Assembly (NCBI RefSeq): GCF_003095375.1
Contig: NZ_QEHR01000002.1
Coordinates: forward strand, 62,001 to 126,000
DNA: 64,000 nt
Source of the DNA: Marixanthomonas spongiae
GTDB lineage: Bacteria > Bacteroidota > Bacteroidia > Flavobacteriales > Flavobacteriaceae
Reading direction: 5' to 3'
Shown in pieces: positions 1-64,000 of the stretch. Position 1 is the stretch's first letter; each line of letters begins with the position of its first letter. The notes beneath the pieces are model-generated. The model was not told the origin of the DNA. It made no database searches and was given only the letters and a program-made list of their open reading frames with translations. The translations under genes and the position numbers were made by a program.

Positions 1-1
1 C

Positions 2-73
2 GGTTTGCGAAAGGCGAATGATACGCCATCTGAGAGTGGCACTGGTGTAAGAGGTGTGATTATAGTAATATAG
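2..73 (+). CDS. 3' end of an upstream gene (partial)
   Basis: An open frame runs from the window edge to a TAG at 71-73 and would give a tail ending in TGVRGVIIVI. The start lies outside the window. The tail is too short to identify, and no terminator is visible after it, so this could also be chance. It is included because the next gene starts only at 223. Confidence 0.35.
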   Translation, partial: GLRKANDTPSESGTGVRGVIIVI

Positions 74-222
74 ACCCTAGTTGGAAAAGTTTTTATTAAA
101 GCTTGAGATCTGCAAGGGTTGCTGGATTTTAATAGATTTTTCAGCCTTTGATGGGCTCGGGATTTTAGGAAAATTTTTAAACAATTCGGGTTAATTTTTT
201 TTAGCTTACTGAAAAAGAAGTT

Positions 223-1245
223 ATGAAAAATTTCACTATCTATATCCTAATAATATTGGTGTGCTTTGGGTGTGCCGACACCAACAAGAAGAAACCGACC
301 GGAACCGAAGGCGCACGCGACCCCAATAATGAACCTACTGAAAGCAAACAATATCAAAACACACAGTGGCAACTGCAAGCTTCAGTTCCGCCGCAATATG
401 GCATTTTGGAAAGCAAGTTGCCGGGCGATGTGCCTATTATCAATTTTTATTCAAAAACCACAAAGAAGAATCCGCCGTTTGTTTATCACGAAGCGCCCAA
501 TCTCAGTTATATCGCGGTACTCCCCAAAGGTTTTGGCACCGAGACCCCCAATGGAAAGCAACAACCGCTATCGAAATGGGACGGCAGGCTTGCCACGGGA
601 TTTGACCTCAATAAAGAAAAATCTACGGTCTTTCTTTTGGAAAATGGCGAACCGTGGGCCTATATGTTAACGCCTGCTTCCCTACCAAATGATTGGAATG
701 AATACGGAACCATTTTTGTGCACGTCTCCGTTACAGATTTTGAAGGTAAATGTTCTACCAAAAACAACACTGAAAAACCGATGGAGGAGTGCGAAGTGCT
801 GGGCGGAACGGACCGGATTGCGTTTTATGGCACCGTGGACGCCGCTTCAAAAAATGAGCTACATGATATTTTGAAAAGTTTGCAATTTATTTCAACAGAA
901 GACGTGGAAACCCCGATTTCAGATTTGATAAAAGTTGAAAAACCGCTGCCCAATATAGAAGTCAGTTCGCCACTTACCGTTAAAGGCAGGGCGCGCGGAT
1001 ATTGGTTTTTTGAAGGTACAGCAGGGTTGCGATTAGAAGATAAAGACGGCAAAACCCTGGCCGAAAGCCATGTAAAAACAAAAAACGGCTGGATGACCGA
1101 AGACTTTGTTCCTTTTTCGGGCACCTTGACGTTTGATGCACCTAACGATGCGCGTGGTTATTTGGTTTTTGAACGGGCCAATCCTTCCGGCAAACCAGAA
1201 AATGAACGGGAATACCGCTTGCCCGTGATTTTTCCGCCACGATGA
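223..1245 (+). CDS. lipoprotein with C-terminal Gmad2-like Ig domain
   Basis: The protein has 340 residues. It starts with a short hydrophobic stretch and a lipobox (LVCFGC, Cys17), so it should be lipid-anchored in the cell envelope. The middle (about 50-230) matches no family I recognise. Residues about 245-338 (IEVSSPLTVKGRARGYWFFE, then later YLVFERANPSG) have the pattern of the Gmad2 domain, an immunoglobulin-like fold first described in sporulation/germination proteins and now seen in many bacterial lipoproteins. Gmad2 is known only as a binding or assembly fold, so a precise role cannot be given. Cys pairs in the middle region (about 175-190) may form a disulfide, as expected outside the cytoplasm. 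It stands alone, with no obvious operon partner. Confidence 0.8.
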   Translation: MKNFTIYILIILVCFGCADTNKKKPTGTEGARDPNNEPTESKQYQNTQWQLQASVPPQYGILESKLPGDVPIINFYSKTTKKNPPFVYHEAPNLSYIAVLPKGFGTETPNGKQQPLSKWDGRLATGFDLNKEKSTVFLLENGEPWAYMLTPASLPNDWNEYGTIFVHVSVTDFEGKCSTKNNTEKPMEECEVLGGTDRIAFYGTVDAASKNELHDILKSLQFISTEDVETPISDLIKVEKPLPNIEVSSPLTVKGRARGYWFFEGTAGLRLEDKDGKTLAESHVKTKNGWMTEDFVPFSGTLTFDAPNDARGYLVFERANPSGKPENEREYRLPVIFPPR

Positions 1246-1247
1246 TT

Positions 1248-1325
1248 TGAAATACGAAAAAAAATACGAAATACAAAGTACGAAATGTAAAATAAGAAGT
1301 GCGAAATAGAAGATATGAAATTTGG
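1248..1325 (+). repeat. degenerate TACGAAA-type short repeat
   Basis: Directly after the lipoprotein stop the sequence contains many imperfect copies of (A)TACGAAAT/GTGCGAAAT at roughly 10-12-bp steps. This kind of low-complexity spacer is common between genes in Bacteroidota. No reading frame or stem-loop is convincing here. Confidence 0.55.
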
Positions 1326-1403
1326 ATGGCACTTTATGAAACGCCATTGTTGAATCGTTCGTTGAATGGATTAGTGTCTTTTTTTATATTGTATCGAGCA
1401 ATT

Positions 1404-1432
1404 CGTTGACACTATCCCGCTAAGTGTGTAAG
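1404..1432. other. possible insertion-sequence end in a 500-bp gene-free stretch
   Basis: The stretch 1246-1753 carries no gene. Within it, 1404-1432 reads CGTTGACACTATCCCGCTAA followed by GTGTGTAAG. On the minus strand this resembles the terminal sequence style of IS256-like elements (TTACACACTT...GGGATAGTGTC). No transposase remains in the window and no partner inverted repeat was found nearby. The assignment is from memory of such ends and is weak. Confidence 0.25.
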
Positions 1433-1753
1433 TTTAAAATAACAGGGGTTGCCCTTTTTTAAAGCCTGACCCTTTTTTCATAGATTTCTAGCGTAGTTTG
1501 TTTCATCGATGTTGCGTTAGCACGATAATTTACCCTCAATCACTGTTTCGATAACAACGCCTAATCATTCACGTGTGGCCCCATCTTACTTTATTCCATT
1601 AATTTGTTATCTTATAAGTTTGTCTATTGCTATTTTGATTACAAGATTATTATTGCTATCCATTTTTTCAATAAACGGACTTTTTATAGGGGTTACACTT
1701 CATGTTTTTATAAAAACATTACTTTTATTACCATAAATTTATGTTCCAACTTT

Positions 1754-3409
1754 ATGCGTGGCTTTAAACCATTTCTGTTTTCTGTTATAACTGTACTATC
1801 GATGCATTTAACCTACGCTCAGGAGGCTAATATCGCCTATTGCGATAGCATCATTGCTGAAGGAGTGGAGTTAATGTTTAAGAAAAAACATACACAGTCT
1901 CTTGAGTTATTAGTAAAAGCACAAGCGATGGCCAAAGATAATAATTGGAGCAAACAGCATTTTTTAGCTGTCAATAATATTGGGGCCAATTATTATTCTA
2001 TGCTTGATTACGGAGAAGCACTGGACAATTATTTAACGGCGTATACCATTGCCATAAAAGAACTGGACGCCAAGTATGAAATGATTGTGCTTAACAATAT
2101 AGCTATTTTATATTCAAAAGAGAAAGCGTTCAAAAAAGCAGAAGAATACTTTAAAAAAGCATACACGATCGCTTTGCGACATGACGACGCTGTTAAAACG
2201 GGGTTCTATGCCGTGAATTTAGGGTTGGTTGCCAATAAAACAAACGAACTGGAAAAGGCAAAAGCCTATTTTGATGAGGCAATACCGCTATTAAAAGATA
2301 TGCCAGAAATTAGGAACCAAGCTTATGTAGGCCGCGCTGAAAACTTGATGTTAAAAGGGGCTTACGAAGCAGGAAAAGAGATTTTAAAGGGATTGTTGCC
2401 AACATTAGATGCTCAAGTTGATGAAGAACTAAAAACCGATGCTTTACTCTTAATGGCAACGATTGCTTTAAACCAAAATATGCCAAATTTGGCAATTGCC
2501 CGTATTAATGAAGTTTTAAACTATGCAACGAGTGTAGAAGATCGTTTAGAATCGTTTCAGTTGTTGGCCAAAGTATATACTGAAACCGGGCAATTAGCCC
2601 AGGCTTTAATTGCTAAAGACTCCGTTTTACAAGCGACATCTAACTGGAACAAAATAAAAAATGGGCGCCTTTTTGAAACAAACCGGGTTAAGTTTGAGGT
2701 ACAAAATTATCGAAACAAATTACAGGAAAATGAAAAGCAACTGGAAGCCGAACGAAACCTGTTTTACATCGTTTTAATTGCCGCCGTTATCATTATATGT
2801 TTGTTTGCTTGGGCATTACGGAATAGTTACATAAAAGGAAAACAAAGAAAGGTGCTCCATATCCGAAGTAAAGAGTTGATGACACTCGAACTCGAAAAAC
2901 AAAAAAGTGATAAGCTGTTACTGGAAAAAAAATTAAAAGAAGAAGCTACCAGGGCTCTTTTAGAAGAAGAACGCCTTAAAAACGAGATCGAATCCAGAAA
3001 TAGAAAACTATCTGCAAAAGCCCTTCATTTACTGGAGCGCAATGAGTTATTAACTTCAGTTGTTAAAGACTTAGAAGCATCCCAAGGCGTACAAACCCAA
3101 ACGAGTTTAAGAGACTACATAGGAAAATTAAAAAACCTCATCAAGTCAAATAAAGAATGGGAACACTTTAGCAAACATTTTGAAGAAGTAAACCAAGGTT
3201 TTTTAAACAAAATAAAAGATAGGCACCCTAACTTAAAAGCGCAAGATATTCGCTTTATCTCTTACGTTTACATGAATCTAACAAATAAAGAAATAGCCTC
3301 TATATTGAATATTACTTCCGAAGCGTGTAGAAAACGAAAAGAGCGGATCGCAAAAAAAATGAATTTAAAAGAGACTGCTAATTTATATTCCTACCTGTCC
3401 AGCATATAG
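1754..3409 (+). CDS. membrane TPR sensor with LuxR-like helix-turn-helix (copy 1)
   Basis: The likely start is the ATG at 1754, because it puts a signal peptide (MRGFKPFLFSVITVLSMHLTYAQ) at the N-terminus; the longer reading from 1604 adds 50 residues of unlikely composition. The resulting 551-residue protein has TPR repeats (about 30-290), one transmembrane helix near 335-356, a charged coiled-coil (about 365-440) and a C-terminal LuxR/GerE-like helix-turn-helix near 500-535 (LTNKEIASILNIT then CRKRKERI). The topology implies a periplasmic TPR sensor with a cytoplasmic DNA-binding tail. This architecture is common in Bacteroidota and mostly uncharacterised. It lies 107 bp upstream of an exported T9SS protein in the same direction, and it is a clear paralogue of the gene at 6091. 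Its DNA target is not known; the adjacent gene is the simplest candidate. Confidence 0.82.
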   Translation: MRGFKPFLFSVITVLSMHLTYAQEANIAYCDSIIAEGVELMFKKKHTQSLELLVKAQAMAKDNNWSKQHFLAVNNIGANYYSMLDYGEALDNYLTAYTIAIKELDAKYEMIVLNNIAILYSKEKAFKKAEEYFKKAYTIALRHDDAVKTGFYAVNLGLVANKTNELEKAKAYFDEAIPLLKDMPEIRNQAYVGRAENLMLKGAYEAGKEILKGLLPTLDAQVDEELKTDALLLMATIALNQNMPNLAIARINEVLNYATSVEDRLESFQLLAKVYTETGQLAQALIAKDSVLQATSNWNKIKNGRLFETNRVKFEVQNYRNKLQENEKQLEAERNLFYIVLIAAVIIICLFAWALRNSYIKGKQRKVLHIRSKELMTLELEKQKSDKLLLEKKLKEEATRALLEEERLKNEIESRNRKLSAKALHLLERNELLTSVVKDLEASQGVQTQTSLRDYIGKLKNLIKSNKEWEHFSKHFEEVNQGFLNKIKDRHPNLKAQDIRFISYVYMNLTNKEIASILNITSEACRKRKERIAKKMNLKETANLYSYLSSI

Positions 3410-3516
3410 GCTCTAGTCACAACTTTATTTAATAATGTCACATTATTTAGGTGCATTATTTTTCACGTGTAATCTCAATTTTGAATATTTGATGTTCAAA
3501 ATTTAAATAATAGAAT

Positions 3517-5829
3517 ATGAAAAGATTACTATTTTATGTAGCAGTGGCTTATACTCTTGTCATGAGCAGTGTTTCTGCACAAACCCAATCTCCGTTAACA
3601 TTTGAAGGTGCCACAGATTATGGACGAATATATGATATTGCCTTTCATCCAACAATAGAGAATAAACTCTATGCGCTAACACAGGGAAGCCATCTTATTG
3701 AATCAGACGATAAAGGTGGGACTTGGAACATTATTTATAGTTTTCCGGAGAATGGCGTACAACTCCAGATGTTAAAAATACTTTCAGATAATGTGGTGAC
3801 ATTCTCCGTTCAATCTTCAGCCTCCATCTCTGAAAATGGGTTGTATTTTTTTAATACAGATTCTAAAGAAATAACGAGGCACTATGCACCACCTATTACT
3901 TCTGGCTCTGATAAAGCTTGGGTAAGTTCTTATTCTGTACATAAAGATGATCCTGATTTTGCCTTAATCCATCAAGGGTATTTAATAGGTACTACTAGCT
4001 ATGCGAAGGTCTATTATACTTCTAATGGAGGTGCTACGTGGGAAATGGTATATTACAATGAAGATTATGATGGTGTTTTTCCCATTAATGTGGCTATTAC
4101 CCCAGATAACCCACAAAAAATATATATAGCGAGGGGTAACGGTCCCAATACGAGTAATGGAGGTCTGTATGTTTCTGAAAACGCTGGATCTACCTGGGAA
4201 GAAAAAATTCCCGGTAATGCTTATGGCCCCATAACATTTAATCCTCAAAACCCTGATATCATTTTATTGGGAACCGATATAGGCTATTTTCAGGAACATG
4301 AAGAACACCTATACCGATCAACCGATGGAGGGGAAACTTGGACTACAATTCCAATTGCATGGGAGGATGTAACCCTTGACAATATAGTTCATATAGCTTT
4401 CGATCCCGTGAACCCTGAAACCAGCATAGTTTTAGAAGAAAATGAAATAGTAGTTACCCACGATGGTTGGGATACTTGGGAAAGCTATACGCATCCAGTG
4501 GATAACCCGAACGGCTATTATTATGGTCTGCATGCGTCGTATAACCCTTTTCAAACAGATGAGTTATTTATAAATGCAAACTATCATCCTTTATTGTCAC
4601 AAGATGGAGGAGCAACCTTTATACAGTTTTATAATCCGTTTTACCCGGTTACGTCCTCATTGCTGCAAGAAGGGACAGAGAATCACTTATATTATGGCGT
4701 ACAGCGTGGCTTGATTCATAAAAACATGGAAACTGGAGCAGAAGCGCCATATGGGCTACAACCCTTGGATTACGTTTTCTCCAGTGATGCGCCTACTTAT
4801 TTTGCAGATAAGATAACAACCGGCCGGGTATATAAATACGAAAGTAATTTTACAGGATCTTCCCTAAATATCAGTGATGATTTCGGTGCAACCTATTCGT
4901 TTTTGTACAGTAATTTTAATGACAGGATACTTAACCTAACAACCGATCCAAATAACCCAAATACCATATGGGTCAGTTTTTTAAATGAAGGGGGTAAAAT
5001 TATAGACTTCAGTGACATCAATAACCCCATTGTCACTTCAGTAGTATTGCCGGCGTCCGATATCCTTACCGATGTGTACGTTGAAGCGGGTAATTCAGAC
5101 ATCGTCTATATAACTGTTGGGGCGCGTGTCTATCGTTCACTAGATGGAGGAACCACTTGGGAGGAAAAAAGCAATGGATTAAACATTGATCCATCTACCG
5201 ATATTATTTTTGATATTGAGAAAAGCCCATTTGCATCAGAAGAATTTACTGTCACTGCCAGTAACGGTATTCATAAAACTACCGATAGCGCAGATAACTG
5301 GGAACAAACCTATCAAGCGGAACAGGTTCGAAAGATGAAATATTCCCCGTTGAATGAAGCTCATGCGGTAGCTTCCATTTACTCTCACGAATATGGAGAC
5401 GCACAACTTTTATATACTACTGATGCGGGAGCTTCGTGGCAGGACGTGCCCTTTGAAGCTATAGCGCATGCAGGGTCTCAAAGTATCGCCTATAAATTTG
5501 ATGAAGAAAGTGTTGATGCTTATCTCGCTACGTTCGATTTAGGGCTTGTGAAATACACTATCGATTTAACCGAATTAGGTACTCCCAATTATGAAAAAAA
5601 CGGTCATGCATTTTTTATCTACCCCAACCCAACCAGCAGTACTATTTCTATTCAAGAGCGTGGGGGTACCATGGTTTCGGTTGCTGTTTATAACAGTTTA
5701 GGGCAACAAATAGTAAAGCCGTCTTCTTTAAAACAAATCAATTTAGTTCAATTCGAGAGCGGTGTTTATTTTGTTAAAATAAAAGATACAGGCGGGAATT
5801 ATTTTGTTAAACGTATCGTGAAAAAATAA
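3517..5829 (+). CDS. T9SS-exported VPS10/BNR-repeat beta-propeller protein
   Basis: The protein has 770 residues. A signal peptide (about 1-21, ending SVSAQ) is followed by repeated units of the sortilin/VPS10 and sialidase BNR type: STDGGETWTT, SLDGGTTWEE, TTDAGASWQD, SENAGSTWEE and SDDKGGTWN recur about every 60-100 residues, which is expected for a 6-10-bladed beta-propeller. The last ~85 residues are a T9SS type A sorting domain (YPNPTSSTISIQE, then VYNSLGQQIV and GVYFVKI...KRIVKK). It should therefore cross the outer membrane and be attached to or released from the surface. No sialidase catalytic residues are apparent, so binding or adhesion is more likely than enzymatic cleavage. It sits behind a TPR-LuxR regulator and ends at a good terminator. 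Confidence 0.85.
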   Translation: MKRLLFYVAVAYTLVMSSVSAQTQSPLTFEGATDYGRIYDIAFHPTIENKLYALTQGSHLIESDDKGGTWNIIYSFPENGVQLQMLKILSDNVVTFSVQSSASISENGLYFFNTDSKEITRHYAPPITSGSDKAWVSSYSVHKDDPDFALIHQGYLIGTTSYAKVYYTSNGGATWEMVYYNEDYDGVFPINVAITPDNPQKIYIARGNGPNTSNGGLYVSENAGSTWEEKIPGNAYGPITFNPQNPDIILLGTDIGYFQEHEEHLYRSTDGGETWTTIPIAWEDVTLDNIVHIAFDPVNPETSIVLEENEIVVTHDGWDTWESYTHPVDNPNGYYYGLHASYNPFQTDELFINANYHPLLSQDGGATFIQFYNPFYPVTSSLLQEGTENHLYYGVQRGLIHKNMETGAEAPYGLQPLDYVFSSDAPTYFADKITTGRVYKYESNFTGSSLNISDDFGATYSFLYSNFNDRILNLTTDPNNPNTIWVSFLNEGGKIIDFSDINNPIVTSVVLPASDILTDVYVEAGNSDIVYITVGARVYRSLDGGTTWEEKSNGLNIDPSTDIIFDIEKSPFASEEFTVTASNGIHKTTDSADNWEQTYQAEQVRKMKYSPLNEAHAVASIYSHEYGDAQLLYTTDAGASWQDVPFEAIAHAGSQSIAYKFDEESVDAYLATFDLGLVKYTIDLTELGTPNYEKNGHAFFIYPNPTSSTISIQERGGTMVSVAVYNSLGQQIVKPSSLKQINLVQFESGVYFVKIKDTGGNYFVKRIVKK

Positions 5830-5857
5830 GTAAGTAGTTTAGTTAATGGTTGATCTT

Positions 5858-5889
5858 GGCCTCTCCTTTATCGGTAGAGGCCTTTTTTA
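5858..5889 (+). terminator. rho-independent terminator
   Basis: GGCCTCT (5858-5864) pairs with AGAGGCC (5876-5882) and is followed by six T. It closes the VPS10-like gene, 29 bp after its stop. Confidence 0.85.
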
Positions 5890-6090
5890 GTTAAAAGCCT
5901 AAAATTTGAAGTTTTTTTTGATAAACTGTTAAACTGCCACCTAATAAAGCAATTATTGGTTCAACCTATAAAATAATAGCTGTGTTTGTCTTTATTAAAG
6001 ATTAAGTTTATTTTTACGCTGCACGTTTTAAGTTTAGGCTATGTGTAGGATGCTTTAATAACTGTATCTATCCAATTTTTTAACTAATTC

Positions 6091-7743
6091 ATGAAAGTTT
6101 ATCACTTCTTTTTAACTGTGTTTTTGGTACTCACTTCTTTTAGTTTATGGGGGCAGCAAAAAACACAAGCAGATGTAATACAACAAATTGACCTAGGTAT
6201 AGAGGCCATGGGTAATAACGAGCATCTTACCTCTATTGAAATGCTGTTTTCCGCAAAGGAAACAGCACTACAACATGAGTGGTATTTGCAGGCATTCAAT
6301 GCCACATTGAATATTGGTACTAATTATTATATGATGTTAGACTATGGCGAGGCGTTGCAATATTACTTACAGGCGTATGAGATTGCTATCGATCAATTGG
6401 GGCCAAAGCAAAAAAAGGTTGTTTACAATAATATTGGTGTCTTGTATATAGGCGAAAATGATACCGTAAAAGCAGAAGAATATTTTCTAAAAGCCTATGC
6501 CATTTCCAAGGAAATGGATGAACATGAAGAGATTGGTGCCTGTGCCGTTAATCTAGCGTTACTGGCCAACCAAATGGGCAAACTCGATCTTGCCAGCGCT
6601 TATCTAGAGGAAGCAGCACCTTTATTGAAAAAAAAGAAAAATGTTATTTTATTAGCGAAAATTGCCAAGGTTGAAAACCTTCTGTTGCAAGGTCATTTGG
6701 CGGAAGCTGAAAAATTAGCTTTGCAAACATTGCCGCAATTAGACAATCTCTCAATAGTGGCTCATGGGGCTACCGTCAATTCTAAAATTACATTGCTGTT
6801 AACATTAAGTGATATTTATAAAGAGAAATCAGATTATGTTTTAGCAAGAAAGTACGCGTTGAAAGCAAGAGAGCAACAATCCAATATTGAAGGGCGCAAA
6901 CAAATTTATGAAAGCCTTTCAAATCTTTACACCACCCGCAACGACTTGTTGCCAGCAGCTATGGCGTATAAAGACTCGATGCTTATGGCTTCAGATTCTC
7001 TTAATGCCATTAAAAACGGAGCGTTGTTTGAAAGTGAAAAAGTAAAATTTCAAATGCAAGACTACAAGCACCAACTGGTAGAAAGCAAAAAAGCATTGGT
7101 TGAAGAAAAGGCGTTTTACACCAAGCTGATTATAGGGGTCATCCTTATTATGGGCTTCTTGGTATGGCTTTATAAAAACAATGCGCTTAAGCACAAACAG
7201 CGAAAAAAGATTGTAGAACTGGAGCTGGACAAGGAGAAGAACAACCGTCTGTTGGTGGAAAAACAGCGACAAAAGAAAGAAGCCCTGGCTTTATTGGAAA
7301 AAGAACGGCTAAAAAACGAATTGGAACGTAAAAACAGGGAGTTAACAGCCAAGGCCATGTTCCAGGCAAGTAAAAACGAACTTATTGAAGATGTGGTGCA
7401 TTCCTTGTCCAGTAACACACAAATTGCAACCGATTCCCGTCTTAAAACCCACATACACGATTTAAAAACGCATTTAAAAAAAGATACGCAGTGGGATAGT
7501 TTTTTTATTCATTTTGAAGAGCTGAACCGTGGGTTCATTAATCGTCTTATGGCGAAGCATCCTAAATTAACTTCAAACGACATCCGTTTCTTAACATTTA
7601 TCTATATGAATTTAAGTTACAAGGAAATATCTTCCCTTTTAAATATCACGGTTCAATCCTGCCGAAAGCGAAAAGAGCGTATTTCAAAGAAAATGAACGT
7701 TCCCCAAAACACTTCCCTTCAAGCTTATCTTTCAGCTATTTAG
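6091..7743 (+). CDS. membrane TPR sensor with LuxR-like helix-turn-helix (copy 2)
   Basis: A 550-residue paralogue of the protein at 1754, similar along its whole length. It has a signal peptide (about 1-22, ending LWGQQ), TPR repeats (about 30-300), one transmembrane helix at about 341-362 (KLIIGVILIMGFLVWLY), a Lys/Glu-rich coiled-coil and a C-terminal helix-turn-helix (NLSYKEISSLLNIT then CRKRKERI, near 506-535). Known relatives are called TPR-containing LuxR-type regulators; their signals are undefined. Downstream come an FG-GAP protein and a fibronectin protein, both T9SS-exported and both on the same strand, so this gene probably regulates them. A decayed third copy lies at 28270-28655. 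Confidence 0.82.
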   Translation: MKVYHFFLTVFLVLTSFSLWGQQKTQADVIQQIDLGIEAMGNNEHLTSIEMLFSAKETALQHEWYLQAFNATLNIGTNYYMMLDYGEALQYYLQAYEIAIDQLGPKQKKVVYNNIGVLYIGENDTVKAEEYFLKAYAISKEMDEHEEIGACAVNLALLANQMGKLDLASAYLEEAAPLLKKKKNVILLAKIAKVENLLLQGHLAEAEKLALQTLPQLDNLSIVAHGATVNSKITLLLTLSDIYKEKSDYVLARKYALKAREQQSNIEGRKQIYESLSNLYTTRNDLLPAAMAYKDSMLMASDSLNAIKNGALFESEKVKFQMQDYKHQLVESKKALVEEKAFYTKLIIGVILIMGFLVWLYKNNALKHKQRKKIVELELDKEKNNRLLVEKQRQKKEALALLEKERLKNELERKNRELTAKAMFQASKNELIEDVVHSLSSNTQIATDSRLKTHIHDLKTHLKKDTQWDSFFIHFEELNRGFINRLMAKHPKLTSNDIRFLTFIYMNLSYKEISSLLNITVQSCRKRKERISKKMNVPQNTSLQAYLSAI

Positions 7744-7767
7744 GCGGTATGTCGTGGTTTTACCGGC

Positions 7768-7787
7768 ACATGTCACGAAATGTCTAA
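7768..7787 (+). promoter_or_regulatory. conserved 20-bp candidate operator (copy 1)
   Basis: ACATGTCACGAAATGTCTAA lies 25 bp after the stop of the TPR-LuxR gene and 131 bp before the FG-GAP gene. It contains two ATGTC half-sites exactly 10 bp apart, one DNA turn. The same 20 bases occur without change at 28681, before the second FG-GAP gene, although the surrounding DNA has diverged. A shorter relative (ATGTCAC) stands at 3435 in the first module. Confidence 0.55.
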
Positions 7788-7918
7788 CTTCCATTTAGGC
7801 ACGAAACAGTATCGATAGTTATATTTATCCAACAACTTTTAACCAGAAAGGAACCATCTTAACACTAGCGTTGGTTTTTCTTCTAAAGAATGTTTAACCC
7901 ATTTAAATTTTTATAATT

Positions 7919-9409
7919 ATGATACTAAAAAATACGATTAAAAACTTGATGGTGCTTTTATGCATTTTGGCAGGCTCAACGGCATTTGCACAATTTGAAG
8001 AAGTTACTAAAATCGTGAGTACCGACAGGGAAGGCCGTGCCGAATACGGTACGTCTGTGGCAATTCATGAAAATTTTGCGCTTGTAGGTGCATCCCGTGA
8101 GAATATTGCTTCGGGAGCGGCGTATGTGTATGCGAAAGATACTGACGGCAATTGGGATTTTATGCAAAAATTGTCAGCCACAGATTCCAATCAGGGCGCA
8201 GAATACGGTGGTGGCGCCGCTTTTTCCGATGATTATCTGGTAGTCGCAGCAGGTAGGGCCAATGTGGACGGTGTAATACGGGCCGGAGCGCTGTATGTTT
8301 ATGATTTGGACAACGATACATGGAGCTTTAACACCAAGTTATTTGCCTCGGATATGTCTGGGGATGCCAAATTAGGCATGAACCCAACTTCTATGAACGT
8401 TCATGAAAACACGATTATCGCAGGTGCTCCAGGGGAGAACGGCTGGACAGGCTCGGTCTATGTATTCACCAAAGAAGGCGGCACTTGGGCAGAACAACAA
8501 AAAATAATGGCCCCTAACCCTCAATCGCCCGATTCGTTTGGCATTGGCGTGGCCATATTTGGCGATCAAATGGCCATTGGGGCTAATCAAGCCGATGGCC
8601 TAAAAGGAGCTGTTTATATGTATTCCAACAATAATGGGGTATGGGAATACGATGAAACACTATCGGCCTCAGACGGTATGGAAGATGATTATTTCGGTTC
8701 TTCAGTAAGTTTGGTTGAAGATCAAATGATTATTGGTGCTTATGGTGTTGGCGGTGAGCAGGGGAAGGCGTATATATTCGAAAAGAACAGCAACGGGACC
8801 TGGGAAGAAGTTCAAATATTGGAAGGCGTTCCTTCAACTGAACCAACGCAATATGGATGGAGCACTGCTATTCAAGAAGATTATATTTTGGTAACGGCAC
8901 CCCATTTTTTTGGTTTTGAAGCAGGAGAAGTGTATTTGTATAAAAGAGAAGCTTCAGGAGCTTGGGTAGAAGATCAACTAATACAAGGTTCAGATACCGA
9001 AGGAGAGGATGCCTATGGTTGGAGTGTAGCCATGTATCAAAACCAAATGATAGCTGGTGCACCCCGTGAAGATCACGATGCCAATGGAGGCAATGAAATG
9101 GGCGATGCCGGATCGGCTTATATTTTTAAAGATCCTACGATGTTGGGCGTGGCTTCGCCTACCAATAGGGTGTCTGCTATAAGCGTTTATCCTAACCCGG
9201 TTGAAAACACCGTGCATATAGGAAGCCAGACAAATATGTTGGCTCATTTAAAAGTGTATAGTATAAGCGGAGTGCTGGTTCAGGAAGTCGATTCGTTAAC
9301 CACCAACAAGCTTACCTTAACTACATCAAGTTATAGCAGTGGAGTTTATTTTATGCATGTGACGTTGGAAGACGGGTCCGTGCATATTCAGAAAATTCTT
9401 AAAAACTAA
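7919..9409 (+). CDS. T9SS-exported FG-GAP repeat protein (copy 1)
   Basis: The protein has 496 residues, with a signal peptide (about 1-24, ending STAFAQ). Residues 30-400 hold about seven FG-GAP/integrin-alpha-like blades of the pattern YGxSVAI...LVGA...GAAYVY, W...QKL. The C-terminal ~85 residues form a T9SS sorting domain (VYPNPVENTVHIG ... GVYFMHVTLEDGSVHIQKILKN). The predicted fold is a calcium-binding-type beta-propeller displayed on or shed from the cell surface; an adhesive role is inferred. It follows a TPR-LuxR regulator and precedes a fibronectin protein by 33 bp, so the two exported proteins are probably co-transcribed. A close paralogue is at 28949. Confidence 0.85.
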   Translation: MILKNTIKNLMVLLCILAGSTAFAQFEEVTKIVSTDREGRAEYGTSVAIHENFALVGASRENIASGAAYVYAKDTDGNWDFMQKLSATDSNQGAEYGGGAAFSDDYLVVAAGRANVDGVIRAGALYVYDLDNDTWSFNTKLFASDMSGDAKLGMNPTSMNVHENTIIAGAPGENGWTGSVYVFTKEGGTWAEQQKIMAPNPQSPDSFGIGVAIFGDQMAIGANQADGLKGAVYMYSNNNGVWEYDETLSASDGMEDDYFGSSVSLVEDQMIIGAYGVGGEQGKAYIFEKNSNGTWEEVQILEGVPSTEPTQYGWSTAIQEDYILVTAPHFFGFEAGEVYLYKREASGAWVEDQLIQGSDTEGEDAYGWSVAMYQNQMIAGAPREDHDANGGNEMGDAGSAYIFKDPTMLGVASPTNRVSAISVYPNPVENTVHIGSQTNMLAHLKVYSISGVLVQEVDSLTTNKLTLTTSSYSSGVYFMHVTLEDGSVHIQKILKN

Positions 9410-9442
9410 CCAAGGGCACTAGCAGCCCATAAAATTAATTGA

Positions 9443-12400
9443 ATGAAAAATACAGTTTTAACGCTAGTTATGCTACTTGGCATAACGAGCTGGCAGATCT
9501 CTGCCCAATTTTCAGAAACTTTTGATACTGAAATCCCCAGAAGTTGGACGGTGATCGACCATGACGGCCAAGGTGGCACGTGGCAGCATCAAACAGCGCA
9601 TAGTTACCGGGGCGATGGGGGTGTTCGCATTAACTATGAAGACAACCCTCATGACGATTATTTAATTTCACCACAATTTACCGTCAATACAGGTGTTTCA
9701 GATCAAGTTTCTTTTTATGCGGGAGGTACAGGGCCCACCTTTCCGGAGACTTTCGATGTTAAATTATCTACCACCGGCACCACTCCGAGTGATTTTTCTG
9801 TTGTTTTGGCGTCTGAAACCACCATTGCCGATGTCGATGATTTAGGAGAATTTATACACTATACTTACAATCTTTCTGCCTATGACGGTCAGGCGGTACA
9901 CGTGGCCATCGTAGCCACGTCGCCACCTGCATTTCAATTGTATGTAGATGAGTTTTCGGTAGCGGCGTTGCCCAGCTGCCCAAAACCTTCCAATCTTGCA
10001 GTTACGACCATAGACCCAACCTCGGCAGCCATTAATTGGAATGCCGGTCACAACGAAACAAACTGGATGGTCACCTATGGCGAATTAGGATTCGACCCCG
10101 CAAGGGATGGGGAAACCCTATCGGTTTCAGGTACACCGGCAGCAACGTTAACTGCTTTGGTGCCCAATACTGCGTATGATATATACGTAAAAGCGATATG
10201 TGTTTCCGGAACCGATGAGAGTGAACTGGCAGGACCCTTACAGCTCGTCACCCCATGTATGGCAGCGCGAACACCTTTTAACGAAGGATTTGAAACCGGC
10301 TATACCGATGGTAATCAATTAAACGGGTGCTGGTCGCAAGAAATGATCACCAATACCTATTGGAAAACCAATTCTACGATTACCTATGACGATAGGGCAC
10401 CCCGTACAGGCGATTGGAACATTTATTTGCCCTATGGAAGTGAAACCTGGATGTTTTATCCGGTATCGGTACAAAACGGGGTAAATTATACGTTTACCTT
10501 ATATGCCAGACAAAGCAACTCATCGGGGGCTGAAATTTCAGTACGGTACGGAACCTCCAATACAGCAAGCGCTATGACAGAAGAAATAGTGCCCGTTACA
10601 CAAATAACCAGTGGTGATTATCAAGAAGTAACCAACAGTTTTACCGCGACGCGTTCAGAAACGATCTACATTGGCATTAAAGGAAAAATAAATGGAGGCT
10701 TTTTCCCCTTTTATATGTCCGTCGATGACATTTCTTTTACGGAGACCCCATCTTGTTTTAAACCAACCAATTTAAGGATCGATGCGGCCACTGCCACGTC
10801 GGCAGATATAAGCTGGACCCCAACAGGAACTGAAACCAATTGGTTGATAAAATACGGGGAACCAGGTTTTGATCCTGAAACAGCAGGAACCGAGTTGCAG
10901 GTAAGTACAAATCCCACCGGCACCATTACCGGGCTTGTTCCTGCACATATTTACAATGTTTATGTGCAAGCACAATGTGGAGGAAGTGATGGTGATAGCT
11001 TTTTTGCTGGTCCTATAACCTTAAAAACCCGTCCGGTAAACGACAACCTCTGTGATGCTACCCCCTTGATAGTAGATGAGGGATGTACTACCGGTAGTTT
11101 TTCCAATGTGGGGGCCACCCTGGAAGTTAATGAGCCTTTAGGGAGTTGCTTTGATGCTCCTGGTGATCAAACCGTATGGTTTACTTTTGAAGCGCCACCC
11201 AGTGGAAACGTGACCATAACCACCGATTTTGAAGGGGGTACCCTTTCAGATAGTGAATTGGCCATATATGAAGCACCCGATACCTGTCATGATTTTACGA
11301 CCATGGGCGCAGAGATAGGCTGTGATGAAGATGGGGGTACAACCGGAACAGGTTTTCTGTCCACGGTTACCTTAACCGATTTAATTCCCGGGTTTACCTA
11401 CTATGCCCAGGTAAACGGATTTATGAGTTTTGGTGACGGGACCTTTGAAGGAACTTTTTGTATAGAAGTACAGGATGATGGCCCTAGTTGTGCAGCCCCT
11501 ACCGATATAGTGGTTGATGCCATTACACCAACGTCGGCAGCCGTTAGCTGGACACCCGGCGATAGAGAGCCTGAATGGGAAATTTTGTACGGCCCCACCG
11601 GCTTTGACCCCGAAACAAGTGGTACATTTGTAATGGACAACGATGGTACATTAGGGGAAACCCTAACCAACTTAGTTCCAAATACCACCTATGATGTGTA
11701 TGTTCGCGCTATTTGCAACCCAATCGATGAGAGTTTTTTAAGTGATGTAGTAACCTTTACTACCTTAGCTGCCCCTCCGGTAAACGATGATGTTTGCAAT
11801 GCCCTTCCGCTTTTGGTGGATCAAGTTTGCAGTGGAAATTCCTACACCAATATCGGGGCAACAGCTCAGCGTGACGAAATCCAAGGATCCTGTTTAAACC
11901 CAATACCCAATGCCACTGTATGGTTTACATTTACGGCTCCGGCCAGTGGGAATGTAACGGTAACTACCAATATAGCACCCAGTGATTTGGCAGATACACA
12001 ACTAACGGTTTACGAAGCGCCAACAGATTGTGGCAATCTAACCACTATGGGAGCTGAGGTAGGTTGTAATGACGATGTAGATGCAGGGAATAACGAATAC
12101 CTATCTACAGTTCAGTTATCGGACCTTACCGCTGGTGCGACCTATTATGTTCAAGTTAATGGGAACAACGGCGAAGAAGGAAACTTTTGTATAGAAGTGC
12201 GGGATGACGGTATTGCGTGTCCCACTCCCAGTGATATAGCCGTGACCAACATTACACCTACGGCAGCTGACATAAGTTGGCGTGTAAATGGATCGGAAAC
12301 CGAATGGGAAGTTAGATATGGTCTATTAGGATTCGACCCTACTGCCGAAGGTTCCTTTAGGATAGATACCGATGGTGATCCGGGTATCACGTTAAATAAC

Positions 12401-12751
12401 TTAGACGCCAACACCCAATATGACGTGTATGTGCGTGCCTTATGCGATGGTACTGTTGAAAGTGATTTTGAAGGACCTTTTGCTTTTACCACTTTGGAGT
12501 TATCGGTCGCCCCGAATAGCTTTACGACCTTTGCCTATTACCCAAACCCATTTGCACATAAATTGACACTTACCGCACAGCAACCTATTGATAATGTAGT
12601 AATTTATAATGTGTTGGGGCAAGTTGTGAAAGAAACTACGGCCAGTACCGCGCACCTAAGCCTTAATACGGCATCGTGGCAATCAGGGCTCTACTTTATG
12701 GAAGTGACCATTGCTGGCCATGTAAAAAGCTTCCGTTTATTAAAAGAATAA
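9443..12751 (+). CDS. large T9SS-exported adhesin-like protein with fibronectin type III repeats
   Basis: The protein has 1102 residues and a signal peptide (about 1-21, ending ISAQ). Residues about 22-175 resemble the cleaved-adhesin/MAM-like beta-jelly roll (FSETFDTEIPRSWTVIDHDG), and a second such module follows at about 270-430. Four fibronectin type III domains begin with the shared phrase CxxPxxLxVxxITPTSAxISW. Two copies of a Cys-containing module start PVNDNLCDATPL and PVNDDVCNALPL. The C-terminus is a T9SS sorting domain (YYPNPFAHKLTL ... GLYFMEV). These modules are typical of surface adhesins or non-catalytic partners of secreted enzymes; no peptidase or glycosidase motif is visible. 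It is the last gene of the second regulator module and ends at a strong terminator. Confidence 0.85.
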   Translation: MKNTVLTLVMLLGITSWQISAQFSETFDTEIPRSWTVIDHDGQGGTWQHQTAHSYRGDGGVRINYEDNPHDDYLISPQFTVNTGVSDQVSFYAGGTGPTFPETFDVKLSTTGTTPSDFSVVLASETTIADVDDLGEFIHYTYNLSAYDGQAVHVAIVATSPPAFQLYVDEFSVAALPSCPKPSNLAVTTIDPTSAAINWNAGHNETNWMVTYGELGFDPARDGETLSVSGTPAATLTALVPNTAYDIYVKAICVSGTDESELAGPLQLVTPCMAARTPFNEGFETGYTDGNQLNGCWSQEMITNTYWKTNSTITYDDRAPRTGDWNIYLPYGSETWMFYPVSVQNGVNYTFTLYARQSNSSGAEISVRYGTSNTASAMTEEIVPVTQITSGDYQEVTNSFTATRSETIYIGIKGKINGGFFPFYMSVDDISFTETPSCFKPTNLRIDAATATSADISWTPTGTETNWLIKYGEPGFDPETAGTELQVSTNPTGTITGLVPAHIYNVYVQAQCGGSDGDSFFAGPITLKTRPVNDNLCDATPLIVDEGCTTGSFSNVGATLEVNEPLGSCFDAPGDQTVWFTFEAPPSGNVTITTDFEGGTLSDSELAIYEAPDTCHDFTTMGAEIGCDEDGGTTGTGFLSTVTLTDLIPGFTYYAQVNGFMSFGDGTFEGTFCIEVQDDGPSCAAPTDIVVDAITPTSAAVSWTPGDREPEWEILYGPTGFDPETSGTFVMDNDGTLGETLTNLVPNTTYDVYVRAICNPIDESFLSDVVTFTTLAAPPVNDDVCNALPLLVDQVCSGNSYTNIGATAQRDEIQGSCLNPIPNATVWFTFTAPASGNVTVTTNIAPSDLADTQLTVYEAPTDCGNLTTMGAEVGCNDDVDAGNNEYLSTVQLSDLTAGATYYVQVNGNNGEEGNFCIEVRDDGIACPTPSDIAVTNITPTAADISWRVNGSETEWEVRYGLLGFDPTAEGSFRIDTDGDPGITLNNLDANTQYDVYVRALCDGTVESDFEGPFAFTTLELSVAPNSFTTFAYYPNPFAHKLTLTAQQPIDNVVIYNVLGQVVKETTASTAHLSLNTASWQSGLYFMEVTIAGHVKSFRLLKE

Positions 12752-12794
12752 GTTTAGTTAGTAAGTTGGACTTTTTTGTCTTTATTTTAACAGT

Positions 12795-12825
12795 AAGACT
12801 GCTCGTTATGGGCAGTCTTTTTTTT
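12795..12825 (+). terminator. rho-independent terminator
   Basis: AAGACTGC (12795-12802) pairs with GCAGTCTT (12812-12819), and a run of T continues to about 12825. It ends the fibronectin gene. Confidence 0.88.
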
Positions 12826-12954
12826 GGTACCGATTTCGCTCTAAATGATTAGGGTTCAGAAAAAAGAATCATTACTATTTTTAGAAGGAGTCCAACATAA
12901 TACCCCGGCCTACAGCCCGTATCTTACCGACTATTCGAAACCTCTGAGTGAGTT

Positions 12955-13158
12955 GTGGTCAACTATATTTTGCAGATCGTGAGCAGGGACGAAGTAGCTA
13001 TTGAACAATTGAGCTATGAGATTCGCAACGATTGCACCCTGACCCAAACCGATGTGTATGCGATACTGGAAACCCTGGGAAGGAAAATGAAAAGTCATTT
13101 AGAAGACGGCAAAACTGAAACCTTGGTTTCGGGGGGATTGGCCGTGCAACAAAAATGA
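12955..13158 (+). pseudogene. truncated HU-HIG type DNA-binding protein
   Basis: The 67 codons (GTG start, possibly not a real start) match the N-terminal half of the intact HU-like gene at 33449: NYILQ(I/A)VSR(D/G)EV..EQLSYEI and CTLTQTDVxAxLxxLGRKMKxHLEDGKT are shared. After EDGKT the reading diverges and stops, so the DNA-binding beta-arm and C-terminal helix are missing. There is an in-frame stop just upstream of the GTG, so the normal N-terminus is lost too. It is a broken relic of the family. Confidence 0.75.
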
Positions 13159-13251
13159 TTATTCGGGAAATGGGTTACGGGTAACGGGGTTAACAAGAAA
13201 GACTCTTGCTAGCAAACTTATTTTAAGCATAGGCTGTTTGAGCCATGCAGC

Positions 13252-13839
13252 TTAGTGTGTAGCACGAATCTCATACTGTATGGGTTTAAAACTACCTCCG
13301 TTACTATCTTCGGCCGAACAGGCGGTAAGCCCCACTATTACATCCATTAAAGCGATGAACTCTATATAATCACCTGCTTTACTTGTAGGGGGATCAACCG
13401 ATAGTTGACCGTTTGAGGCAACTTGTACATTCATAAAAATATTAAAAGCGGTGGGGATGTCGTCGGGTTGTATTTTAAAAGGGGCGAGATGGGTATATAA
13501 ATTTTCAAAACAGCTGGGGTGGTACCCTTTATGGCCATACATTATTGAAAACGTTTCCGGGCTGCAAGGCGCCAATAAAAAATCGTTGCGTCCGTTTGTA
13601 TCTTCCGTGATTTCCATCATTTTATTGCTCCGGTTGCTCCACAAGTAGTGACCTTTGGTAATAAAAATTGTTTCTTCAAAATCCAAAGTTTTTCCAGATG
13701 ATATTTTTTCACGGATATCCTGTGCATTAAAAAGCACGAGATCGCTTACCTGTTGCCCAAGCGGATCGATGACCCTTAGTTTTTCCCCTTTTTTTAATTT
13801 GAAAGCTGTTCCTGATTGCTTGGGAATTTCGTTTACCAT
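13252..13839 (-). CDS. DUF1989 / urea carboxylase-associated family protein
   Basis: The 195-residue protein fits the DUF1989 family throughout (LKKGEKLRVIDPLGQQVSDL, YGHKGYHPSCFENL, FNIFMNVQVA, DYIEF.AL.DV..GLTACSAED). Members are found beside urea carboxylase, guanidine- or aminomethyl-degrading enzymes and in glycine-cleavage-like folds, but their reaction is not firmly known. Conserved Cys/His residues (PC near 131, YGHKGYHPSC near 140-150, ACS near 177) suggest metal binding. It lies 37 bp downstream of the GntA-like gene on the same strand, so the two likely form an operon and may act on the same nitrogenous substrate. Confidence 0.8.
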   Translation of the reverse strand: MVNEIPKQSGTAFKLKKGEKLRVIDPLGQQVSDLVLFNAQDIREKISSGKTLDFEETIFITKGHYLWSNRSNKMMEITEDTNGRNDFLLAPCSPETFSIMYGHKGYHPSCFENLYTHLAPFKIQPDDIPTAFNIFMNVQVASNGQLSVDPPTSKAGDYIEFIALMDVIVGLTACSAEDSNGGSFKPIQYEIRATH

Positions 13840-13875
13840 TTTTTTTTGTGTATGTACGTTTGATAATATAACTAT

Positions 13876-14565
13876 TTATGAGGTATGATGAAAAGGGCAT
13901 TTCCATTCTTTTTCGGTTTTCCGTCCGCTATATTGTCTGGCTTCACTACTGGAACCAAAATCTTCCAACATGGGGTTTATGGAACCCTGTAGGGCTTTAT
14001 CACGTTCGCGAATGCGTTGTTTTACCGTGTCATAACTCCCCATTTTCCGTAATTTTTCAAATTGCCAATGCAGGTTAAAAGCAAGGGTTACGTACGGGGT
14101 TTGACGAGCTATCCTCGAACTGTTGGGATGCATCCCTACAATATAAAAAGCTTTTCCGGCTATGCTGAAACTGAACGTATCGTCTTCAGGATTATTTGAA
14201 ACCGTTTCGTCCCAAGCTTTTGTATCACTTTCGTGAATGTGTTGCAGTTGTTCCCATAATTGCTTTTCGAACGCCGTTTCAGATGTAAAATGAGCGGTTG
14301 GGAACACCGCTAAAAACGTCACAAAATCATTGCTTTCCCAATCGTAACCATCCACATACGCTTGTATATCGGCCACTAAGTTTCGGGCTGTTTTTTTTGT
14401 TCCGAACGAGTTGTAGCTATGCAGTTCCACAGCACCCATTTTAAAAACAGACTGCGCCATTATGCAGGGATGATCGTGTGCTACAATAAATTGATGATAC
14501 TCTTTTTCTAATTGGCTGATCGTGGGAACACTGGCTGTGCTCAGTGCGGTTGGTTCTTTTTTCAT
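13876..14565 (-). CDS. YqcI/YcgG family protein, GntA-like haem N-oxygenase homologue
   Basis: The ATG at 14565 is preferred over an upstream GTG, giving 229 residues (MKKEPTAL...). The sequence follows the YqcI/YcgG family: an N-terminal HPCIMAQSVFK motif, FVTFLAVFP, a central FSIAGKAFYIVGMHP motif, RQTPYVTLAFNLHWQFEKLR, and a C-terminal WKCPFHH. Members of this family include GntA, described as the haem-dependent N-hydroxylase acting on a guanidino group in guanitoxin biosynthesis, and RohS of azomycin biosynthesis, so N-oxygenation of a guanidine or amine is the best functional guess. None of the other toxin genes are present here. It is the first gene of a probable two-gene operon with DUF1989. 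Confidence 0.75.
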   Translation of the reverse strand: MKKEPTALSTASVPTISQLEKEYHQFIVAHDHPCIMAQSVFKMGAVELHSYNSFGTKKTARNLVADIQAYVDGYDWESNDFVTFLAVFPTAHFTSETAFEKQLWEQLQHIHESDTKAWDETVSNNPEDDTFSFSIAGKAFYIVGMHPNSSRIARQTPYVTLAFNLHWQFEKLRKMGSYDTVKQRIRERDKALQGSINPMLEDFGSSSEARQYSGRKTEKEWKCPFHHTS

Positions 14566-14668
14566 AGACCTGTGCTTTTCTTTAAAGATAGAAAAACCAC
14601 CCACGGGCAGTGTGTAGATTAAGAAACGTTTATGCGTATTTTAATGAAAATTAACAAGATAGAGGTTT

Positions 14669-14938
14669 CTAACGATTTCCATTCTTTCGATATCGAATCA
14701 TAACATACAGCATACTTAAATTGAAAAGGAAAGAAACCCCATTGGTGAGTATGATGGCCAAATCGTGTTTAAGGATACCATACACCACCCATAATCCTAC
14801 CCCCAGCATTAAAATAACGAACATGGTAGGCGATACATCGTTTACTCTTTTGGTTTTCCATGCTTTAAGGAGTTGTGGTACCACTGCCGAAGTGGTGCAC
14901 AGTCCAGCCAATAAACCTAATACCGTTACCGTGTCCAT
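14669..14938 (-). CDS. SemiSWEET-type small sugar transporter
   Basis: The 89-residue protein has three transmembrane helices and the PQ-loop motif (TTSAVVPQLLKAWKTK) in helix 1, with SPTMFVILMLGVGLWVVYG in helix 2 and NGVSFLFNLSMLYVMI in helix 3. This is the length and pattern of bacterial SemiSWEETs, which dimerise to form an alternating-access sugar pore. The substrate cannot be read from sequence. It is a single gene between the YqcI-like gene and a divergently transcribed small protein gene. Confidence 0.85.
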   Translation of the reverse strand: MDTVTVLGLLAGLCTTSAVVPQLLKAWKTKRVNDVSPTMFVILMLGVGLWVVYGILKHDLAIILTNGVSFLFNLSMLYVMIRYRKNGNR

Positions 14939-15100
14939 AAAGGGAAAATTAGATACGTGATCGTATTTTGACGGAAATTAATACAAAATGGGGAAAAGGC
15001 ACGATTTTTAATAGAGTGTTAGTATTGAATTAACATAAGGTATGAAGATTTTAGGGTACCTTAAAGGTCGAAAAAATGTAACAGTTAAAATTAAACCATC

Positions 15101-15349
15101 ATGGCCAAGAATCACGGAAATCAGATTAAAAACGACGAACAGTACGAAGAACTTCGAGAAGAAGGGATGAGCAAAGAAAAAGCGGCCCGTATTGCCAATA
15201 CCGAAAATTCTGGTAAAAAAGGAGGGCACGCGAAAAAATACGAGAAACGCACCAAAGAAGAACTGGAAGACAAAGCTAAGGAAATAGGCATAGAGGGGTA
15301 TAGCTCTATGGATAAAGACGAATTGATCAAAGCCTTACGGAATCATTAA
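15101..15349 (+). CDS. small DUF7218/Rho-N-like protein
   Basis: The 82-residue, highly charged protein begins MAKNHGNQIKNDEQYEELRE, then MSKEKAARIANT, a Gly/Lys linker and a C-terminal Rho termination factor N-like SAP fold (RTKEELEDKAKEIGIEGYSSMDKDELIKALRNH, split here by its GYSSM turn). Small proteins of this form are common in bacteria and are often stress-induced; nucleic-acid binding is plausible for the Rho-N part but not proved. Preceding sequence contains an A-rich start region but no clear Shine-Dalgarno. Confidence 0.75.
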   Translation: MAKNHGNQIKNDEQYEELREEGMSKEKAARIANTENSGKKGGHAKKYEKRTKEELEDKAKEIGIEGYSSMDKDELIKALRNH

Positions 15350-15463
15350 AAGTAGGACCAGGAATATAAAATGACATCTTGTTAGGATAGGCTTCAGGTA
15401 TGAAACATATAAGATTGCCTTCACCCGCCATACCCCTTTTTCAGAAGAACCGCCTACAGTGCA

Positions 15464-16114
15464 TCAAGTACTCATTTGTTTTGCTTGTTCTTCTAATTTC
15501 TTTACATCGGTCGGGTAGGGTTTTTCTTTTAGTACCTGGGCCATGTGCACCATATTGTGAGCCATGAGCAGCAGCATATTATTGGTAAATTCGTGTAAAT
15601 CGCCTTCGGCTTCTATATAACTGAGGCCCGGTCCTGCTTCTCCTACATAGTAGCTAAACGCATTAACCGGAACGGTAAACCCGTGTTCAGAAAAATCAAA
15701 CAGCATGCTGGATATTGCTTTTTTGGCGCCATCTTCATTTCCATCGACCAAGACGCCGGCTACTTTATTATAGGTGGGATACTGTCCGGTTTCTTCATCG
15801 CCTTCTTCCATAATACCGTCTAAACGTTCGGCCACTAATTTTGCAATGGAGCTGCGATCCCCTCTCCAAATAGGGGTGGCCAATATAAACAAATCGGTTT
15901 TCTTTATTTTGTCCAGTATTTTAGGCCAATCATCCCCGTTTTTTTCATCGGAAGTGGTACCGAACTTAATGGTGTAATCGGACAGCCGAAGGACTTCGGT
16001 AGAAACGTTTAAATCTTGAAAAACGCCTTCTGCTTGTTTAATAAACGCGCGGGTGTTAGAGGTTTCAGGACTATATTTTAGGGTACAATTCAAAAAAAGT
16101 GCTTTTAATGCCAT
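15464..16114 (-). CDS. flavodoxin-like NAD(P)H-dependent oxidoreductase
   Basis: The 216-residue protein matches the NADPH-dependent FMN reductase/flavodoxin-like fold: an N-terminal strand-loop LFLNCTLKYSPETSNTRAF (phosphate loop for FMN), the central ILATPIWRGDRSSIAKLVAERL motif typical of the family, and GVLVDGNEDGAKKAI. It should bind FMN and reduce quinones or related acceptors using NAD(P)H in the cytoplasm. The C-terminal third is predicted helical. It is transcribed alone, convergent with the Rho-N-like gene and divergent from the small gene at 16267. Confidence 0.8.
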   Translation of the reverse strand: MALKALFLNCTLKYSPETSNTRAFIKQAEGVFQDLNVSTEVLRLSDYTIKFGTTSDEKNGDDWPKILDKIKKTDLFILATPIWRGDRSSIAKLVAERLDGIMEEGDEETGQYPTYNKVAGVLVDGNEDGAKKAISSMLFDFSEHGFTVPVNAFSYYVGEAGPGLSYIEAEGDLHEFTNNMLLLMAHNMVHMAQVLKEKPYPTDVKKLEEQAKQMST

Positions 16115-16266
16115 TGGTGTGAAAAATTATGGATGTGTACGTGTTGTTTTAGGTATTGAAAGTATTTATAAATATGCTAAATTGCAGTTAACCAGCTGTT
16201 AAAAAACTGGTAATGTTATATGTAGGTTACGGGTTTGAGCGTATCTTTCTTTAAAAATTCTCATTC

Positions 16267-16407
16267 ATGGACAACGAAGAACAAAACGAAAAACATGTGG
16301 TGGGCGATAAAACCGAACAAAAGAAAATGGAAGGTACCACCCACCAACGGGGGCAAACAAAAGATTCCCCAAGTTGGTTTCAGAAATTAATAGATTTTTT
16401 TAAATAA
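16267..16407 (+). CDS. 46-residue hydrophilic small protein
   Basis: An ATG at 16267 opens a 46-codon frame ending at 16407, rich in Glu, Lys and Gln and closing with SPSWFQKLIDFFK, an amphipathic helix that could touch membranes. The stop lies 29 bp before the SDR gene on the same strand, and the SDR protein also begins with a Pro/Glu/Gln-rich leader, so the two are likely co-transcribed. I know no family for it. The frame is coding-like in composition, but its short length leaves doubt. Confidence 0.5.
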   Translation: MDNEEQNEKHVVGDKTEQKKMEGTTHQRGQTKDSPSWFQKLIDFFK

Positions 16408-16436
16408 AGTACCACCTTTTTTAACCGAATGTACCT

Positions 16437-17285
16437 ATGGACAAACCAGAGAAATTTCCAGAACAATCGCAAGAACAACCAGGCAAACAGTTTAAAATGA
16501 ACCCTATTCCTGAAGTAATTCGCAGTGATTACAAGGGGAGTGGGAAGTTAACAGACAAAGTGGCACTTATTACCGGTGGGGACAGCGGTATTGGTCGCAG
16601 TGTGGCCGTTCATTTTGCGCGTGAGGGCGCCGACGTGGCCATTGTGTATTTAAAAGAAAACAAGGATGCTTTGGAAACCAAAAAATTGGTAACCAAAGAA
16701 GGTCGTGACTGTTTACTTATCGAAGGGGATGTTCAAGAAAGCGCTTTTTGTAAAAAGGCCGTCACCACCTGTTTGAACACCTTTTCCAAAATAGATATTT
16801 TAGTAAATAATGCTGCGGTACAGTTTCCCAAAAACGCTATTGAGGATATAACCGAAGCGCAATTGCACACCACTTTTCAAACCAATATTTATCCTTACTT
16901 TTATGTGGTAAAAGCTGTTTTGCCGCATTTGGGAACAAGCGGGGTTATTATCAACACGGCATCGGTTACCGCCTATCGCGGAAGTGGCCATTTACTGGAT
17001 TATTCCAGTACCAAAGGAGCCATTGTATCGTTTACCCGCTCTCTGGCAAAAATGGTGGCTAAGAAAAAAATACGGGTGAATGGCGTAGCGCCAGGCCCCA
17101 TCTGGACGCCCCTTATACCTGCTACCTTTGATGACGTTTCCGATTTTGGGCAGGATACCTTACTGGAACGGGCGGGACAACCTAGCGAAGTAGCACCAGC
17201 CTATGTGTTTTTGGCCAGCAAGGACAGTAGTTATATTACCGGCCAATTTATCCACGTAAATGGAGGGGAACAAATTGGTGCTTAA
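16437..17285 (+). CDS. SDR family oxidoreductase, general stress protein 39/YghA type
   Basis: The protein has 282 residues. A Gln/Pro-rich N-terminal extension (1-30) precedes a classical short-chain dehydrogenase: cofactor loop TGGDSGIGR (about 48-56), NNAA (about 124), Ser of NTASVTAYRG (about 180), catalytic YSSTKGA (about 194-200) and GPIWTPLIP. The extension with MNPIPEVIRSDYKGSGKL is characteristic of the GSP39/YghA subgroup, which acts on aldehydes or ketones and is induced by stress in Bacillus; the natural substrate is uncertain. It probably shares a transcript with the upstream small gene and the MgtC gene that begins 33 bp later. Confidence 0.87.
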   Translation: MDKPEKFPEQSQEQPGKQFKMNPIPEVIRSDYKGSGKLTDKVALITGGDSGIGRSVAVHFAREGADVAIVYLKENKDALETKKLVTKEGRDCLLIEGDVQESAFCKKAVTTCLNTFSKIDILVNNAAVQFPKNAIEDITEAQLHTTFQTNIYPYFYVVKAVLPHLGTSGVIINTASVTAYRGSGHLLDYSSTKGAIVSFTRSLAKMVAKKKIRVNGVAPGPIWTPLIPATFDDVSDFGQDTLLERAGQPSEVAPAYVFLASKDSSYITGQFIHVNGGEQIGA

Positions 17286-17318
17286 TGTTTGTTGTGTGTA
17301 AAATGTTATCATGTACTA

Positions 17319-17771
17319 ATGGAATTTGATATTGAGTTTACCGATTTTTTACTGAAAGGAACAGCAGCTTTGGTAGCTGGATTTTGCATGGGGTTAGAAC
17401 GGCAGATGAAAGGAAAGCATGCCGGTTTAAAAACAAATGTGCTGGTCGCATTGGGAGCCGCTATTTTTATGATGATTTCCCTTATTTTCGCCGACAGCTC
17501 GACCACCGACCTCACGCGGGTATTGGGCCAAATAGTTGTGGGCGTGGGTTTTTTGGGTGCCGGGGTAATTTTGCGAACCAGTGATAAAAAACGGGTTAAA
17601 GGTCTTGCAACGGCGGCTACAATATGGTGTAGCGCAGCGGCGGGATGCTTGGCTGGTTTGGGCATCTATGATATCTTGGGGGGCTTTACCGTATTTGTGG
17701 TACTGGTAAATATTATATTCGGTTACCTGAATAAAAAAGTTTCCGAGAACAACGCCAACCTTAAAGATTAA
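17319..17771 (+). CDS. MgtC/SapB family membrane protein
   Basis: The ATG at 17319 gives a 150-residue protein beginning MEFDIEFTDFLLKGTAALVA; a TTG at 17289 would add ten unlikely residues. It has four hydrophobic helices and the MgtC signature: GLERQMKGKHAGLKTNVLVALGAAIFMM, then GVGFLGAGVILR and KGLATAATIWCSAAAGCLAGLG. Only the membrane domain is present; there is no C-terminal ACT-like domain, as in many short homologues. The family is linked to magnesium limitation and acid or phagosome survival through control of ATP synthase or envelope functions. Its 3' end overlaps by four bases the convergent gene at 17768. Confidence 0.86.
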   Translation: MEFDIEFTDFLLKGTAALVAGFCMGLERQMKGKHAGLKTNVLVALGAAIFMMISLIFADSSTTDLTRVLGQIVVGVGFLGAGVILRTSDKKRVKGLATAATIWCSAAAGCLAGLGIYDILGGFTVFVVLVNIIFGYLNKKVSENNANLKD

Positions 17772-18316
17772 TTGTCTTCTTCGTTTTCTTCTCTTACTTC
17801 TTCATCTGAGAGGAGATAGTGGTCTTTTCCCAATCCCACGATGTGGATGATATTGGTTACGGTAGTATATAGCATTAAAATAACCGTGATCATCATTCCG
17901 CTTAAAATAGAAGAAAAGAGCAACGTTGTCCAGTAAATAATATCATACCAAGCCGTAGGTACATTCTCGGCTTCGGTGATGGGGATATTGAAAAGTTGAA
18001 ACAATAGCAGTGCCCCTACAAATAAAATGGTGTCAAATTTTGCGATGGATAAAACTTGTTGATAATGGGCGTTTTTTAATTTAGACTTGGTCCCGGTGCT
18101 GATACCCAAAAGGGTAAGCAATAAGGCCAAAATAGTGGCCGACGCCAGCACAATGGTATTGCAAAGCATGTTAATGCCAGATAGCGACGTGCTTATTAAC
18201 TGTTTGGCTTCGTATCCTGATACATTGCCCAATAAAAAAACCCCTAATCCGGTAAAGAGCGTGGCTATTAATCCGCCGTACAGCGGACGTTTGTTTTTTT
18301 TAAAAAAGTCCTTCAT
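17768..18316 (-). CDS. hypothetical four-helix membrane protein
   Basis: The start chosen is the ATG at 18316 (MKDFFKKNKRPLYGG), giving 182 residues; a longer frame is rich in Cys and Arg and is unlikely. Four transmembrane segments are visible: about 12-30, 50-70, 95-115 and 125-155. The C-terminus is very acidic (SDEEVREENEEDN). I do not recognise a named domain. It overlaps by four bases the end of the PaiB-like gene upstream, which implies translational coupling in a three-gene minus-strand operon with DUF421. Confidence 0.7.
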   Translation of the reverse strand: MKDFFKKNKRPLYGGLIATLFTGLGVFLLGNVSGYEAKQLISTSLSGINMLCNTIVLASATILALLLTLLGISTGTKSKLKNAHYQQVLSIAKFDTILFVGALLLFQLFNIPITEAENVPTAWYDIIYWTTLLFSSILSGMMITVILMLYTTVTNIIHIVGLGKDHYLLSDEEVREENEEDN

Positions 18317-18969
18317 TTGGTAGTGGTATTGGTGTGTTGACAATAGGATGCCTCGTTTTCTATTGCATCGGCCACTGCAGCGGTAGTTGCATCTTTCCGT
18401 AGTGCATTGCAAATACGGTTTCGCGTGGCTGGGGAGGCATCTTGGTGGTATTTGGCAATTCCTTCTATAGAAATTGGTTTGGCCGTAAATCCTACGATAT
18501 AAGGAAGGTGGTCCTGTAAAATTTTAGAGGGGATATCGTGATAAAACTTAGGCGAAATCTGTTCTTTTTCAAAGGCATATACCAATTTCTGCAACGACGT
18601 TTCCAACTGCACAGCCGTTTGTATTTGAATGGTTGCCCGCACATGAACAGCACTATAGTCCCACGTACTGATATCCTCGTAGCCATACCAAGAAGAAGAA
18701 ATATACGCATGGGGCCCCTGGAAAATAAAAAGGGCCTCCATACCATCTTTTAACCATGCCGCCTGCGGATTCGATTTTGCCACGTGGCCTTCTAAATGAA
18801 AGGCAGCTGCAGTACCTTTTGTCAAGATGGGAATATGGGTGGCTAAAAAAGCCTCCTCGTGAATAACCATAGTGGCAAAGGGATGTTTTTGTATAAACTG
18901 GTAGTGGTATTTCGAATCTTCTTTACGGTAGGCTTGTGGACAGTACATAATTTTAGTTGCGTTTAACAT
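18313..18969 (-). CDS. PaiB-like FMN-binding protein
   Basis: The protein has up to 218 residues; the start may be the ATG at 18969 or the one at 18948 (MYCPQAYR), which fits family members better. It carries the PaiB/FMN_bind_2 pattern: an N-terminal FIQKHPFATMV and ATHIPIL strand pair, GHVAKSNPQA, IFQGPHAYISSSWY, and a C-terminal KPISIEGIAKYHQDASPATRN. The fold is a split-barrel FMN-binding dimer, and Bacillus PaiB is a negative regulator of protease and sporulation genes; a direct DNA-binding role is doubtful. It overlaps both neighbours, showing a tightly coupled operon. Confidence 0.84.
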   Translation of the reverse strand: MLNATKIMYCPQAYRKEDSKYHYQFIQKHPFATMVIHEEAFLATHIPILTKGTAAAFHLEGHVAKSNPQAAWLKDGMEALFIFQGPHAYISSSWYGYEDISTWDYSAVHVRATIQIQTAVQLETSLQKLVYAFEKEQISPKFYHDIPSKILQDHLPYIVGFTAKPISIEGIAKYHQDASPATRNRICNALRKDATTAAVADAIENEASYCQHTNTTTK

Positions 18970-19477
18970 CGGTTAATAACCATGCTGCGATCTCAGCATG
19001 ATGGTTTTGAGAGTGGATAACCACAATATCTCCAGTAGTTTCAAAAACCACTGCTTTTACTTCTGTAAGCGATAAGATGTTGGCTTCCCGTAACTTAGAC
19101 CGTAAATCGCCTTTCGTTACACGGGCCTTGCGTAAATTATCCTCTAATATATTCGAGCCGTCCATCAACAACAAAGGACTGTTGTCAATGGCTTTCCTAA
19201 AAGGTTTCCAGCGGCGGGAGATCGCGGCCAATAGTTGCATGGCATAAATCATGAAACACCCGAACACCCCCTCCAAAAGGGATACGGAATGCGAAAGAAT
19301 AGTCGTTGCGATTAAGGACCCTACGGCTACGGTCATCGCAAAATCGAAACTCGACATTTTTGAAAAACTACGCTTCCCGAAAATGCGGGTGTAGAGAATA
19401 ACCGCCGCGTAAATACCTACGGTGGTCAGGGCGATGGCGGCTAAGGTAGTAACATCAGTAGTAAACCATTTTTCCAT
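18953..19477 (-). CDS. DUF421 (YetF-type) membrane protein
   Basis: The 174-residue protein has two or three N-terminal transmembrane helices followed by the DUF421 core: RIFGKRSFSKMSSFDFAMTVAVGSLIATTIL, then LLLMDGSNILEDNLRKARVTKGDLRSKLREANI and VKAVVFETTGDIVVIH. YetF-type proteins form a membrane-anchored dimer with a cytosolic alpha/beta domain; Bacillus relatives influence spore germination, and the biochemical role is open. It is the first gene of the operon that continues with the PaiB-like and the four-helix protein. Confidence 0.84.
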   Translation of the reverse strand: MEKWFTTDVTTLAAIALTTVGIYAAVILYTRIFGKRSFSKMSSFDFAMTVAVGSLIATTILSHSVSLLEGVFGCFMIYAMQLLAAISRRWKPFRKAIDNSPLLLMDGSNILEDNLRKARVTKGDLRSKLREANILSLTEVKAVVFETTGDIVVIHSQNHHAEIAAWLLTDVKRN

Positions 19478-19517
19478 AAACGTGCGACTTAGTTTTTAAT
19501 CGATCTTAAAAATAAAA

Positions 19518-19691
19518 TTATTTGTTGTGCCCTTGATAATACTGGGGCGATTTATTCCATATAACAGACAAAATTCCAAAGAGGAGGGAAAGGACATAAA
19601 AAGTGTTTAACGGGGTATGGTCAAAATAAAACTGACTGACCAATCCAATGCATAAAAAAACCGCAGTTAAGATGGCATAGAAAAATCTCAT
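19518..19691 (-). CDS. 57-residue small membrane protein
   Basis: An ATG at 19691 opens a 57-codon frame (MRFFYAILTAVFLCIGLV... ending YYQGHNK). Two hydrophobic segments (about 3-19 and 31-46) are separated by a short polar loop with HTPLN, so a hairpin membrane protein is predicted. It lies 40 bp upstream of the DUF421 gene on the same strand and could be the first gene of that operon. No family is recognised. Confidence 0.55.
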   Translation of the reverse strand: MRFFYAILTAVFLCIGLVSQFYFDHTPLNTFYVLSLLFGILSVIWNKSPQYYQGHNK

Positions 19692-19956
19692 AATGATTGC
19701 TTTGTTGTTATGATCCTTTAAAGCTACTTATTTAAAAGTTTATAGAACAGTGATTTAGGATATCATTTGCAGTTTTTAAGGGAAGTTTATGTTTTAAAAG
19801 AGCGGTAATTAAATAGGGTTGATGGCCACTTTTAATAGTGCCATTCCTCACGATTTCAAGGTTTGGTCTTTGTTAAATACTCAGACTCATTTAATCCATT
19901 AGTTTTATCAAGATTTACGGCCAACAATTGATTATTATGAAAAATGCGCTATTTTT

Positions 19957-20413
19957 ATGGTAGTAATCATATGTACTATGACTTTCTTATTTTCAGTTAT
20001 TTCAATAGGAGTATTGGCGACCCTCACCATGACGGCCTTTAGTTATGGTATTTCCTACTTTACCCGAAACAATTTAAAAGAACCCCAATTGTTAAACCTT
20101 TTTATAGAAAATATACCTGCTCAACCTATGAAAATGGGAAAAGAGCATGTGGTAGGTTGGGTTATTCACGTGTTAATAGGGATATTTTTAGTTGTGATAT
20201 TCAATGTGTGCAAACATCTTTTTTAATATTCCAATTACCATATTATCCGGTATTGTTTTTGGAACTATTGCCGGAGTTATTGGGGTTTGTTTTTGGCATT
20301 TAGGTTTTTCTATACACCCGCGACCACCGCATGTAGAAAGAACTAAATACTATCTGCATTTAATACTCGCCCATATCATCTTTGGGGTCACCATGATTCT
20401 TTTTATGGAGTAG
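19957..20413 (+). pseudogene. DUF2938-like membrane protein, apparently split by a frameshift
   Basis: Two overlapping frames, 19957-20226 and 20204-20413 (one base out of phase), look like the two halves of one four-helix protein. The first half ends with GWVIHVLIGIFLVVIFNV, the second runs NIPITILSGIVFGTIAGVIG then LGFSIHPRPPHVERTKYYLHLILAHIIFGVTMILF. This order matches the DUF2938 style (GWxxHYxIGI... then LGFxASxxPxP...LLxHLVFGLGLY). The phase change lies at or near a run of T at 20219-20224, a usual site for slippage or sequencing error. Either the gene is inactivated, or the consensus has one wrong base; overlapping translation of two proteins is less likely. Confidence 0.55.
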
Positions 20414-20417
20414 GTTA

Positions 20418-22883
20418 TTAGCTATGCAAACAGTCGATTGCGCTTTCCATATCTATTTTTTCTGAAAGCACAGGTTCAAATAGATCGCCCATTTTTTGTA
20501 AGCGCTCTGGCAGGGTTTTAATCGTGTGGGCGTTCATGATGAGGCCGGGTTTTACTTCGTCCCATAACAACGGTGTGGATACACAGGCGTCGGGAACCGG
20601 ACGTACACAGTAGGGCGAAGCGATGGTTTGTCCGCGCCTGTTTTGCAAACAATCAATATATATTTTCCCATTGCGTTTTGTTTTGGTACGCTCCATAGTC
20701 GCCAAGGTAGGCACGCGTTCCATAACAAAATAACCTAACAATTTTGCAAAATCCCGCGCTTCAGAATAGGTATAATGCCTCTTTCCTAAAGGAACATAAA
20801 TATGAAGTCCTTTGCTGCCCGATGTTTTAACGTATCCGTTTATTTTTGCGCTGTCCAGTACTGTTTTTACAGCTTGGGCTACTTCTATTACCTCTTCAAA
20901 CGTATTGGTGGGCGAGGGGTCTAAATCGAGAATGGTATAATCTGGATGGTCAATAGTGGTGATTTGAGAATGCCAAGGGTTTAATTCGATACAGCCCAAA
21001 TTAGCCATATAAAGCAAAGTAGCTTCATTTTGACACACCAAATAAGCAATATCCTTATTGGCAGATTTAGAATGGTAGTGTACCGTTTCCATCCAATCAG
21101 GAAGGTGCTCGGTGTCCTTTTGGTAAAACGATTCGCCTTTAATGCCATTAGGATGCCGGTGGAGGTTTTGTGGGCGGTTTTTTAAATACGGGATGATGGT
21201 TTCGGAAATTTGAAGGTAGTAATCAATTAGATCGTATTTTGTGTATCCCATCTTAGGCCAATATATTTTCTCAAGATTGGAAATGGGAACCGATATGCCA
21301 TTCACCTCCAATGTATTGGCGTTTGACGTGGCCGTTACATATTTCTGCTGTTTGGCCGGTTGATCGTTTGTTTCATTAGGAAAATGATTTTTGCCTTTCC
21401 CATCGGTGATCCCTTCTATTTCACTTTTGTCGAGGCGTAACCGTTTAAATACGGGATGCCTTAACAGACCGTTTTTAGTATATTCGGTAAAGGAGACTTC
21501 GCAATATATCGTTGGGGCGACCCATTGCGGGGTGCGTCCTTTTAAATTTATTTTTTCAGAAAAGGGGGATTCCTCTACTGTAAACCGCTTTAAAATGTCC
21601 AGGATTTCCTGTTGTTTTTTAGTGGAGTAGCCCGTACCACAATTGCCAACGTAGGTGAGCGTGTCTTCTTTTAAAGTCCCTAACAATAAAGAGCCGAACA
21701 GGGAATCTTTTTTGGTGATGGTAAACCCGCAGATTAAAAATTCATCGGTATGGGTATGCTTTATTTTTAACCATTGCTCGGTTCGGTAATTGGGGGTGTA
21801 GGTGCTTTCTTTTTGTTTCGCCATGACGCCTTCCAGGCCTTCGTCTAAGGCTTTATTGTATAAGGTGATGCCCATCCCATCGATGTGGTCGCAGTAATAG
21901 GTGTGTTCTAGGCTCTCCAGTAAATCGGGTAACAGGCTTTTTCGGTCCAACAGGGTTAAGGACGTTGTGGCATGGCCGTTTAAATAAAGAAGGTCAAACA
22001 CATAATACCGTAAGGTGCCGTTTGTTTGGTGTGGCGTGTAATTTTGGAGTTTGGAAAAATCGGGTTTGCCGTTTGCGTCCACTACTACCAGTTCCCCATC
22101 CAGAATACAGTCATGCGGTATTTCCTGAAGCTCTTGGGCAATCTCTTGAAATTTGGTGTTATAAACAATGCCATTTCGCGAATAAATTTCCACTTTCCCT
22201 TTGTTGATGTTTGAAAGTAAGCGGTATCCGTCCCATTTTAGTTCAAAAATATAGCCCGGGTCGTTGAAAATGGAGCTTCCTGTTGTGGCGAGCATGGGTT
22301 TTATATGGGTGTTGCGTGAAATGGTGGTTTCTCTTTTTTTGGAGGCTGCTTGTTTTACCTGGTCTGGGGAACGATAGGCTTCGGCATCATAAATAAGATG
22401 GGTCGCAAAAGGATCGTTTTTCTTTATTAGTAACCACTGGTTTTGTTTGGAGCCGCGATTTGTTTTCACCAATGCAAACTGTCCTTTTAGTTTGGAACCT
22501 TTCAACGTTAATTTTAAATCACCTTTTTCATATTGTTCCTCAAATGGCGTGTCTGTATATAAGGTAAAGGTGCCGGCATCCCAGATGGACATTATTCCAG
22601 CGCCATAATTACCTTTGGGGATGGTGCCTTCAAAAAAAAGATAGGAAACGGGGTGGTCTTCGGTATGGATGGCCAATCGCTTATCGTCTGGGTTCATGGA
22701 AGGTCCCTTGGGAATCGCCCAACTTTTTAGCACTCCCTTGTGCTCCAACCTTAGATCGTAATGCAAATGGCTGGCCGCATGCCGTTGCACTACAAACCGG
22801 TTGCGGTGGTCCTTGTTAATTACGCCTTTGGGTTCGTTTGTTTTGTTAAAATCCCTTTTGGCCTTATACGTTTCCAATGCCAT
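20418..22883 (-). CDS. ligD: DNA ligase D (NHEJ ligase/polymerase/phosphoesterase)
   Basis: The 821-residue protein has the three LigD modules in the order phosphoesterase, ligase, polymerase. Residues about 20-150 form the 3'-phosphoesterase (FVVQRHAASHLHYDLRLE, HTEDHPVSYLFFEG). Residues about 195-490 are the ATP-dependent ligase, with the adenylated lysine in ELKWDGYRLL (about Lys215), LDGELVV and KIKH. Residues about 530-815 are the archaeo-eukaryotic primase-type polymerase (LEKIYWPKMGYTKYDLI, catalytic LDLDP, KTSGSKGLHIYVPL). All expected active-site motifs are present. The enzyme repairs double-strand breaks with Ku, whose gene lies directly upstream with a one-base gap, so the two are co-transcribed. 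Confidence 0.95.
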   Translation of the reverse strand: MALETYKAKRDFNKTNEPKGVINKDHRNRFVVQRHAASHLHYDLRLEHKGVLKSWAIPKGPSMNPDDKRLAIHTEDHPVSYLFFEGTIPKGNYGAGIMSIWDAGTFTLYTDTPFEEQYEKGDLKLTLKGSKLKGQFALVKTNRGSKQNQWLLIKKNDPFATHLIYDAEAYRSPDQVKQAASKKRETTISRNTHIKPMLATTGSSIFNDPGYIFELKWDGYRLLSNINKGKVEIYSRNGIVYNTKFQEIAQELQEIPHDCILDGELVVVDANGKPDFSKLQNYTPHQTNGTLRYYVFDLLYLNGHATTSLTLLDRKSLLPDLLESLEHTYYCDHIDGMGITLYNKALDEGLEGVMAKQKESTYTPNYRTEQWLKIKHTHTDEFLICGFTITKKDSLFGSLLLGTLKEDTLTYVGNCGTGYSTKKQQEILDILKRFTVEESPFSEKINLKGRTPQWVAPTIYCEVSFTEYTKNGLLRHPVFKRLRLDKSEIEGITDGKGKNHFPNETNDQPAKQQKYVTATSNANTLEVNGISVPISNLEKIYWPKMGYTKYDLIDYYLQISETIIPYLKNRPQNLHRHPNGIKGESFYQKDTEHLPDWMETVHYHSKSANKDIAYLVCQNEATLLYMANLGCIELNPWHSQITTIDHPDYTILDLDPSPTNTFEEVIEVAQAVKTVLDSAKINGYVKTSGSKGLHIYVPLGKRHYTYSEARDFAKLLGYFVMERVPTLATMERTKTKRNGKIYIDCLQNRRGQTIASPYCVRPVPDACVSTPLLWDEVKPGLIMNAHTIKTLPERLQKMGDLFEPVLSEKIDMESAIDCLHS

Positions 22884-22884
22884 G

Positions 22885-23661
22885 TTAGGAGGCTTTTGAT
22901 TTCTTTTTGGCTTCTAAGCTCGCTTTTAACTTGGCCATTAAGTCTGTGGCTTTCGTGGGTTCAGATTTGTGTTCTTTCGGTTTTACTTTTTTACCTGATT
23001 TTTTGCGCTCAATGATTTTCATTAATTGGTTGTTGTACACGTCTTTATATTTTTCCAGTTTGAACTCGGCCGTATAATTATCAATGAGCGACAAGGCCAT
23101 ATCGATTTCTTTTTTGGAAACGTTGCTCTTAGGTATTTTTAATTGGGAAGGGTCCCTTATTTCATCGGCAAATCGGATTACGTGGAGCACCAATGCGTTT
23201 TCATACACACCAATTAGGCTTAGGTGTTCTTTTTGGCGCATGACAAAGGTTGCGATGCCCAGTTTTTTGGTTTTCTTTAAAGCGTCGCGCAACAAGGTGT
23301 ACGATTTTTCCCCATCTTTTTGAGGTTGCAGGAAATAGGGTTTTTTAAACAATAGGTCGGCTACCTCTTTTTCGGCTACAAATTCTTCAATATCGATGGT
23401 CTTGCTTTTTTTCATATTGGCAATCTCAAAATCTTCTTTTTCCAACACCACGTATGCGTCGTCCATTTTATATCCCTTTACAATATCTTTCCAGGCTACT
23501 TCTTTCCCGGTATCTTCATTAATTCGTTTGTACCTGATGCGTGCGTTGTCGTGACGATCGAGCATATCTAAATCTATTTTCCGATCTTCAGAAGCTGAAA
23601 ATAATTTAATGGGAATTGAAACCAATCCAAAGCTTACCGAACCATTCCATATCGATCTCAT
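22885..23661 (-). CDS. ku: Ku DNA end-binding protein
   Basis: The 258-residue protein begins MRSIWNGSVSFGLVSIPIKLFSA, the hallmark of bacterial Ku, and continues with the beta-barrel core including KGYKMDDAYVVLEKEDFE and the KKPYFLQP motif. The C-terminal Lys-rich tail (from about 220: KKSGKKVKPKEHKSEPTKATDL) is the usual basic extension that contacts DNA or LigD. Ku dimerises as a ring on DNA ends and recruits LigD. It is the first gene of the Ku-LigD operon. Confidence 0.95.
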   Translation of the reverse strand: MRSIWNGSVSFGLVSIPIKLFSASEDRKIDLDMLDRHDNARIRYKRINEDTGKEVAWKDIVKGYKMDDAYVVLEKEDFEIANMKKSKTIDIEEFVAEKEVADLLFKKPYFLQPQKDGEKSYTLLRDALKKTKKLGIATFVMRQKEHLSLIGVYENALVLHVIRFADEIRDPSQLKIPKSNVSKKEIDMALSLIDNYTAEFKLEKYKDVYNNQLMKIIERKKSGKKVKPKEHKSEPTKATDLMAKLKASLEAKKKSKAS

Positions 23662-23804
23662 ACTGTTTTATTTAAGCGTGAACTTAAAAATAAGCAGGAA
23701 AAATGGGAATGGGTCTTAATTAAAAACTAAAATACGGGCAGTAGGAGGTAAAAAAGAGAACAGTTAGCGGCGGATTATTGTCGCGGACGGGTTTCCGGAA
23801 ACCT

Positions 23805-23848
23805 AAAAAACCATCCACTTTCGTATATGAACCAGAACGTGTGGATGG
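23805..23848 (-). terminator. probable terminator of the copper-protein gene
   Basis: On the minus strand CCATCCAC (23848-23841) pairs with GTGGATGG (23818-23811), and six T follow (23810-23805). The loop is long, 22 bases, which lowers certainty. It lies after the Cys-rich protein gene and before Ku. Confidence 0.6.
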
Positions 23849-23898
23849 TATTATTTGTGCATACGGATACGCATAAAAGGTTTAATTTAAGTTATTGC

Positions 23899-24222
23899 TT
23901 AGTTTGCTAAATAATCTTGGCAAGCCTCTGCACATTTTCGGCAGGCTGCGGCACAATCTTGACAATGTTGTGCTTGGTGTTGTTCGCATTCGTCGGCACA
24001 GGCATTGCATAACGTTTGGCAATATTCCACCAAGCCGCGTACGTCTTTATAATTGGCAGCGAGTAATTGGGCGGTTGTGTTGCACACTGCAGCACAGGCT
24101 CTATCTGTTCTTATGCACGCGATCATTTTTTGAAGGTTGTCTTCGTCCAAACACGCGTCGGCACAATAGGTGCACTGAATTGCGCAGTGTTGGAGGGTTT
24201 CAATTAAATTTTGATTTTTCAT
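23899..24222 (-). CDS. Cys-rich four-helix copper-binding protein (DUF326)
   Basis: The 107-residue protein has 16 cysteines, mainly in CxxxC/CxxC pairs on predicted helices (CAIQCTYCADAC, CAAVC, CQTLCNACADEC, CQDCAAACRKCAEAC). This is the pattern of the DUF326/copper storage protein (Csp) family, four-helix bundles whose core cysteines hold many Cu(I) ions. There is no signal peptide, so the cytosolic type is predicted. Copper storage or detoxification follows from the family. It is a single gene with a terminator behind it. Confidence 0.88.
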   Translation of the reverse strand: MKNQNLIETLQHCAIQCTYCADACLDEDNLQKMIACIRTDRACAAVCNTTAQLLAANYKDVRGLVEYCQTLCNACADECEQHQAQHCQDCAAACRKCAEACQDYLAN

Positions 24223-24281
24223 AGTTTTTGTTTTAGTTATTGATTTTAAATTATTGGCTTTCTATTTCACATGGATCCTTT

Positions 24282-25277
24282 TTAGTCGCCAGTAGGTGTC
24301 TGGGCTTTTTTATATATGAGCCCTTCTTTTTTTAGTGCTGCCCAAAAATCGTTGGGGATATCGGTTTTCCAGGCTCGTACATTATCCTTTATCTGCTCCG
24401 TTTTACTGGCACCGGGAATGATGGCCGCAAATTCGTCTGCCGCCAACACAAAATGCAGGGCTGCGGTAATGCTATCAATTCCGTAATCTTGGGCAATGGT
24501 TGCGATGCGATCGCGTTTTTCTTTCATGCCCTTGGGAATATGTTGTTTATAATTGTACCTATTGCGTCCTGCAATAAAACCAGAGTTATATCCTGCGCCC
24601 GAAACCAATTTCACCCCGTTTTTACGAACGGCAGGTAACAGACGGTCCACTGCCTCTTCGTGTTCCAAGATAGAATATTGGGTAGCCGAAAGGCATATAT
24701 CTGGGTCTGCGGCTTCCATACAATCTAGAATAGGTTTTATTTTGTTTACCCCCATGCCCCACGCTTTGATAATTCCTTGGGAACGGTAATCGGAAAGTAC
24801 CTTGAACGCCCCTTTTTTTGCGATTTCCATATGGTACGGGTACCGATCTCCCACTTGGTCTTCTGAAAGGTCATGCACATATACAATATCGATACGGTCT
24901 AATCCAGTTCGTTCCAGGCTTTCCTCAATGGAGCGTTTTGTAGCATCTGCCGAATAATCGTGGGTATAGTCAAAGTTCATTGGATTTTTCCACATGGTAG
25001 GCGGCACCTGGTCTGGATTTACTTTATGGAATAATCTGCCTATTTTGGTGGAGAAGACGTAATCTTCATTAGGTTTTTGGCTCAAAAAAGCACCAAATCT
25101 ACGTTCGCTTTTGGTAAGGCCATACCACGGAGAGGTATCGTAATACCGAATGCCCAACTCCCAAGCCTTTTCCAACAGGCGTGCTGCTTGGTCGTCGGTT
25201 ATATTTTCAAAAGCGGTGCCAATGGCTACCCCGCCTAATCCTAATTGATGTTCTTTTTGCAGGGCTGGTTTTTCCAT
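24282..25277 (-). CDS. aldo/keto reductase
   Basis: The 331-residue protein matches the aldo/keto reductase TIM barrel: GLGGVAIGTAF, then YYDTSPWYGLTKSERRFG with the catalytic Asp and Tyr, STKIG with the catalytic Lys, VHDL with the catalytic His position, and a C-terminal IIPGASKTEQIKDNV binding the NADP phosphate. The overall pattern is closest to the subgroup containing L-fucose/D-threo-aldose dehydrogenase and pyridoxal 4-dehydrogenase. The substrate is therefore probably a sugar or aldehyde. It is a single gene, 59 bp before the copper-protein gene on the same strand. Confidence 0.87.
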   Translation of the reverse strand: MEKPALQKEHQLGLGGVAIGTAFENITDDQAARLLEKAWELGIRYYDTSPWYGLTKSERRFGAFLSQKPNEDYVFSTKIGRLFHKVNPDQVPPTMWKNPMNFDYTHDYSADATKRSIEESLERTGLDRIDIVYVHDLSEDQVGDRYPYHMEIAKKGAFKVLSDYRSQGIIKAWGMGVNKIKPILDCMEAADPDICLSATQYSILEHEEAVDRLLPAVRKNGVKLVSGAGYNSGFIAGRNRYNYKQHIPKGMKEKRDRIATIAQDYGIDSITAALHFVLAADEFAAIIPGASKTEQIKDNVRAWKTDIPNDFWAALKKEGLIYKKAQTPTGD

Positions 25278-25515
25278 ATCGTGTTTTTTATCAAGTGTCC
25301 ATTTCTACATGGGCGTGTGATTTTTACTTAAATATAAATAAGTCAAAAAGGGTAGTCCGTTAACGAAAGGTTATTTTTTTAGCCCTGTTGGGGGTTTCCT
25401 AGACTTTTATTTCGCTGTGCTGCAAGTCGATTACATAACTGTCAATTGAAAATAGTGGGGTTTTATGCGCTTGATGTAGGTTTTAGGGAAACATTAAGAG
25501 AAGTTCAAAAATCAC

Positions 25516-26853
25516 ATGCTTAACTTTAGGGAAAACTTTTTTAATTCTGGAATGATGAAAAATGCACTGCTGGCTTCCCTTCAGGATCAAATATCGAATT
25601 TCGCCGATATAGCGGACCTAACCTCTTTAATGACATCTTTAAAAGATAAAAAAGTTGTGATGTTGGGTGAAGCTTCACACGGAACCCACGAATATTACCT
25701 ATGGAGAGCAAAGATTTCAAAAGTCTTGATCGAAGAATATGGATTTAATTTTGTTGCCGTGGAAGGAGACTGGCCACCTTGCTATCACGTAAACCGTCAT
25801 GTTAAAAATTACGAAGATGCTCCCACAGCTACCTATAAAGCGTTGCAGGCATTTGAGCGGTGGCCGTCGTGGATGTGGGCCAATTGGGAAGTTTTTGAAT
25901 GGACGCAATGGCTCAGAAAATACAATAAGGACGTAAAGCCTGAAAACCGCATTGGTTGGTACGGATTGGATGTGTATAGCTTATGGGAATCCTTGGAAGC
26001 TATTATGGGGTATCTACAAAAGGAAGATCCCGATGCATTCCAGACCGCAAAGGAAGTCATGCGTTGTTTTGAACCCTACCGTGATAAAGATGGAGGGTCG
26101 TATGCCTTTTCTACACGTTTGGTTCCCGATGGTTGTCAACGGGAGGTTAACAAGATGCTGGTGGAGATACGTAAGAAATTTGCACGTTATGAGGATGATG
26201 ATGAAGCCGCTTTTAGTACCGAACAAAATGCGATCGTTGCCAAAAATGCAGAAGCATATTACCGGGTGATGGCCACTGGTGACGAAGCTACGTGGAACAT
26301 TAGGGATGGTCATATGATGGATACCTTAACCAGGTTGCTCGATTTTCACGGTCCGGATGCAAAAGGGATTGTGTGGGCGCATAATACCCATGTGGGGGAT
26401 GCATCGTTTACCGATATGGCAGACCAAGGACTATACAATATTGGCGAACTGGCCAGAAAACAGTTTGGAAAAGAACAGGTAGCCCTTATTGGTTTTGGTT
26501 CGTACCAAGGTAGTGTCCTCGCAGGACGGGAATGGGGCGCAAAAGTACAGAAGATGGAAGTGCCTACCGCATCGCAGGACAGTTGGGAATCCATGTGTGC
26601 TGCGCTGGGAGATCAATTTTACCTCAATTTTGAAAAAATGAGCGCAGACCCCGAATGGCAAACTAAAATCCCCCATCGGGCCATTGGGGTGGTTTATAGG
26701 CCGGAATATGAGCAATATGGTAATTACGTGCCGACCGTGCTTCCCAAAAGATATGATGGCTTTCTATTTTTTAAGGAAACCAAAGCCCTGCATGCCATGG
26801 ATAGTAGTGTAGCAGCCAATAAAACACCCGAAACCTATCCCTTTGGCGTTTAA
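25516..26853 (+). CDS. erythromycin esterase-like protein
   Basis: The reading from 25516 has 445 residues, but the real start may be the ATG at 25552 or 25555, which removes an unusual Phe/Asn-rich leader. The protein carries the erythromycin-esterase/EreA-like signature: VVMLGEASHGTHEYYLWRAKISKVLIEEYGFNFVAVEGDWP, later WAHNTHVGDAS and the glycine-rich IGFGSYQGSVLAG. The conserved His of GEASHGTHE and the Glu of VEGDWP are present. Many members are not macrolide esterases and their substrates are unknown, so antibiotic resistance should not be assumed. It is a single gene. Confidence 0.82.
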   Translation: MLNFRENFFNSGMMKNALLASLQDQISNFADIADLTSLMTSLKDKKVVMLGEASHGTHEYYLWRAKISKVLIEEYGFNFVAVEGDWPPCYHVNRHVKNYEDAPTATYKALQAFERWPSWMWANWEVFEWTQWLRKYNKDVKPENRIGWYGLDVYSLWESLEAIMGYLQKEDPDAFQTAKEVMRCFEPYRDKDGGSYAFSTRLVPDGCQREVNKMLVEIRKKFARYEDDDEAAFSTEQNAIVAKNAEAYYRVMATGDEATWNIRDGHMMDTLTRLLDFHGPDAKGIVWAHNTHVGDASFTDMADQGLYNIGELARKQFGKEQVALIGFGSYQGSVLAGREWGAKVQKMEVPTASQDSWESMCAALGDQFYLNFEKMSADPEWQTKIPHRAIGVVYRPEYEQYGNYVPTVLPKRYDGFLFFKETKALHAMDSSVAANKTPETYPFGV

Positions 26854-27066
26854 TGCATATCAGGGGTGATCGCCATACAATTTCAGTATGGGTTTGCCCG
26901 ATTCGTAATTTAGACGGGCTCAGTATGACACATGAATAGAATAAACACTAATTATATAATTTAAAGGATAATGGTTACTTTAGGGCTTGCGAAGAGGGAA
27001 GTTAGAACTCGTTATATTTTCGAGTGAGTGGCCCATTATCGTAAAGAATAATTGAAATAAAAAGGT

Positions 27067-28113
27067 ATGCTTACAGGTAGAAAAATACTAGTATATGGAG
27101 TAGGGGCTGTTGTAGGAGCCTATTTCCTGTTTTTAGGGTTGATTGAAGCAAAAGTCTTTTTAGCCCCCTTGGTCACGGCTATACTGTTGGCACTCCTTTT
27201 ATTGCCTCTCTCGCAGTTTATGGAACGAAAGGGACTAAGCTGTGGGTTGACTTCGTTGCTCAATACCCTCTTGTTGTTGCTTATAACTTTCGGGTTCTTA
27301 ACCTTGCTTTCTTTTCAAATTAAGAATTTTGCTGATGACTGGCCTCAGATTAAAGAGTCGTTACAGCCCACCATTGAGCAAGTCACCCATACGATAACTG
27401 CTAATACACCTTTGGATAAGGAAAGTATGGCTATAAACGATGGGCTATTTAAAGATTCCAAAACCGTTGCTGACAAAGCAGGTACTATAATTGGTGCCGT
27501 AATGGGGTATATGGGGAATTTTCTGCTCACGTTTATTTACGTATTCTTTTTGTTGCACTATAGGGAAAGGTTCAAAAAATGTATGTTGCATTTTTTCCCT
27601 AAAGAAAGGAGAAAAAATGTCCATGACATTGTTGTAAAATCGGCACAAGTAGTACCGAAATACCTGCTGGGAAGGTTAATGTTAATTGGGTTTTTATCCG
27701 TGCTGTATGCTGTTGGTCTAGGCATTTCCGGAGTGGACAATTTTATTTTGATCAGTGTCTTGGCAGCGGTTTTTTCGTTGGTACCCTATATTGGCAATAT
27801 CGTTGGCGTGGCGATGGCCATTATTTTGGGATATATAGGAACGGGTGACACCGTAATATTGATAGGGATTATCGTCACTTTTTCGGTGGCACAATTTATC
27901 GAAAGTTATATTTTAGAACCCTATGTGGTAGGAAATAAAGTGGATGTGCACCCTTTTATAGTGATTTTGGCCGTCGTGGTGGGAAATCTTGTATGGGGCT
28001 TAATTGGGATGGTATTGGCCATTCCCATTGTGGCCATTTTAGCAGTTTTAATGCTGCATATCCCGTTGCTTAAACCGCTGGGGGTTTTGTTCAGTAACGA
28101 AGACTTTGAATAA
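27067..28113 (+). CDS. AI-2E family transporter (PerM/YdiK-like)
   Basis: The 348-residue protein has seven or eight transmembrane helices and the family pattern: two N-terminal helices, LLLLPLSQFMERKGLSCGLTSLLNTLLLLL, a soluble segment at about 95-145, then YMGNFLLTFIYVFFLLHYRERF and the strongly conserved PYIGNIVGVAMAIILGYI plus ESYILEPYVVGNKVDVHPFIVILAVVVGNLVWGLIGMVLAIPI. Relatives include the AI-2 exporter TqsA and Na+/H+ antiporter-like proteins; the substrate here is unknown. It is a single gene. Confidence 0.87.
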   Translation: MLTGRKILVYGVGAVVGAYFLFLGLIEAKVFLAPLVTAILLALLLLPLSQFMERKGLSCGLTSLLNTLLLLLITFGFLTLLSFQIKNFADDWPQIKESLQPTIEQVTHTITANTPLDKESMAINDGLFKDSKTVADKAGTIIGAVMGYMGNFLLTFIYVFFLLHYRERFKKCMLHFFPKERRKNVHDIVVKSAQVVPKYLLGRLMLIGFLSVLYAVGLGISGVDNFILISVLAAVFSLVPYIGNIVGVAMAIILGYIGTGDTVILIGIIVTFSVAQFIESYILEPYVVGNKVDVHPFIVILAVVVGNLVWGLIGMVLAIPIVAILAVLMLHIPLLKPLGVLFSNEDFE

Positions 28114-28269
28114 AAACCTTCTTAAAAATAGAAGTGGTTTTGTCTTTGCGAAAGGCAAGGTTTTATGTGGTTTAGCAAAGCATACATTTCATATTGGCCG
28201 TCCTGCTTAATTTCTTGAACGTATGGTAGTTTTGAATGCCGCCAAGAATACTAAAAAAGTTAAAAGTGT

Positions 28270-28655
28270 GTGGTCGGTTGCTGCAAGAAAAGCAGCGACA
28301 ACAAAAGGAATGCATGATGTTGTTTGAAAAAGAGCGACTAAAAACCTTTATCTCGCCATGCTAAAATAGCAAATGATGCCCGGCTCAAAACTCAAATAAA
28401 CGATTTAACACACATCTTAAAAATGACGCCCAGTGGGATGGTTTTTTCACTCATCTTGAAGAATTAAATCGCGGTTTTCTTACGATGTTCATGGCTAAAC
28501 ACAAAAAACTTACTTCTAACGATATTCAATTTTTAACGTTACTATATATGAATTTAAGTTATAAAAAAATACCATCGTTTTTAAACATTACTTCTCGACC
28601 TTGCCAAAAACAAAAAGAATACATTTCTATGTATGCCTATCTTTCAGCGATTTAA
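28270..28655 (+). pseudogene. decayed third copy of the TPR-LuxR regulator
   Basis: The stretch matches the C-terminal ~150 residues of the regulator at 6091: first RLLQEKQRQQKE and LFEKERLK, then in another frame DARLKTQINDL, QWDGFFTHLEELNRGF, MAKHKKLTSNDIQFLT, YMNLSYKKIPSFLNIT and a final YAYLSAI before the stop. Stops and frame changes interrupt it near 28350-28420, and the conserved helix-turn-helix residues CRKRKERI have become PCQKQKEYI. The N-terminal signal, TPR and membrane parts are not recognisable. It stands directly before the second FG-GAP gene, as its intact relative does at 6091-7919, so the whole module was duplicated and the regulator lost. Confidence 0.85.
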
Positions 28656-28680
28656 TCGAATTTGTCTCCTTTTGTTATGT

Positions 28681-28700
28681 ACATGTCACGAAATGTCTAA
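28681..28700 (+). promoter_or_regulatory. conserved 20-bp candidate operator (copy 2)
   Basis: ACATGTCACGAAATGTCTAA is identical to 7768-7787 and stands 26 bp after the pseudogene stop, 248 bp before the FG-GAP gene. It has survived while the regulator next to it decayed, which suggests it is still bound, probably by a paralogous regulator. Confidence 0.55.
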
Positions 28701-28948
28701 GTGATTTTTTATTAAAAGCCACAACTGACTTCTACATTTATGAATAAGTAATTTTTTTGTTAATCAGAAGCAAAGCAGGGAGTGTTTAAAAAGGTGAAGG
28801 TTTTTTTTACTTCTTAATAGTAGCGTACCTAAGCAGACTCTTTTACTTTATAGTTGTTTACTGCAATCGAATGATCATTTTCGATTCCTTTTAGGCATCC
28901 CTGTTTTCTTATGATCAAAATATGTAACCAATTATAAATTTTAAATAT

Positions 28949-30445
28949 ATGATCAACAAGATGAATACTACAAAGACGATTACTGTGCTTTTGTGTTTTT
29001 TAGCCAGTGTAACAGGCACTGCTCAATTTGAACAAGTGACCAAAGTTGTTAGTGAAGATAGGGAAGGTCGAGCTGAATACGGAACCGCTGTGGCTATAAA
29101 TGAAAATTTTGCTATTGTAGGGGCTTCAAGGGAAAATATTGCATCAGGAGCTGCTTATGTTTATGCAAAGGATAATGAGGGCGAATGGAGTTTTATGCAA
29201 AAACTAGCTGCGACCGATCCCAATAATGGAGCAGAATATGGCGGCGGAGCAGCCTTTGTTGATGACTACGTAGTAGTTGCAGCAGGAAGAGCCGATGTAG
29301 AAGGGGTTATACGTGCAGGCGCATTATATGTGTACGAACAAAATAACAACGCTTGGCAATTAAACGCCAAGTTAATTGCTTCAGATTATAGCAGTGATGC
29401 CAAGATGGGGATGAACCCTACGTCCCTAGCCGCAGAAAATAATACCATAGTTGCAGGTGCGCCAGGAGAAAATACTTGGACAGGCGCTGTGTATATATTT
29501 ACTGAGGAAGAAGGTACTTGGACAGAAACACAAAAAATAACGGCTCCCAACCCACAATCACCAGATGCCTTTGGGATAGGAGTTGCACTATCGGGTAATC
29601 AATTAGCAATCGGTTCCGATAAGGCTAACGGCCTTAAAGGAGCGGTGTTTATGTATACCAAAAACAATGAGGGGATATGGGAGTATGACCAAACACTTGT
29701 AGCATCAGACGGTGTGGCAGAAGATTACTTCGGAAATTCTATTAGCATTTTAAACGATCAAATGGTCATAGGGGCTTATGGTGTAAATAATGAATTGGGC
29801 AAAGCCTATATATTTGAAAAAAACTCAGAAGGAATTTGGGAAGAAGTGCAAATGGTAATGAGCGACCCTACAACGGATAGAACACAATTTGGATGGTCAA
29901 CCGATATTCAAGAAGATATGATTATGGTGTCAGCACCACATATTTATGGTAATGAAGTGGGTGAAGTTTTTATGTATAAAAAAACCGCCTCAGGTATATG
30001 GGTAGAAGATCAAAGAATACAGGGGGTTGATACGGGAGTCGAAGACTTTTATGGATGGTGCGTAGCTATGTTTGAAGATCACGTTATTGTGGGAGCACCA
30101 CGTGAAGACCATGATATAAATGGAGCTAATGAAATAGGAGATGCAGGAGCGGCTTATATATTTAAAGATCCAACTTTATTAGGTGGAGAAAATAATGAAG
30201 CGCTTGCTAATCAAATACGCTTATATCCTAACCCAACCCAGAACAACTTACATATAGAAAGTCAGTTAAATGCAATAACTCAACTAAAGGTCTATACCAT
30301 AGGTGGCGTATTGCTGCAAGAGGTTAATGCAGTAAACAGAAACAATATAACATTAAATACATCAAGCTATAGCAGTGGGGTTTATTTTATGCATGTGACT
30401 TTAGAAGACGGTTCAGTGCATATTCAGAAAATAGGTAAAAAGTAA
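28949..30445 (+). CDS. T9SS-exported FG-GAP repeat protein (copy 2)
   Basis: The 498-residue protein is a close paralogue of that at 7919, with the same signal peptide type (start possibly at 28961, MNTTKTITVLLCFLASVTGTAQ), the same seven-blade FG-GAP propeller and the same T9SS sorting domain (LYPNPTQNNLHIESQ ... GVYFMHVTLEDGSVHIQKIGKK). The DNA of the last ~70 bases is much more alike between the copies than the rest. A surface-exposed binding role is inferred. The regulator that should precede it is a pseudogene. A terminator follows. Confidence 0.85.
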   Translation: MINKMNTTKTITVLLCFLASVTGTAQFEQVTKVVSEDREGRAEYGTAVAINENFAIVGASRENIASGAAYVYAKDNEGEWSFMQKLAATDPNNGAEYGGGAAFVDDYVVVAAGRADVEGVIRAGALYVYEQNNNAWQLNAKLIASDYSSDAKMGMNPTSLAAENNTIVAGAPGENTWTGAVYIFTEEEGTWTETQKITAPNPQSPDAFGIGVALSGNQLAIGSDKANGLKGAVFMYTKNNEGIWEYDQTLVASDGVAEDYFGNSISILNDQMVIGAYGVNNELGKAYIFEKNSEGIWEEVQMVMSDPTTDRTQFGWSTDIQEDMIMVSAPHIYGNEVGEVFMYKKTASGIWVEDQRIQGVDTGVEDFYGWCVAMFEDHVIVGAPREDHDINGANEIGDAGAAYIFKDPTLLGGENNEALANQIRLYPNPTQNNLHIESQLNAITQLKVYTIGGVLLQEVNAVNRNNITLNTSSYSSGVYFMHVTLEDGSVHIQKIGKK

Positions 30446-30481
30446 GGCAAGAGCATACCATTTTCAGACTTAGAACAAAAG

Positions 30482-30510
30482 ATACCTCGAAAACCCTTCG
30501 GGGTATTTTT
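30482..30510 (+). terminator. rho-independent terminator
   Basis: ATACCTCGAA (30482-30491) pairs with TTCGGGGTAT (30497-30506) with one T-G pair, loop AACCC, followed by T. It ends FG-GAP copy 2. The remaining gap to 30775 shows no further gene. Confidence 0.85.
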
Positions 30511-30775
30511 ATTATGCGTGAGCTGTGAGGAAGGCTGTACAGATTTTGAATAAACCTAAGTGTTTTTTTTTAAATTTTCCGCGCATTACAGCCACAGGTT
30601 TAGCAAGGTGCCCAGCTAATTGTCACCAGTAAAGAAAAAATTCCCTTTATGGCTAAAGAAATTGGATAAACCAATATTTTTCGGGGCTAACCCCATTAAC
30701 TACTTGTGTATCGTTATATTTTTGATAGGCCATAACCGAGCATTTTCAAGTTGAACTTAGAGTGTTTTTTTGGGT

Positions 30776-32119
30776 TTAATCTTTTCGTTTGTATTTGTCC
30801 TGTATAAATTCAAAGTACATATAGCCAAACCGGTCAAACCAATCTTCTACCCCGTACTGGGCTTCACATTCACTGAGTTTCAGCATGGCGTCGGAAAGGC
30901 TTTGTAGTAATTCGGCATACTTTTTATCATACGCTTGTTCCAGTTCGGTAATGGACTTTTCTATTTTTCGGCGTTCTGCCTGCCAGGCCATGCCCGACAC
31001 CCCATGAATTCCGGAAGCATTGTCGCCAAAAGAAAGTGCTGCGTTTGAAAACGTTTTGGTGCATTTATAAATGGTGGACAGTTGTTCAAAGAGGTAGCGT
31101 ACATTGTTAAATTGTTCGCGGGCATTGAGAAAACATCCGGCACAGTTGCTATCGTCCTCAAACCCGGCATCGGTAGTGGGCAAGGCGCAAAATGACGGAA
31201 TACGGGGTTCGCCGGGAGGCGGGGTGGAATTGATACATGCTCCTAAACCGGTATAGCTTTTATAGAGGTTGACCGCATTGTCCAAAAAGTCCTTGATGCT
31301 TTTCAATTTAGAATTTAGGTCCTCTATATCATCAGAAGGATCATAGCCGTCGCCCAGTCCTTTTTTCAATGCGCTTTCAAACGTTCCGTTCTCCAAGTCT
31401 TCCCCGTTAAAATATTGATCCTGATGAAAAAAACCGGGTGTGGCCGTATCTTGAGCGAGCCCTTGCAGCGGGATGGAAATCAATCCTATTACTATCGCTG
31501 CTTTACGTCCCATTAACTTGCCCGCCAAAACACCAATGACCAAGATAGCGATGCCCAAGATGATATAGAGCCATATATTTGAGTTGCCCGATGAAGCTAT
31601 GGGGGTGTCCATTTCGGCACCTGCTTTCATATTGCTTTCCTTGATTTTGGTAAACGGACTGCCCAAATAGGTTTTATGGGGTTTGCTCGCCTGAACGATA
31701 ATGGAGTAGTTGATCTTTTCCCTGGAAGGGGAGTTGATTTTGAGGCCAAATGAACTATACGCCCTTATTTTAAAATGAACGATGCCGTCTTTGGCCGTTT
31801 GGGTAGATTGCAGTTCTACCACGTCCTTCCAATTATCGTTTACTAAGGTCACCTCTAGCGGCTGTTGGTTTGATAGAGCTTTAACCAGCACATCCACAAA
31901 CTGAAACATATCGTGCCCTTTTACGTAATAGTATTTGGTAGCATCTACCGAGCCTAGGGTAGCGAGGAACTTACCGCCTTCGTGTCCTTTTCGGGTGTCT
32001 TTTTGCAGCTGTAATTTAATAGGTTCTATTTCCTTGTCAAGCGTGTAAGGTTGGGCGAAACATTTCAGTATTCCGAAGCACAAAAAACTAATCAGGAACA
32101 TGGTTTTCAATGGTTTCAT
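30776..32119 (-). CDS. orphan exported membrane protein
   Basis: The protein has 447 residues. A signal peptide (about 1-22, ending CFAQ) precedes a beta-rich domain (25-165). A hydrophobic helix follows at about 180-200 (SNIWLYIILGIAILVIGVLAGKLMG), then a second hydrophobic stretch ending SIPLQGLAQ, and a C-terminal helical domain (about 235-447) with cysteines (GACINSTPPPG, FCALP, NCAGCFLNAREQF, YKCTKTF). I recognise no family. The first domain would be periplasmic; the location of the second is unclear, because the second hydrophobic stretch could be cleaved or span the membrane. It is a single gene. Confidence 0.6.
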   Translation of the reverse strand: MKPLKTMFLISFLCFGILKCFAQPYTLDKEIEPIKLQLQKDTRKGHEGGKFLATLGSVDATKYYYVKGHDMFQFVDVLVKALSNQQPLEVTLVNDNWKDVVELQSTQTAKDGIVHFKIRAYSSFGLKINSPSREKINYSIIVQASKPHKTYLGSPFTKIKESNMKAGAEMDTPIASSGNSNIWLYIILGIAILVIGVLAGKLMGRKAAIVIGLISIPLQGLAQDTATPGFFHQDQYFNGEDLENGTFESALKKGLGDGYDPSDDIEDLNSKLKSIKDFLDNAVNLYKSYTGLGACINSTPPPGEPRIPSFCALPTTDAGFEDDSNCAGCFLNAREQFNNVRYLFEQLSTIYKCTKTFSNAALSFGDNASGIHGVSGMAWQAERRKIEKSITELEQAYDKKYAELLQSLSDAMLKLSECEAQYGVEDWFDRFGYMYFEFIQDKYKRKD

Positions 32120-32301
32120 AGGGTGCAGTCTTTGTTTGCTTTAGTCCAATAACGGTTCGTGGAGGTACGCGCATAAAAGTCAGTCTTATTGCAAATCCTC
32201 TGTTAAAGTTGCAGAGATAATTTACATCACCTTTGTAAAAAAGCGTCCTTTTTTAGGTAGCAAGTTGTTAGTCAGAGTGTTGGTGGTCGCTATGAAAAAG
32301 A

Positions 32302-33156
32302 TCAAGTTGTGGCTAAGGATTGAAACGCATTTATCCAGACTGCTTTTTCAATGGCGGTTAACTTTAGGAAAGGATAGTGTTCCGGGTTGAATTGCGAAGG
32401 GCATATCCCCATATACTTTTTAAAATCGTTAGAATAATGAGCGCTATCATAAAAATAAAACGGTGCCGAAGTTGAAGTATAGTGCAGTTCTTCTTCTTTA
32501 AGCGAGGAAAAGATAAAATTGTACCGAATAATCTTCATATATACAGATGGGGGAATACCTACCATGGCTTTAAATTTTTTCTGAAAATACCGTTTGCTTA
32601 CCTGTAGTTTCTGTATCAGTTCTTTGAGCTTAATTTCGCCTTTGCTTTGTACGATTATATCAATGGTAGTATCCACAAAATTAAAACGTGGGGTCACCTC
32701 ATTCAGTTGTGCTATAAACAGCGCGTCTAATTCCCTTATGTTTTCAGCGGTGGTATTGGTCTTAAAACGGGCTTGAAAGGAAGCGCCCAATCGTCCCTTA
32801 AATAAGGATACAGGGTTGGCTCCCGTATTTATTAGGGTTGAAACATCTATCTTAAACAAATGGTATAAGGCTGTGGGTTTGAGGCAGGCTACTACAGCTT
32901 TCAGATGATTGCCGGAATAGCACATGTAATACGGAAGGGTAGTTTGTGCATTTACATAAAACCTTTCGGTGGTGTAGGTGTATTCATCTATTTTTATTTG
33001 CATATTACCGCTGGACTGAAACCCCATAAAACTACAGCCGGTAGGAAGGCTTAAATGTTTAATGGTTTCATTGGGCTGTTTTTTTTGCCAATTTAGTTCA
33101 AAATAAAAGAGAATGAACGCCTGTAGCCGGGGATGTGCTTCAAAGGTTTTGAACAT
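32302..33156 (-). CDS. AraC family regulator with DUF6597-like N-terminal domain
   Basis: The ATG at 33156 (MFKTFEAHPRLQAFIL) is preferred; a longer frame begins at 33207 with an unusual leader. The 284-residue protein has an N-terminal cupin-like ligand domain of the DUF6597 type (AHPRLQAFILFYFELNW...LPTGCSFMGFQ) and a C-terminal AraC helix-turn-helix region (KLKELIQKLQVSKRYFQKKFKAMVGIPPSVYMKIIRYNF, then YYDSAHYSNDFKKYMGICPSQF-like second helix). These regulators usually sense a small molecule. The divergent neighbour is the HU-like gene at 33449, and the palindrome array in between may be its target. Confidence 0.84.
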   Translation of the reverse strand: MFKTFEAHPRLQAFILFYFELNWQKKQPNETIKHLSLPTGCSFMGFQSSGNMQIKIDEYTYTTERFYVNAQTTLPYYMCYSGNHLKAVVACLKPTALYHLFKIDVSTLINTGANPVSLFKGRLGASFQARFKTNTTAENIRELDALFIAQLNEVTPRFNFVDTTIDIIVQSKGEIKLKELIQKLQVSKRYFQKKFKAMVGIPPSVYMKIIRYNFIFSSLKEEELHYTSTSAPFYFYDSAHYSNDFKKYMGICPSQFNPEHYPFLKLTAIEKAVWINAFQSLATT

Positions 33157-33310
33157 AGTTACTTTAGTTTCTTCCGCTAAGCGGCACGATACCATAAAGT
33201 TACACAATTTAATATAAGAAAAATAACTGTAGGTATGTCCGTATGAAAACTGGGAATCAAGACTTATACGATATTAACGTACACTACCTTAAACTAGTTT
33301 CCCTTATTTA

Positions 33311-33362
33311 TTGTACAACTTTTTCAAATTAGTTGTACAACTTTTTTAAGTATATTGTACAA
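33311..33362. promoter_or_regulatory. array of three TTGTACAA palindromes at 22-bp period
   Basis: TTGTACAA, a perfect 8-bp palindrome, occurs at 33311-33318, 33333-33340 and 33355-33362, each start exactly 22 bp after the last. The spacer after copies 1 and 2 also starts CTTTTTNAA, so the unit is a 22-bp direct repeat. The array lies between the divergent AraC gene (start 33156) and HU-like gene (start 33449). Two DNA turns between copies would place bound dimers on the same face. Confidence 0.7.
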
Positions 33363-33392
33363 TATTTTGTCAAAATACTAAGAAGTTTTGGC

Positions 33393-33413
33393 AAAACTCT
33401 CGGGAGTTTTTAT
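33393..33413 (+). terminator. hairpin with T tail, possible attenuator
   Basis: AAAACTC (33393-33399) pairs with GAGTTTT (33404-33410), loop TCGG, then T and an AT-rich stretch. It lies about 35 bp before the HU-like gene and behind the palindrome array, so it could stop transcription early (attenuation) or end a short leader RNA. Confidence 0.4.
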
Positions 33414-33448
33414 CGAAACAACCGCATGTTTTTAAAAAAGTAACTAGT

Positions 33449-33832
33449 ATGTCCATTTTATACCGTATCAGTAAACGTAAAAACAATATCAATTCAGATG
33501 GGGAGCTCAATTATATACTACAAGCCGTTAGCAGGGGCGAAGTGGATATGGAGCAGTTGAGTTATGAAATAAGCAACGAATGCACCCTCACCCAAACCGA
33601 TGTACATGCGGTACTCGATGCGCTGGGGCGAAAAATGAAGTTACATTTAGAAGATGGTAAAACCGTTTCTTTAGAAAACATAGGTCGGTTTAAGGTGGGG
33701 TTTAAAGGCATCGCCCAACCCACCAAGAGCCTGCTGCGTACCAAAGATATTCAACGTTTCCATATTAATTACCAACCCACGCTAAAACTGAAACGCTGGT
33801 TACAAAAAGGATTGAAACTGGAGAAGGAGTAG
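33449..33832 (+). CDS. HU-HIG type DNA-binding protein
   Basis: The 127-residue protein has the HU-like fold of the HU-HIG family common in Bacteroidota: NYILQAVSRGEVDMEQLSYEISNECTLTQTDVHAVLDAL (N-terminal helices), VSLENIGRFKVGFKG (first beta strands with the conserved GRF turn), then a shortened arm and FHINYQPTLKLKRWLQKGLK. It should bind DNA as a dimer, without the long beta arm of classical HU. A truncated relative lies at 12955, and a second full relative at 34530. The short N-terminal extension (about 15 residues, KRKNNINSDGE) is basic. It is likely controlled by the palindrome array in front of it. Confidence 0.84.
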   Translation: MSILYRISKRKNNINSDGELNYILQAVSRGEVDMEQLSYEISNECTLTQTDVHAVLDALGRKMKLHLEDGKTVSLENIGRFKVGFKGIAQPTKSLLRTKDIQRFHINYQPTLKLKRWLQKGLKLEKE

Positions 33833-34529
33833 CGGCGGTTCTCGGTTTGTCATTCCGAAAGAGCCCGCCTGAACGAGCATACGGGCAGGGCACGGTTGAG
33901 GAATCTATTTGGATTTTTGGATTATTAGATTATTGGAATCTTTACTACTCACTGCTTAAAAGATTCTTCCCTTCGCTGCGCTGCGTTCAGAATGACAAGG
34001 ACTGTCATTCCGAAGGAGGTACGACTGAGGAATCTATGGTTGGACACTTAGTATATTTGATTATTGGTAGGTTAGATTATTACTAATCTTTTTTCAAATT
34101 ACACCTACCACCTGTCATACTGAACTCGTTTCAGCATCATTTAGCATCAAATCCCCCCTTGAGGCGTTGTGCTGAGCTCGTCGAAGTAGGGGCTACGGGG
34201 GGTGTTCAACTAGATACTTTTTTCCGCTGCACTTCACTAAGCCTGACAAGAACACTTAAGGAATTGCTCTAAGAGGATACAGTCCGGTGTCGTCCGTAAA
34301 ACATTTTTTTTTCAAATAAAGCTATTTTTAGGTCAATTTTAAATACCAATTTAAAAACGAAAGCGCTTGTTATAATTGCGGTTTCAGAAGATTTTATAAT
34401 GTACATATTGATAAGTTAGTTAATAACTGATACTGTTATTTGTTTTTAATTACTCATCCTTTACTATTTTAGTAGTTCCAAAGCAATAGTGCTGCGGACG
34501 CCTGAGAAAAAGGGCGAAATTTAATACCA
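33833..34529. repeat. gene-free spacer with dispersed genome repeats
   Basis: Two partial copies of the dispersed motif GTCATTCCGAA..GAGG..GA.GAGGAATCTAT lie at about 33848-33909 and 34013-34036, and a TGAGCTCGTCGAAGTAGGGG-like element at about 34172-34190. Such GAGGAATCTAT and CTCGTCGAAG phrases are typical interspersed repeats of Bacteroidota genomes. Nothing coding is convincing. The last 200 bp are AT-rich and should hold the promoter for the gene at 34530. Confidence 0.6.
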
Positions 34530-34919
34530 TTGTATATGGTTGTATTAAAAACAGTGGAGCGAAAGAATCCACAAGACTTAACGGCCCCGCCTAAATATTA
34601 CACGCAGGCCGTTGCAAATGGATTTGTCGATCTAGAACGATTGGCATATCTTGTTTCTAACCAATGTACCGTTCGCGAGGCCGATTGCCTGGCGGTGCTC
34701 AATGCCTTACAGCACAATGTAATGGATGAGTTAAAGCAGGGCCGCATCGTACAACTGGGTTCGTTGGGTAACTTTCAAATTGGCGTACGCTCTGAAGGAG
34801 CCGAAGTCGAGGCAGAAGTCACCAACAACCAGGTGAAATCGGCACACGTGAACTTCCGGCCGGGAAAACGGATCCGGAATATGTTGCAGACCTTGCAATA
34901 TAAATTGGTAGCAGGCTAG
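34530..34919 (+). CDS. HU-HIG type DNA-binding protein (second)
   Basis: The 129-residue protein is a diverged paralogue of that at 33449. It shows YYTQAVANGFVDLERLAYLVSNQCTVREADCLAVLNAL, then RIVQLGSLGNFQIGVRSEG and a C-terminal HVNFRPGKRIRNMLQTLQYKL. The GSLGNF turn and the NFRPGKRIR motif are typical of the HU-HIG proteins of Bacteroidota. Nucleoid or regulatory DNA binding is inferred from the fold. It is followed by a good terminator, so it is transcribed alone. Confidence 0.84.
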   Translation: MYMVVLKTVERKNPQDLTAPPKYYTQAVANGFVDLERLAYLVSNQCTVREADCLAVLNALQHNVMDELKQGRIVQLGSLGNFQIGVRSEGAEVEAEVTNNQVKSAHVNFRPGKRIRNMLQTLQYKLVAG

Positions 34920-34956
34920 ACACTTGCGTTCTTGATTAGTGTTTACTAATCATGTT

Positions 34957-34994
34957 GAGAGTCCTAAACACGTTGTTTAGGGCTTTCTTTTTTT
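34957..34994 (+). terminator. rho-independent terminator
   Basis: GAGAGTCCTAAACA (34957-34970) pairs with TGTTTAGGGCTTTC (34974-34987), with two G-T pairs and loop CGT, followed by seven T. A second small hairpin (GATTAGT...ACTAATC, 34934-34951) precedes it. Confidence 0.85.
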
Positions 34995-35087
34995 ATATAC
35001 CTTTCATGTAAAATTGGCGCTTAGATTTATGGTGTCGCCGGTTAATAAACAATACTTTATACGTCAATCCTGTCTAAAAGGTTAAGT

Positions 35088-35335
35088 TGTTCATTTTTTC
35101 CATTGATGAAAAAACCCTTCGACAAGCTCAGGATAAACCAAGCAAAAAAATCTAGGCTTACCCCTCGACTTGGCTCGGGACAGGCTTCACTTTATCTAAA
35201 TTTTTTGCTCATCCCCTAAATTTTAGAAACTCGCTTTTAAAAATAGTGCTTTGCAATCCTATTTTGGATGGCTCAAACAGCCTAAAATTTTACGGGGACT
35301 TCACTTCAAATTTTACGATATACTTTCGATAGGCC
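35088..35335 (+). repeat. ~248-bp dispersed repeat, copy A (left border of accessory island)
   Basis: From TGTTCATTTTTTCCATTGAT to TTTCGATAGGCC this stretch matches 41496-41742 in the same orientation, nearly identical over the first ~120 bp and about 70-75% after that. It includes ACCAAGCAAAAAAATCTAGG, CTCGACTTGGCTCGGGACAG and GCTCAAACAGCCTAAAAT. A 15-bp piece (TGGCTCAAACAGCCT) recurs inverted at 13231-13245. No reading frame or transposase is present. Confidence 0.85.
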
Positions 35336-35451
35336 AGAAGGGGATTTTATAATAAATAACGTTACTAGTTAATAGTGTCGTCAAATAAAAGCAATTCAGT
35401 ATTAACCTCTTTTCAGGATCAGGCAGGTGGTGCGTACTACTAAATAAAAAA

Positions 35452-35515
35452 AAGCCTAAAAATTTCGGCGGCTAGACACTTGCTTTCTTTTTTAGGCTTA
35501 CTTTCATATTGAAAG
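35452..35515 (+). terminator. terminator-like hairpins in the spacer
   Basis: AAGCCTAAAAA (35452-35462) pairs with TTTTTTAGGCTT (35488-35499), and CTTTC...GAAAG forms a second small hairpin (35501-35515). The loop carries GGCTAGACACTTGCTTTCTT, a 19/20 match to the end of the HU-like gene at 34914-34933. It may be the terminator of a deleted gene. Confidence 0.4.
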
Positions 35516-35604
35516 TCCATAAGTTACTGTAACATAGAATAACTTAGTGTAACAAATATAATTCTTGACAAGACAAGAAAAAAATAATTTGTCTTAAAAT
35601 TGTG

Positions 35605-35654
35605 TACAGTTTGGGTAGGGTATAGGCTACACTTTTGGTAGGGCGTAGTTTACA
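35605..35654. repeat. degenerate 23-bp tandem repeat
   Basis: TACA plus TTTGGGTAGGGTATAGG and its relative TTTTGGTAGGGCGTAG repeat with a period of 23 bp, with TACA at 35605, 35628 and 35651. It lies just behind the gene at 35666, whose 3' end faces it. Too short to decide between iteron-like binding sites and chance. Confidence 0.4.
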
Positions 35655-35665
35655 ATGGGGTGACA

Positions 35666-35941
35666 CTATGAAGTTGATGCTTCTGCCAATACCAGTTTTT
35701 TACCACGTAAGACCACCTTGTTTCTATAGGAGAGTCGCCGGTCATCCCCTATAGCACTGTAATCAATGTTTCGTTGGTTGAGTTGGGCGCGTATGGCAGC
35801 TCCATAAGAAGCCCGGGCGCTTCCCCAGCCGGGATTGCCTACTTGCCCGTTAAAGGCCTCCACCAGCTCTGCATCGCTGTAGGCATCCATACGTTCCATA
35901 TACTCTTTAAAAAGTTCGTTGCCGGATGTGGGATTACTCAT
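35666..35941 (-). CDS. hypothetical 91-residue protein
   Basis: The protein begins MSNPTSGNELFKEYMERMDA, has a helical acidic first half (DAELVEAFNGQVGNPGW), a short GSARASYGAAIRAQLNQRNIDYSAI segment (split by nothing else recognisable) and ends with a basic strand pair (RRLSYRNKVVLRGKKLVLAE). No helix-turn-helix is evident. It is transcribed divergently from the restriction enzyme gene at 36135 with a 193-bp spacer that includes a perfect palindrome, so a regulatory or immunity role beside that enzyme is possible but unproved. Its codon use looks less AT-rich than the island to its right. Confidence 0.55.
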   Translation of the reverse strand: MSNPTSGNELFKEYMERMDAYSDAELVEAFNGQVGNPGWGSARASYGAAIRAQLNQRNIDYSAIGDDRRLSYRNKVVLRGKKLVLAEASTS

Positions 35942-36032
35942 AAGGATTGGTTTTAAGGGTTACTATAGAAGGATACAAAGAAAAATGGAGATGAAAAAAT
36001 AAAGTTTCCTTTCGATACACTACTAAAAATTC

Positions 36033-36052
36033 TATATTTGGGGAGACTCCCC
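36033..36052 (+). promoter_or_regulatory. TAnnTTTG promoter box overlapping a perfect palindrome
   Basis: TATATTTG (36033-36040) fits the Bacteroidota -7 box TAnnTTTG. It abuts GGGGAGACTCCCC (36040-36052), a palindrome with a single central base, placed where the transcript should start. The restriction enzyme gene starts 83 bp further. This is a good layout for autorepression or control by a small regulator. Confidence 0.55.
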
Positions 36053-36134
36053 TTAAAATTTAGACATAGAATTTTATTCCATAAATATAAATAACCTTTT
36101 ATATTTTTAAGCTAACAATGGTTACACAATAAAT

Positions 36135-39100
36135 ATGAACAAAACCAATACACGTAAGGCACTTAACCCAGCTTATAGAAAACACAAACCACTACGAAAA
36201 GATGTTACTTGTTTTTTAGAAGCATTGCAAAATTGTATAGCAGCTGTTAAACTAAGTGATGAAAATGGAGAAAGTGAAGAACATATTAAATCACACTTTA
36301 AAGACTTTTTTATTTCTACTTTTTTTAAGGAGCATTATATAAACACTAAAGATAGAATTGACTTAGCTGTATATTTAGGAGATACTCCGAAGTCTGATGT
36401 AGGCATAATTATAGAAGCAAAAAAACCTAGTAACAAAACAGAGTTTTTAACGGAGGGTAACCTGAACCGAAAAGCACTTCAAGAATTGCTGTTGTACTAT
36501 TTGCGTGAACGAGTTGATAACGAAAACAACAACGTAAAACATTTGATAGCCACTAACGGGTATGAGTGGTTTTTATTTAAGGCAGAAGATTTTTATAATT
36601 ATTTCTACAAAGACAAAGCCTTGATAAAAGAATATAAATCTTTTAGAGATGGCTTAAAAGACACCTCCAAAAATGAATTGTTCTATAATGAAATTGCAAA
36701 GAAATACATTGCTAAAGTAGAAGAGGAACTTCCCTTTGTTCATTTAAGCTTCGAAAAGACAAATTTTAAAAAATTAAGTGACGGTAACCTCAATACTTTA
36801 TATAAAATATTTTCCAATGTACATTTATTAGGGCATTCTTTTGGTAACGACAGTAACCAACTTAACAAATCATTTTATAATGAGCTGCTACATATTATTG
36901 GTTTAGAGGAAGTAAAGAATAAAGGGAAGAAAGTAATTCATCGTAAAGAAAAAAAAGATAGAGATTATGCTTCCCTTTTAGAAAATGCTATATTTCATTT
37001 AGAAGATAGGGATTATCTGTCTAAAGTAAAAAGCGTAGAAAACACACCGGAAAAAGCTTTTAATGTAGGGCTGGAACTTTGCCTCACATGGATAAACAGG
37101 ATTTTGTTTTTAAAATTATTAGAATCGCAACTGCTTACCTATCATAATGGCGATAAAAAATATGAGTTTCTAAATGCAAAATTTATTGATGATTATGATG
37201 AGCTAAATGATCTTTTCTTTTCTGCTTTAGCAAAAAAAGAAGATGAAAGGCACCCTAGGTATAAAGATAAATACCAGCATATTCCTTATTTAAACAGTTC
37301 CCTTTTTGAACGTTCGCCTATTGAAGCTGAAGCATTTGAAATTTCGACATTAAGTAACGATGAAAGTGAAATCTACAGTCAAACCGTTTTAAAGGATGCA
37401 AGCGGTAAACGCTTAAAAGGAAAACTACCTACCCTTGAGTATTTGTTCAAGTTTTTAGATGCCTATGACTTTGCTACAGATGGTAACGAGGGTATTGAAG
37501 ATGGCCTAGAACATAAATCACTTATTAACGCATCAGTATTAGGGTTAATTTTTGAAAAAATAAACGGTTATAAAGAAGGTTCCTTTTATACCCCGGCATA
37601 CATCACTATGTATATGTGTAAAGAAACCTTACGTCGTGCAGTAGTGCAAAAGTTTAAAGAACAAGAAAACGACCAAATAGAAACCTTTGAAGACCTACAA
37701 TCCTATTGTCAACGCTATTTTAAAATAGACGATATAAAACGCTTTAACACCATAGTAAACAGTTTACGTATATGCGACCCAGCAGTAGGTTCTGGTCACT
37801 TTTTGGTTAGTGCTTTAAACGAGCTTATTGTCATTAAAAACCAATTAGGCATTTTAGCAGATGCTAAAGGCTTACCATTACGTTGCGATATAGAAATAGT
37901 AAATGACGAACTCTATGTTATAGATGATAATGGCGCGCTATTCGAGTATAACCCAACCGAAAAAGAAAGCACACGCATACAGCACACGCTGTTTCACCAA
38001 AAACAAACCCTTATAGAAAACTGTTTATTTGGTGTAGATATAAACCCTAATTCTGTAAAAATATGTCGTTTAAGGCTTTGGATAGAGCTGCTTAAAAACG
38101 CCTATTACACCAAAGAAAACCGTTTACAAACACTACCTAATATAGATATTAATATTAAATGCGGTAACTCTTTAATAAGCCGTTTTAGTTTAGACGACGA
38201 TTTAAAAGATGCCTTTAAAGGCAAACAAGTAAACTACAACTTTAAAGACTATAAAAACGCTGTTGCAGAGTATAAAGACACCAATAGCAAAGACCGTAAA
38301 CGCGAAGTATTACAAATTATAGACGAGGTAAAACACAACTTTACAAGTACATTAGACAATACCTTTATAGCTAAATTCCAGAAAGCACAAGGCGAACTTA
38401 TTAACGAGCAAGAACGCCAAAACAACCTAAAACAATTTGGCGAAAAAATAACTAAAAAGGACAAAGACGCACTAAAAAAACTAAAAACAAAAGCCGAAAA
38501 TGCACTTATAGAAAAAGAAGAAATAGTAAACAATGCTATTTACCACAATGCGTTTGAGTGGCGTTTTGAGTTTCCAGAAGTATTATCAGATGATGGCTCG
38601 TATATTGGGTTTGATGCAGTAATTGGGAATCCGCCTTATCTAATCGAATATGATAAAAAAGTTAAAAGTAATTTAGAAATTAACTTTATAGAATTTAAAA
38701 GGAATAACGATTTATATGTTGCATTCATTAGTAGAGGTAACAAGATTTTAAATCATAAAGGTTTTTTGTCTTATATAACACCTAATACTTTTTTGAAAGG
38801 AACTTATTTTCAAAAGTTAAGAGAATTATTAATATCTAATAAAATCATTGAAATTATAAACTTCAATGACACTTTGGTATTCGATGAAGCTAATGTTTAT
38901 ACTTCTATTTTATTATTTCAAAAAGGAGCTATACCAGCTAATTGGGTGCTAAAAAAAGGGATTTCAGAAACTGAAGGAGAAATTGATAAAAATGAATTGG
39001 ACTTTATTTTCAAGAGCCCTTTAATTAAGAGGTTAGATGTTTTTGAAAAGTTTGATAATTTCTTTCTAATTAAGGATGTAGGCTTTAATTACTGGTCAAT

Positions 39101-39725
39101 TGGAAGAGGTAAAACAAGAGGAGGTTCAGTTGGTAGTAGAATATTATACTCTGGTAAACAATTAGACGATTCTGATAAACCATATTTAAAAGGTGGTGAT
39201 ATATTTAGATATTCCCAGAAAATTCCATCCAATTACCTGCGACACAATTTTGAAGAATTATTAAATGAAAATGATGTTTTTAGGTTTTCAAAGGATTTCT
39301 TTGAGATAAATCCGAAGATAATATATAGACAAACCTCAAAAGATATTATTGCAACTATTGACACTAATTGTAACTATAATGACAAAACAGTACATATTGT
39401 TGTAAATAATGAAAAATCAAATTTTGATTTATATTTTGTATTAGGACTGTTAAATAGTTCATTACTTAATTTTTACTTACATTTTTATAAACAAGAATCT
39501 GGTAAAGCATTTGCGCAAATAAAAACGGTAGATATAAAAGCAATGCCATTTATCTATGAGGAGAGTATAAGTGTCTCTATAAAGCAAAAAGTTACCCAAA
39601 TCCTTTTACTAAAAAAAGACAACCCAGAAGCAGACACCATAACGTTAGAAGCAGAAATCGATACCTTAGTATATAAACTATACAATCTTACAGATGAAGA
39701 AATCTCAATAGTTGAAAACTCTTGA
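36135..39725 (+). CDS. type IIG restriction-modification enzyme (Eco57I-like)
   Basis: The 1196-residue single-chain enzyme has an N-terminal PD-(D/E)xK-like nuclease (DRIDLAVYLGD at about 74, IIIEAKK at about 91-97), then a helical linker. The N6-adenine methyltransferase follows, with motif I DPAVGSGHFLVSAL (about 546-559), GVDINPNSVKICRLRLWIELL (about 634) and catalytic motif IV NPPY (about 831-834). A C-terminal target-recognition domain (about 860-1130) and a short helical tail complete it. The same protein should methylate and cut its target, protecting host DNA and attacking phage. PglX of BREX is similar in size, but no other BREX gene is present. The gene is much more AT-rich than the flanks, which indicates transfer. 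Confidence 0.88.
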   Translation: MNKTNTRKALNPAYRKHKPLRKDVTCFLEALQNCIAAVKLSDENGESEEHIKSHFKDFFISTFFKEHYINTKDRIDLAVYLGDTPKSDVGIIIEAKKPSNKTEFLTEGNLNRKALQELLLYYLRERVDNENNNVKHLIATNGYEWFLFKAEDFYNYFYKDKALIKEYKSFRDGLKDTSKNELFYNEIAKKYIAKVEEELPFVHLSFEKTNFKKLSDGNLNTLYKIFSNVHLLGHSFGNDSNQLNKSFYNELLHIIGLEEVKNKGKKVIHRKEKKDRDYASLLENAIFHLEDRDYLSKVKSVENTPEKAFNVGLELCLTWINRILFLKLLESQLLTYHNGDKKYEFLNAKFIDDYDELNDLFFSALAKKEDERHPRYKDKYQHIPYLNSSLFERSPIEAEAFEISTLSNDESEIYSQTVLKDASGKRLKGKLPTLEYLFKFLDAYDFATDGNEGIEDGLEHKSLINASVLGLIFEKINGYKEGSFYTPAYITMYMCKETLRRAVVQKFKEQENDQIETFEDLQSYCQRYFKIDDIKRFNTIVNSLRICDPAVGSGHFLVSALNELIVIKNQLGILADAKGLPLRCDIEIVNDELYVIDDNGALFEYNPTEKESTRIQHTLFHQKQTLIENCLFGVDINPNSVKICRLRLWIELLKNAYYTKENRLQTLPNIDINIKCGNSLISRFSLDDDLKDAFKGKQVNYNFKDYKNAVAEYKDTNSKDRKREVLQIIDEVKHNFTSTLDNTFIAKFQKAQGELINEQERQNNLKQFGEKITKKDKDALKKLKTKAENALIEKEEIVNNAIYHNAFEWRFEFPEVLSDDGSYIGFDAVIGNPPYLIEYDKKVKSNLEINFIEFKRNNDLYVAFISRGNKILNHKGFLSYITPNTFLKGTYFQKLRELLISNKIIEIINFNDTLVFDEANVYTSILLFQKGAIPANWVLKKGISETEGEIDKNELDFIFKSPLIKRLDVFEKFDNFFLIKDVGFNYWSIGRGKTRGGSVGSRILYSGKQLDDSDKPYLKGGDIFRYSQKIPSNYLRHNFEELLNENDVFRFSKDFFEINPKIIYRQTSKDIIATIDTNCNYNDKTVHIVVNNEKSNFDLYFVLGLLNSSLLNFYLHFYKQESGKAFAQIKTVDIKAMPFIYEESISVSIKQKVTQILLLKKDNPEADTITLEAEIDTLVYKLYNLTDEEISIVENS

Positions 39726-39805
39726 GATTCACGAGTACATTAATATAAAATGTAAATAATACGAGCTAAATTGCTATAGTAGAACAATCATCTAAATAAA
39801 AAGAA

Positions 39806-40105
39806 GTGCCTTTAGAAGAAAAAAAATATGACATAGAAGCTAATAACGATTGGGCTAAAAATGTAAAAGGAGAACACTTGTTTATCGATGATGCTCAAAG
39901 TGGTCGTAAAGGCTACTTCTGTATAGGCTGCGATAAGCAAATGGAAGCGGTTATAAGAAAGAAAAACCCAAAGCTCACAGCTTTACGCGATTGGTTGTTG
40001 CCTATGCTGATGAATGAACAAGTGACGGTAGAGGATGCATATCCTAAAATTGAGAATGAGCTTTGGATGGTTACAAAGGAGGATGGTAAATTTATTAAAA
40101 ATTAA
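39806..40105 (+). CDS. chimeric small ORF: CoiA-like fragment fused to HsdS tail
   Basis: The 99-residue frame starts at GTG 39806, after an A-rich leader with an in-frame stop before it. Residues 1-50 (NDWAKNVKGEHLFIDDAQSG, RKGYFCIGCDKQMEAVIRKK) look like the N-terminal zinc-ribbon-containing part of CoiA-like competence proteins. Residues 55-80 (LTALRDWLLPMLMNEQVTVEDA) look like the C-terminal tail of type I restriction specificity subunits. The junction lies near KNPK. Such a mix is best read as a deletion scar joining two former genes; whether the protein is made is not known. Confidence 0.6.
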   Translation: MPLEEKKYDIEANNDWAKNVKGEHLFIDDAQSGRKGYFCIGCDKQMEAVIRKKNPKLTALRDWLLPMLMNEQVTVEDAYPKIENELWMVTKEDGKFIKN

Positions 40106-40117
40106 TATAGTGTATTT

Positions 40118-40438
40118 ATGAGACCAGATGTTTATCCTAGAACCTTAGAAAATATAAAGGCTGTATTACTTCATTATTTTCCTAAGACCAGTCATACTGA
40201 AATTGATAAAAATGCAGAACGAATTTATGATCAACGAAAATTTAAATTAAATGAACTTGAATATTGCTGTGAAGTAGTAACTAAAAATGTGGATGTTATA
40301 CGAGAGTATTATAAAGCTCTTGACTTAAATATATTATTAATAGTTGGGTACGATGTGTTATTTGAAGATGAAAAAAAATGGGGAGGTACTTCAAGAAGAG
40401 CAAAGTTGGAGGGTATAAAAGCAAAATTAGTTTTTTGA
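40118..40438 (+). CDS. hypothetical 106-residue protein in the restriction island
   Basis: The protein begins MRPDVYPRTLENIKAVLLHY and is helix-rich, with one possible hydrophobic stretch (ALDLNILLIVGYDVLF) and a basic C-terminus (WGGTSRRAKLEGIKAKLVF). No motif is recognised. It starts 12 bp after the chimeric frame on the same strand and lies between two HsdS-tail scars, so it may be cargo that moved with the restriction locus. Confidence 0.55.
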   Translation: MRPDVYPRTLENIKAVLLHYFPKTSHTEIDKNAERIYDQRKFKLNELEYCCEVVTKNVDVIREYYKALDLNILLIVGYDVLFEDEKKWGGTSRRAKLEGIKAKLVF

Positions 40439-40502
40439 TTATTAACCTTTTTAAATTGTAGATAAGTAGAAATGAAAAAGGATATAGTTTTAATAAGGTT
40501 AG

Positions 40503-40607
40503 TTGCTACCAATGTTGATGAATGAGCAGGTAACTATGGGAGAGGCCAAAGAAGAGTTGGGGATAGTTGCGGAGGAGGATGTTAAATATGATGAGGTGAG
40601 AATTTAG
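40503..40607 (+). pseudogene. HsdS C-terminal scar
   Basis: The 34 codons starting TTGCTACCAATG encode LLPMLMNEQVTMGEAKEELG and a short charged end before a TAG. This is the typical last stretch of type I specificity subunits of Bacteroidota (LLPMLMNGQVTV..A). No target-recognition domain remains. It is the second such tail within 600 bp; the first is fused inside 39806-40105. Confidence 0.7.
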
Positions 40608-40764
40608 GTAAGGATTTTTGAGGCATCGTACATAATTTAAATAATTGGAATAATACCTTTAAAAGGTTATTCTATAATACAGCAAACATTTTGAAAGTAG
40701 CGTAATATCTTAGAAAAACAAGAATTAACAGCTCATACCAACAACGTACAATTTACACCCCCCC

Positions 40765-41427
40765 ATGAAAAAAACCCACAACAAACAACCCTGGCCCACC
40801 AAAGATGCGATGATACAGGTATATGAAAATAACCTATGGGGCGGGGAGCAGCATGAGTTCTATTCGGGCTTAGGCTCGCATGATACCGAAGTGGTAAATA
40901 CCTATATAAACGCAGTTTCTGCTTATTTAAAGGAGTTGAAAACGCGACCCGTGGTATGCGATTTGGGCTGTGGGGATTTTAATGTGGGGAAGGAGTTGGT
41001 GCCATTTACCAAGGAATATAAAGCCATCGATATTGTCCCCGATTTAATCACCCATAATAAAAAGACATTCAAAACAGAAAGTGTAACCTTTTATACCTTA
41101 AATCTTGCCGAAGATGAGTTGCCCGAAGGCGATTGTGCGATTGTGAGGCAGGTATTGCAACACCTATCAAATGCAGAGATTCAAGCGATTGTCGAGAAAC
41201 TATACCGTTTTAAATATGTGATCCTCACCGAGCACCTACCGGAAGGGGATTTTGCACCTAATATCGATATTATTTCAGGACAGGGAATACGCCTAGAAAA
41301 GAACAGTGGGGTTGATCTGTTGGCGGCTCCGTTCCATTTTAAGGTACAAGAAGAAAAGGAGTTGTTGTCTATTCCGTCGCCTGGTTTTAAGGGTAGGTTA
41401 GTGACTACTTTGTATAGGGTGTTTTAA
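40765..41427 (+). CDS. class I SAM-dependent methyltransferase
   Basis: The 220-residue protein has methyltransferase motif I VVCDLGCGDFNVGKEL (about 51-66), the acidic end of strand 2 in YKAIDIVPDLI (about 75-85) and motif IV-like EGDCAIVRQVLQHLSNAEI (about 121-139). There is no NPPY or PC motif, so it is not an obvious DNA methylase; small-molecule methylation is more likely. It lies at the right end of the AT-rich island, before repeat copy B, and its own composition is closer to the host than that of the restriction gene. Confidence 0.8.
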   Translation: MKKTHNKQPWPTKDAMIQVYENNLWGGEQHEFYSGLGSHDTEVVNTYINAVSAYLKELKTRPVVCDLGCGDFNVGKELVPFTKEYKAIDIVPDLITHNKKTFKTESVTFYTLNLAEDELPEGDCAIVRQVLQHLSNAEIQAIVEKLYRFKYVILTEHLPEGDFAPNIDIISGQGIRLEKNSGVDLLAAPFHFKVQEEKELLSIPSPGFKGRLVTTLYRVF

Positions 41428-41495
41428 TTATTTTTACCTCTATAAAAACCTTATATGGATATGTACCTAATCATTAATGTTCTGAATATTTAATA

Positions 41496-41742
41496 TGTTC
41501 ATTTTTTCCATTGATGAAAAAATCCTTCGACAAGCTCAGGATAAACCAAGCAAAAAAATCTAGGCTTACCCCTCGACTTGGCTCGGGACAGGCTTCACTT
41601 TATCTAAATTTATCATTCGGTGCCTAAATTTTAGGAACTCGCTTTGACATCCTTGCTTGAGTGAAACATTTGTCTTGCTCAAACAGCCTAAAATGGTAAC
41701 GGCACTCTCATTTCAAATTTTACGATAAATTTTCGATAGGCC
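41496..41742 (+). repeat. ~247-bp dispersed repeat, copy B (right border of accessory island)
   Basis: This is the direct-orientation partner of 35088-35335, 6.4 kb away. The first ~120 bp are nearly identical; the second half differs by substitutions and small gaps but keeps CTCAAACAGCCTAAAAT and TTTCAAATTTTACGATA. Recombination between the copies would remove the whole restriction island. Confidence 0.85.
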
Positions 41743-41881
41743 GAAGCGAACTTTTGTAAAAAACAACCCTAAAGGTTGAAAAAATCCTCAAAAATTGAGG
41801 TTCTTAAATTTAATTTTAAAATCGATTAGACTGCTATTGGCAGCGTTTATAACAAATTATAAGTTTCCTAAATCGAATGGT

Positions 41882-42355
41882 TTACTTCGTTTTCCCAAGC
41901 CCATTTTCCGAAAACTTGTCGTGCGGCCGATCCCTTTTATTGAACCGGATCTCCACTTGTTGCTTGCCCCATTGGCGGGCAGCGTCTTCGTCCAAGCCCA
42001 TATAGATATCGATTTTCTTTTTCCAGCGTTTGTTCATTTTATCTTTTACAATATAAGTGCCCGGTAGGCCATAGATTTCTACTTCCTCATTGTGGTCCAA
42101 CCCCATTTTGATGAGGTCGCGCGAAACGGCAATGGCGCGTTCACCAGGCTCCAAAATATCACCCCAAGCGGCTAAAGAGGGGTTTCCTTTTTTGGTTTGG
42201 TGCTCTACCGAGTTGTAGGCGGTTGCCGTTACGGTCATGGTGGTCATCTTTTTCTTTTTCGGCTGCTTTTCTTTGGTTTCGGCACAACCGAGCAGTAACA
42301 TGGCTACAGTGAGGAGTAATAGCGGTACGTTATGGTTGTGGTTATTGAAGTTCAT
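41882..42355 (-). CDS. 3D domain lipoprotein
   Basis: The 157-residue protein has a signal with lipobox (LLTVAMLLLGC, Cys about 24). Residues about 40-145 form a 3D/RlpA-like double-psi beta barrel: VTATAYNSVEHQTKKGNPSLAAWGD, AIAVSRDLIK, LPGTYIVKDKMNKRWKKKIDIYMGLD and ARQWGKQQVEIRF, with the three conserved aspartates (D of GD, KD, DIYMGLDED). Relatives are peptidoglycan lytic transglycosylases of the MltA/Rpf-YabG-like 3D fold, so cell-wall turnover is possible, although short 3D proteins are often unstudied. It is a single gene. Confidence 0.83.
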   Translation of the reverse strand: MNFNNHNHNVPLLLLTVAMLLLGCAETKEKQPKKKKMTTMTVTATAYNSVEHQTKKGNPSLAAWGDILEPGERAIAVSRDLIKMGLDHNEEVEIYGLPGTYIVKDKMNKRWKKKIDIYMGLDEDAARQWGKQQVEIRFNKRDRPHDKFSENGLGKTK

Positions 42356-42647
42356 ACCACTATAAGATACAAAAAAATGAGGTGAATACCTGAGAGACGC
42401 AGGGTGTATCCTTCGAAGTGGTAGTGCTTTACCTGAGGTTGGTTAGAAGCACGTACACATAAGGGATGTGACCCGCTTTACAATAAGCAGGCGTTACGAT
42501 TGGTTGTTGTTCTTGGGAAATAGAATAGCCACCTACTGCCCGGGCAGATAGCCCGGGGCCATTGGTGATAGCTCGTGTTCAATACCATAAAGAACGGGTT
42601 GGGAACACGTTGGTTCCCCTACTGAAACCGTTAATGTTATAAGTGGG

Positions 42648-43178
42648 CTAATCTATAGCAGCCGAAAATTTTCCATTGGTTACCGTTATGGTTTCGCCTG
42701 TTTCCCTAGAGCTTGCTGAAAACTCGAAAGTCCCTTTAAGCTGGTTGTTGGTGTTGCTGGTAATGGTAAGCGTCCCCGACACGTCTTGGCTAAAATCGAT
42801 ATCGTTAACCGTATCGGTATATACAATCCAAAACCCATCGGTGTCTGTAAGGTTCACCACATCGTCTATAGGGTAGGTTCCTTTGGCAGGGTTAGTGGTG
42901 CTGTTGTCTTTGAATTTTTTGTAGAAAGAAAGGCTAAACGTTTGGTCATCAATAGATGTCCCATCGTTATTGGATATGCTATAATTTACACCTTCAACAA
43001 TAACGATATACGAAGAACCGGTTTTTTTACCTTCGACAGCCCCGGATATATCAAATGTAATTTGGTTTTTACTTGCGTTGTTTGAGTCGTCGCTCTGGTC
43101 ATCGTCCTTCGAACAGCCCATAACGATAAGGGCTAAACCAAGCCATAGAATACATTGTGTTTTTTTGAAATTTTTCAT
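42648..43178 (-). CDS. Bacteroidota lipoprotein
   Basis: The 176-residue protein begins with a signal and lipobox (LALIVMGC) followed by SKDDD, the usual surface or outer-membrane lipoprotein start in this phylum. The rest is beta-strand-rich with a repeated TFxxSGAVEGK/GTFEFSASSRETGE pattern and ends GKFSAAID. No catalytic motif is seen. It is the last gene of a minus-strand run of four envelope genes that starts at 45611. Confidence 0.7.
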   Translation of the reverse strand: MKNFKKTQCILWLGLALIVMGCSKDDDQSDDSNNASKNQITFDISGAVEGKKTGSSYIVIVEGVNYSISNNDGTSIDDQTFSLSFYKKFKDNSTTNPAKGTYPIDDVVNLTDTDGFWIVYTDTVNDIDFSQDVSGTLTITSNTNNQLKGTFEFSASSRETGETITVTNGKFSAAID

Positions 43179-43206
43179 GATGTTTGTTTTTATGGTTACG
43201 TGTTAA

Positions 43207-43632
43207 TTAACTTCTTTTTATGTACATAACATACATTTTGTTAGTGGCATCTGGATGGGTTTGGACACCTACCTTTAACCGCCCGTTTTCTAAACTGAGG
43301 ATATGCCACAGAACAGTTTTTTCTCCTCTCGAGAGGGTCAAGGTATTGCCTTCTAAGTGCCACTGAAATGGTTTTTCGTTCACATCGCAGTTTTGGTGGT
43401 ACGTTAGTTCTTTCCCTTGGTTGTTTATTGAAAATTGAGTATGGTCCTTTCCGCAATCTGGGGCTGAATGTTTATGGGGCAATACCCAGCCCGAGCCATC
43501 ATTGCCCATTAGGGTACCTTTCAGTTCCCATGTGCCTATAAGGGTTTCGGCGTTGACGGTTTGACCAAAAGCGGTAGCCGTTGCAAATAAAATGAGGGCT
43601 AAGAGCGCCTGCTTAAATGGTGTGATTTTCAT
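43207..43632 (-). CDS. small exported lipocalin-like protein
   Basis: The ATG at 43632 (MKITPFKQALLALILFATATAFGQ) gives a signal peptide and a 141-residue precursor; the longer frame from 43704 adds an unlikely leader. The mature part has the lipocalin-like start LIGTWELKGTLMG and alternating strands FQWHLEGNTLTLSRGEKTVLWHILSL, with two Cys (PDCGKDH and QNCD) that may pair. Ligand and role are unknown. It lies 28 bp before the lipoprotein gene on the same strand. Confidence 0.65.
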   Translation of the reverse strand: MKITPFKQALLALILFATATAFGQTVNAETLIGTWELKGTLMGNDGSGWVLPHKHSAPDCGKDHTQFSINNQGKELTYHQNCDVNEKPFQWHLEGNTLTLSRGEKTVLWHILSLENGRLKVGVQTHPDATNKMYVMYIKRS

Positions 43633-43775
43633 GGTGCTTTTATTCTGAAATGCTATGAAGCTGTATGTTGTAAAGGCTGCTTCACCCCGTAAGTAGGCAG
43701 CCACTGTAAACCGTGTTTATTATGGAAAAAGCGACGCACAAACGGCTAATTCGTTTGTGCGCCGCTACTGTTGGT

Positions 43776-45032
43776 TTATTCTTCACAAAGTTCACCTCCT
43801 ACATTGTTAAAACTAACATTGCTCAAGGTTAGATTCTCAAATGGATCTGTGGTGTATCCATAAAAAGCACAGTTGGGCAGGTCTTTAAAAAGTGTATTGG
43901 CAACAGCAAGCTTAGGGCTGGCATGCATGTAAATGGCGCCTGTGTTTTCAATGTTGCCAACTGGAAAGTCTCCTTTTGCAAGTTCGATAACTGCGTGCGA
44001 TATGCTGTTGTCCTCTTGGGTATAGCCAAAATAGATTCCTCCCCAATTGGTGCCATTAGCTGCTGAAAGCAATACTGGGTTGGTGGCTGTTCCCATAACT
44101 TTTAGACTTAAGTTATTGCCGCCGGCAGTAGAACCGTCTGAGGCCTGTAGATAGGCCAAAGGCTTAAAATAGAGCTCTGTTCCTGCTGCAATGGTAAGGT
44201 GCCCGCCGTCTTTAATATGGACACGGTCGTCAACCAAATACGGTACATCTAAGTTTTTCCAAGTGACGGGCTGGGTTATTTCATAATATGAACGTACAAT
44301 GTTCACGACATCTACCTCGTTGCCCGAGTAGGAAGAGCTCGCATCGAAAATATGGGCCATTTCTGCTGTTACCTTGGCCGCAACCCCGTTATTTTCGGTT
44401 AGGGTAAGGTTGCGTACCGTGACATTGGCATTGGTTTGCAACCCTGAAAAATCGAGACCAAAATTTCCGCTATTTCTTATTTTAACGTGGTTCATAAGTA
44501 ATGCTTGAGGGGTGGTTCCCGATACGCCGCTTATTGCCAGACTGCCTTCATATACTGGCGAGGTGGGTTTTAATGGCTCTGATCCGGCATATTCAATAAT
44601 CGTATGCTCTATCTTATTGTTTGGGTTGTGGGCCGTTGAAAAGTACAGCCCTCTCCAATGTCCATTTTGTTTTGAAGTGCCCGTGAAGATCACTGGGTTT
44701 TCTGCAGTGCCCTTTACTTCAAAAATGTGGTTGTCCATATCAATGAACATCCCCGCATCGTTTTCGAAAGCAATTACCACACCGGGCTCTACCTTTAGGT
44801 TTCCATTTACGGTGGTCCAACAGGGTATCACATAATCCACTGGGCGCAAGGTGTCGTTTTTCAACACCCGGTCTTCTTTAAAATAATCGCATTCAAGCAC
44901 AATAGCTGGTAATAACTCATCTGGGTTGCTATCGTCTTTAATAGTATCATCATCTTTACTACAAGAAGACAGCATTAAAATACTGCACAATACCAAGCTT
45001 ACATAAAAGGTAGGTTTAAAATAATTTTTCAT
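43776..45032 (-). CDS. parallel beta-helix lipoprotein
   Basis: The 418-residue protein starts with a lipobox (SILMLSSC) and SKDDDTIKDD. The body has regular short-strand repeats of the right-handed beta-helix type: GVVIAFENDAGMFID, FEVKGTAENPVIFTG, WRGLYFSTAHNPNNKIEHTIIEYAG, VKIRNSGNFGLDFSG and a second set with GTATNPVLLSAANGTNWGGIYFG. It ends LSNVSFNNVGGELCEE. Such proteins often bind polysaccharide, but no lyase residues can be pointed to. It is the second gene of the minus-strand run. Confidence 0.7.
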   Translation of the reverse strand: MKNYFKPTFYVSLVLCSILMLSSCSKDDDTIKDDSNPDELLPAIVLECDYFKEDRVLKNDTLRPVDYVIPCWTTVNGNLKVEPGVVIAFENDAGMFIDMDNHIFEVKGTAENPVIFTGTSKQNGHWRGLYFSTAHNPNNKIEHTIIEYAGSEPLKPTSPVYEGSLAISGVSGTTPQALLMNHVKIRNSGNFGLDFSGLQTNANVTVRNLTLTENNGVAAKVTAEMAHIFDASSSYSGNEVDVVNIVRSYYEITQPVTWKNLDVPYLVDDRVHIKDGGHLTIAAGTELYFKPLAYLQASDGSTAGGNNLSLKVMGTATNPVLLSAANGTNWGGIYFGYTQEDNSISHAVIELAKGDFPVGNIENTGAIYMHASPKLAVANTLFKDLPNCAFYGYTTDPFENLTLSNVSFNNVGGELCEE

Positions 45033-45107
45033 ACGTGTTTTATTTAAGTTTTATATGATTATTGTTTCCAGTCGATCTGGATACAGGGTTTTTGGTTGGA
45101 TATGGGT

Positions 45108-45611
45108 TTATAGGTTGACTTTTACACCGGCGGCAGCCACTAGTTGCCCACCGTCTATAAGGACATATTTCAATTCTGCAAACGGGAGGATGTTGCTCCC
45201 AATATCGAAATTGAGACCACCGCCCAGGTTGAGCCCAACACGTCCGTCTGAAACCGAACTTTCTCCCATAAAGCCCCAAGTTTCATCGTACGATACCTTA
45301 ACATTACTGTAGTTGAGGCCTCCAAGGGCGTACAGCCCCAATGCCTCGTTATTTACAAAATAATAGTTGGCGTTCGCATTGATTTCCCACCAGTTGATTT
45401 TAAAGCCATAGTTTTCTTTTGGAACATAATAAATAAGGGATGGGGCCACGGTAAGGTTTTCTATAACGGGAAAAGCCGCATTTACGCCTATCCCTAAACT
45501 TTCAATTTCACTCCCGTAGGCCAAGAAAGCCCCAATTCTTGTGTCGTTTTGTGCTTGGGCACTGCCTAACGCACCCAAAGCGATCATCATAATCAATAGT
45601 GTTTTTTTCAT
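45108..45611 (-). CDS. small outer-membrane beta-barrel protein
   Basis: The 167-residue protein has a signal peptide (about 1-20, ending GSAQAQ), then amphipathic strands typical of eight-stranded OmpX/OmpW-like barrels (IGAFLAYGSEIESLGIGVNAAF, YYFVNNEALGLYALGGLNYSNV, VGLNLGGGLNFD) and ends in a strand with hydrophobic last residue (AAGVKVNL). It starts 187 bp from the divergent ECF sigma factor gene, so it is a likely target of that sigma factor, along with the three lipoprotein-type genes behind it. Confidence 0.78.
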   Translation of the reverse strand: MKKTLLIMMIALGALGSAQAQNDTRIGAFLAYGSEIESLGIGVNAAFPVIENLTVAPSLIYYVPKENYGFKINWWEINANANYYFVNNEALGLYALGGLNYSNVKVSYDETWGFMGESSVSDGRVGLNLGGGLNFDIGSNILPFAELKYVLIDGGQLVAAAGVKVNL

Positions 45612-45797
45612 GTGTGTTTTTTTTAATAATGTATTTGCCTATTTATACCTCCTGAAACTGAAAGTAAACATAGAAACCAAAAAAAAATGGCGTTTTTTTA
45701 TTGGTGAGCCCTACTTGTCTGAAACTGAATGAAATTGTACGCTGTGATAAAAAAGTTTATTTTTGGGGATGTTTACTTTTTCTTTAATAGCGCATAA

Positions 45798-46340
45798 ATG
45801 GTTAAAGACCAATTTTTAATTGATAAACTGAAACAAAATGATTTAAAAACCTTAGATCACATTTACCTAACATATAAAGAGGAGTTTCTTTTATACGCCC
45901 GAAGGTTTGCATTATCCCCAGACGATATAGCCGATATTTATCAAGAAACTATTATTACGCTATATGAGAATGTGCAGAATAAAAAGCTGGTTAGGTTGAC
46001 CAGCTCTTTAAAAACCTATCTTTTTGCCATTGGTAAATTTAAGGCCTATAAGCAATTGAACCATACCAAAAAAATATATCACGACGGTAATGCGATTCAT
46101 ATTTCAGAAGAAATGAAGGTTTTTGAAACCGACATAGAACAGCAGCAACAAGCAGTTTTGAGAACGTCTTGGCGCAAGTTGGGCAAAAAATGCCAACACG
46201 TATTGACACTTTATTATTACAGAGGGATGACATTGGACGAAATAACAAAAGCGTTGGCATATTCATCCAAAGATGTCTTAAAGAGCCAGAAATCAAGATG
46301 CCTTAAACAATTAAAGGATTTAGTGAGAAAAGATGGATAA
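45798..46340 (+). CDS. ECF-type RNA polymerase sigma factor
   Basis: The 180-residue protein has sigma-70 region 2 (LIDKLKQNDLKTLDHIYLTYKEEFLLYARRF, ADIYQETIITLYENV, about 8-60) and region 4 (HVLTLYYYRGMTLDEITKALAYSSKDVLKSQKSRCLKQL, about 132-172). There is no region 1.1 or 3, as in extracytoplasmic-function sigma factors. It is the first gene of an operon; its end overlaps by eight bases the membrane TPR gene, which is in the place normally held by an anti-sigma factor. Divergent is an outer-membrane protein gene. The nearby CHAT protease suggests regulated proteolysis in its control. Confidence 0.88.
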   Translation: MVKDQFLIDKLKQNDLKTLDHIYLTYKEEFLLYARRFALSPDDIADIYQETIITLYENVQNKKLVRLTSSLKTYLFAIGKFKAYKQLNHTKKIYHDGNAIHISEEMKVFETDIEQQQQAVLRTSWRKLGKKCQHVLTLYYYRGMTLDEITKALAYSSKDVLKSQKSRCLKQLKDLVRKDG

Positions 46341-47046
46341 AGAAGCGTTAATAGAAGCATATTTCAGCAATAGGATTTCTAATGTGGAATTTGAGCAACT
46401 GCAACAGCTCTTGAAGGAAGATGCTGCGCTAAGGGAACGGTTTTACAATGAACTGGAGCTAAAAGAAGCTATTGCACGGGAAGAGCACAGTGATTTAAAA
46501 AACAGGTTTCGGTCGTTGGAGGCAAAACAAAAAAAACGCTCCTTTTGGTACGTTTATGCAGCTGCTGCAGTTGTGGTGCTTATCGCTATAGGTTCGCTTT
46601 TATACGAGGAACCCCCGACCACCCAAACACTTTATGCCGATTATTTTGAACCTTACCCAAATGTGGTGCATTTGTCGAGCAGGAGCCAACTTGCCGAAGA
46701 AGATGTCGCTGCAGGTGCCTTTGAGCTGTACGAAACGGGACAATATACTAAAGCAGCCACAGCTTTCAAAGCCTTGTACCAAGCTACTTCAAAGGATTAT
46801 TTGGTTTTTTATCAGGGAGTGAGCCTTTTAGCTTCAAACCAAACACATGAGGGCATTGAGGTGTTAGAAAGCTATCCTTGGGAAGTAACCCAAAGTGATT
46901 TTGCCGCTCCTGCAAATTGGTATTTGGGATTGGCATATATCAAGCTTGAAAACTTGGCACAAGCTACCCATTATTTAAACAAGGTAACACAGGCAAAAAG
47001 CCCATTGAGCCAAACGGCAAGAAACCTGTTGGAGCAATTAGATTGA
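46333..47046 (+). CDS. membrane TPR protein, putative anti-sigma factor
   Basis: The 237-residue protein has an N-terminal helical zone (MDKEALIEAYFSNRISNVEFEQLQQLL, about 1-50) resembling the sigma-binding region of anti-sigma factors but without an HxxxCxxC zinc motif. One transmembrane helix follows at about 73-88 (YVYAAAAVVVLIAIGSLLY), then a periplasmic TPR part (about 120-237). The overlap with the sigma gene and the topology (cytosolic N-terminus, periplasmic TPR) fit an anti-sigma factor that senses through protein contacts. Direct binding is inferred. Its 3' end overlaps the convergent CHAT gene by nine bases. Confidence 0.75.
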   Translation: MDKEALIEAYFSNRISNVEFEQLQQLLKEDAALRERFYNELELKEAIAREEHSDLKNRFRSLEAKQKKRSFWYVYAAAAVVVLIAIGSLLYEEPPTTQTLYADYFEPYPNVVHLSSRSQLAEEDVAAGAFELYETGQYTKAATAFKALYQATSKDYLVFYQGVSLLASNQTHEGIEVLESYPWEVTQSDFAAPANWYLGLAYIKLENLAQATHYLNKVTQAKSPLSQTARNLLEQLD

Positions 47047-50025
47047 TGACTTTACTTGTTTTTTTCGCCTGTATAAAAATACACCTAAGCACACGGCTAC
47101 CCCGGTAACCAACAGAAGCCCCTGCAGGGTATTGTTTTTAGCTAATATGGGGACAGTATCCCCTGCAATAACAAACCCTGCCCAATAATACGGATGGCCT
47201 TTCATAGGGTTGTTTTGTTTAAAATCGCGCTTGGCATTGGCCAGGGCCGTTGCTTTATTCTCCCCCGTTTGAAGGTACCGGTAAAAAGAAGCCATAATTT
47301 CGGCGGTTTCTTTATCGGGAACCTCCCAAAGGCTGTAAACACTGGACCGTGCGCCAGAATAGGTCAATGCCCTTGACAAACTTAACAAGCCTTCGCCCGA
47401 AGCCAATTTACCCACACCGGTATTACAGGCGCTCAATACCACCAAATCTGCAGGAAAATAAAGGCCGTAAAGTGAGGAAAAGTCAAAAGGGTCGTTGCCG
47501 TTAAAAATAAGGCTCGATTTGTAATGTTCTTGCTCGTTTAAAACCGCGTGCATAGCCAAATGGTAAATTTTGTAGGTACTGCTATGGGTTATAAAATTTT
47601 CAATAGTTGCTTCGTCGCCCAAGAACAAGTCGCCTCCAAAAGTGGTGGTAATTGTTTCAGCTTCTTGGCGTGCACCTTCTATTTCCTGAAACCGACTGCC
47701 TCTCAAATTCTGGCCCTTATCTTCGGTTGATGTATATTGGGGAGCGAAAGCGACCAGTAAATCCTTATCGGCTTTTGATTGATAGGGGTGTTCCTTGAGG
47801 AAATACCACAATGCCACTGTATTGGCGTACTGTATGGTGTGGGTGGTTAATAGGGGCCCCTTCTCACGCTCCAGTACTTCAAAGGGTAGGTAATGCAGAT
47901 AGTCATCTGGGATAATTGTAAGGGTTTTGTACGTGGTAAGCTTGTCTTCCAAAGGCAGTATGAGGCTCTTGTATAATTGACGTGCCTGTGGCAAAACGTT
48001 TTTTTGCGGGTTTTGCAAAGCGTTGTAGAATGCGTTCAACGTTTCTTTTAGCGTATCGGTTTTGGCTAACCGGTACAAATGGACGTCGTTTTTTGAAATG
48101 GCAATGGCGTAAGAGTATTCATAGCCCATAAAATAATTTATAAGCAGTTCGTCTTTCGATATATGCTGTTTTATGTTTTTGAGCTGGTACACATTCTGGT
48201 AAAACGATTGCAACAAAGGCGCTTTGGCCGCTATTTCACGATCTAATGTTTTTAAAGAATCCTGAAGTTGTTGCCGCTTTCCTTTCCCGGTTTTGCTATC
48301 TTGTAGGTGTTTGATCTTGAACTGCAATACATTACGCTGGGACAACAGGCTTTGGTCCACGGCAAGGAACTGGGTGTATTTCCGTTCAAATTCATTGCGC
48401 AATACTTGGGAGTTATTGGCCTGTACCCTTTCTATTACCGTGTCTGACAGGGAAAGCCCCAAGGCTGTATGCATTTCATAAATTCCCTCATTTATCGATT
48501 TGTTGAAATGATCTAAGTCTGTGTTGTACTCCCCGTTTTGATAGTACAATCCAAACACTTCGGCGGCTAAGCTATACAAGTAGCGGGCATTTTTAGCATA
48601 GTCCTTTTGTTGGGTGCTGTTATAAAGTTCTTTGTAAACCCCAGCAGCGTCTTTCAGTGCCATTATAAAAAAAGAGCTGTGTTGTTTTTCAAAGGTTTTA
48701 ACAGTAATGGCTTCTGGGCGATCGATTTGTTTTTCAGCAAGGGCAGACAATGCTTTTTTCAAAGCAGCGTTGGCTTCTGCAAAACGTTTACGTTTAGTTT
48801 GCAAGTTTGCTTTTTTGATTAAAATGTTTGCCACGTTAACTAAACCAATGGGTTCTATCTCGTCAATGGCCAACGCCATGTTTAAGTAATCGAGCGCTGC
48901 CGTATCGTCATTTTTACCGATGGCAAGTTTTGCCTGCTTGGAATAAACGGACATTTCGTAAAACGGTTTGTGATACCGTTTTGAAACCGTTAAAGCGCTA
49001 CTCAGGGTTTTGTTGGCCAGTTGGTCCACTTCTTGAGCTATGTAGAGGTCTGCCAGCTCAAGCAATGCGGCCAGATAATGGTTGCTATACTGGTTTTTTT
49101 CGTGTAACGGTAAGCTGGAAAAAAATGCATTAAAATAACGTTGCTGCATTTCTGTTTCAGTAAGCTGCCCCAAAAATGCATTATACATGACTTTCAATCT
49201 GAACTTGCTCGCGATATCAGCAGTTTGCAAGGTGTTATTGGGTATTTGGTTTAAAGCGGTAAAGAGCGCTTCCGCTTTTGCAGTATCTCCATATTCTATA
49301 TATAATTTAAGCAAGTTTCCGTAAAGGGTGATAAGGTAACTGGGATTGATTTCTGTGTCCTTTTCCCAATAGCTCCTTGCTTGTTCAAAACTTTTCAACC
49401 GTTCTGAAAAAAAACCAATGGTACTGTAAACAGTCGCAAGGTTCTGATAGGCCAAGCCCAGATCGAAATTTTTATTGGTTTTTAGTTCTTTGTACTTATC
49501 GATGGCCTGTTGGTAAAGCGCAATGGCTTCGGTGTGGTTCTTTAAACGGTCATTGATGTATGCCAAATCATAGATGTAATCTGCTTGGGTTTCCTTGTTC
49601 ACCTTTTCGGTAAAAAATGCCAGTCCCTCGTTGCCCTTTACGAGGGCCATTTCCCATTTGCCAGCATAGGCCAATGCGTGATACAAACCGTTATACGTAT
49701 CGATAACGTACTCTGGCGCTACGGGAGAAGTATGGTCATTTAGGGCTTTTTGTGCGCTGTTGTAATAGGTTACAGCGGTTGGATAATCACCTTCTTGCTC
49801 AGAAATTTTTCCTTTTGTAAAAAACAATTTACTGCTATAAAGCGAATAAGAAGGGTCTTTTTTTGAGGTGTGTTGGATGGCAGTTTCCCAATGCTGTGCA
49901 GCACGCAGGTATTCTTTTTGTTTCAGCAAACTATCTGCTTTTTGTATGATTTCGGAACTCACGGTATTCTGGGCCAACATGGCTCCTGAAAGCGCCAAAA
50001 GGACAATAAAAAGGATCTTTTTCAT
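47038..50025 (-). CDS. exported TPR-CHAT caspase-like protease
   Basis: The 995-residue protein has a signal peptide (about 1-18, ending MLAQ), TPR repeats over about 30-440, a helical linker, and a C-terminal CHAT domain (about 680-960), followed by a transmembrane helix (LLLVTGVAVCLGVFLY) and a basic tail. CHAT is a caspase-related cysteine protease fold; the predicted dyad is His826 (YHLAMHAVLNE) and Cys867 (VVLSACNTGVG), with the usual GEGLLSLSRALTYSGARSSVYSLWEV and HPYYWAGFVIAGD around it. The TPR and CHAT parts should face the periplasm. It converges on the sigma/TPR genes, so its substrate may be the membrane TPR protein; this is inference. Confidence 0.88.
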   Translation of the reverse strand: MKKILFIVLLALSGAMLAQNTVSSEIIQKADSLLKQKEYLRAAQHWETAIQHTSKKDPSYSLYSSKLFFTKGKISEQEGDYPTAVTYYNSAQKALNDHTSPVAPEYVIDTYNGLYHALAYAGKWEMALVKGNEGLAFFTEKVNKETQADYIYDLAYINDRLKNHTEAIALYQQAIDKYKELKTNKNFDLGLAYQNLATVYSTIGFFSERLKSFEQARSYWEKDTEINPSYLITLYGNLLKLYIEYGDTAKAEALFTALNQIPNNTLQTADIASKFRLKVMYNAFLGQLTETEMQQRYFNAFFSSLPLHEKNQYSNHYLAALLELADLYIAQEVDQLANKTLSSALTVSKRYHKPFYEMSVYSKQAKLAIGKNDDTAALDYLNMALAIDEIEPIGLVNVANILIKKANLQTKRKRFAEANAALKKALSALAEKQIDRPEAITVKTFEKQHSSFFIMALKDAAGVYKELYNSTQQKDYAKNARYLYSLAAEVFGLYYQNGEYNTDLDHFNKSINEGIYEMHTALGLSLSDTVIERVQANNSQVLRNEFERKYTQFLAVDQSLLSQRNVLQFKIKHLQDSKTGKGKRQQLQDSLKTLDREIAAKAPLLQSFYQNVYQLKNIKQHISKDELLINYFMGYEYSYAIAISKNDVHLYRLAKTDTLKETLNAFYNALQNPQKNVLPQARQLYKSLILPLEDKLTTYKTLTIIPDDYLHYLPFEVLEREKGPLLTTHTIQYANTVALWYFLKEHPYQSKADKDLLVAFAPQYTSTEDKGQNLRGSRFQEIEGARQEAETITTTFGGDLFLGDEATIENFITHSSTYKIYHLAMHAVLNEQEHYKSSLIFNGNDPFDFSSLYGLYFPADLVVLSACNTGVGKLASGEGLLSLSRALTYSGARSSVYSLWEVPDKETAEIMASFYRYLQTGENKATALANAKRDFKQNNPMKGHPYYWAGFVIAGDTVPILAKNNTLQGLLLVTGVAVCLGVFLYRRKKQVKSSI

Positions 50026-50396
50026 ATTATGGGGCAGTCATAGTGAATATGCGATAGGTGGCAGTTGCCATACTCGAGGGTTTGTTTTCAACACACAGTG
50101 TTTAATAATAATAAGATTTTACCTACATCGCGGCTAAGATAATCGGTTTTGGCATAAAATACAACCCCTGCTGTGATAGGGTGAGATTTTTTTAGTCTAC
50201 GGAAGGCCTGTTTTTTTAGGGCTTTATATACTATTGTTCCTTACGGAAAGGCTGGTAGGCTTTACAAAATAAAATTTTGGGTTTGCTTAAATACAAGGCA
50301 AGCTAACGATCATCCCGTTATCCATAATTGCGTTATTTCCCAGGATATGAAAAAGTTCGAAAGGAACGTTAGCGATCTAAAAATCAACAGAGGGGA
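50026..50396. other. 370-bp spacer before the CHAT gene
   Basis: No gene is seen. TGGCAGTTGCCA (50059-50070), inverted arms TGGCA/TGCCA with a two-base spacer, stands 34 bp upstream of the CHAT gene start and could be an operator. The rest is AT-rich and should contain the CHAT promoter on the minus strand. Confidence 0.4.
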
Positions 50397-51644
50397 TCAC
50401 GGTTTATGCCTTGGCACTTGCGTATAGACCAATATAGCGCCTATTCCAGCTAATATGGCCCCTATGGCAAAGGGTACGATAAACCCGAACCGAATGGCAA
50501 AACCGGTTAAGAAGGCCCCAAACGAGATGCCCAGCCCAAAAGCCACGGAAAGCACCGATAGTTGGGCCCCGGCCTGTCCTTTTTTTGCCAGATCGCCCGC
50601 CAAGGCCAGGGCAGGGGCAAAAACCATGGCCGCACTGATGCCGTGGAGCGTTCGGGCGGTAATCATATGCCACGGTTGGGTGGCGAGGCCTTCAAAGAGA
50701 ATAATGGGGATTAAGCAAACAAGTCCGATGACAATAAACACCTTCCTGCCATATTTGTCGCTTGCTTTGCCAATAATGGGCTGTAAAATAGCCATGGAAA
50801 CAATCAAGGCACTGAACTCAATGGAAAACAAAAAGGCGCCTTGCGAAAGCCGTTCGTTTACTTCTATTTCAATGGGGGCGAGCAGGGCAAATCCCATACT
50901 CATAAACAAGGTGGCGAGGCCGAGGGTAAAGATGGGATCGAGTATTTTTCCGGGTATGCTTGATTTAAAATGGATGATCATTTTTTCGTTATTGGGCTTG
51001 GTGTTTTCAGGGTCCCGTACAAAAAAGGCGACGAGGATGATGCTTAACAAGGCGGCGAGGGCAGCCAGTGCAAATGCGGCTACAAAACCGTTTATGCTTC
51101 CTATCAACGGAAGGTTGTACGGACCGCCTTCTACCAAAGCACCGCTGGCCAAGGGGCCAACCCCAAACCCGATAAGCCTAAAGGCATTGTACACGCCCAT
51201 ATTGCCCCCGCGGTTATTCTCGCTGCTCAGTTCGCTTACCAAGGCCAAGGTTGCGGTGATGGTCAAGGCTGCCGCTATACCTTGTGCCGTTCGGATGAGC
51301 AATAACAGCGCATAGCTATCGGCAAAGGTGTAAAGAAAATTGGCGATCATAAAGAGGAAGAGCCCGACCAGTACAAAAAGGCGTCGTTTCCCCAGTTTAT
51401 CGGACAGCCGGCCGGTAAGGGGCTGGCATATGCTGCTCACCAAACCAAAAAGCCCTAGGACAATTCCGGTTATCAGTGTTTCAGACAGCCCAAAAAGATC
51501 GCCTGAAACCTCGCCACTGGCAATGTACAATGGCAGTACAACTACTAAAAAAGAGTTGCCCACGGCATCGGCCATGCGGGCAATGCCCAGCACAACGACC
51601 CTAGCGTCTGTGCCGAAAATTGTTTTTGGCGTATTGTTTTTCAC
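50397..51644 (-). CDS. MFS transporter
   Basis: The 415-residue protein has twelve predicted transmembrane helices in two halves of six. The MFS motif A is present between helices 2 and 3 (GRLSDKLGKRRLFVLVG) and a partial copy between helices 8 and 9 (GKASDKYGRKVFIVIG). The central loop (about 205-235) is short. The family exports drugs or transports sugars and other small molecules; the substrate here cannot be read from sequence. It is a single gene upstream (on its strand) of nothing obvious, ending 370 bp before the CHAT gene start. Confidence 0.85.
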   Translation of the reverse strand: MKNNTPKTIFGTDARVVVLGIARMADAVGNSFLVVVLPLYIASGEVSGDLFGLSETLITGIVLGLFGLVSSICQPLTGRLSDKLGKRRLFVLVGLFLFMIANFLYTFADSYALLLLIRTAQGIAAALTITATLALVSELSSENNRGGNMGVYNAFRLIGFGVGPLASGALVEGGPYNLPLIGSINGFVAAFALAALAALLSIILVAFFVRDPENTKPNNEKMIIHFKSSIPGKILDPIFTLGLATLFMSMGFALLAPIEIEVNERLSQGAFLFSIEFSALIVSMAILQPIIGKASDKYGRKVFIVIGLVCLIPIILFEGLATQPWHMITARTLHGISAAMVFAPALALAGDLAKKGQAGAQLSVLSVAFGLGISFGAFLTGFAIRFGFIVPFAIGAILAGIGAILVYTQVPRHKP

Positions 51645-51873
51645 GGCGCAAAATTATGGGTTTAAAACGGCAATGTGCCTTATGGTTTTCTTAAAACTTA
51701 TGGTGGGTCTAACGACTGGCTTTTGAGCGCCGATTGCGGGATGCGTTTCTGTAAATTACCAAAACCGGTTATCGATTGAGTTTTGAGTTACATGTTTCAG
51801 GTCTCAAGTTTCATGTTTTATTCGGCTACAACTATTATTTTAATCGGTATCTTTAATATTCAAACAAACGTAT

Positions 51874-52317
51874 ATGGCTTCTTTTAAAATACCCAGAAAA
51901 CTAAAAAAGCGTCTTAAAAAAGGGTTGTGGCTGTACCCGTCCGATGCCGATGGAAATTCAACGATGGCTTTCCCATATCGTTGCCAAGAGGATTTTACGG
52001 CTTATAAAAAAGGGACATTGCGCAATTTAGCCGATACATACAATTCTAGAAAACGGCGCATCGCTTTCCGAAGAAAAATAGAAGGCGAGGTTGTGGTTCC
52101 CGATGAAGAATTGAAAACGTACGTCAATGCCATCATTAGAAAAGACTTGCGGCGATCTTCGTATGAAACATTGATACGGGCAAAGAACAGCAAAAAAGCT
52201 ATTGGGGCCTACTACAATTTTGTAAATGCGTACCAATTGGTTGAAAAAGGGGAAGATTCCTTCGGAAATATCTGTTGTTTGGCCATTGATAAAGCCAAAG
52301 AATTATTGAAAAATTAA
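51874..52317 (+). CDS. hypothetical 147-residue protein
   Basis: The protein begins MASFKIPRKLKKRLKKGLWL, is basic in the first half and helical, with RKRRIAFRRKIEGEVVVPDEELKTYV in the middle and VNAYQLVEKGEDSFGNICCLAIDKAKELLKN at the end. No domain or active site is recognised. A small single-domain protein with nucleic-acid-binding charge is all that can be said. It stands alone, divergent from the MFS gene. Confidence 0.6.
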   Translation: MASFKIPRKLKKRLKKGLWLYPSDADGNSTMAFPYRCQEDFTAYKKGTLRNLADTYNSRKRRIAFRRKIEGEVVVPDEELKTYVNAIIRKDLRRSSYETLIRAKNSKKAIGAYYNFVNAYQLVEKGEDSFGNICCLAIDKAKELLKN

Positions 52318-52578
52318 ACAACTTCTTATTCCTGAATGCAATTTTAGAGCTGTTTTTGGGCAAGGTTCGAAGTCGTAGGTTTTTTGTTTATTGGCAAATA
52401 GTGATAAGTGGACAAGCTCCACAGGAAGTTTGTCTTTTGTGAATGACACCTCTTCTTTTTGATGTGGAATCGGTTTTTTCTTGATGTTTTTGATTTATAA
52501 AGTAATTGCCATTAGAACGTTTTAAAATTTAAACAGTGTACGGCAGTTCTAATTGAGAACCTAAAGTATAACTATTAA

Positions 52579-52602
52579 AAAAGAGGGCGACGGCCCTCTT
52601 TT
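52579..52602. terminator. bidirectional terminator
   Basis: AAAAGAGGGC (52579-52588) and GCCCTCTTTT (52593-52602) form a 10-bp stem with loop GACG and T runs on both strands. It ends the large minus-strand gene that follows and could also serve the plus-strand gene at 51874. Confidence 0.85.
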
Positions 52603-52631
52603 CTAATTACTGAAAAATTAAAACTGATTGA

Positions 52632-55600
52632 CTATAAGAAAATTAACTTTTTAGCAGTAGTACCTCTTTCTGTTTGAACCTGTATTAGATAGGTGCCTGA
52701 AGAAAGATCATGGTCCATTTTAGTTACACCGGCTTTTGCTTTGCCCGAATACAGGATTCTACCGTGCATATCGATTATATTGACCGTCGCATCTTCTTCA
52801 AGTTCTAAAGAAAATTCACCATTAGTGGGATTAGGGTAGAGATTGAATTTATTGTGTTTAAACGTATCGATATTCAACAAATTAAATTCAATTTCAGTTT
52901 TTTGGGACACCCCTGTCTCATATACTGCTTCTACTTCTGCTATGTGGTTTTCGGTAGAAAGATCGTCCAGTACAAACATTTTTTCTGTGACATTTTCTGA
53001 AATTAACTCCCCATCGAGATATACATTATAAGAAAGCGCATGACTAAATGGTTTTTCATAAGTAAGGTTATCCAATTTTAAGAAGTAAGTATCGTTGCTA
53101 ATATAATTAATAGCTACATATTTAGTTTCAGCAGGAGCATCGAAAGAATATTCCGTCCAGTTTCCTGGAACGCTTATTTCGTTTCCAAAAGCTGTAAAAT
53201 CTGAAACATCAGACCCGGAAGTAGAATATAGCACCTTGATACGTTCTGGTTCGGAGCCTACTAACGAAGCCGCCATAAAGGAAAATTCACCACTTCCGGC
53301 AGGGATTATAAGCCAATCATTATTAGCGCCGTTAGGCCCCGACATAGCGCTTAAAAACCTACGTCCTGAAAAGGCATCAATTGCTACGGAAGGTGTTGTG
53401 GCATAAGGGTTGAAAACCATGAAAGACATAGGGGCACCTGCATCGGGCCAACTGAAATCGATGTAAGTGTGCGTGTTGAGACCATCTAAATCTTTCAATA
53501 TGTACTCTCCTATATTCTCACGCTCAAAATCGTCATATTTCTCAACCTGATCGGTAAATGTATCATTTAAGTTCCAGTTGAGTCTTACAGACGTGGAATT
53601 TTCAATAGCCGTAGCCGTTAAATTTGAGGGCTGGACTTTAAGGAGGTTAAGCGGGATTTCAATAGTACCGTTGTTCTCTACTGCTACATCAGTAAGTTCA
53701 ACAATCTCATAATTATCCTTTTCAACCCTAAGGTTGTAATTTCCTCTCATTAGGTTAGAAAATGTGGCTTCTGAAGCGGTAGTAACTGTCTCTTCAAAAT
53801 TAGTACCATTCCATATTGAAACATACGCACCTTCTGCCGTACCAAAATCAGGATTTAATTCTAGGGTAAAATCAAATAGCATTTCATGTTGAATTTCATT
53901 TGAAATTCCTTTCTCGGAAATCAAACCATTGGCATATTCCGCAATGACGCCATATTTATACATATTTGGGTCTTCATCCTCCAGCAGTGTATCGCTAAAG
54001 GTAGTAGATGTAATGGCAGACGGTGTAAGTTCAGTCCATTCATTTACTGAAGCGGGACTTCGATATACTTTATACCCTGCTGGGTTGGCCTCCATTGTAT
54101 TGTTGGTTATTCCGTATATATTCCAGTTTTTATTGGTGAGGCTCATTCCGGTCCAGCTACCATGTTCAAATAACATACTTCCTTTTCTATCTGGGGCATT
54201 TGGCCCATCATCAAGACCCATTGGGTAAGAACCATATTCCCCAGCTATAAATTCTATACCAATCCACAATTCTTTAGTATCATCAATTTGAAGGGGTTTA
54301 GTTAGTTCAAAAACATACCAATCTTCACTTGGAATTGAGGCAGGTTGGGAATGAATAAGGTTTTCTCCGTTGGCCCCTTCAAATATTTTAATAATCACTT
54401 CAGCGTTATTTGCAAAATAGGCTTTTACATGGGTAAGTTCGGCATCTTCTGTTATTTGAGCTTGTAAATCTGAAGGCTCTAATCTTATACCTGCCATAAA
54501 GGCTTGACCACCGTTGCTCCATGAATCTCCTGCGGTGTCAAAAGTTCCCCAACCAATGGTTTTTTCATTTAAGTAACCAACTGGGGTAGTCCATTCAATT
54601 TCTCCTACTCCATTATTGTTAACCGCTATTATATTTCTTGGTTTGTGCGGATCTAGTTCAAGTACAATAGGGTCAAGTGTATGGTTACCCGCTTCACTGG
54701 TTAAAGAAATAGATTGATTTTTATATAAAGGATGAACAATAGTAAGCTCATATTCCTTTTCAGCAAACGCCTCTAAAGTAAAATTACCCGAAGCATCACT
54801 AGTCGTGCTAAATTTTGAAAAACCATCTAAGTTTAGGTTTATCCCTTCTATTCCGGCTCCTGCCGTATTTTCTACTTTTCCTGATATAAGTATGGGAAGG
54901 GCATCGTTAAGAACGACATCGAGGGTCAATTGGGTATTGGGTTCAATTGTAATACTGGTTTCATAGGTATTAAAAGAATCTTTGGAGAAAGTGGCTACAT
55001 ACGTGCCTGGTAATATGGCAGGGATGGTATAGGCGCCTGTTTGGTCTGTTATGGTAGATTCAGTTTGATATGTCTCTGCGCCTTCCGGAGCAATCGCTAC
55101 CGTGACACCGTCCATTTCAGAACCATCTCCAGCCCTTGTTACCATACCGGTTAAACTACCGTAATTTGTTTTCTTTTCCATTACGATGCTTGGGATGGTG
55201 TTTATTTCTTCTGTGTTCCAAGATGCTGGTTGGGTGGTCACCTCGCTTAGGTCAATAGTATATCCTTTAGCGTAATACGTTCGCATCCCCTCTACTGGAG
55301 TATTGTAAAATTCTCTTGGATTTACAGTTGGTACATTTTCTAATAAGGGCTTCACGATGGTAATTATAATATTTTCATCGTTGCTATTATCATAGTAAAA
55401 GGGTTGATCCAATTGAATATTAATAGCATTACGCCCTTCTGGAAATTCAATTTCGCCATCAAATAAAAGCTTTTGATCTCCAAAATACTCCCACACCGCA
55501 TTGTAAATACTGGTTCCAAATGTTTCGCGGTCTGTTTTGCTCATGTAAATTTTATAGCGTGCGGTGGTGGTAGCTCCTAGGTTTCCGAAATATGATAAAG

Positions 55601-56990
55601 ATGTAATAAGACCTGTATTGCCTATTTCTTCAGGGGTATAAATACTTTGAGAAATAATCGTATTTCTACTAAGTTCAAAAGCTTGATCAGATACTTCATT
55701 GCCATTCGTTATGGATACTTGGTTTTCATCTAAACCTGAGTAGGTTGCCATAGTGCCGGGTTTACCAAGGTTATTAGCACTTGTTTGGGCAATTATACTG
55801 TAGGTGTATAAATTTAAATCAGGAATTTCCGTTTCGGTGTAAGTAGTACCGCTATGCATTTCAGCCAAAACTTCATCATGTTGCCCTAAGCTCCGGACAA
55901 TGGTATATCCTACCACAGGTTCTTGCAGCGGTCCTCCTAGCACGCCATAGTCTACTTCATCCCATGAAATTACGTTTTGTAAACTTCCATTTTGTGTTAT
56001 CGATATGTTATTGGGCGCACCGGGTACGGTTTCATACCCGAAAAATGTTAGAGGTGTATCATATAGCTTGCCATTTCCAGAGGTATTGTAAGGAACAAAC
56101 CTGTGAATGTACGATTCTTCTTCGGGTAAATTATCCGTATACGTCATAGTTTGACCAGCTGTAGCCGGTAGATCTGCAATTTCAGTAAGGTTCATGGGAT
56201 GCGTGCCACGGTACACCTTTACACCAGCCAAGTCTGTGAGGGGGGTTCCGGCATAATCGGTAGTTGGGTTTTTCCAATTGAAAATTGCTTGCACCTCATT
56301 GGTTAGATCCACTTCTTTTGAAAAATCGGAAATCGAATTTGGAGCCAAAGCTTCTATATTAGGCATAAATTGTATGTCATCAACTAGCATCATCGTTGCT
56401 TCTGACACACAATTAATAGCTACGTGTTTAGCGCCAGCAGGGATTTCATATTCGTATTTAGTCCATGACAAAGTGGTAGATGTGGCATTTCCGTTATTAA
56501 AAAGTTCGAAATCTTCGGGGTTAGCGTCGGTTGTAGAATAACCTACTTTAAACTTATCATTCCCGCTAAAATCGTATGAGCTTTTAGCGTAAAAAGATAA
56601 TGTTCCTCCTTCGTGGTCATACAGTTCATTGGAAATTAACCAGTCATTTACCGGCCCGTCATAAGACGAAACACTTGCAAAATACTTTTCACCCGAATGT
56701 GGCGTGAATTCATCAAAGTCATTTGGGGGATCCGTTTGACTGGGTGTGTAAACGATAAAGCCCAAAGGACCGTCTTTGCCAGGGAAATCTTGGAACGGGC
56801 CTGCTGTGTCAAATCCGTCTATATCTAGAGAAGTCCATCCTTCTAGGTTGTTTTGTTCAAAATCAGGGTGCAATTCAACATCATCCTTGAAAGGTTGTAG
56901 GGAACCTTGATTATTTGGAGTATCCATGTTTTGTGCCCAAGCTAATGATGTGAACAGCGTGAACATAAAAATAAAATAAATTTTTTTCAT
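52632..56990 (-). CDS. giant T9SS-exported protein with adhesin, fibronectin and CarboxypepD_reg-like domains
   Basis: The ATG at 56990 gives a signal peptide (MKKIYFIFMFTLFTSLAWAQ) and a 1452-residue precursor. Residues about 40-215 form a cleaved-adhesin/MAM-like jelly roll (NLEGWTSLDIDGFDTAGPFQ ... AKHVAINCVSEATMMLVDDI), and another copy lies at about 1160-1330. In between are fibronectin type III-like units, two carboxypeptidase regulatory-like beta-sandwiches (GMVTRAGDGSEMDGVTVAI ... GTYVATFSKD and GKVENTAGAGIEGINLNLDG), and a jelly roll with MAGIRLEPSD. The end is a T9SS sorting domain (LYPNPTNGEFSLELEED...GTYLIQV). No peptidase domain remains visible. It is probably a surface adhesin; the AraC-type membrane regulator upstream may control it. 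Confidence 0.85.
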   Translation of the reverse strand: MKKIYFIFMFTLFTSLAWAQNMDTPNNQGSLQPFKDDVELHPDFEQNNLEGWTSLDIDGFDTAGPFQDFPGKDGPLGFIVYTPSQTDPPNDFDEFTPHSGEKYFASVSSYDGPVNDWLISNELYDHEGGTLSFYAKSSYDFSGNDKFKVGYSTTDANPEDFELFNNGNATSTTLSWTKYEYEIPAGAKHVAINCVSEATMMLVDDIQFMPNIEALAPNSISDFSKEVDLTNEVQAIFNWKNPTTDYAGTPLTDLAGVKVYRGTHPMNLTEIADLPATAGQTMTYTDNLPEEESYIHRFVPYNTSGNGKLYDTPLTFFGYETVPGAPNNISITQNGSLQNVISWDEVDYGVLGGPLQEPVVGYTIVRSLGQHDEVLAEMHSGTTYTETEIPDLNLYTYSIIAQTSANNLGKPGTMATYSGLDENQVSITNGNEVSDQAFELSRNTIISQSIYTPEEIGNTGLITSLSYFGNLGATTTARYKIYMSKTDRETFGTSIYNAVWEYFGDQKLLFDGEIEFPEGRNAINIQLDQPFYYDNSNDENIIITIVKPLLENVPTVNPREFYNTPVEGMRTYYAKGYTIDLSEVTTQPASWNTEEINTIPSIVMEKKTNYGSLTGMVTRAGDGSEMDGVTVAIAPEGAETYQTESTITDQTGAYTIPAILPGTYVATFSKDSFNTYETSITIEPNTQLTLDVVLNDALPILISGKVENTAGAGIEGINLNLDGFSKFSTTSDASGNFTLEAFAEKEYELTIVHPLYKNQSISLTSEAGNHTLDPIVLELDPHKPRNIIAVNNNGVGEIEWTTPVGYLNEKTIGWGTFDTAGDSWSNGGQAFMAGIRLEPSDLQAQITEDAELTHVKAYFANNAEVIIKIFEGANGENLIHSQPASIPSEDWYVFELTKPLQIDDTKELWIGIEFIAGEYGSYPMGLDDGPNAPDRKGSMLFEHGSWTGMSLTNKNWNIYGITNNTMEANPAGYKVYRSPASVNEWTELTPSAITSTTFSDTLLEDEDPNMYKYGVIAEYANGLISEKGISNEIQHEMLFDFTLELNPDFGTAEGAYVSIWNGTNFEETVTTASEATFSNLMRGNYNLRVEKDNYEIVELTDVAVENNGTIEIPLNLLKVQPSNLTATAIENSTSVRLNWNLNDTFTDQVEKYDDFERENIGEYILKDLDGLNTHTYIDFSWPDAGAPMSFMVFNPYATTPSVAIDAFSGRRFLSAMSGPNGANNDWLIIPAGSGEFSFMAASLVGSEPERIKVLYSTSGSDVSDFTAFGNEISVPGNWTEYSFDAPAETKYVAINYISNDTYFLKLDNLTYEKPFSHALSYNVYLDGELISENVTEKMFVLDDLSTENHIAEVEAVYETGVSQKTEIEFNLLNIDTFKHNKFNLYPNPTNGEFSLELEEDATVNIIDMHGRILYSGKAKAGVTKMDHDLSSGTYLIQVQTERGTTAKKLIFL

Positions 56991-57146
56991 TAAAAGCGTT
57001 TTTAAGGAGTTACGTGCCATCGAGAAGAAGGCATAAATAAATTTTATAACAAACTAATTGGATTAAATTCAATCGAACAAATTATATTGCTCCTTTTGGT
57101 CCTAAACCTATATATGAATATTCTAATCTATTGACAAATAGTGGTT

Positions 57147-58328
57147 TTAAAGGTCGAGCACTTTTTTACGGTAAACTGCAGGAGTTACTTTTTCTATATC
57201 TTTAAAGAACCTGTAAAAGACAGAAATAGTCTTAAAACCCGACTCAATCGCAATGCCTTCAATGGTATAATGCTGTAAATTTTTGTCTGAAAGTAAGTGC
57301 TTGCTTTCTTGAATGCGCAGTTCATTTATATAATTATAGAATGTTTTATTTAGCTTGTTATTAAGCGCATGCGAAATGGCATTACGACTCTCCGATACGG
57401 CTTCAGCAAGATTATTTAAACTGAAATTTTGGTTTTTGTAAAGCTTTTGCTCGTTCATAACCTTTTCAATTTTTGCAATGATAACCTCTTCTTTGGCACT
57501 ATTATTTTCATTGGAAAATTGCGTTTTATGAGAGTCGGATTTTTCTTTTAAATCTTCAGCCATAGAAGTGGTATTGCTATAGGGCTCAGGAGCGTTTTCG
57601 GTCCGTTTAAAAACTATGGGATACTTGTAGATCATTACCACTATATAAAATATACTAATCGCAAGTACCGCATGATAAGCCATGTATAACACATACGGAT
57701 TTATATAGGTGTTTTCAACAATTGTTGATATACCACCAATTATAAAAACCAAGGCAAAACTATAATTGATAATTTGAAACCCTTTCAGTTTACGGCTTTC
57801 TATTTCAGAATATTCTTGTTTTAACATCTTTTGCCTTAATTTTAAAATCTGACTCGTTTTTATGAAATAGAAAGGTCCTAATAAAGTTGCCAAATAGGAA
57901 CAAACCTCTTGTCGTACTTTGTACAAATCATGATGGCGCATGGTGAGTATAGAGTAGTCACTGTCTATAAAAAGATACATGGTAAAAACTGCGTAGAGAT
58001 ATATTGGAGAAAAATGTAAATGATCAATTTTTTGAAAACCCTTATATTCATAAAATAAATACTTCGCGTAAAGAAATACCGGGGGGAAGAGTGTTAAAGC
58101 AAGCATAGGCCCTATAAAGGTAGTAACCGTAACACTAAAAAAAGGAGATTGATGGATAAATGCAAAAAACCAATAACATGAAAATCCCCAAGCCAATAAC
58201 AATACAGCCAGTAATGTATTTGAATAAGGCCTTTTTTTATCTTTAAACAACAGGAAAATACCTGTAACTGCTTGTGAAGCGCCAAATAACATTAAAAGAG
58301 AAAAATAAGATTCAATTGTTGGAAACAT
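57147..58328 (-). CDS. membrane-bound AraC family regulator
   Basis: The 393-residue protein has seven predicted transmembrane helices over about 10-235 and a C-terminal AraC helix-turn-helix at about 285-390 (NFSLNNLAEAVSESRNAISHALNNKLNKTFYNYINELRI, then YTIEGIAIESGFKTISVFYRFFKDIEKVTPAVYRKKV). Such seven-helix sensors with a cytosolic AraC tail are frequent in Bacteroidota. It is transcribed toward the giant T9SS gene, 156 bp ahead of its start, and is thus its likely regulator. An inverted repeat lies upstream at 58512-58556. Confidence 0.85.
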   Translation of the reverse strand: MFPTIESYFSLLMLFGASQAVTGIFLLFKDKKRPYSNTLLAVLLLAWGFSCYWFFAFIHQSPFFSVTVTTFIGPMLALTLFPPVFLYAKYLFYEYKGFQKIDHLHFSPIYLYAVFTMYLFIDSDYSILTMRHHDLYKVRQEVCSYLATLLGPFYFIKTSQILKLRQKMLKQEYSEIESRKLKGFQIINYSFALVFIIGGISTIVENTYINPYVLYMAYHAVLAISIFYIVVMIYKYPIVFKRTENAPEPYSNTTSMAEDLKEKSDSHKTQFSNENNSAKEEVIIAKIEKVMNEQKLYKNQNFSLNNLAEAVSESRNAISHALNNKLNKTFYNYINELRIQESKHLLSDKNLQHYTIEGIAIESGFKTISVFYRFFKDIEKVTPAVYRKKVLDL

Positions 58329-58511
58329 CTATAGGTTATGTTAAGATAAAGAGAAGGCTAAAATTACCAATTTATTAATTAGCTACAGAGTTTGTTTTGA
58401 AATCTATCTGTAAGTATGAAGCACCTAATGGGGCTGAAAGAGTCCTGGACTGTTTAAAAATTAGTTTATGTTGATCATGGTCTGGTCTTAATTTTCAAGA
58501 ATGAATATAAA

Positions 58512-58556
58512 AATAGGACAAGCTACCTACAAAATAATACAAATTTTTGTCCTATT
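58512..58556. promoter_or_regulatory. 10-bp inverted repeat upstream of AraC gene
   Basis: AATAGGACAA (58512-58521) and its exact complement TTGTCCTATT (58547-58556) are separated by 25 bases. The site stands about 185 bp before the AraC gene start. It may bind that regulator or form a transcript hairpin. No run of T of terminator type follows on either strand. Confidence 0.45.
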
Positions 58557-58612
58557 AAAAAACGAAAATATTTAAAAACAATTTAGACGACCTCGTTTCT
58601 TTTTTTTTGTGT

Positions 58613-58625
58613 AGCCGGGGAGATT
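58613..58625. repeat. 13-bp copy of the tmRNA 3' end (att-like)
   Basis: AGCCGGGGAGATT is repeated exactly from the tmRNA 3' end at 58784-58796, 171 bp away in the same orientation. The flanking GGAGAT...ATCTCC forms a small hairpin. tmRNA 3' ends are classic integration sites, so this may be a relic of an integrated element. Confidence 0.45.
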
Positions 58626-58741
58626 ACAAAAAATGATCTCCAATAGTTCCCGTCCTGCAAATGCAAAGCCCCGGAGTACCGTTCGGTTTTTATTGTTTTA
58701 TTCCATCCCTTCGAACAAGCTCGGTGATTGCATAAAACAAT

Positions 58742-58768
58742 AAAACCACACTCTTTGAGCGTGGCTTT
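58742..58768 (-). terminator. rho-independent terminator of tmRNA
   Basis: On the minus strand CCACGCTC (58764-58757) pairs with GAGTGTGG (58753-58746), followed by TTTTA. The stem lies 17 bp after the mature tmRNA end. Confidence 0.85.
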
Positions 58769-58780
58769 TTTATTTAATAG

Positions 58781-59178
58781 TGGAGCCGGGGAGATTCGAA
58801 CTCCCGTCCAAACGCGCAACTATATTGCTTTCTACATGCTTAGTTTCCACTTGGGTTTTCGTGGGTTTGCCGGCAGGAAACGACCAACGCACCCCTTAGC
58901 TTCGTTTAAGTTTCGCCAGTGCATCAAAGCCCTGCACCAGCTAGGTTTACTTTTACGAAGCCACTAAACCAAACGCCGTAAACCAAGGCCTTTGAGTGAC
59001 TTCCTGCTTGCCCGTCTTACGGGCCGAGGCATACCGTACTATAATTCGGGTTATGCAGCTAGGGCGTAATTATTATCGCCGTTTAAAAAAGGTTGAAACA
59101 TGATATTTACGAGCTGTGTCCCGGCGCTCGGCATGCTTACAATACAATTAGACCCGCTGTCAAAACCAGTCGGCCCCA
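58781..59178 (-). ncRNA. ssrA: tmRNA (transfer-messenger RNA)
   Basis: The minus-strand transcript begins TGGGGCCGACTGGTTTTGACAG and ends GGGAGTTCGAATCTCC followed by CCGGCTCCA. The 5' TGGGGCC pairs with the 3' GGCTCCA to form the acceptor stem, and TTCGAAT is the T loop. CCA is not encoded. The tag frame at 59080-59051 reads GGC GAT AAT AAT TAC GCC CTA GCT GCA TAA, tag GDNNYALAA, typical for Flavobacteriaceae. It rescues stalled ribosomes and marks incomplete proteins for proteolysis. Confidence 0.95.
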
Positions 59179-59390
59179 TTTGCAGTAAACAGTAACCAGT
59201 ATGCAGTAGCTAATTAAAGATTACATTCTATTGGCTACAAGTGAACTCTCTTCCGCAATTCAATTTTGCTAAAGTTGCCTAGCAAAACCTGCTTCGGAGA
59301 GCAGGGGCAAAGATACATTAAAATCCTTACCTTTGCCGCTGTCTTTCCTAAATTAGAAAGACATCTATTAGTATACAAAAAGCATTCCAA

Positions 59391-60605
59391 ATGGCCATAA
59401 CCTTTGCCCTTATTAAAGAACGTAAAAATCCGCCCGACCATCGTGTCGTTTTTTCACCTCAAATGTGTCAAGAAGTCATAAAGCACTACCCAGACGCCCA
59501 AATTATAGCCGAAACATCGGATATTCGCATCTTTAAGGATAAAGCTTACCGAAAGGTTGGGGTAACGGTACAGGAGGATGTTTCAGAAGCCGATGTATTA
59601 TTAGGGGTAAAGGAAGTCCCGGTTGAAGCGTTGATGCCCAATAAAAAATATTTCTTTTTCAGCCATACCATTAAAAAACAACCGTATAACCGGGAGCTGC
59701 TGCAAGCCATTCTTAAGAAAAACATAGAATTGTACGATCATGAAACCATCACCAAGAAAAACGGGAGCCGCTTAATCGGTTTTGGCCGTTATGCCGGATT
59801 GGTAGGAGCGTATAACGGATTTAGGGCATTAGGCCTGCGCGATAAACTGTTTGAACTGACGAAGGTGGACTTGCTGCCCGACCTGGATGCGGTAAAAAGG
59901 GAATTGGACAAAATAGAGGTGCCAACCCTAAAAATACTGCTCACCGGAAGGGGCAAGGTGGCTCACGGAGCCAAGGAAATATTGGATTATTTAAAAATAA
60001 AAAAAGTAACCGTTACCGATTATCTTACCAAAGATTTTAGCGAGCCGGTGTATTGCATGATCGATGTCATGGATTACAACAAACGCACCGATGGTTTGCC
60101 AGGCAAGAAACAAGAGTTTTATAATGATCCCTCGGGCTATGAAAGCGATTTTATGCGGTTTGCCACGGTAAGTGATTTTTTTATCGCCGGTCATTTTCAC
60201 GGCGAAGGCGCACCCTATTTGTTTACGCGGGAAGATGCCCGGCATCCGCACTTTAACATCAACTTGGTGGCCGATGTGTCTTGCGATATCGACGGCCCCG
60301 TGGCCAGTACTATACGTCCATCTACCATTGAAGATCCGTTTTACGGCTATGATCCTGTCACCGAAAAAGAAACCCATTATGATATCCCGGGTGCCATAAC
60401 GGTCATGGCGGTAGATAACCTACCTTGCGAATTGCCCAAAGATGCCAGTGAGGGGTTTGGCGAAATGTTTATGGAATATGTCATGCCCGCTTTTTTCAAC
60501 GGAGATAAAAACGGAGTTTTAGCACGCGCCAAAATGACCACCTGCGACGGGCGATTAACCGACGATTTTAGTTATTTACAAGATTATGTGGATGGGAAGG
60601 AGTGA
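59391..60605 (+). CDS. saccharopine/alanine dehydrogenase-like NAD(P)-dependent oxidoreductase
   Basis: The 404-residue protein has the alanine dehydrogenase/transhydrogenase-type N-terminal domain (FALIKERKNPPDHRVVFSP, then VLLGVKEVPVEALMPNKKYFFFSHTIKKQPYN) and a nucleotide-binding domain with LLTGRGKVAHGAKEIL, a variant GxGxxxxG loop. LVADVSCDIDGPVASTIRPSTI and the C-terminal FGEMFMEYVMPAFF are typical of the Lys1-like saccharopine dehydrogenase group. The lysine or alanine specificity cannot be decided. It probably belongs to amino-acid metabolism in the cytoplasm. It stands between tmRNA and the convergent DUF3857 gene, three bases away. Confidence 0.83.
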   Translation: MAITFALIKERKNPPDHRVVFSPQMCQEVIKHYPDAQIIAETSDIRIFKDKAYRKVGVTVQEDVSEADVLLGVKEVPVEALMPNKKYFFFSHTIKKQPYNRELLQAILKKNIELYDHETITKKNGSRLIGFGRYAGLVGAYNGFRALGLRDKLFELTKVDLLPDLDAVKRELDKIEVPTLKILLTGRGKVAHGAKEILDYLKIKKVTVTDYLTKDFSEPVYCMIDVMDYNKRTDGLPGKKQEFYNDPSGYESDFMRFATVSDFFIAGHFHGEGAPYLFTREDARHPHFNINLVADVSCDIDGPVASTIRPSTIEDPFYGYDPVTEKETHYDIPGAITVMAVDNLPCELPKDASEGFGEMFMEYVMPAFFNGDKNGVLARAKMTTCDGRLTDDFSYLQDYVDGKE

Positions 60606-60608
60606 CGT

Positions 60609-62570
60609 TTATTTCTTTTTCAGCAGGATAGGGCTTTGCGTTTGAAAATCGATCATCTTCCCAAAGAAATCTTTAATCCCTTGATATGCTTTTACAGGAA
60701 ATTTTTCTTCCATTAATTTAAAACTGAATCGGATATTGATCTTATTTGCTGCTTGCGTATAGATAACCGTGCATTCTCCAATGTCGTCAAACAGTTTTAT
60801 TACCTTGTTTTCAGGGAGCTGTTCAACTGTGTACTTATTATCCAAATCTATCGATATTAAGTAAGTAGTTATAATGGGGTATCCAAAATTTATGGGAAAG
60901 TTCCTTTCATTGGCTGTAAAAGGGTTTTCGGTAAAATAGGTTTCGAAAAAATAAGGGTTTACATATACTTTGTCTCCAATTAATTCTGTTTCCAAAGCCA
61001 CATTGTAATTAATTTTTAAGGGCTTTTCCAAATTGGTTTTATGTTCTATTTTCAGTTCGCTTACGTGTAAAGAACTATTTGTTTCTTTTTCATTAACATA
61101 GTCCTGAAAGTTGGAATCTTGAATGTGTTTTCTTTCGTTCATTGCAATATATCCCGTACGTACTTCTGTGAGAGTACCAGTAAAGATTCCTTCTTCAGTA
61201 GCTTTGATTTTGGTATTTACATAGAGCATGTTTTTTTTGTGTGGGGTCAAGGGGTGCCAATAGCTGCCTTTTTTAAAATCCATAACCCGTCCCTTAATGT
61301 TTAAATCCTGAAAAGGGATTACCCCAAAAGGCGCTTGTTTATCTACAGCGTCTAAAAGAAATGTTTCATTGTTAACCGTAAGCAAAGCAATAGCGCGGTT
61401 AAAATCTGTCAATATAGGGTAAACATCAGTGGGCAATCCGTTGTCCCTTGTTGAAATGAGCATTAATTTAGCATCCAATCCTGAAGCTTGCAGGGCATTG
61501 ATAAGTGCCAAATTGATTTCAGAAGTGTTTCCCACCCCCTCTTTAAATGCATCGCGCACCCGAACTTCGTTGAAAAGCCGATGTTTCCCGTTCCACCTAT
61601 AGTGGTTTTGTACAAAGGTATAAATGGCCTTGGCTTTTTTTAGTTTGTCAGAAATCTTCAGTATGTTTTCAGGCAGGTTTTTTCTGAAGAAATTAGTATT
61701 GTTCAATTGCCTGCCTATGTTTTTGTCGGTTTTAAATTCGTCCTCAACATCGTCCCAGGTTTTTGAATACTTATGCTTTAGACCGGTATAGTCCATAAAC
61801 TCCCTTAGTTCATATTTAACCCCAGCTTTATAATTACTTTTTGCTAACATATAAGCCTCTTTTTTAAAGGCAGGAACATCGGCCATTGCATACACTGTTA
61901 AGTGGCAGTCTGCAGGAGTGTATCCGTCCATATACAAACAGTTTTTCTTGATGCGTTCTTCTTTAACCGTTAGTTTACGACCGCCTTTTAAAGCTATGCT
62001 GTATTTAAAGTTACCGGGTATTTCACTGGTAAATTCACTGTAAACCGTGGGTATGTCTTGCTGGAATTCCCATCCATTAAAATTAAAAAAGAACGGTGAG
62101 ACAATGGTGTATTTATATTCTAAAATACTGCCGTCCCTAATATCTGGAAAGGTAAACCGAACCACGTTACGTTTTTCCGTCTGTTTAGTGGTAAAAAATT
62201 TATCATCGCCAACATATTTTTTTAAATCAGCATTATGGGTAACGGCTTTAATGTTTTTAAGTTTCTCCTCATTCTTGTCTCCTATAAGCAAAGGGATTTC
62301 TATGGCAGCGTTATTAAATTTTTTTGCATCGATTACTTTAATCTTCCGGTGTACTTTTTTTACAATGCGAATGTATCTGTTTAACTTCTTAAATTGATAA
62401 TCACCCTGTTCAAATAATATTATAGCTGGAGCTTCTGGATCTTGAGTAAACGAAGTCATGGAAAGTTCTTCTTCGGTCGGCTGTCCAAACAATGCGCTTT
62501 GACGCTGTTGAGCCTGTGAAAAATTGATATATAACAAAAAGATAAGAGCAAGCGATGCGGTAGGTTTCAT
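60609..62570 (-). CDS. DUF3857 transglutaminase-like protein with changed active site
   Basis: The 653-residue protein has a signal peptide (about 1-20, ending FSQA), a DUF3857 domain (about 40-215: YRIVKKVHRKIKVID-like, VRFTFPDIRDGSILEYKYTI), a transglutaminase-like domain (about 285-400: AKAIYTFVQNHYRWN..., VGNTSEINLALINALQASGLDAKLMLISTRDNG) and a C-terminal beta domain. In active members the helix starts GxC; here the position is Thr/Ser (GNTSEIN), so enzymatic activity is unlikely. Such proteins are envelope-associated and uncharacterised. No operon partner is adjacent on its strand. Confidence 0.83.
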   Translation of the reverse strand: MKPTASLALIFLLYINFSQAQQRQSALFGQPTEEELSMTSFTQDPEAPAIILFEQGDYQFKKLNRYIRIVKKVHRKIKVIDAKKFNNAAIEIPLLIGDKNEEKLKNIKAVTHNADLKKYVGDDKFFTTKQTEKRNVVRFTFPDIRDGSILEYKYTIVSPFFFNFNGWEFQQDIPTVYSEFTSEIPGNFKYSIALKGGRKLTVKEERIKKNCLYMDGYTPADCHLTVYAMADVPAFKKEAYMLAKSNYKAGVKYELREFMDYTGLKHKYSKTWDDVEDEFKTDKNIGRQLNNTNFFRKNLPENILKISDKLKKAKAIYTFVQNHYRWNGKHRLFNEVRVRDAFKEGVGNTSEINLALINALQASGLDAKLMLISTRDNGLPTDVYPILTDFNRAIALLTVNNETFLLDAVDKQAPFGVIPFQDLNIKGRVMDFKKGSYWHPLTPHKKNMLYVNTKIKATEEGIFTGTLTEVRTGYIAMNERKHIQDSNFQDYVNEKETNSSLHVSELKIEHKTNLEKPLKINYNVALETELIGDKVYVNPYFFETYFTENPFTANERNFPINFGYPIITTYLISIDLDNKYTVEQLPENKVIKLFDDIGECTVIYTQAANKINIRFSFKLMEEKFPVKAYQGIKDFFGKMIDFQTQSPILLKKK

Positions 62571-62621
62571 AATGGACAGTTGGGTTATTGTGCCAAATAT
62601 ACTAAAATGAAATTAACAAAT

Positions 62622-62778
62622 AACAGGAAAAACCCTTATTGAAAAAGGGGAAAAACCCCCTTGATATTTAAAACAAATCCCCGCATCTTTACACTTTATA
62701 AATCATTGCTAAATTAATTGGGGAGTTAATCATAGTGATTTTAGAAAGACCACTTGTTCTGAGTGGTCTTTTTTTATT
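62622..62778 (+). ncRNA. candidate small RNA unit 1
   Basis: AACAGGAAAAACCCTT (62622-62637) is followed 61 bp later by a promoter-like GCATCTTT (62683-62690), then the conserved core GGGGAGTTAAT (62720-62730). A strong terminator follows: AAAGACCACT, loop, AGTGGTCTTT and T run (62745-62776). No start codon suits a protein. The same order of parts recurs in unit 2, so the transcribed part would be about 62697-62776. Confidence 0.55.
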
Positions 62779-62793
62779 GCCTGTTTATATAAA

Positions 62794-62940
62794 AACAGGA
62801 AAAACCCTTTTTTATTTAGGTGGTTTTTCCTCTTGTACTGCACATGCTTTTACGGCATCTTTGTGATGGCTAATTTAACTGGGGAGTTAATTATAGCAAT
62901 TATAAGGGCTGCCAATTTTATGCGGACAGCCCTTTTCATT
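62794..62940 (+). ncRNA. candidate small RNA unit 2
   Basis: The exact 16-mer AACAGGAAAAACCCTT (62794-62809), GCATCTTT (62855-62862, again 61 bp on) and GGGGAGTTAAT (62881-62891) are repeated. A different terminator (AAGGGCTG 62904-62911, CAGCCCTT 62927-62934, then TTT) follows. A frame ATGGCTAATTTAACTGGGGA could encode a 25-residue hydrophobic peptide, but it runs through the terminator, so an RNA is preferred. Confidence 0.55.
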
Positions 62941-63021
62941 TAAAAATATATAGTTTATTTTTTAGCCATATACTATGAAAAAAACCTGCTTGAAGAAGGC
63001 AGGTTTTTTTAATTTTAAAGA

Positions 63022-63384
63022 ATGAACCCTGCCGAAAAATATATTTTAGATAGTCCAGAACCTTTTCGTTCGATTCTTGTTTACTTAAAAACACTCATCG
63101 AACAAGAAGTACCAAATACTGCATTGCTTTATAAATGGAACTTGCCATTTTATTATATAGGAAAAAAACAACCTTTTTGTTATCTCAATCATACCAAAGG
63201 ATATGTGGATATGGTTTTTTGGCACGGAGCACACTTGACGCAATACAAGAATCACTTGATCTCCGATGGGAGAAAACATATGAAGTCATTGCGCTATTAT
63301 ACCTTAGAAGAAGTCGATGAGAAAATTGTTGTGGAAATCTTAAAAGAGGCTTACGCTGTAAAAGATAAAAAATATTACAAATGA
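63022..63384 (+). CDS. DUF1801 domain protein
   Basis: The 120-residue protein begins MNPAEKYILDSPEPFRSILVYL and has the DUF1801/YdhG-like layout: LLYKWNLPFYYIGKKQPFCYLNHTKGYVDMVFWHG, then SLRYYTLEEVDEKIVVEILKEAY. The family has a compact alpha/beta fold with a hydrophobic pocket, and no activity is firmly known. Its 3' end overlaps the convergent kdsA gene by ten bases. Confidence 0.8.
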   Translation: MNPAEKYILDSPEPFRSILVYLKTLIEQEVPNTALLYKWNLPFYYIGKKQPFCYLNHTKGYVDMVFWHGAHLTQYKNHLISDGRKHMKSLRYYTLEEVDEKIVVEILKEAYAVKDKKYYK

Positions 63385-64000
63385 TTAATCGTTTTCCTTA
63401 TAGCCACCAAATCGGTTAGCAATTTTTCAAGTTTTGACAGGTCGAGCATATTGGCACCATCGCTTTTTGCGTTGGCCGGGTCAAAGTGGGTTTCAATAAA
63501 CAGGCCGTCTACTCCAGTGGCTATTCCGGCACGTGCGATGGTGCTTATCATTTCTGGACGGCCACCGGTTACCCCTACACTTTGATTGGGCTGTTGCAAA
63601 CTGTGGGTAACATCCAGTACGGTAGCAGCATATTGTTTCATCGTTGGAATACCCCTAAAATCCACCACCATATCTTGGTAGCCGAACATCGTTCCGCGGT
63701 CGGTGATCATTACCTTGTTGTTTCCGCTATCGGTTACCTTCTTCACTGTGTGCTGCATGCTCTCGGGGCTCATAAACTGCCCTTTTTTCAAGTTGACCAC
63801 TTTTCCGGTTTTCGCTGCGGCCACGACCAAATCGGTTTGGCGCACCAAAAAAGCCGGTATTTGCAACACATCTACAAATTCGGCAGCCATAGCGGCATCG
63901 CTGCTTTCATGAATGTCGGTCACGGTAGGGATATCGAAGGTTTCTGAAACTTTCTGTAGAATTGTCAACGCTTTCTCATCGCCAATACCGGTAAAACTGT
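63375..64000 (-). CDS. kdsA: 3-deoxy-8-phosphooctulonate synthase (partial)
   Basis: The reading runs to the window edge on the minus strand; the N-terminal part of the protein is missing. The frame continues upstream of the first possible start as FTGIGDEKALTILQKV, the usual KdsA sequence. It goes on with TDIHESSDAAMAAEFVDVLQIPAFLVRQTDLVVAAAKTG, FMSPESMQHTVKKV, ITDRGTMFGYQDMVVDFRG, PVFDVTHSLQQP-like and GLFIETHFDPANAKSDGANML motifs. KdsA condenses phosphoenolpyruvate and arabinose-5-phosphate to Kdo-8-phosphate, a precursor of lipopolysaccharide. The divalent-metal or Cys type cannot be told from this part. Confidence 0.93.
   Translation of the reverse strand, partial: SFTGIGDEKALTILQKVSETFDIPTVTDIHESSDAAMAAEFVDVLQIPAFLVRQTDLVVAAAKTGKVVNLKKGQFMSPESMQHTVKKVTDSGNNKVMITDRGTMFGYQDMVVDFRGIPTMKQYAATVLDVTHSLQQPNQSVGVTGGRPEMISTIARAGIATGVDGLFIETHFDPANAKSDGANMLDLSKLEKLLTDLVAIRKTINHL

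Follow-up and report, generated by a model that had tools for sequence, protein, structure and literature searches.

We found that the 20-bp element lying unchanged in front of two FG-GAP genes of the window (the whole 64,000-nucleotide stretch of Marixanthomonas spongiae DNA analysed here) is the downstream, promoter-proximal half of a larger element that begins approximately 20 bp earlier. Judged by its sequence, the 20-mer appears to be the better-kept half of a promoter switch located, in several flavobacteria, between the gene of a membrane-bound regulator and that of an exported protein. The whole element is quite probably the operator through which adjoining TPR-LuxR regulators activate the genes of proteins exported by the type IX secretion system (T9SS), hereafter called cargo genes.

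The 20-mer ACATGTCACGAAATGTCTAA occurs on the forward strand at 7768–7787 (copy A) and 28681–28700 (copy B) with 0 mismatches at both places, exactly as in the original prediction, and no further copy with up to 3 mismatches was found in the window (0 in 100 shuffles). It starts 25 and 26 nt past the last base of stop codons at 7741–7743 and 28653–28655, respectively; these distances had been given correctly, but the second of the two presumed regulators is a decayed remnant. The surrounding DNA has indeed diverged: the 20-mer is identical at 20 of 20 positions, whereas the 20 bases on its 5′ side align with 12 identities, 5 mismatches and 6 gaps, and the 3′ coding stretches of the two regulator copies with 215 identities, 74 mismatches and 37 gaps. 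The layout of the larger element is box 1 (TGTCAC-like), then, after 20–22 bp, box 2 (TGTCAC), and 10 bp further a half-site TGTC/TTTC. In copy A, box 1 (TGTCGT, 7750–7755, + strand) lies 21 bp before box 2 (TGTCAC, 7771–7776, +), and half-site 4 (TGTC) follows at 7781–7784 (+), the 20-mer comprising box 2, half-site 4 and flanks. Copy B has the same arrangement on the + strand with box 1 (TGTCTC) at 28663–28668, box 2 (TGTCAC) at 28684–28689 and half-site 4 (TGTC) at 28694–28697. The weaker ATGTCAC site noticed earlier at 3435–3441 belongs to a third copy of the two-box element, copy V, located on the + strand behind the first TPR-LuxR gene, in which box 1 is AGTCAC (3415–3420), box 2 is TGTCAC (3436–3441) and half-site 4 is a degenerate TTTA (3446–3449). 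Box 1 is thus imperfect in all three window copies. The original prediction had a unit of two direct ATGTC half-sites; the full unit consists of up to four half-sites in two boxes.

Genome-wide searches, among them those proposed with the original prediction, returned little besides these sites. Within the 3,406,541-base genome, the 20-mer was found at 2 sites and nowhere else with up to 3 mismatches (a backwards control pattern had 1 match), ATGTC-N5-ATGTC had exactly 2 matches (backwards control, 1), and GTCAC-N15-17-TGTCAC detected 2 of the four module sites described below and no other (backwards control, 2). A sequence-only profile, R1, built from 28 sequences, matched the window copies (C2:65415, C2:69749 and C2:90662) and a site behind a further TPR-LuxR gene, C14:11018, at E ≤ 0.0016; note that all four were training sequences, and their recovery is by construction. 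The four copies of the element in the genome are the three in the window and one on another contig, and all of them stand after a TPR-LuxR regulator gene or its decayed remnant and before a T9SS-cargo gene. No fifth site was found among the 150 of 1196 candidates scored, indicating that there is no general regulon to be seen at this depth. A random scatter of the motif, which would have spoken against the original prediction, was likewise not observed, as the module sites are followed only by a profile match at E = 5.

Profile R1 was also scanned against 20 relatives, where 150 of about 640–3,100 first-look candidates were scored per genome. At least 29 matches were obtained at E ≤ 0.018, of which 20 were training sites and nine were held out. 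Six of the held-out matches lie directly behind a regulator (one of them frameshifted, in G259), and the other three, all in G103, lie elsewhere. Among the latter, the C2 site is located 161 bp before the gene of an exported 1219-aa protein with a T9SS tail, and the C6 site 161 bp before that of a protein of similar N-terminus that is cut by the contig end. The third (G103:C12:169507; L226, ~3507–3560) has all four half-sites, and TAGGTTTG stands exactly 49 bp from its box 2; no clear downstream target gene was found on that strand, and this element possibly serves a small RNA or a short ORF. Some weak matches (E above 0.02) are true module sites, and the element present in G363 was missed by the profile. 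The weak matches in L224, L230–L232 and L294–L296 were discarded, none being behind a regulator and 6 of the 7 being inside ORFs. In an order-wide run with stricter filters and 16 candidates scored per genome, at least 3 of 395 genomes were positive. An exact 15-mer scan of the whole collection returned at least 119 stretches, presumably mostly chance matches to so short a word. Four were examined: L041, L070 and L077 fell inside unrelated ORFs and were rejected, and in L026 (Aequorivita viscosa, Flavobacteriaceae) the element stands between a regulator and a BNR-like gene.

We searched 299 family genomes with the 6091 protein (E ≤ 1e-60, at most 4 candidates scored per genome) to compare the element among relatives, and obtained at least 28 regulator copies in 18 genomes. 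The motif set comprised 29 segments, namely the DNA behind 28 regulators and behind the remnant. Two divergent TPR-LuxR homologs of the own genome, C1:401222 and C2:301206, were excluded because they lack the element, and the own-genome homologs C12:33752 and C1:196162 were outside the analysis. G011 was left out of alignment A1, and G259b was aligned by hand because its box 1 sits in the coding end. Exact TGTC words behind the regulators cluster near 6, 27 and 37 nt after the stop, and their leading spacings are 10 bp (13 times), 21 bp (6 times) and 22 bp (10 times), with none at 11 bp. The motif fit was 28.5 bits per sequence compared with a mean of 10.3 bits (maximum, 12.0) in 30 shuffled sets. 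In its fullest form, seen in G201, G122, G025, G363 and G482, the element has four half-sites at about 0, 10, 22 and 32. When 48 rows were registered on GTC at box 2 and box 1 was taken as the best of four spacings, box 1 agreed with TGTCAC in at least 4 of its 6 positions in 47 rows, at 20–22 bp from box 2; G011 lacks box 1. The element is present in orthologous modules of other species, other genera and a second family; absence from other species would have spoken against the original prediction. An attempt to tie a GTCC-type box 2 to one residue of the recognition helix was dropped, since exceptions exist. We also observed three regulator-element-cargo modules within 17 kb of one locus (L170, G033:C4:254700-272000), of which two share a strand and the third has the opposite orientation. 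In addition, the divergent TPR-LuxR gene at C1:401222 (L135, G000:C1:401222-402544), which has no element behind it, lies 285 bp before the gene of a 549-aa protein whose C-terminus resembles a T9SS tail by eye; therefore, other regulator classes may have operators of their own.

The window carries two intact regulator genes on the + strand, at 1754–3409 (551 aa; the ORF may begin at TTG 1604) and at 6091–7743 (550 aa), both encoding TPR-transmembrane-LuxR-like proteins, and the latter product is the putative binder of copies A and B. The remnant of the second module's regulator gene (28275–28655, +) corresponds to approximately the last third of the gene and is interrupted by stops, a frame change and deletions. 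By eye, it is nearer to the regulator of G001 than to the 6091 regulator, and the N-terminus of the second FG-GAP protein likewise resembles that of G001; the decayed module may be the ortholog of the G001 one. Directly before the remnant, the region 25516–28113 contains the genes of an erythromycin-esterase-like protein (Pfam Erythro_esteras) and an AI-2E-type transporter.

Each regulator has TPR repeats, one internal hydrophobic stretch and, at its C-terminus, a helix-turn-helix (HTH) that looks LuxR-like. Pfam GerE matched the 1604 protein at 20.9 bits, below its gathering score of 23.5, and Sigma70_r4_2 matched the 6091 protein at 23.2 bits, below its gathering score of 25.7. A single-sequence search of the HTH against the PDB gave 7 weak matches (E 0.14–0.97), 6 of which are response regulators such as VraR, and a search for similar solved HTH structures with profile A4 gave no match at E 0.01. 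NCBIfam NF053779 (BT3442_fam) matched the C-terminal region of the two regulators at 32.6 and 35.0 bits and NF053520 (FimS) their TPR part at 40.8 and 26.5 bits; membership in either family was rejected, as these scores are far under the curated cut-offs of 940 and 600 bits, respectively. A hydropathy maximum of at least 1.58 was located 187–223 residues from the C-terminus in 48 of 48 regulators, placing one hydrophobic helix between the outer and DNA-binding parts as in transmembrane one-component regulators, and we take the TPR part before this helix to be periplasmic. The recognition helix reads RKR[KR]ER in 28 of 28 regulator copies, usually as CRKRKER. In a phylum-wide HTH search of 395 genomes, matches at E ≤ 1e-15 were confined to families f1 and f5; helices were read for a minority of the weaker matches, G737 (family f17), for example, not being among them.

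Occurrence of the element follows the helix class of the adjoining regulator, as direct binding would predict. Held-out regulators were gathered by searching the HTH region in 296 genomes of the order, giving a profile set of 13 RKRKER regulators (11 of them from five genomes of a different family, f5) and 7 homologs with other helices; G427:C2:442574, which has an internal TAG, was left out. The earlier-trained profile gave scores of 17 or higher for 11 of these RKRKER regulators, in the case of L274 with the register shifted, and lower ones for L267 (6.0), whose second box is by eye the variant AGTCC, and L271 (−2.1). The seven other-helix homologs scored from −9.7 to −2.8. A simple pattern, two GTC 20–23 nt apart, at least one of them TGTC, lying within 60 nt of the stop, which was written only after the held-out rows had been seen, was present behind 15 of 18 distinct held-out RKRKER regulators including those of the second family (L265 was dropped as a duplicate of L264). 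It was present in 1 of 210 other ORFs, 1.2% of shuffles and 0 of 10 other-HTH ORFs, a class that includes a chance regular-expression match (L134, 1288). Among the training regulators, 20 of 28 carried the pattern and 8 did not. Of the held-out regulators without the pattern, L225 carries ATCAC as its box 1 variant, L276 has an element that extends past the 60-nt limit, and only L271 (G510) is genuinely devoid of the element. The Fisher test gave p = 6e-20 for the simple pattern, a value that is indicative only and overstates independence because the held-out rows are related.

The distance from the element to the predicted promoter is nearly fixed. On the consensus given in PMC9723704, −7 boxes are predicted on the + strand at 7820–7827 (TATATTTA, FG-GAP gene) and 28733–28740 (TACATTTA, second FG-GAP gene), both 49 bp after box 2, and a −7-like box at 3484–3491 (AATATTTG, VPS10-like gene), 48 bp after box 2; none of the three is a perfect TAnnTTTG. 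Both FG-GAP genes keep the 49 bp though their leaders differ, the ATG lying 148 and 265 bp after box 2. TAnnTTT was found 48–49 bp from box 2 in 17 of 48 rows compared with a background of 4.8% per seven offsets downstream, and 4 or more of its five fixed letters in 40 of 48 rows compared with 12.5% per two offsets, a good −7 box at this distance missing in 8 of 48 rows. In 24 of 48 rows TTTG stands at 52–53 bp, and in most rows the TAnnTTTG −7 box of flavobacterial sigma-A promoters was recognizable. This box is placed at −12 to −5 in F. psychrophilum in PMC9723704, and box 2 would therefore be near −61, half-site 4 at about −51 and box 1 at about −83, with transcription of the copy A promoter starting near 7832 and that of the copy V and copy B promoters near 3496 and 28745. 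Half-sites at about −83 to −48 would be in a typical activator position, suggesting activation.

The putative targets, all on the + strand, encode a VPS10/BNR protein (3517–5829, copy V), an FG-GAP protein (7919–9409, copy A) and a second FG-GAP protein (28949–30445, copy B), each with a T9SS sorting tail. The first FG-GAP gene is followed after 33 bp, in the same orientation, by a gene for a 1102-aa fn3/cleaved-adhesin protein with a T9SS tail (9443–12751), and the copy A promoter probably drives both genes as one transcript. Por_Secre_tail was detected in 46 of 46 downstream proteins scanned, consistent with T9SS cargo, and 34 of these proteins match VPS10 and 7 match FG-GAP_2. The scan left out 2 of the 48 rows, G004a (VPS10-type gene ending early, at 491 aa) and L026 (cut by the locus end), and signal peptides were judged by eye only. 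One module, at 645504 in L225 (G004:C12), retains its regulator and element, and its VPS10-type cargo stops at 491 aa with the sorting tail missing. In a tree of the 48 regulators, the six FG-GAP-linked ones form one supported clade nested among the VPS10-linked ones, and cargo type needs 3 changes on this quick tree, which has some long branches; the operator has therefore outlasted the exchange of cargo.

G510 provides a case in which the element and the regulator are separated. Its regulator, on contig C44, is without an element, and the element lies on a different contig (C10:192732, profile E 0.001). There, box 2 is separated by 83 bp from the ATG of the gene for a 661-aa Ig-like protein with a T9SS tail, and TAATTTTA stands exactly 49 bp from box 2. 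This cargo is a threefold repeat of, and 49–53% identical to, the 292-aa cargo of G482, which is linked to a regulator. The element therefore belongs to the cargo promoter and probably acts in trans. Furthermore, element and cargo have twice survived decay of the regulator, in the second FG-GAP module of the window and beside the frameshifted G259 regulator, a pattern that would fit control by a paralog in trans. Because the regulator of the second module has decayed, we infer that the 6091–7743 regulator probably serves both FG-GAP promoters.

In the proposed mechanism, an envelope signal would lead the regulator to activate the adjoining T9SS-exported gene (VPS10/BNR, FG-GAP or Ig-like) through an operator of directly repeated half-sites, TGTCAC at 0, TGTC/TTT at +10, TGTCAC at +21/22 and TGTC/TTTC at +31/32. 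A single face of the helix could accommodate two regulator dimers or four monomers, and the promoter downstream of the operator would be of the TAnnTTTG type, its −7 box usually beginning 48–49 bp after box 2. It is also conceivable, though not very likely, that the modules are self-contained and that their membrane-spanning TPR regulator monitors T9SS export on the periplasmic side, perhaps through sorting tails on their way out, and tunes cargo transcription accordingly; that VPS10, FG-GAP and Ig-like cargo were exchanged while regulator and operator were kept agrees better with recognition of a trait common to all cargo, such as the sorting tail, than with recognition of one cargo body. Two dimers beside a promoter can also repress, and the regulator might bind the element and hold the cargo gene off until released by a signal. 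We regard this as rather unlikely, its odds overlapping with those of activation: the half-sites lie upstream of the −33/−7 region and, in most rows, keep a fixed distance to the −7 box, as activator sites typically do, and the element has been kept after regulator decay (28681–28700; G259), where it would be needless for a lost repressor.

Binding of the repeats by another protein, such as a PhoB-type response regulator, with the TPR-LuxR protein acting elsewhere, appears improbable to us. In the Pho box, CTGTCAT is repeated directly every 11 bp, and this unit resembles the half-site here; the box distance of 21/22 bp is also near two 11-bp Pho units. On the other hand, exact TGTC pairs are spaced 13 times at 10 bp and the 11-bp period is absent among them, and occurrence tracks the helix class of the adjoining regulator. 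It is hardly credible that the two 20-mers lack a regulatory role and are identical only because the module was duplicated or underwent gene conversion, or because they form a transcript feature at the end of the regulator gene. The two modules are paralogous and flanking similarity is common to both, as such a relic would have it, but the same element recurs in several genera and a second family although the neighbours on either side have diverged, its repeats are direct rather than inverted, and in G510 it stays with the cargo gene away from the regulator. Activation by the TPR-LuxR regulators is therefore the reading that we prefer.

The element bears on how flavobacteria choose which T9SS-exported proteins to make. 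In PMC10951265, T9SS regulation is described as known only for P. gingivalis, and information on two-component control of the T9SS in F. johnsoniae as lacking; PMC9723704 reports ECF-type promoters of T9SS components in F. psychrophilum. No published description of the element or of the regulator-cargo pairing was found among the papers listed in a search that most subscription papers lay outside. Described here are a defined cis-element, a nearly fixed promoter geometry and a candidate class of dedicated regulators in two families of one order. With a defined element and a candidate regulator class, control of T9SS cargo becomes directly testable, and G510 together with the two cases of decayed regulators offers natural tests of trans action and of loss.

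The C-terminal HTH of these regulators weakly resembles that of the NarL/LuxR type (e.g., VraR); unlike that class, they show no receiver domain but have a transmembrane helix, an N-terminal TPR part and the helix CRKRKER. Transmembrane one-component regulators of the ToxR/CadC type unite a DNA-binding domain, a single membrane helix and an outer part in one protein, an arrangement common to them and the regulators described here. However, the present regulators carry a LuxR-like DNA-binding domain at the C-terminus and have TPR repeats as their outer part; Pfam shows only TPR and the C-terminal HTH, with no match for an N-terminal winged helix of the OmpR type or any other winged-helix family. 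The element shares with the Pho box direct repeats of a TGTCA-containing unit, but differs in its 10-bp period and in having no own-genome site away from the modules among the 150 of 1196 candidates scored. Finally, the type IX system is regulated by PorX/PorY-SigP (PMC10951265), in which a two-component system and an ECF sigma factor act on the genes of the secretion machine, whereas the system described here would pair a one-component regulator with a neighbouring cargo gene whose −7 box is of the standard type.
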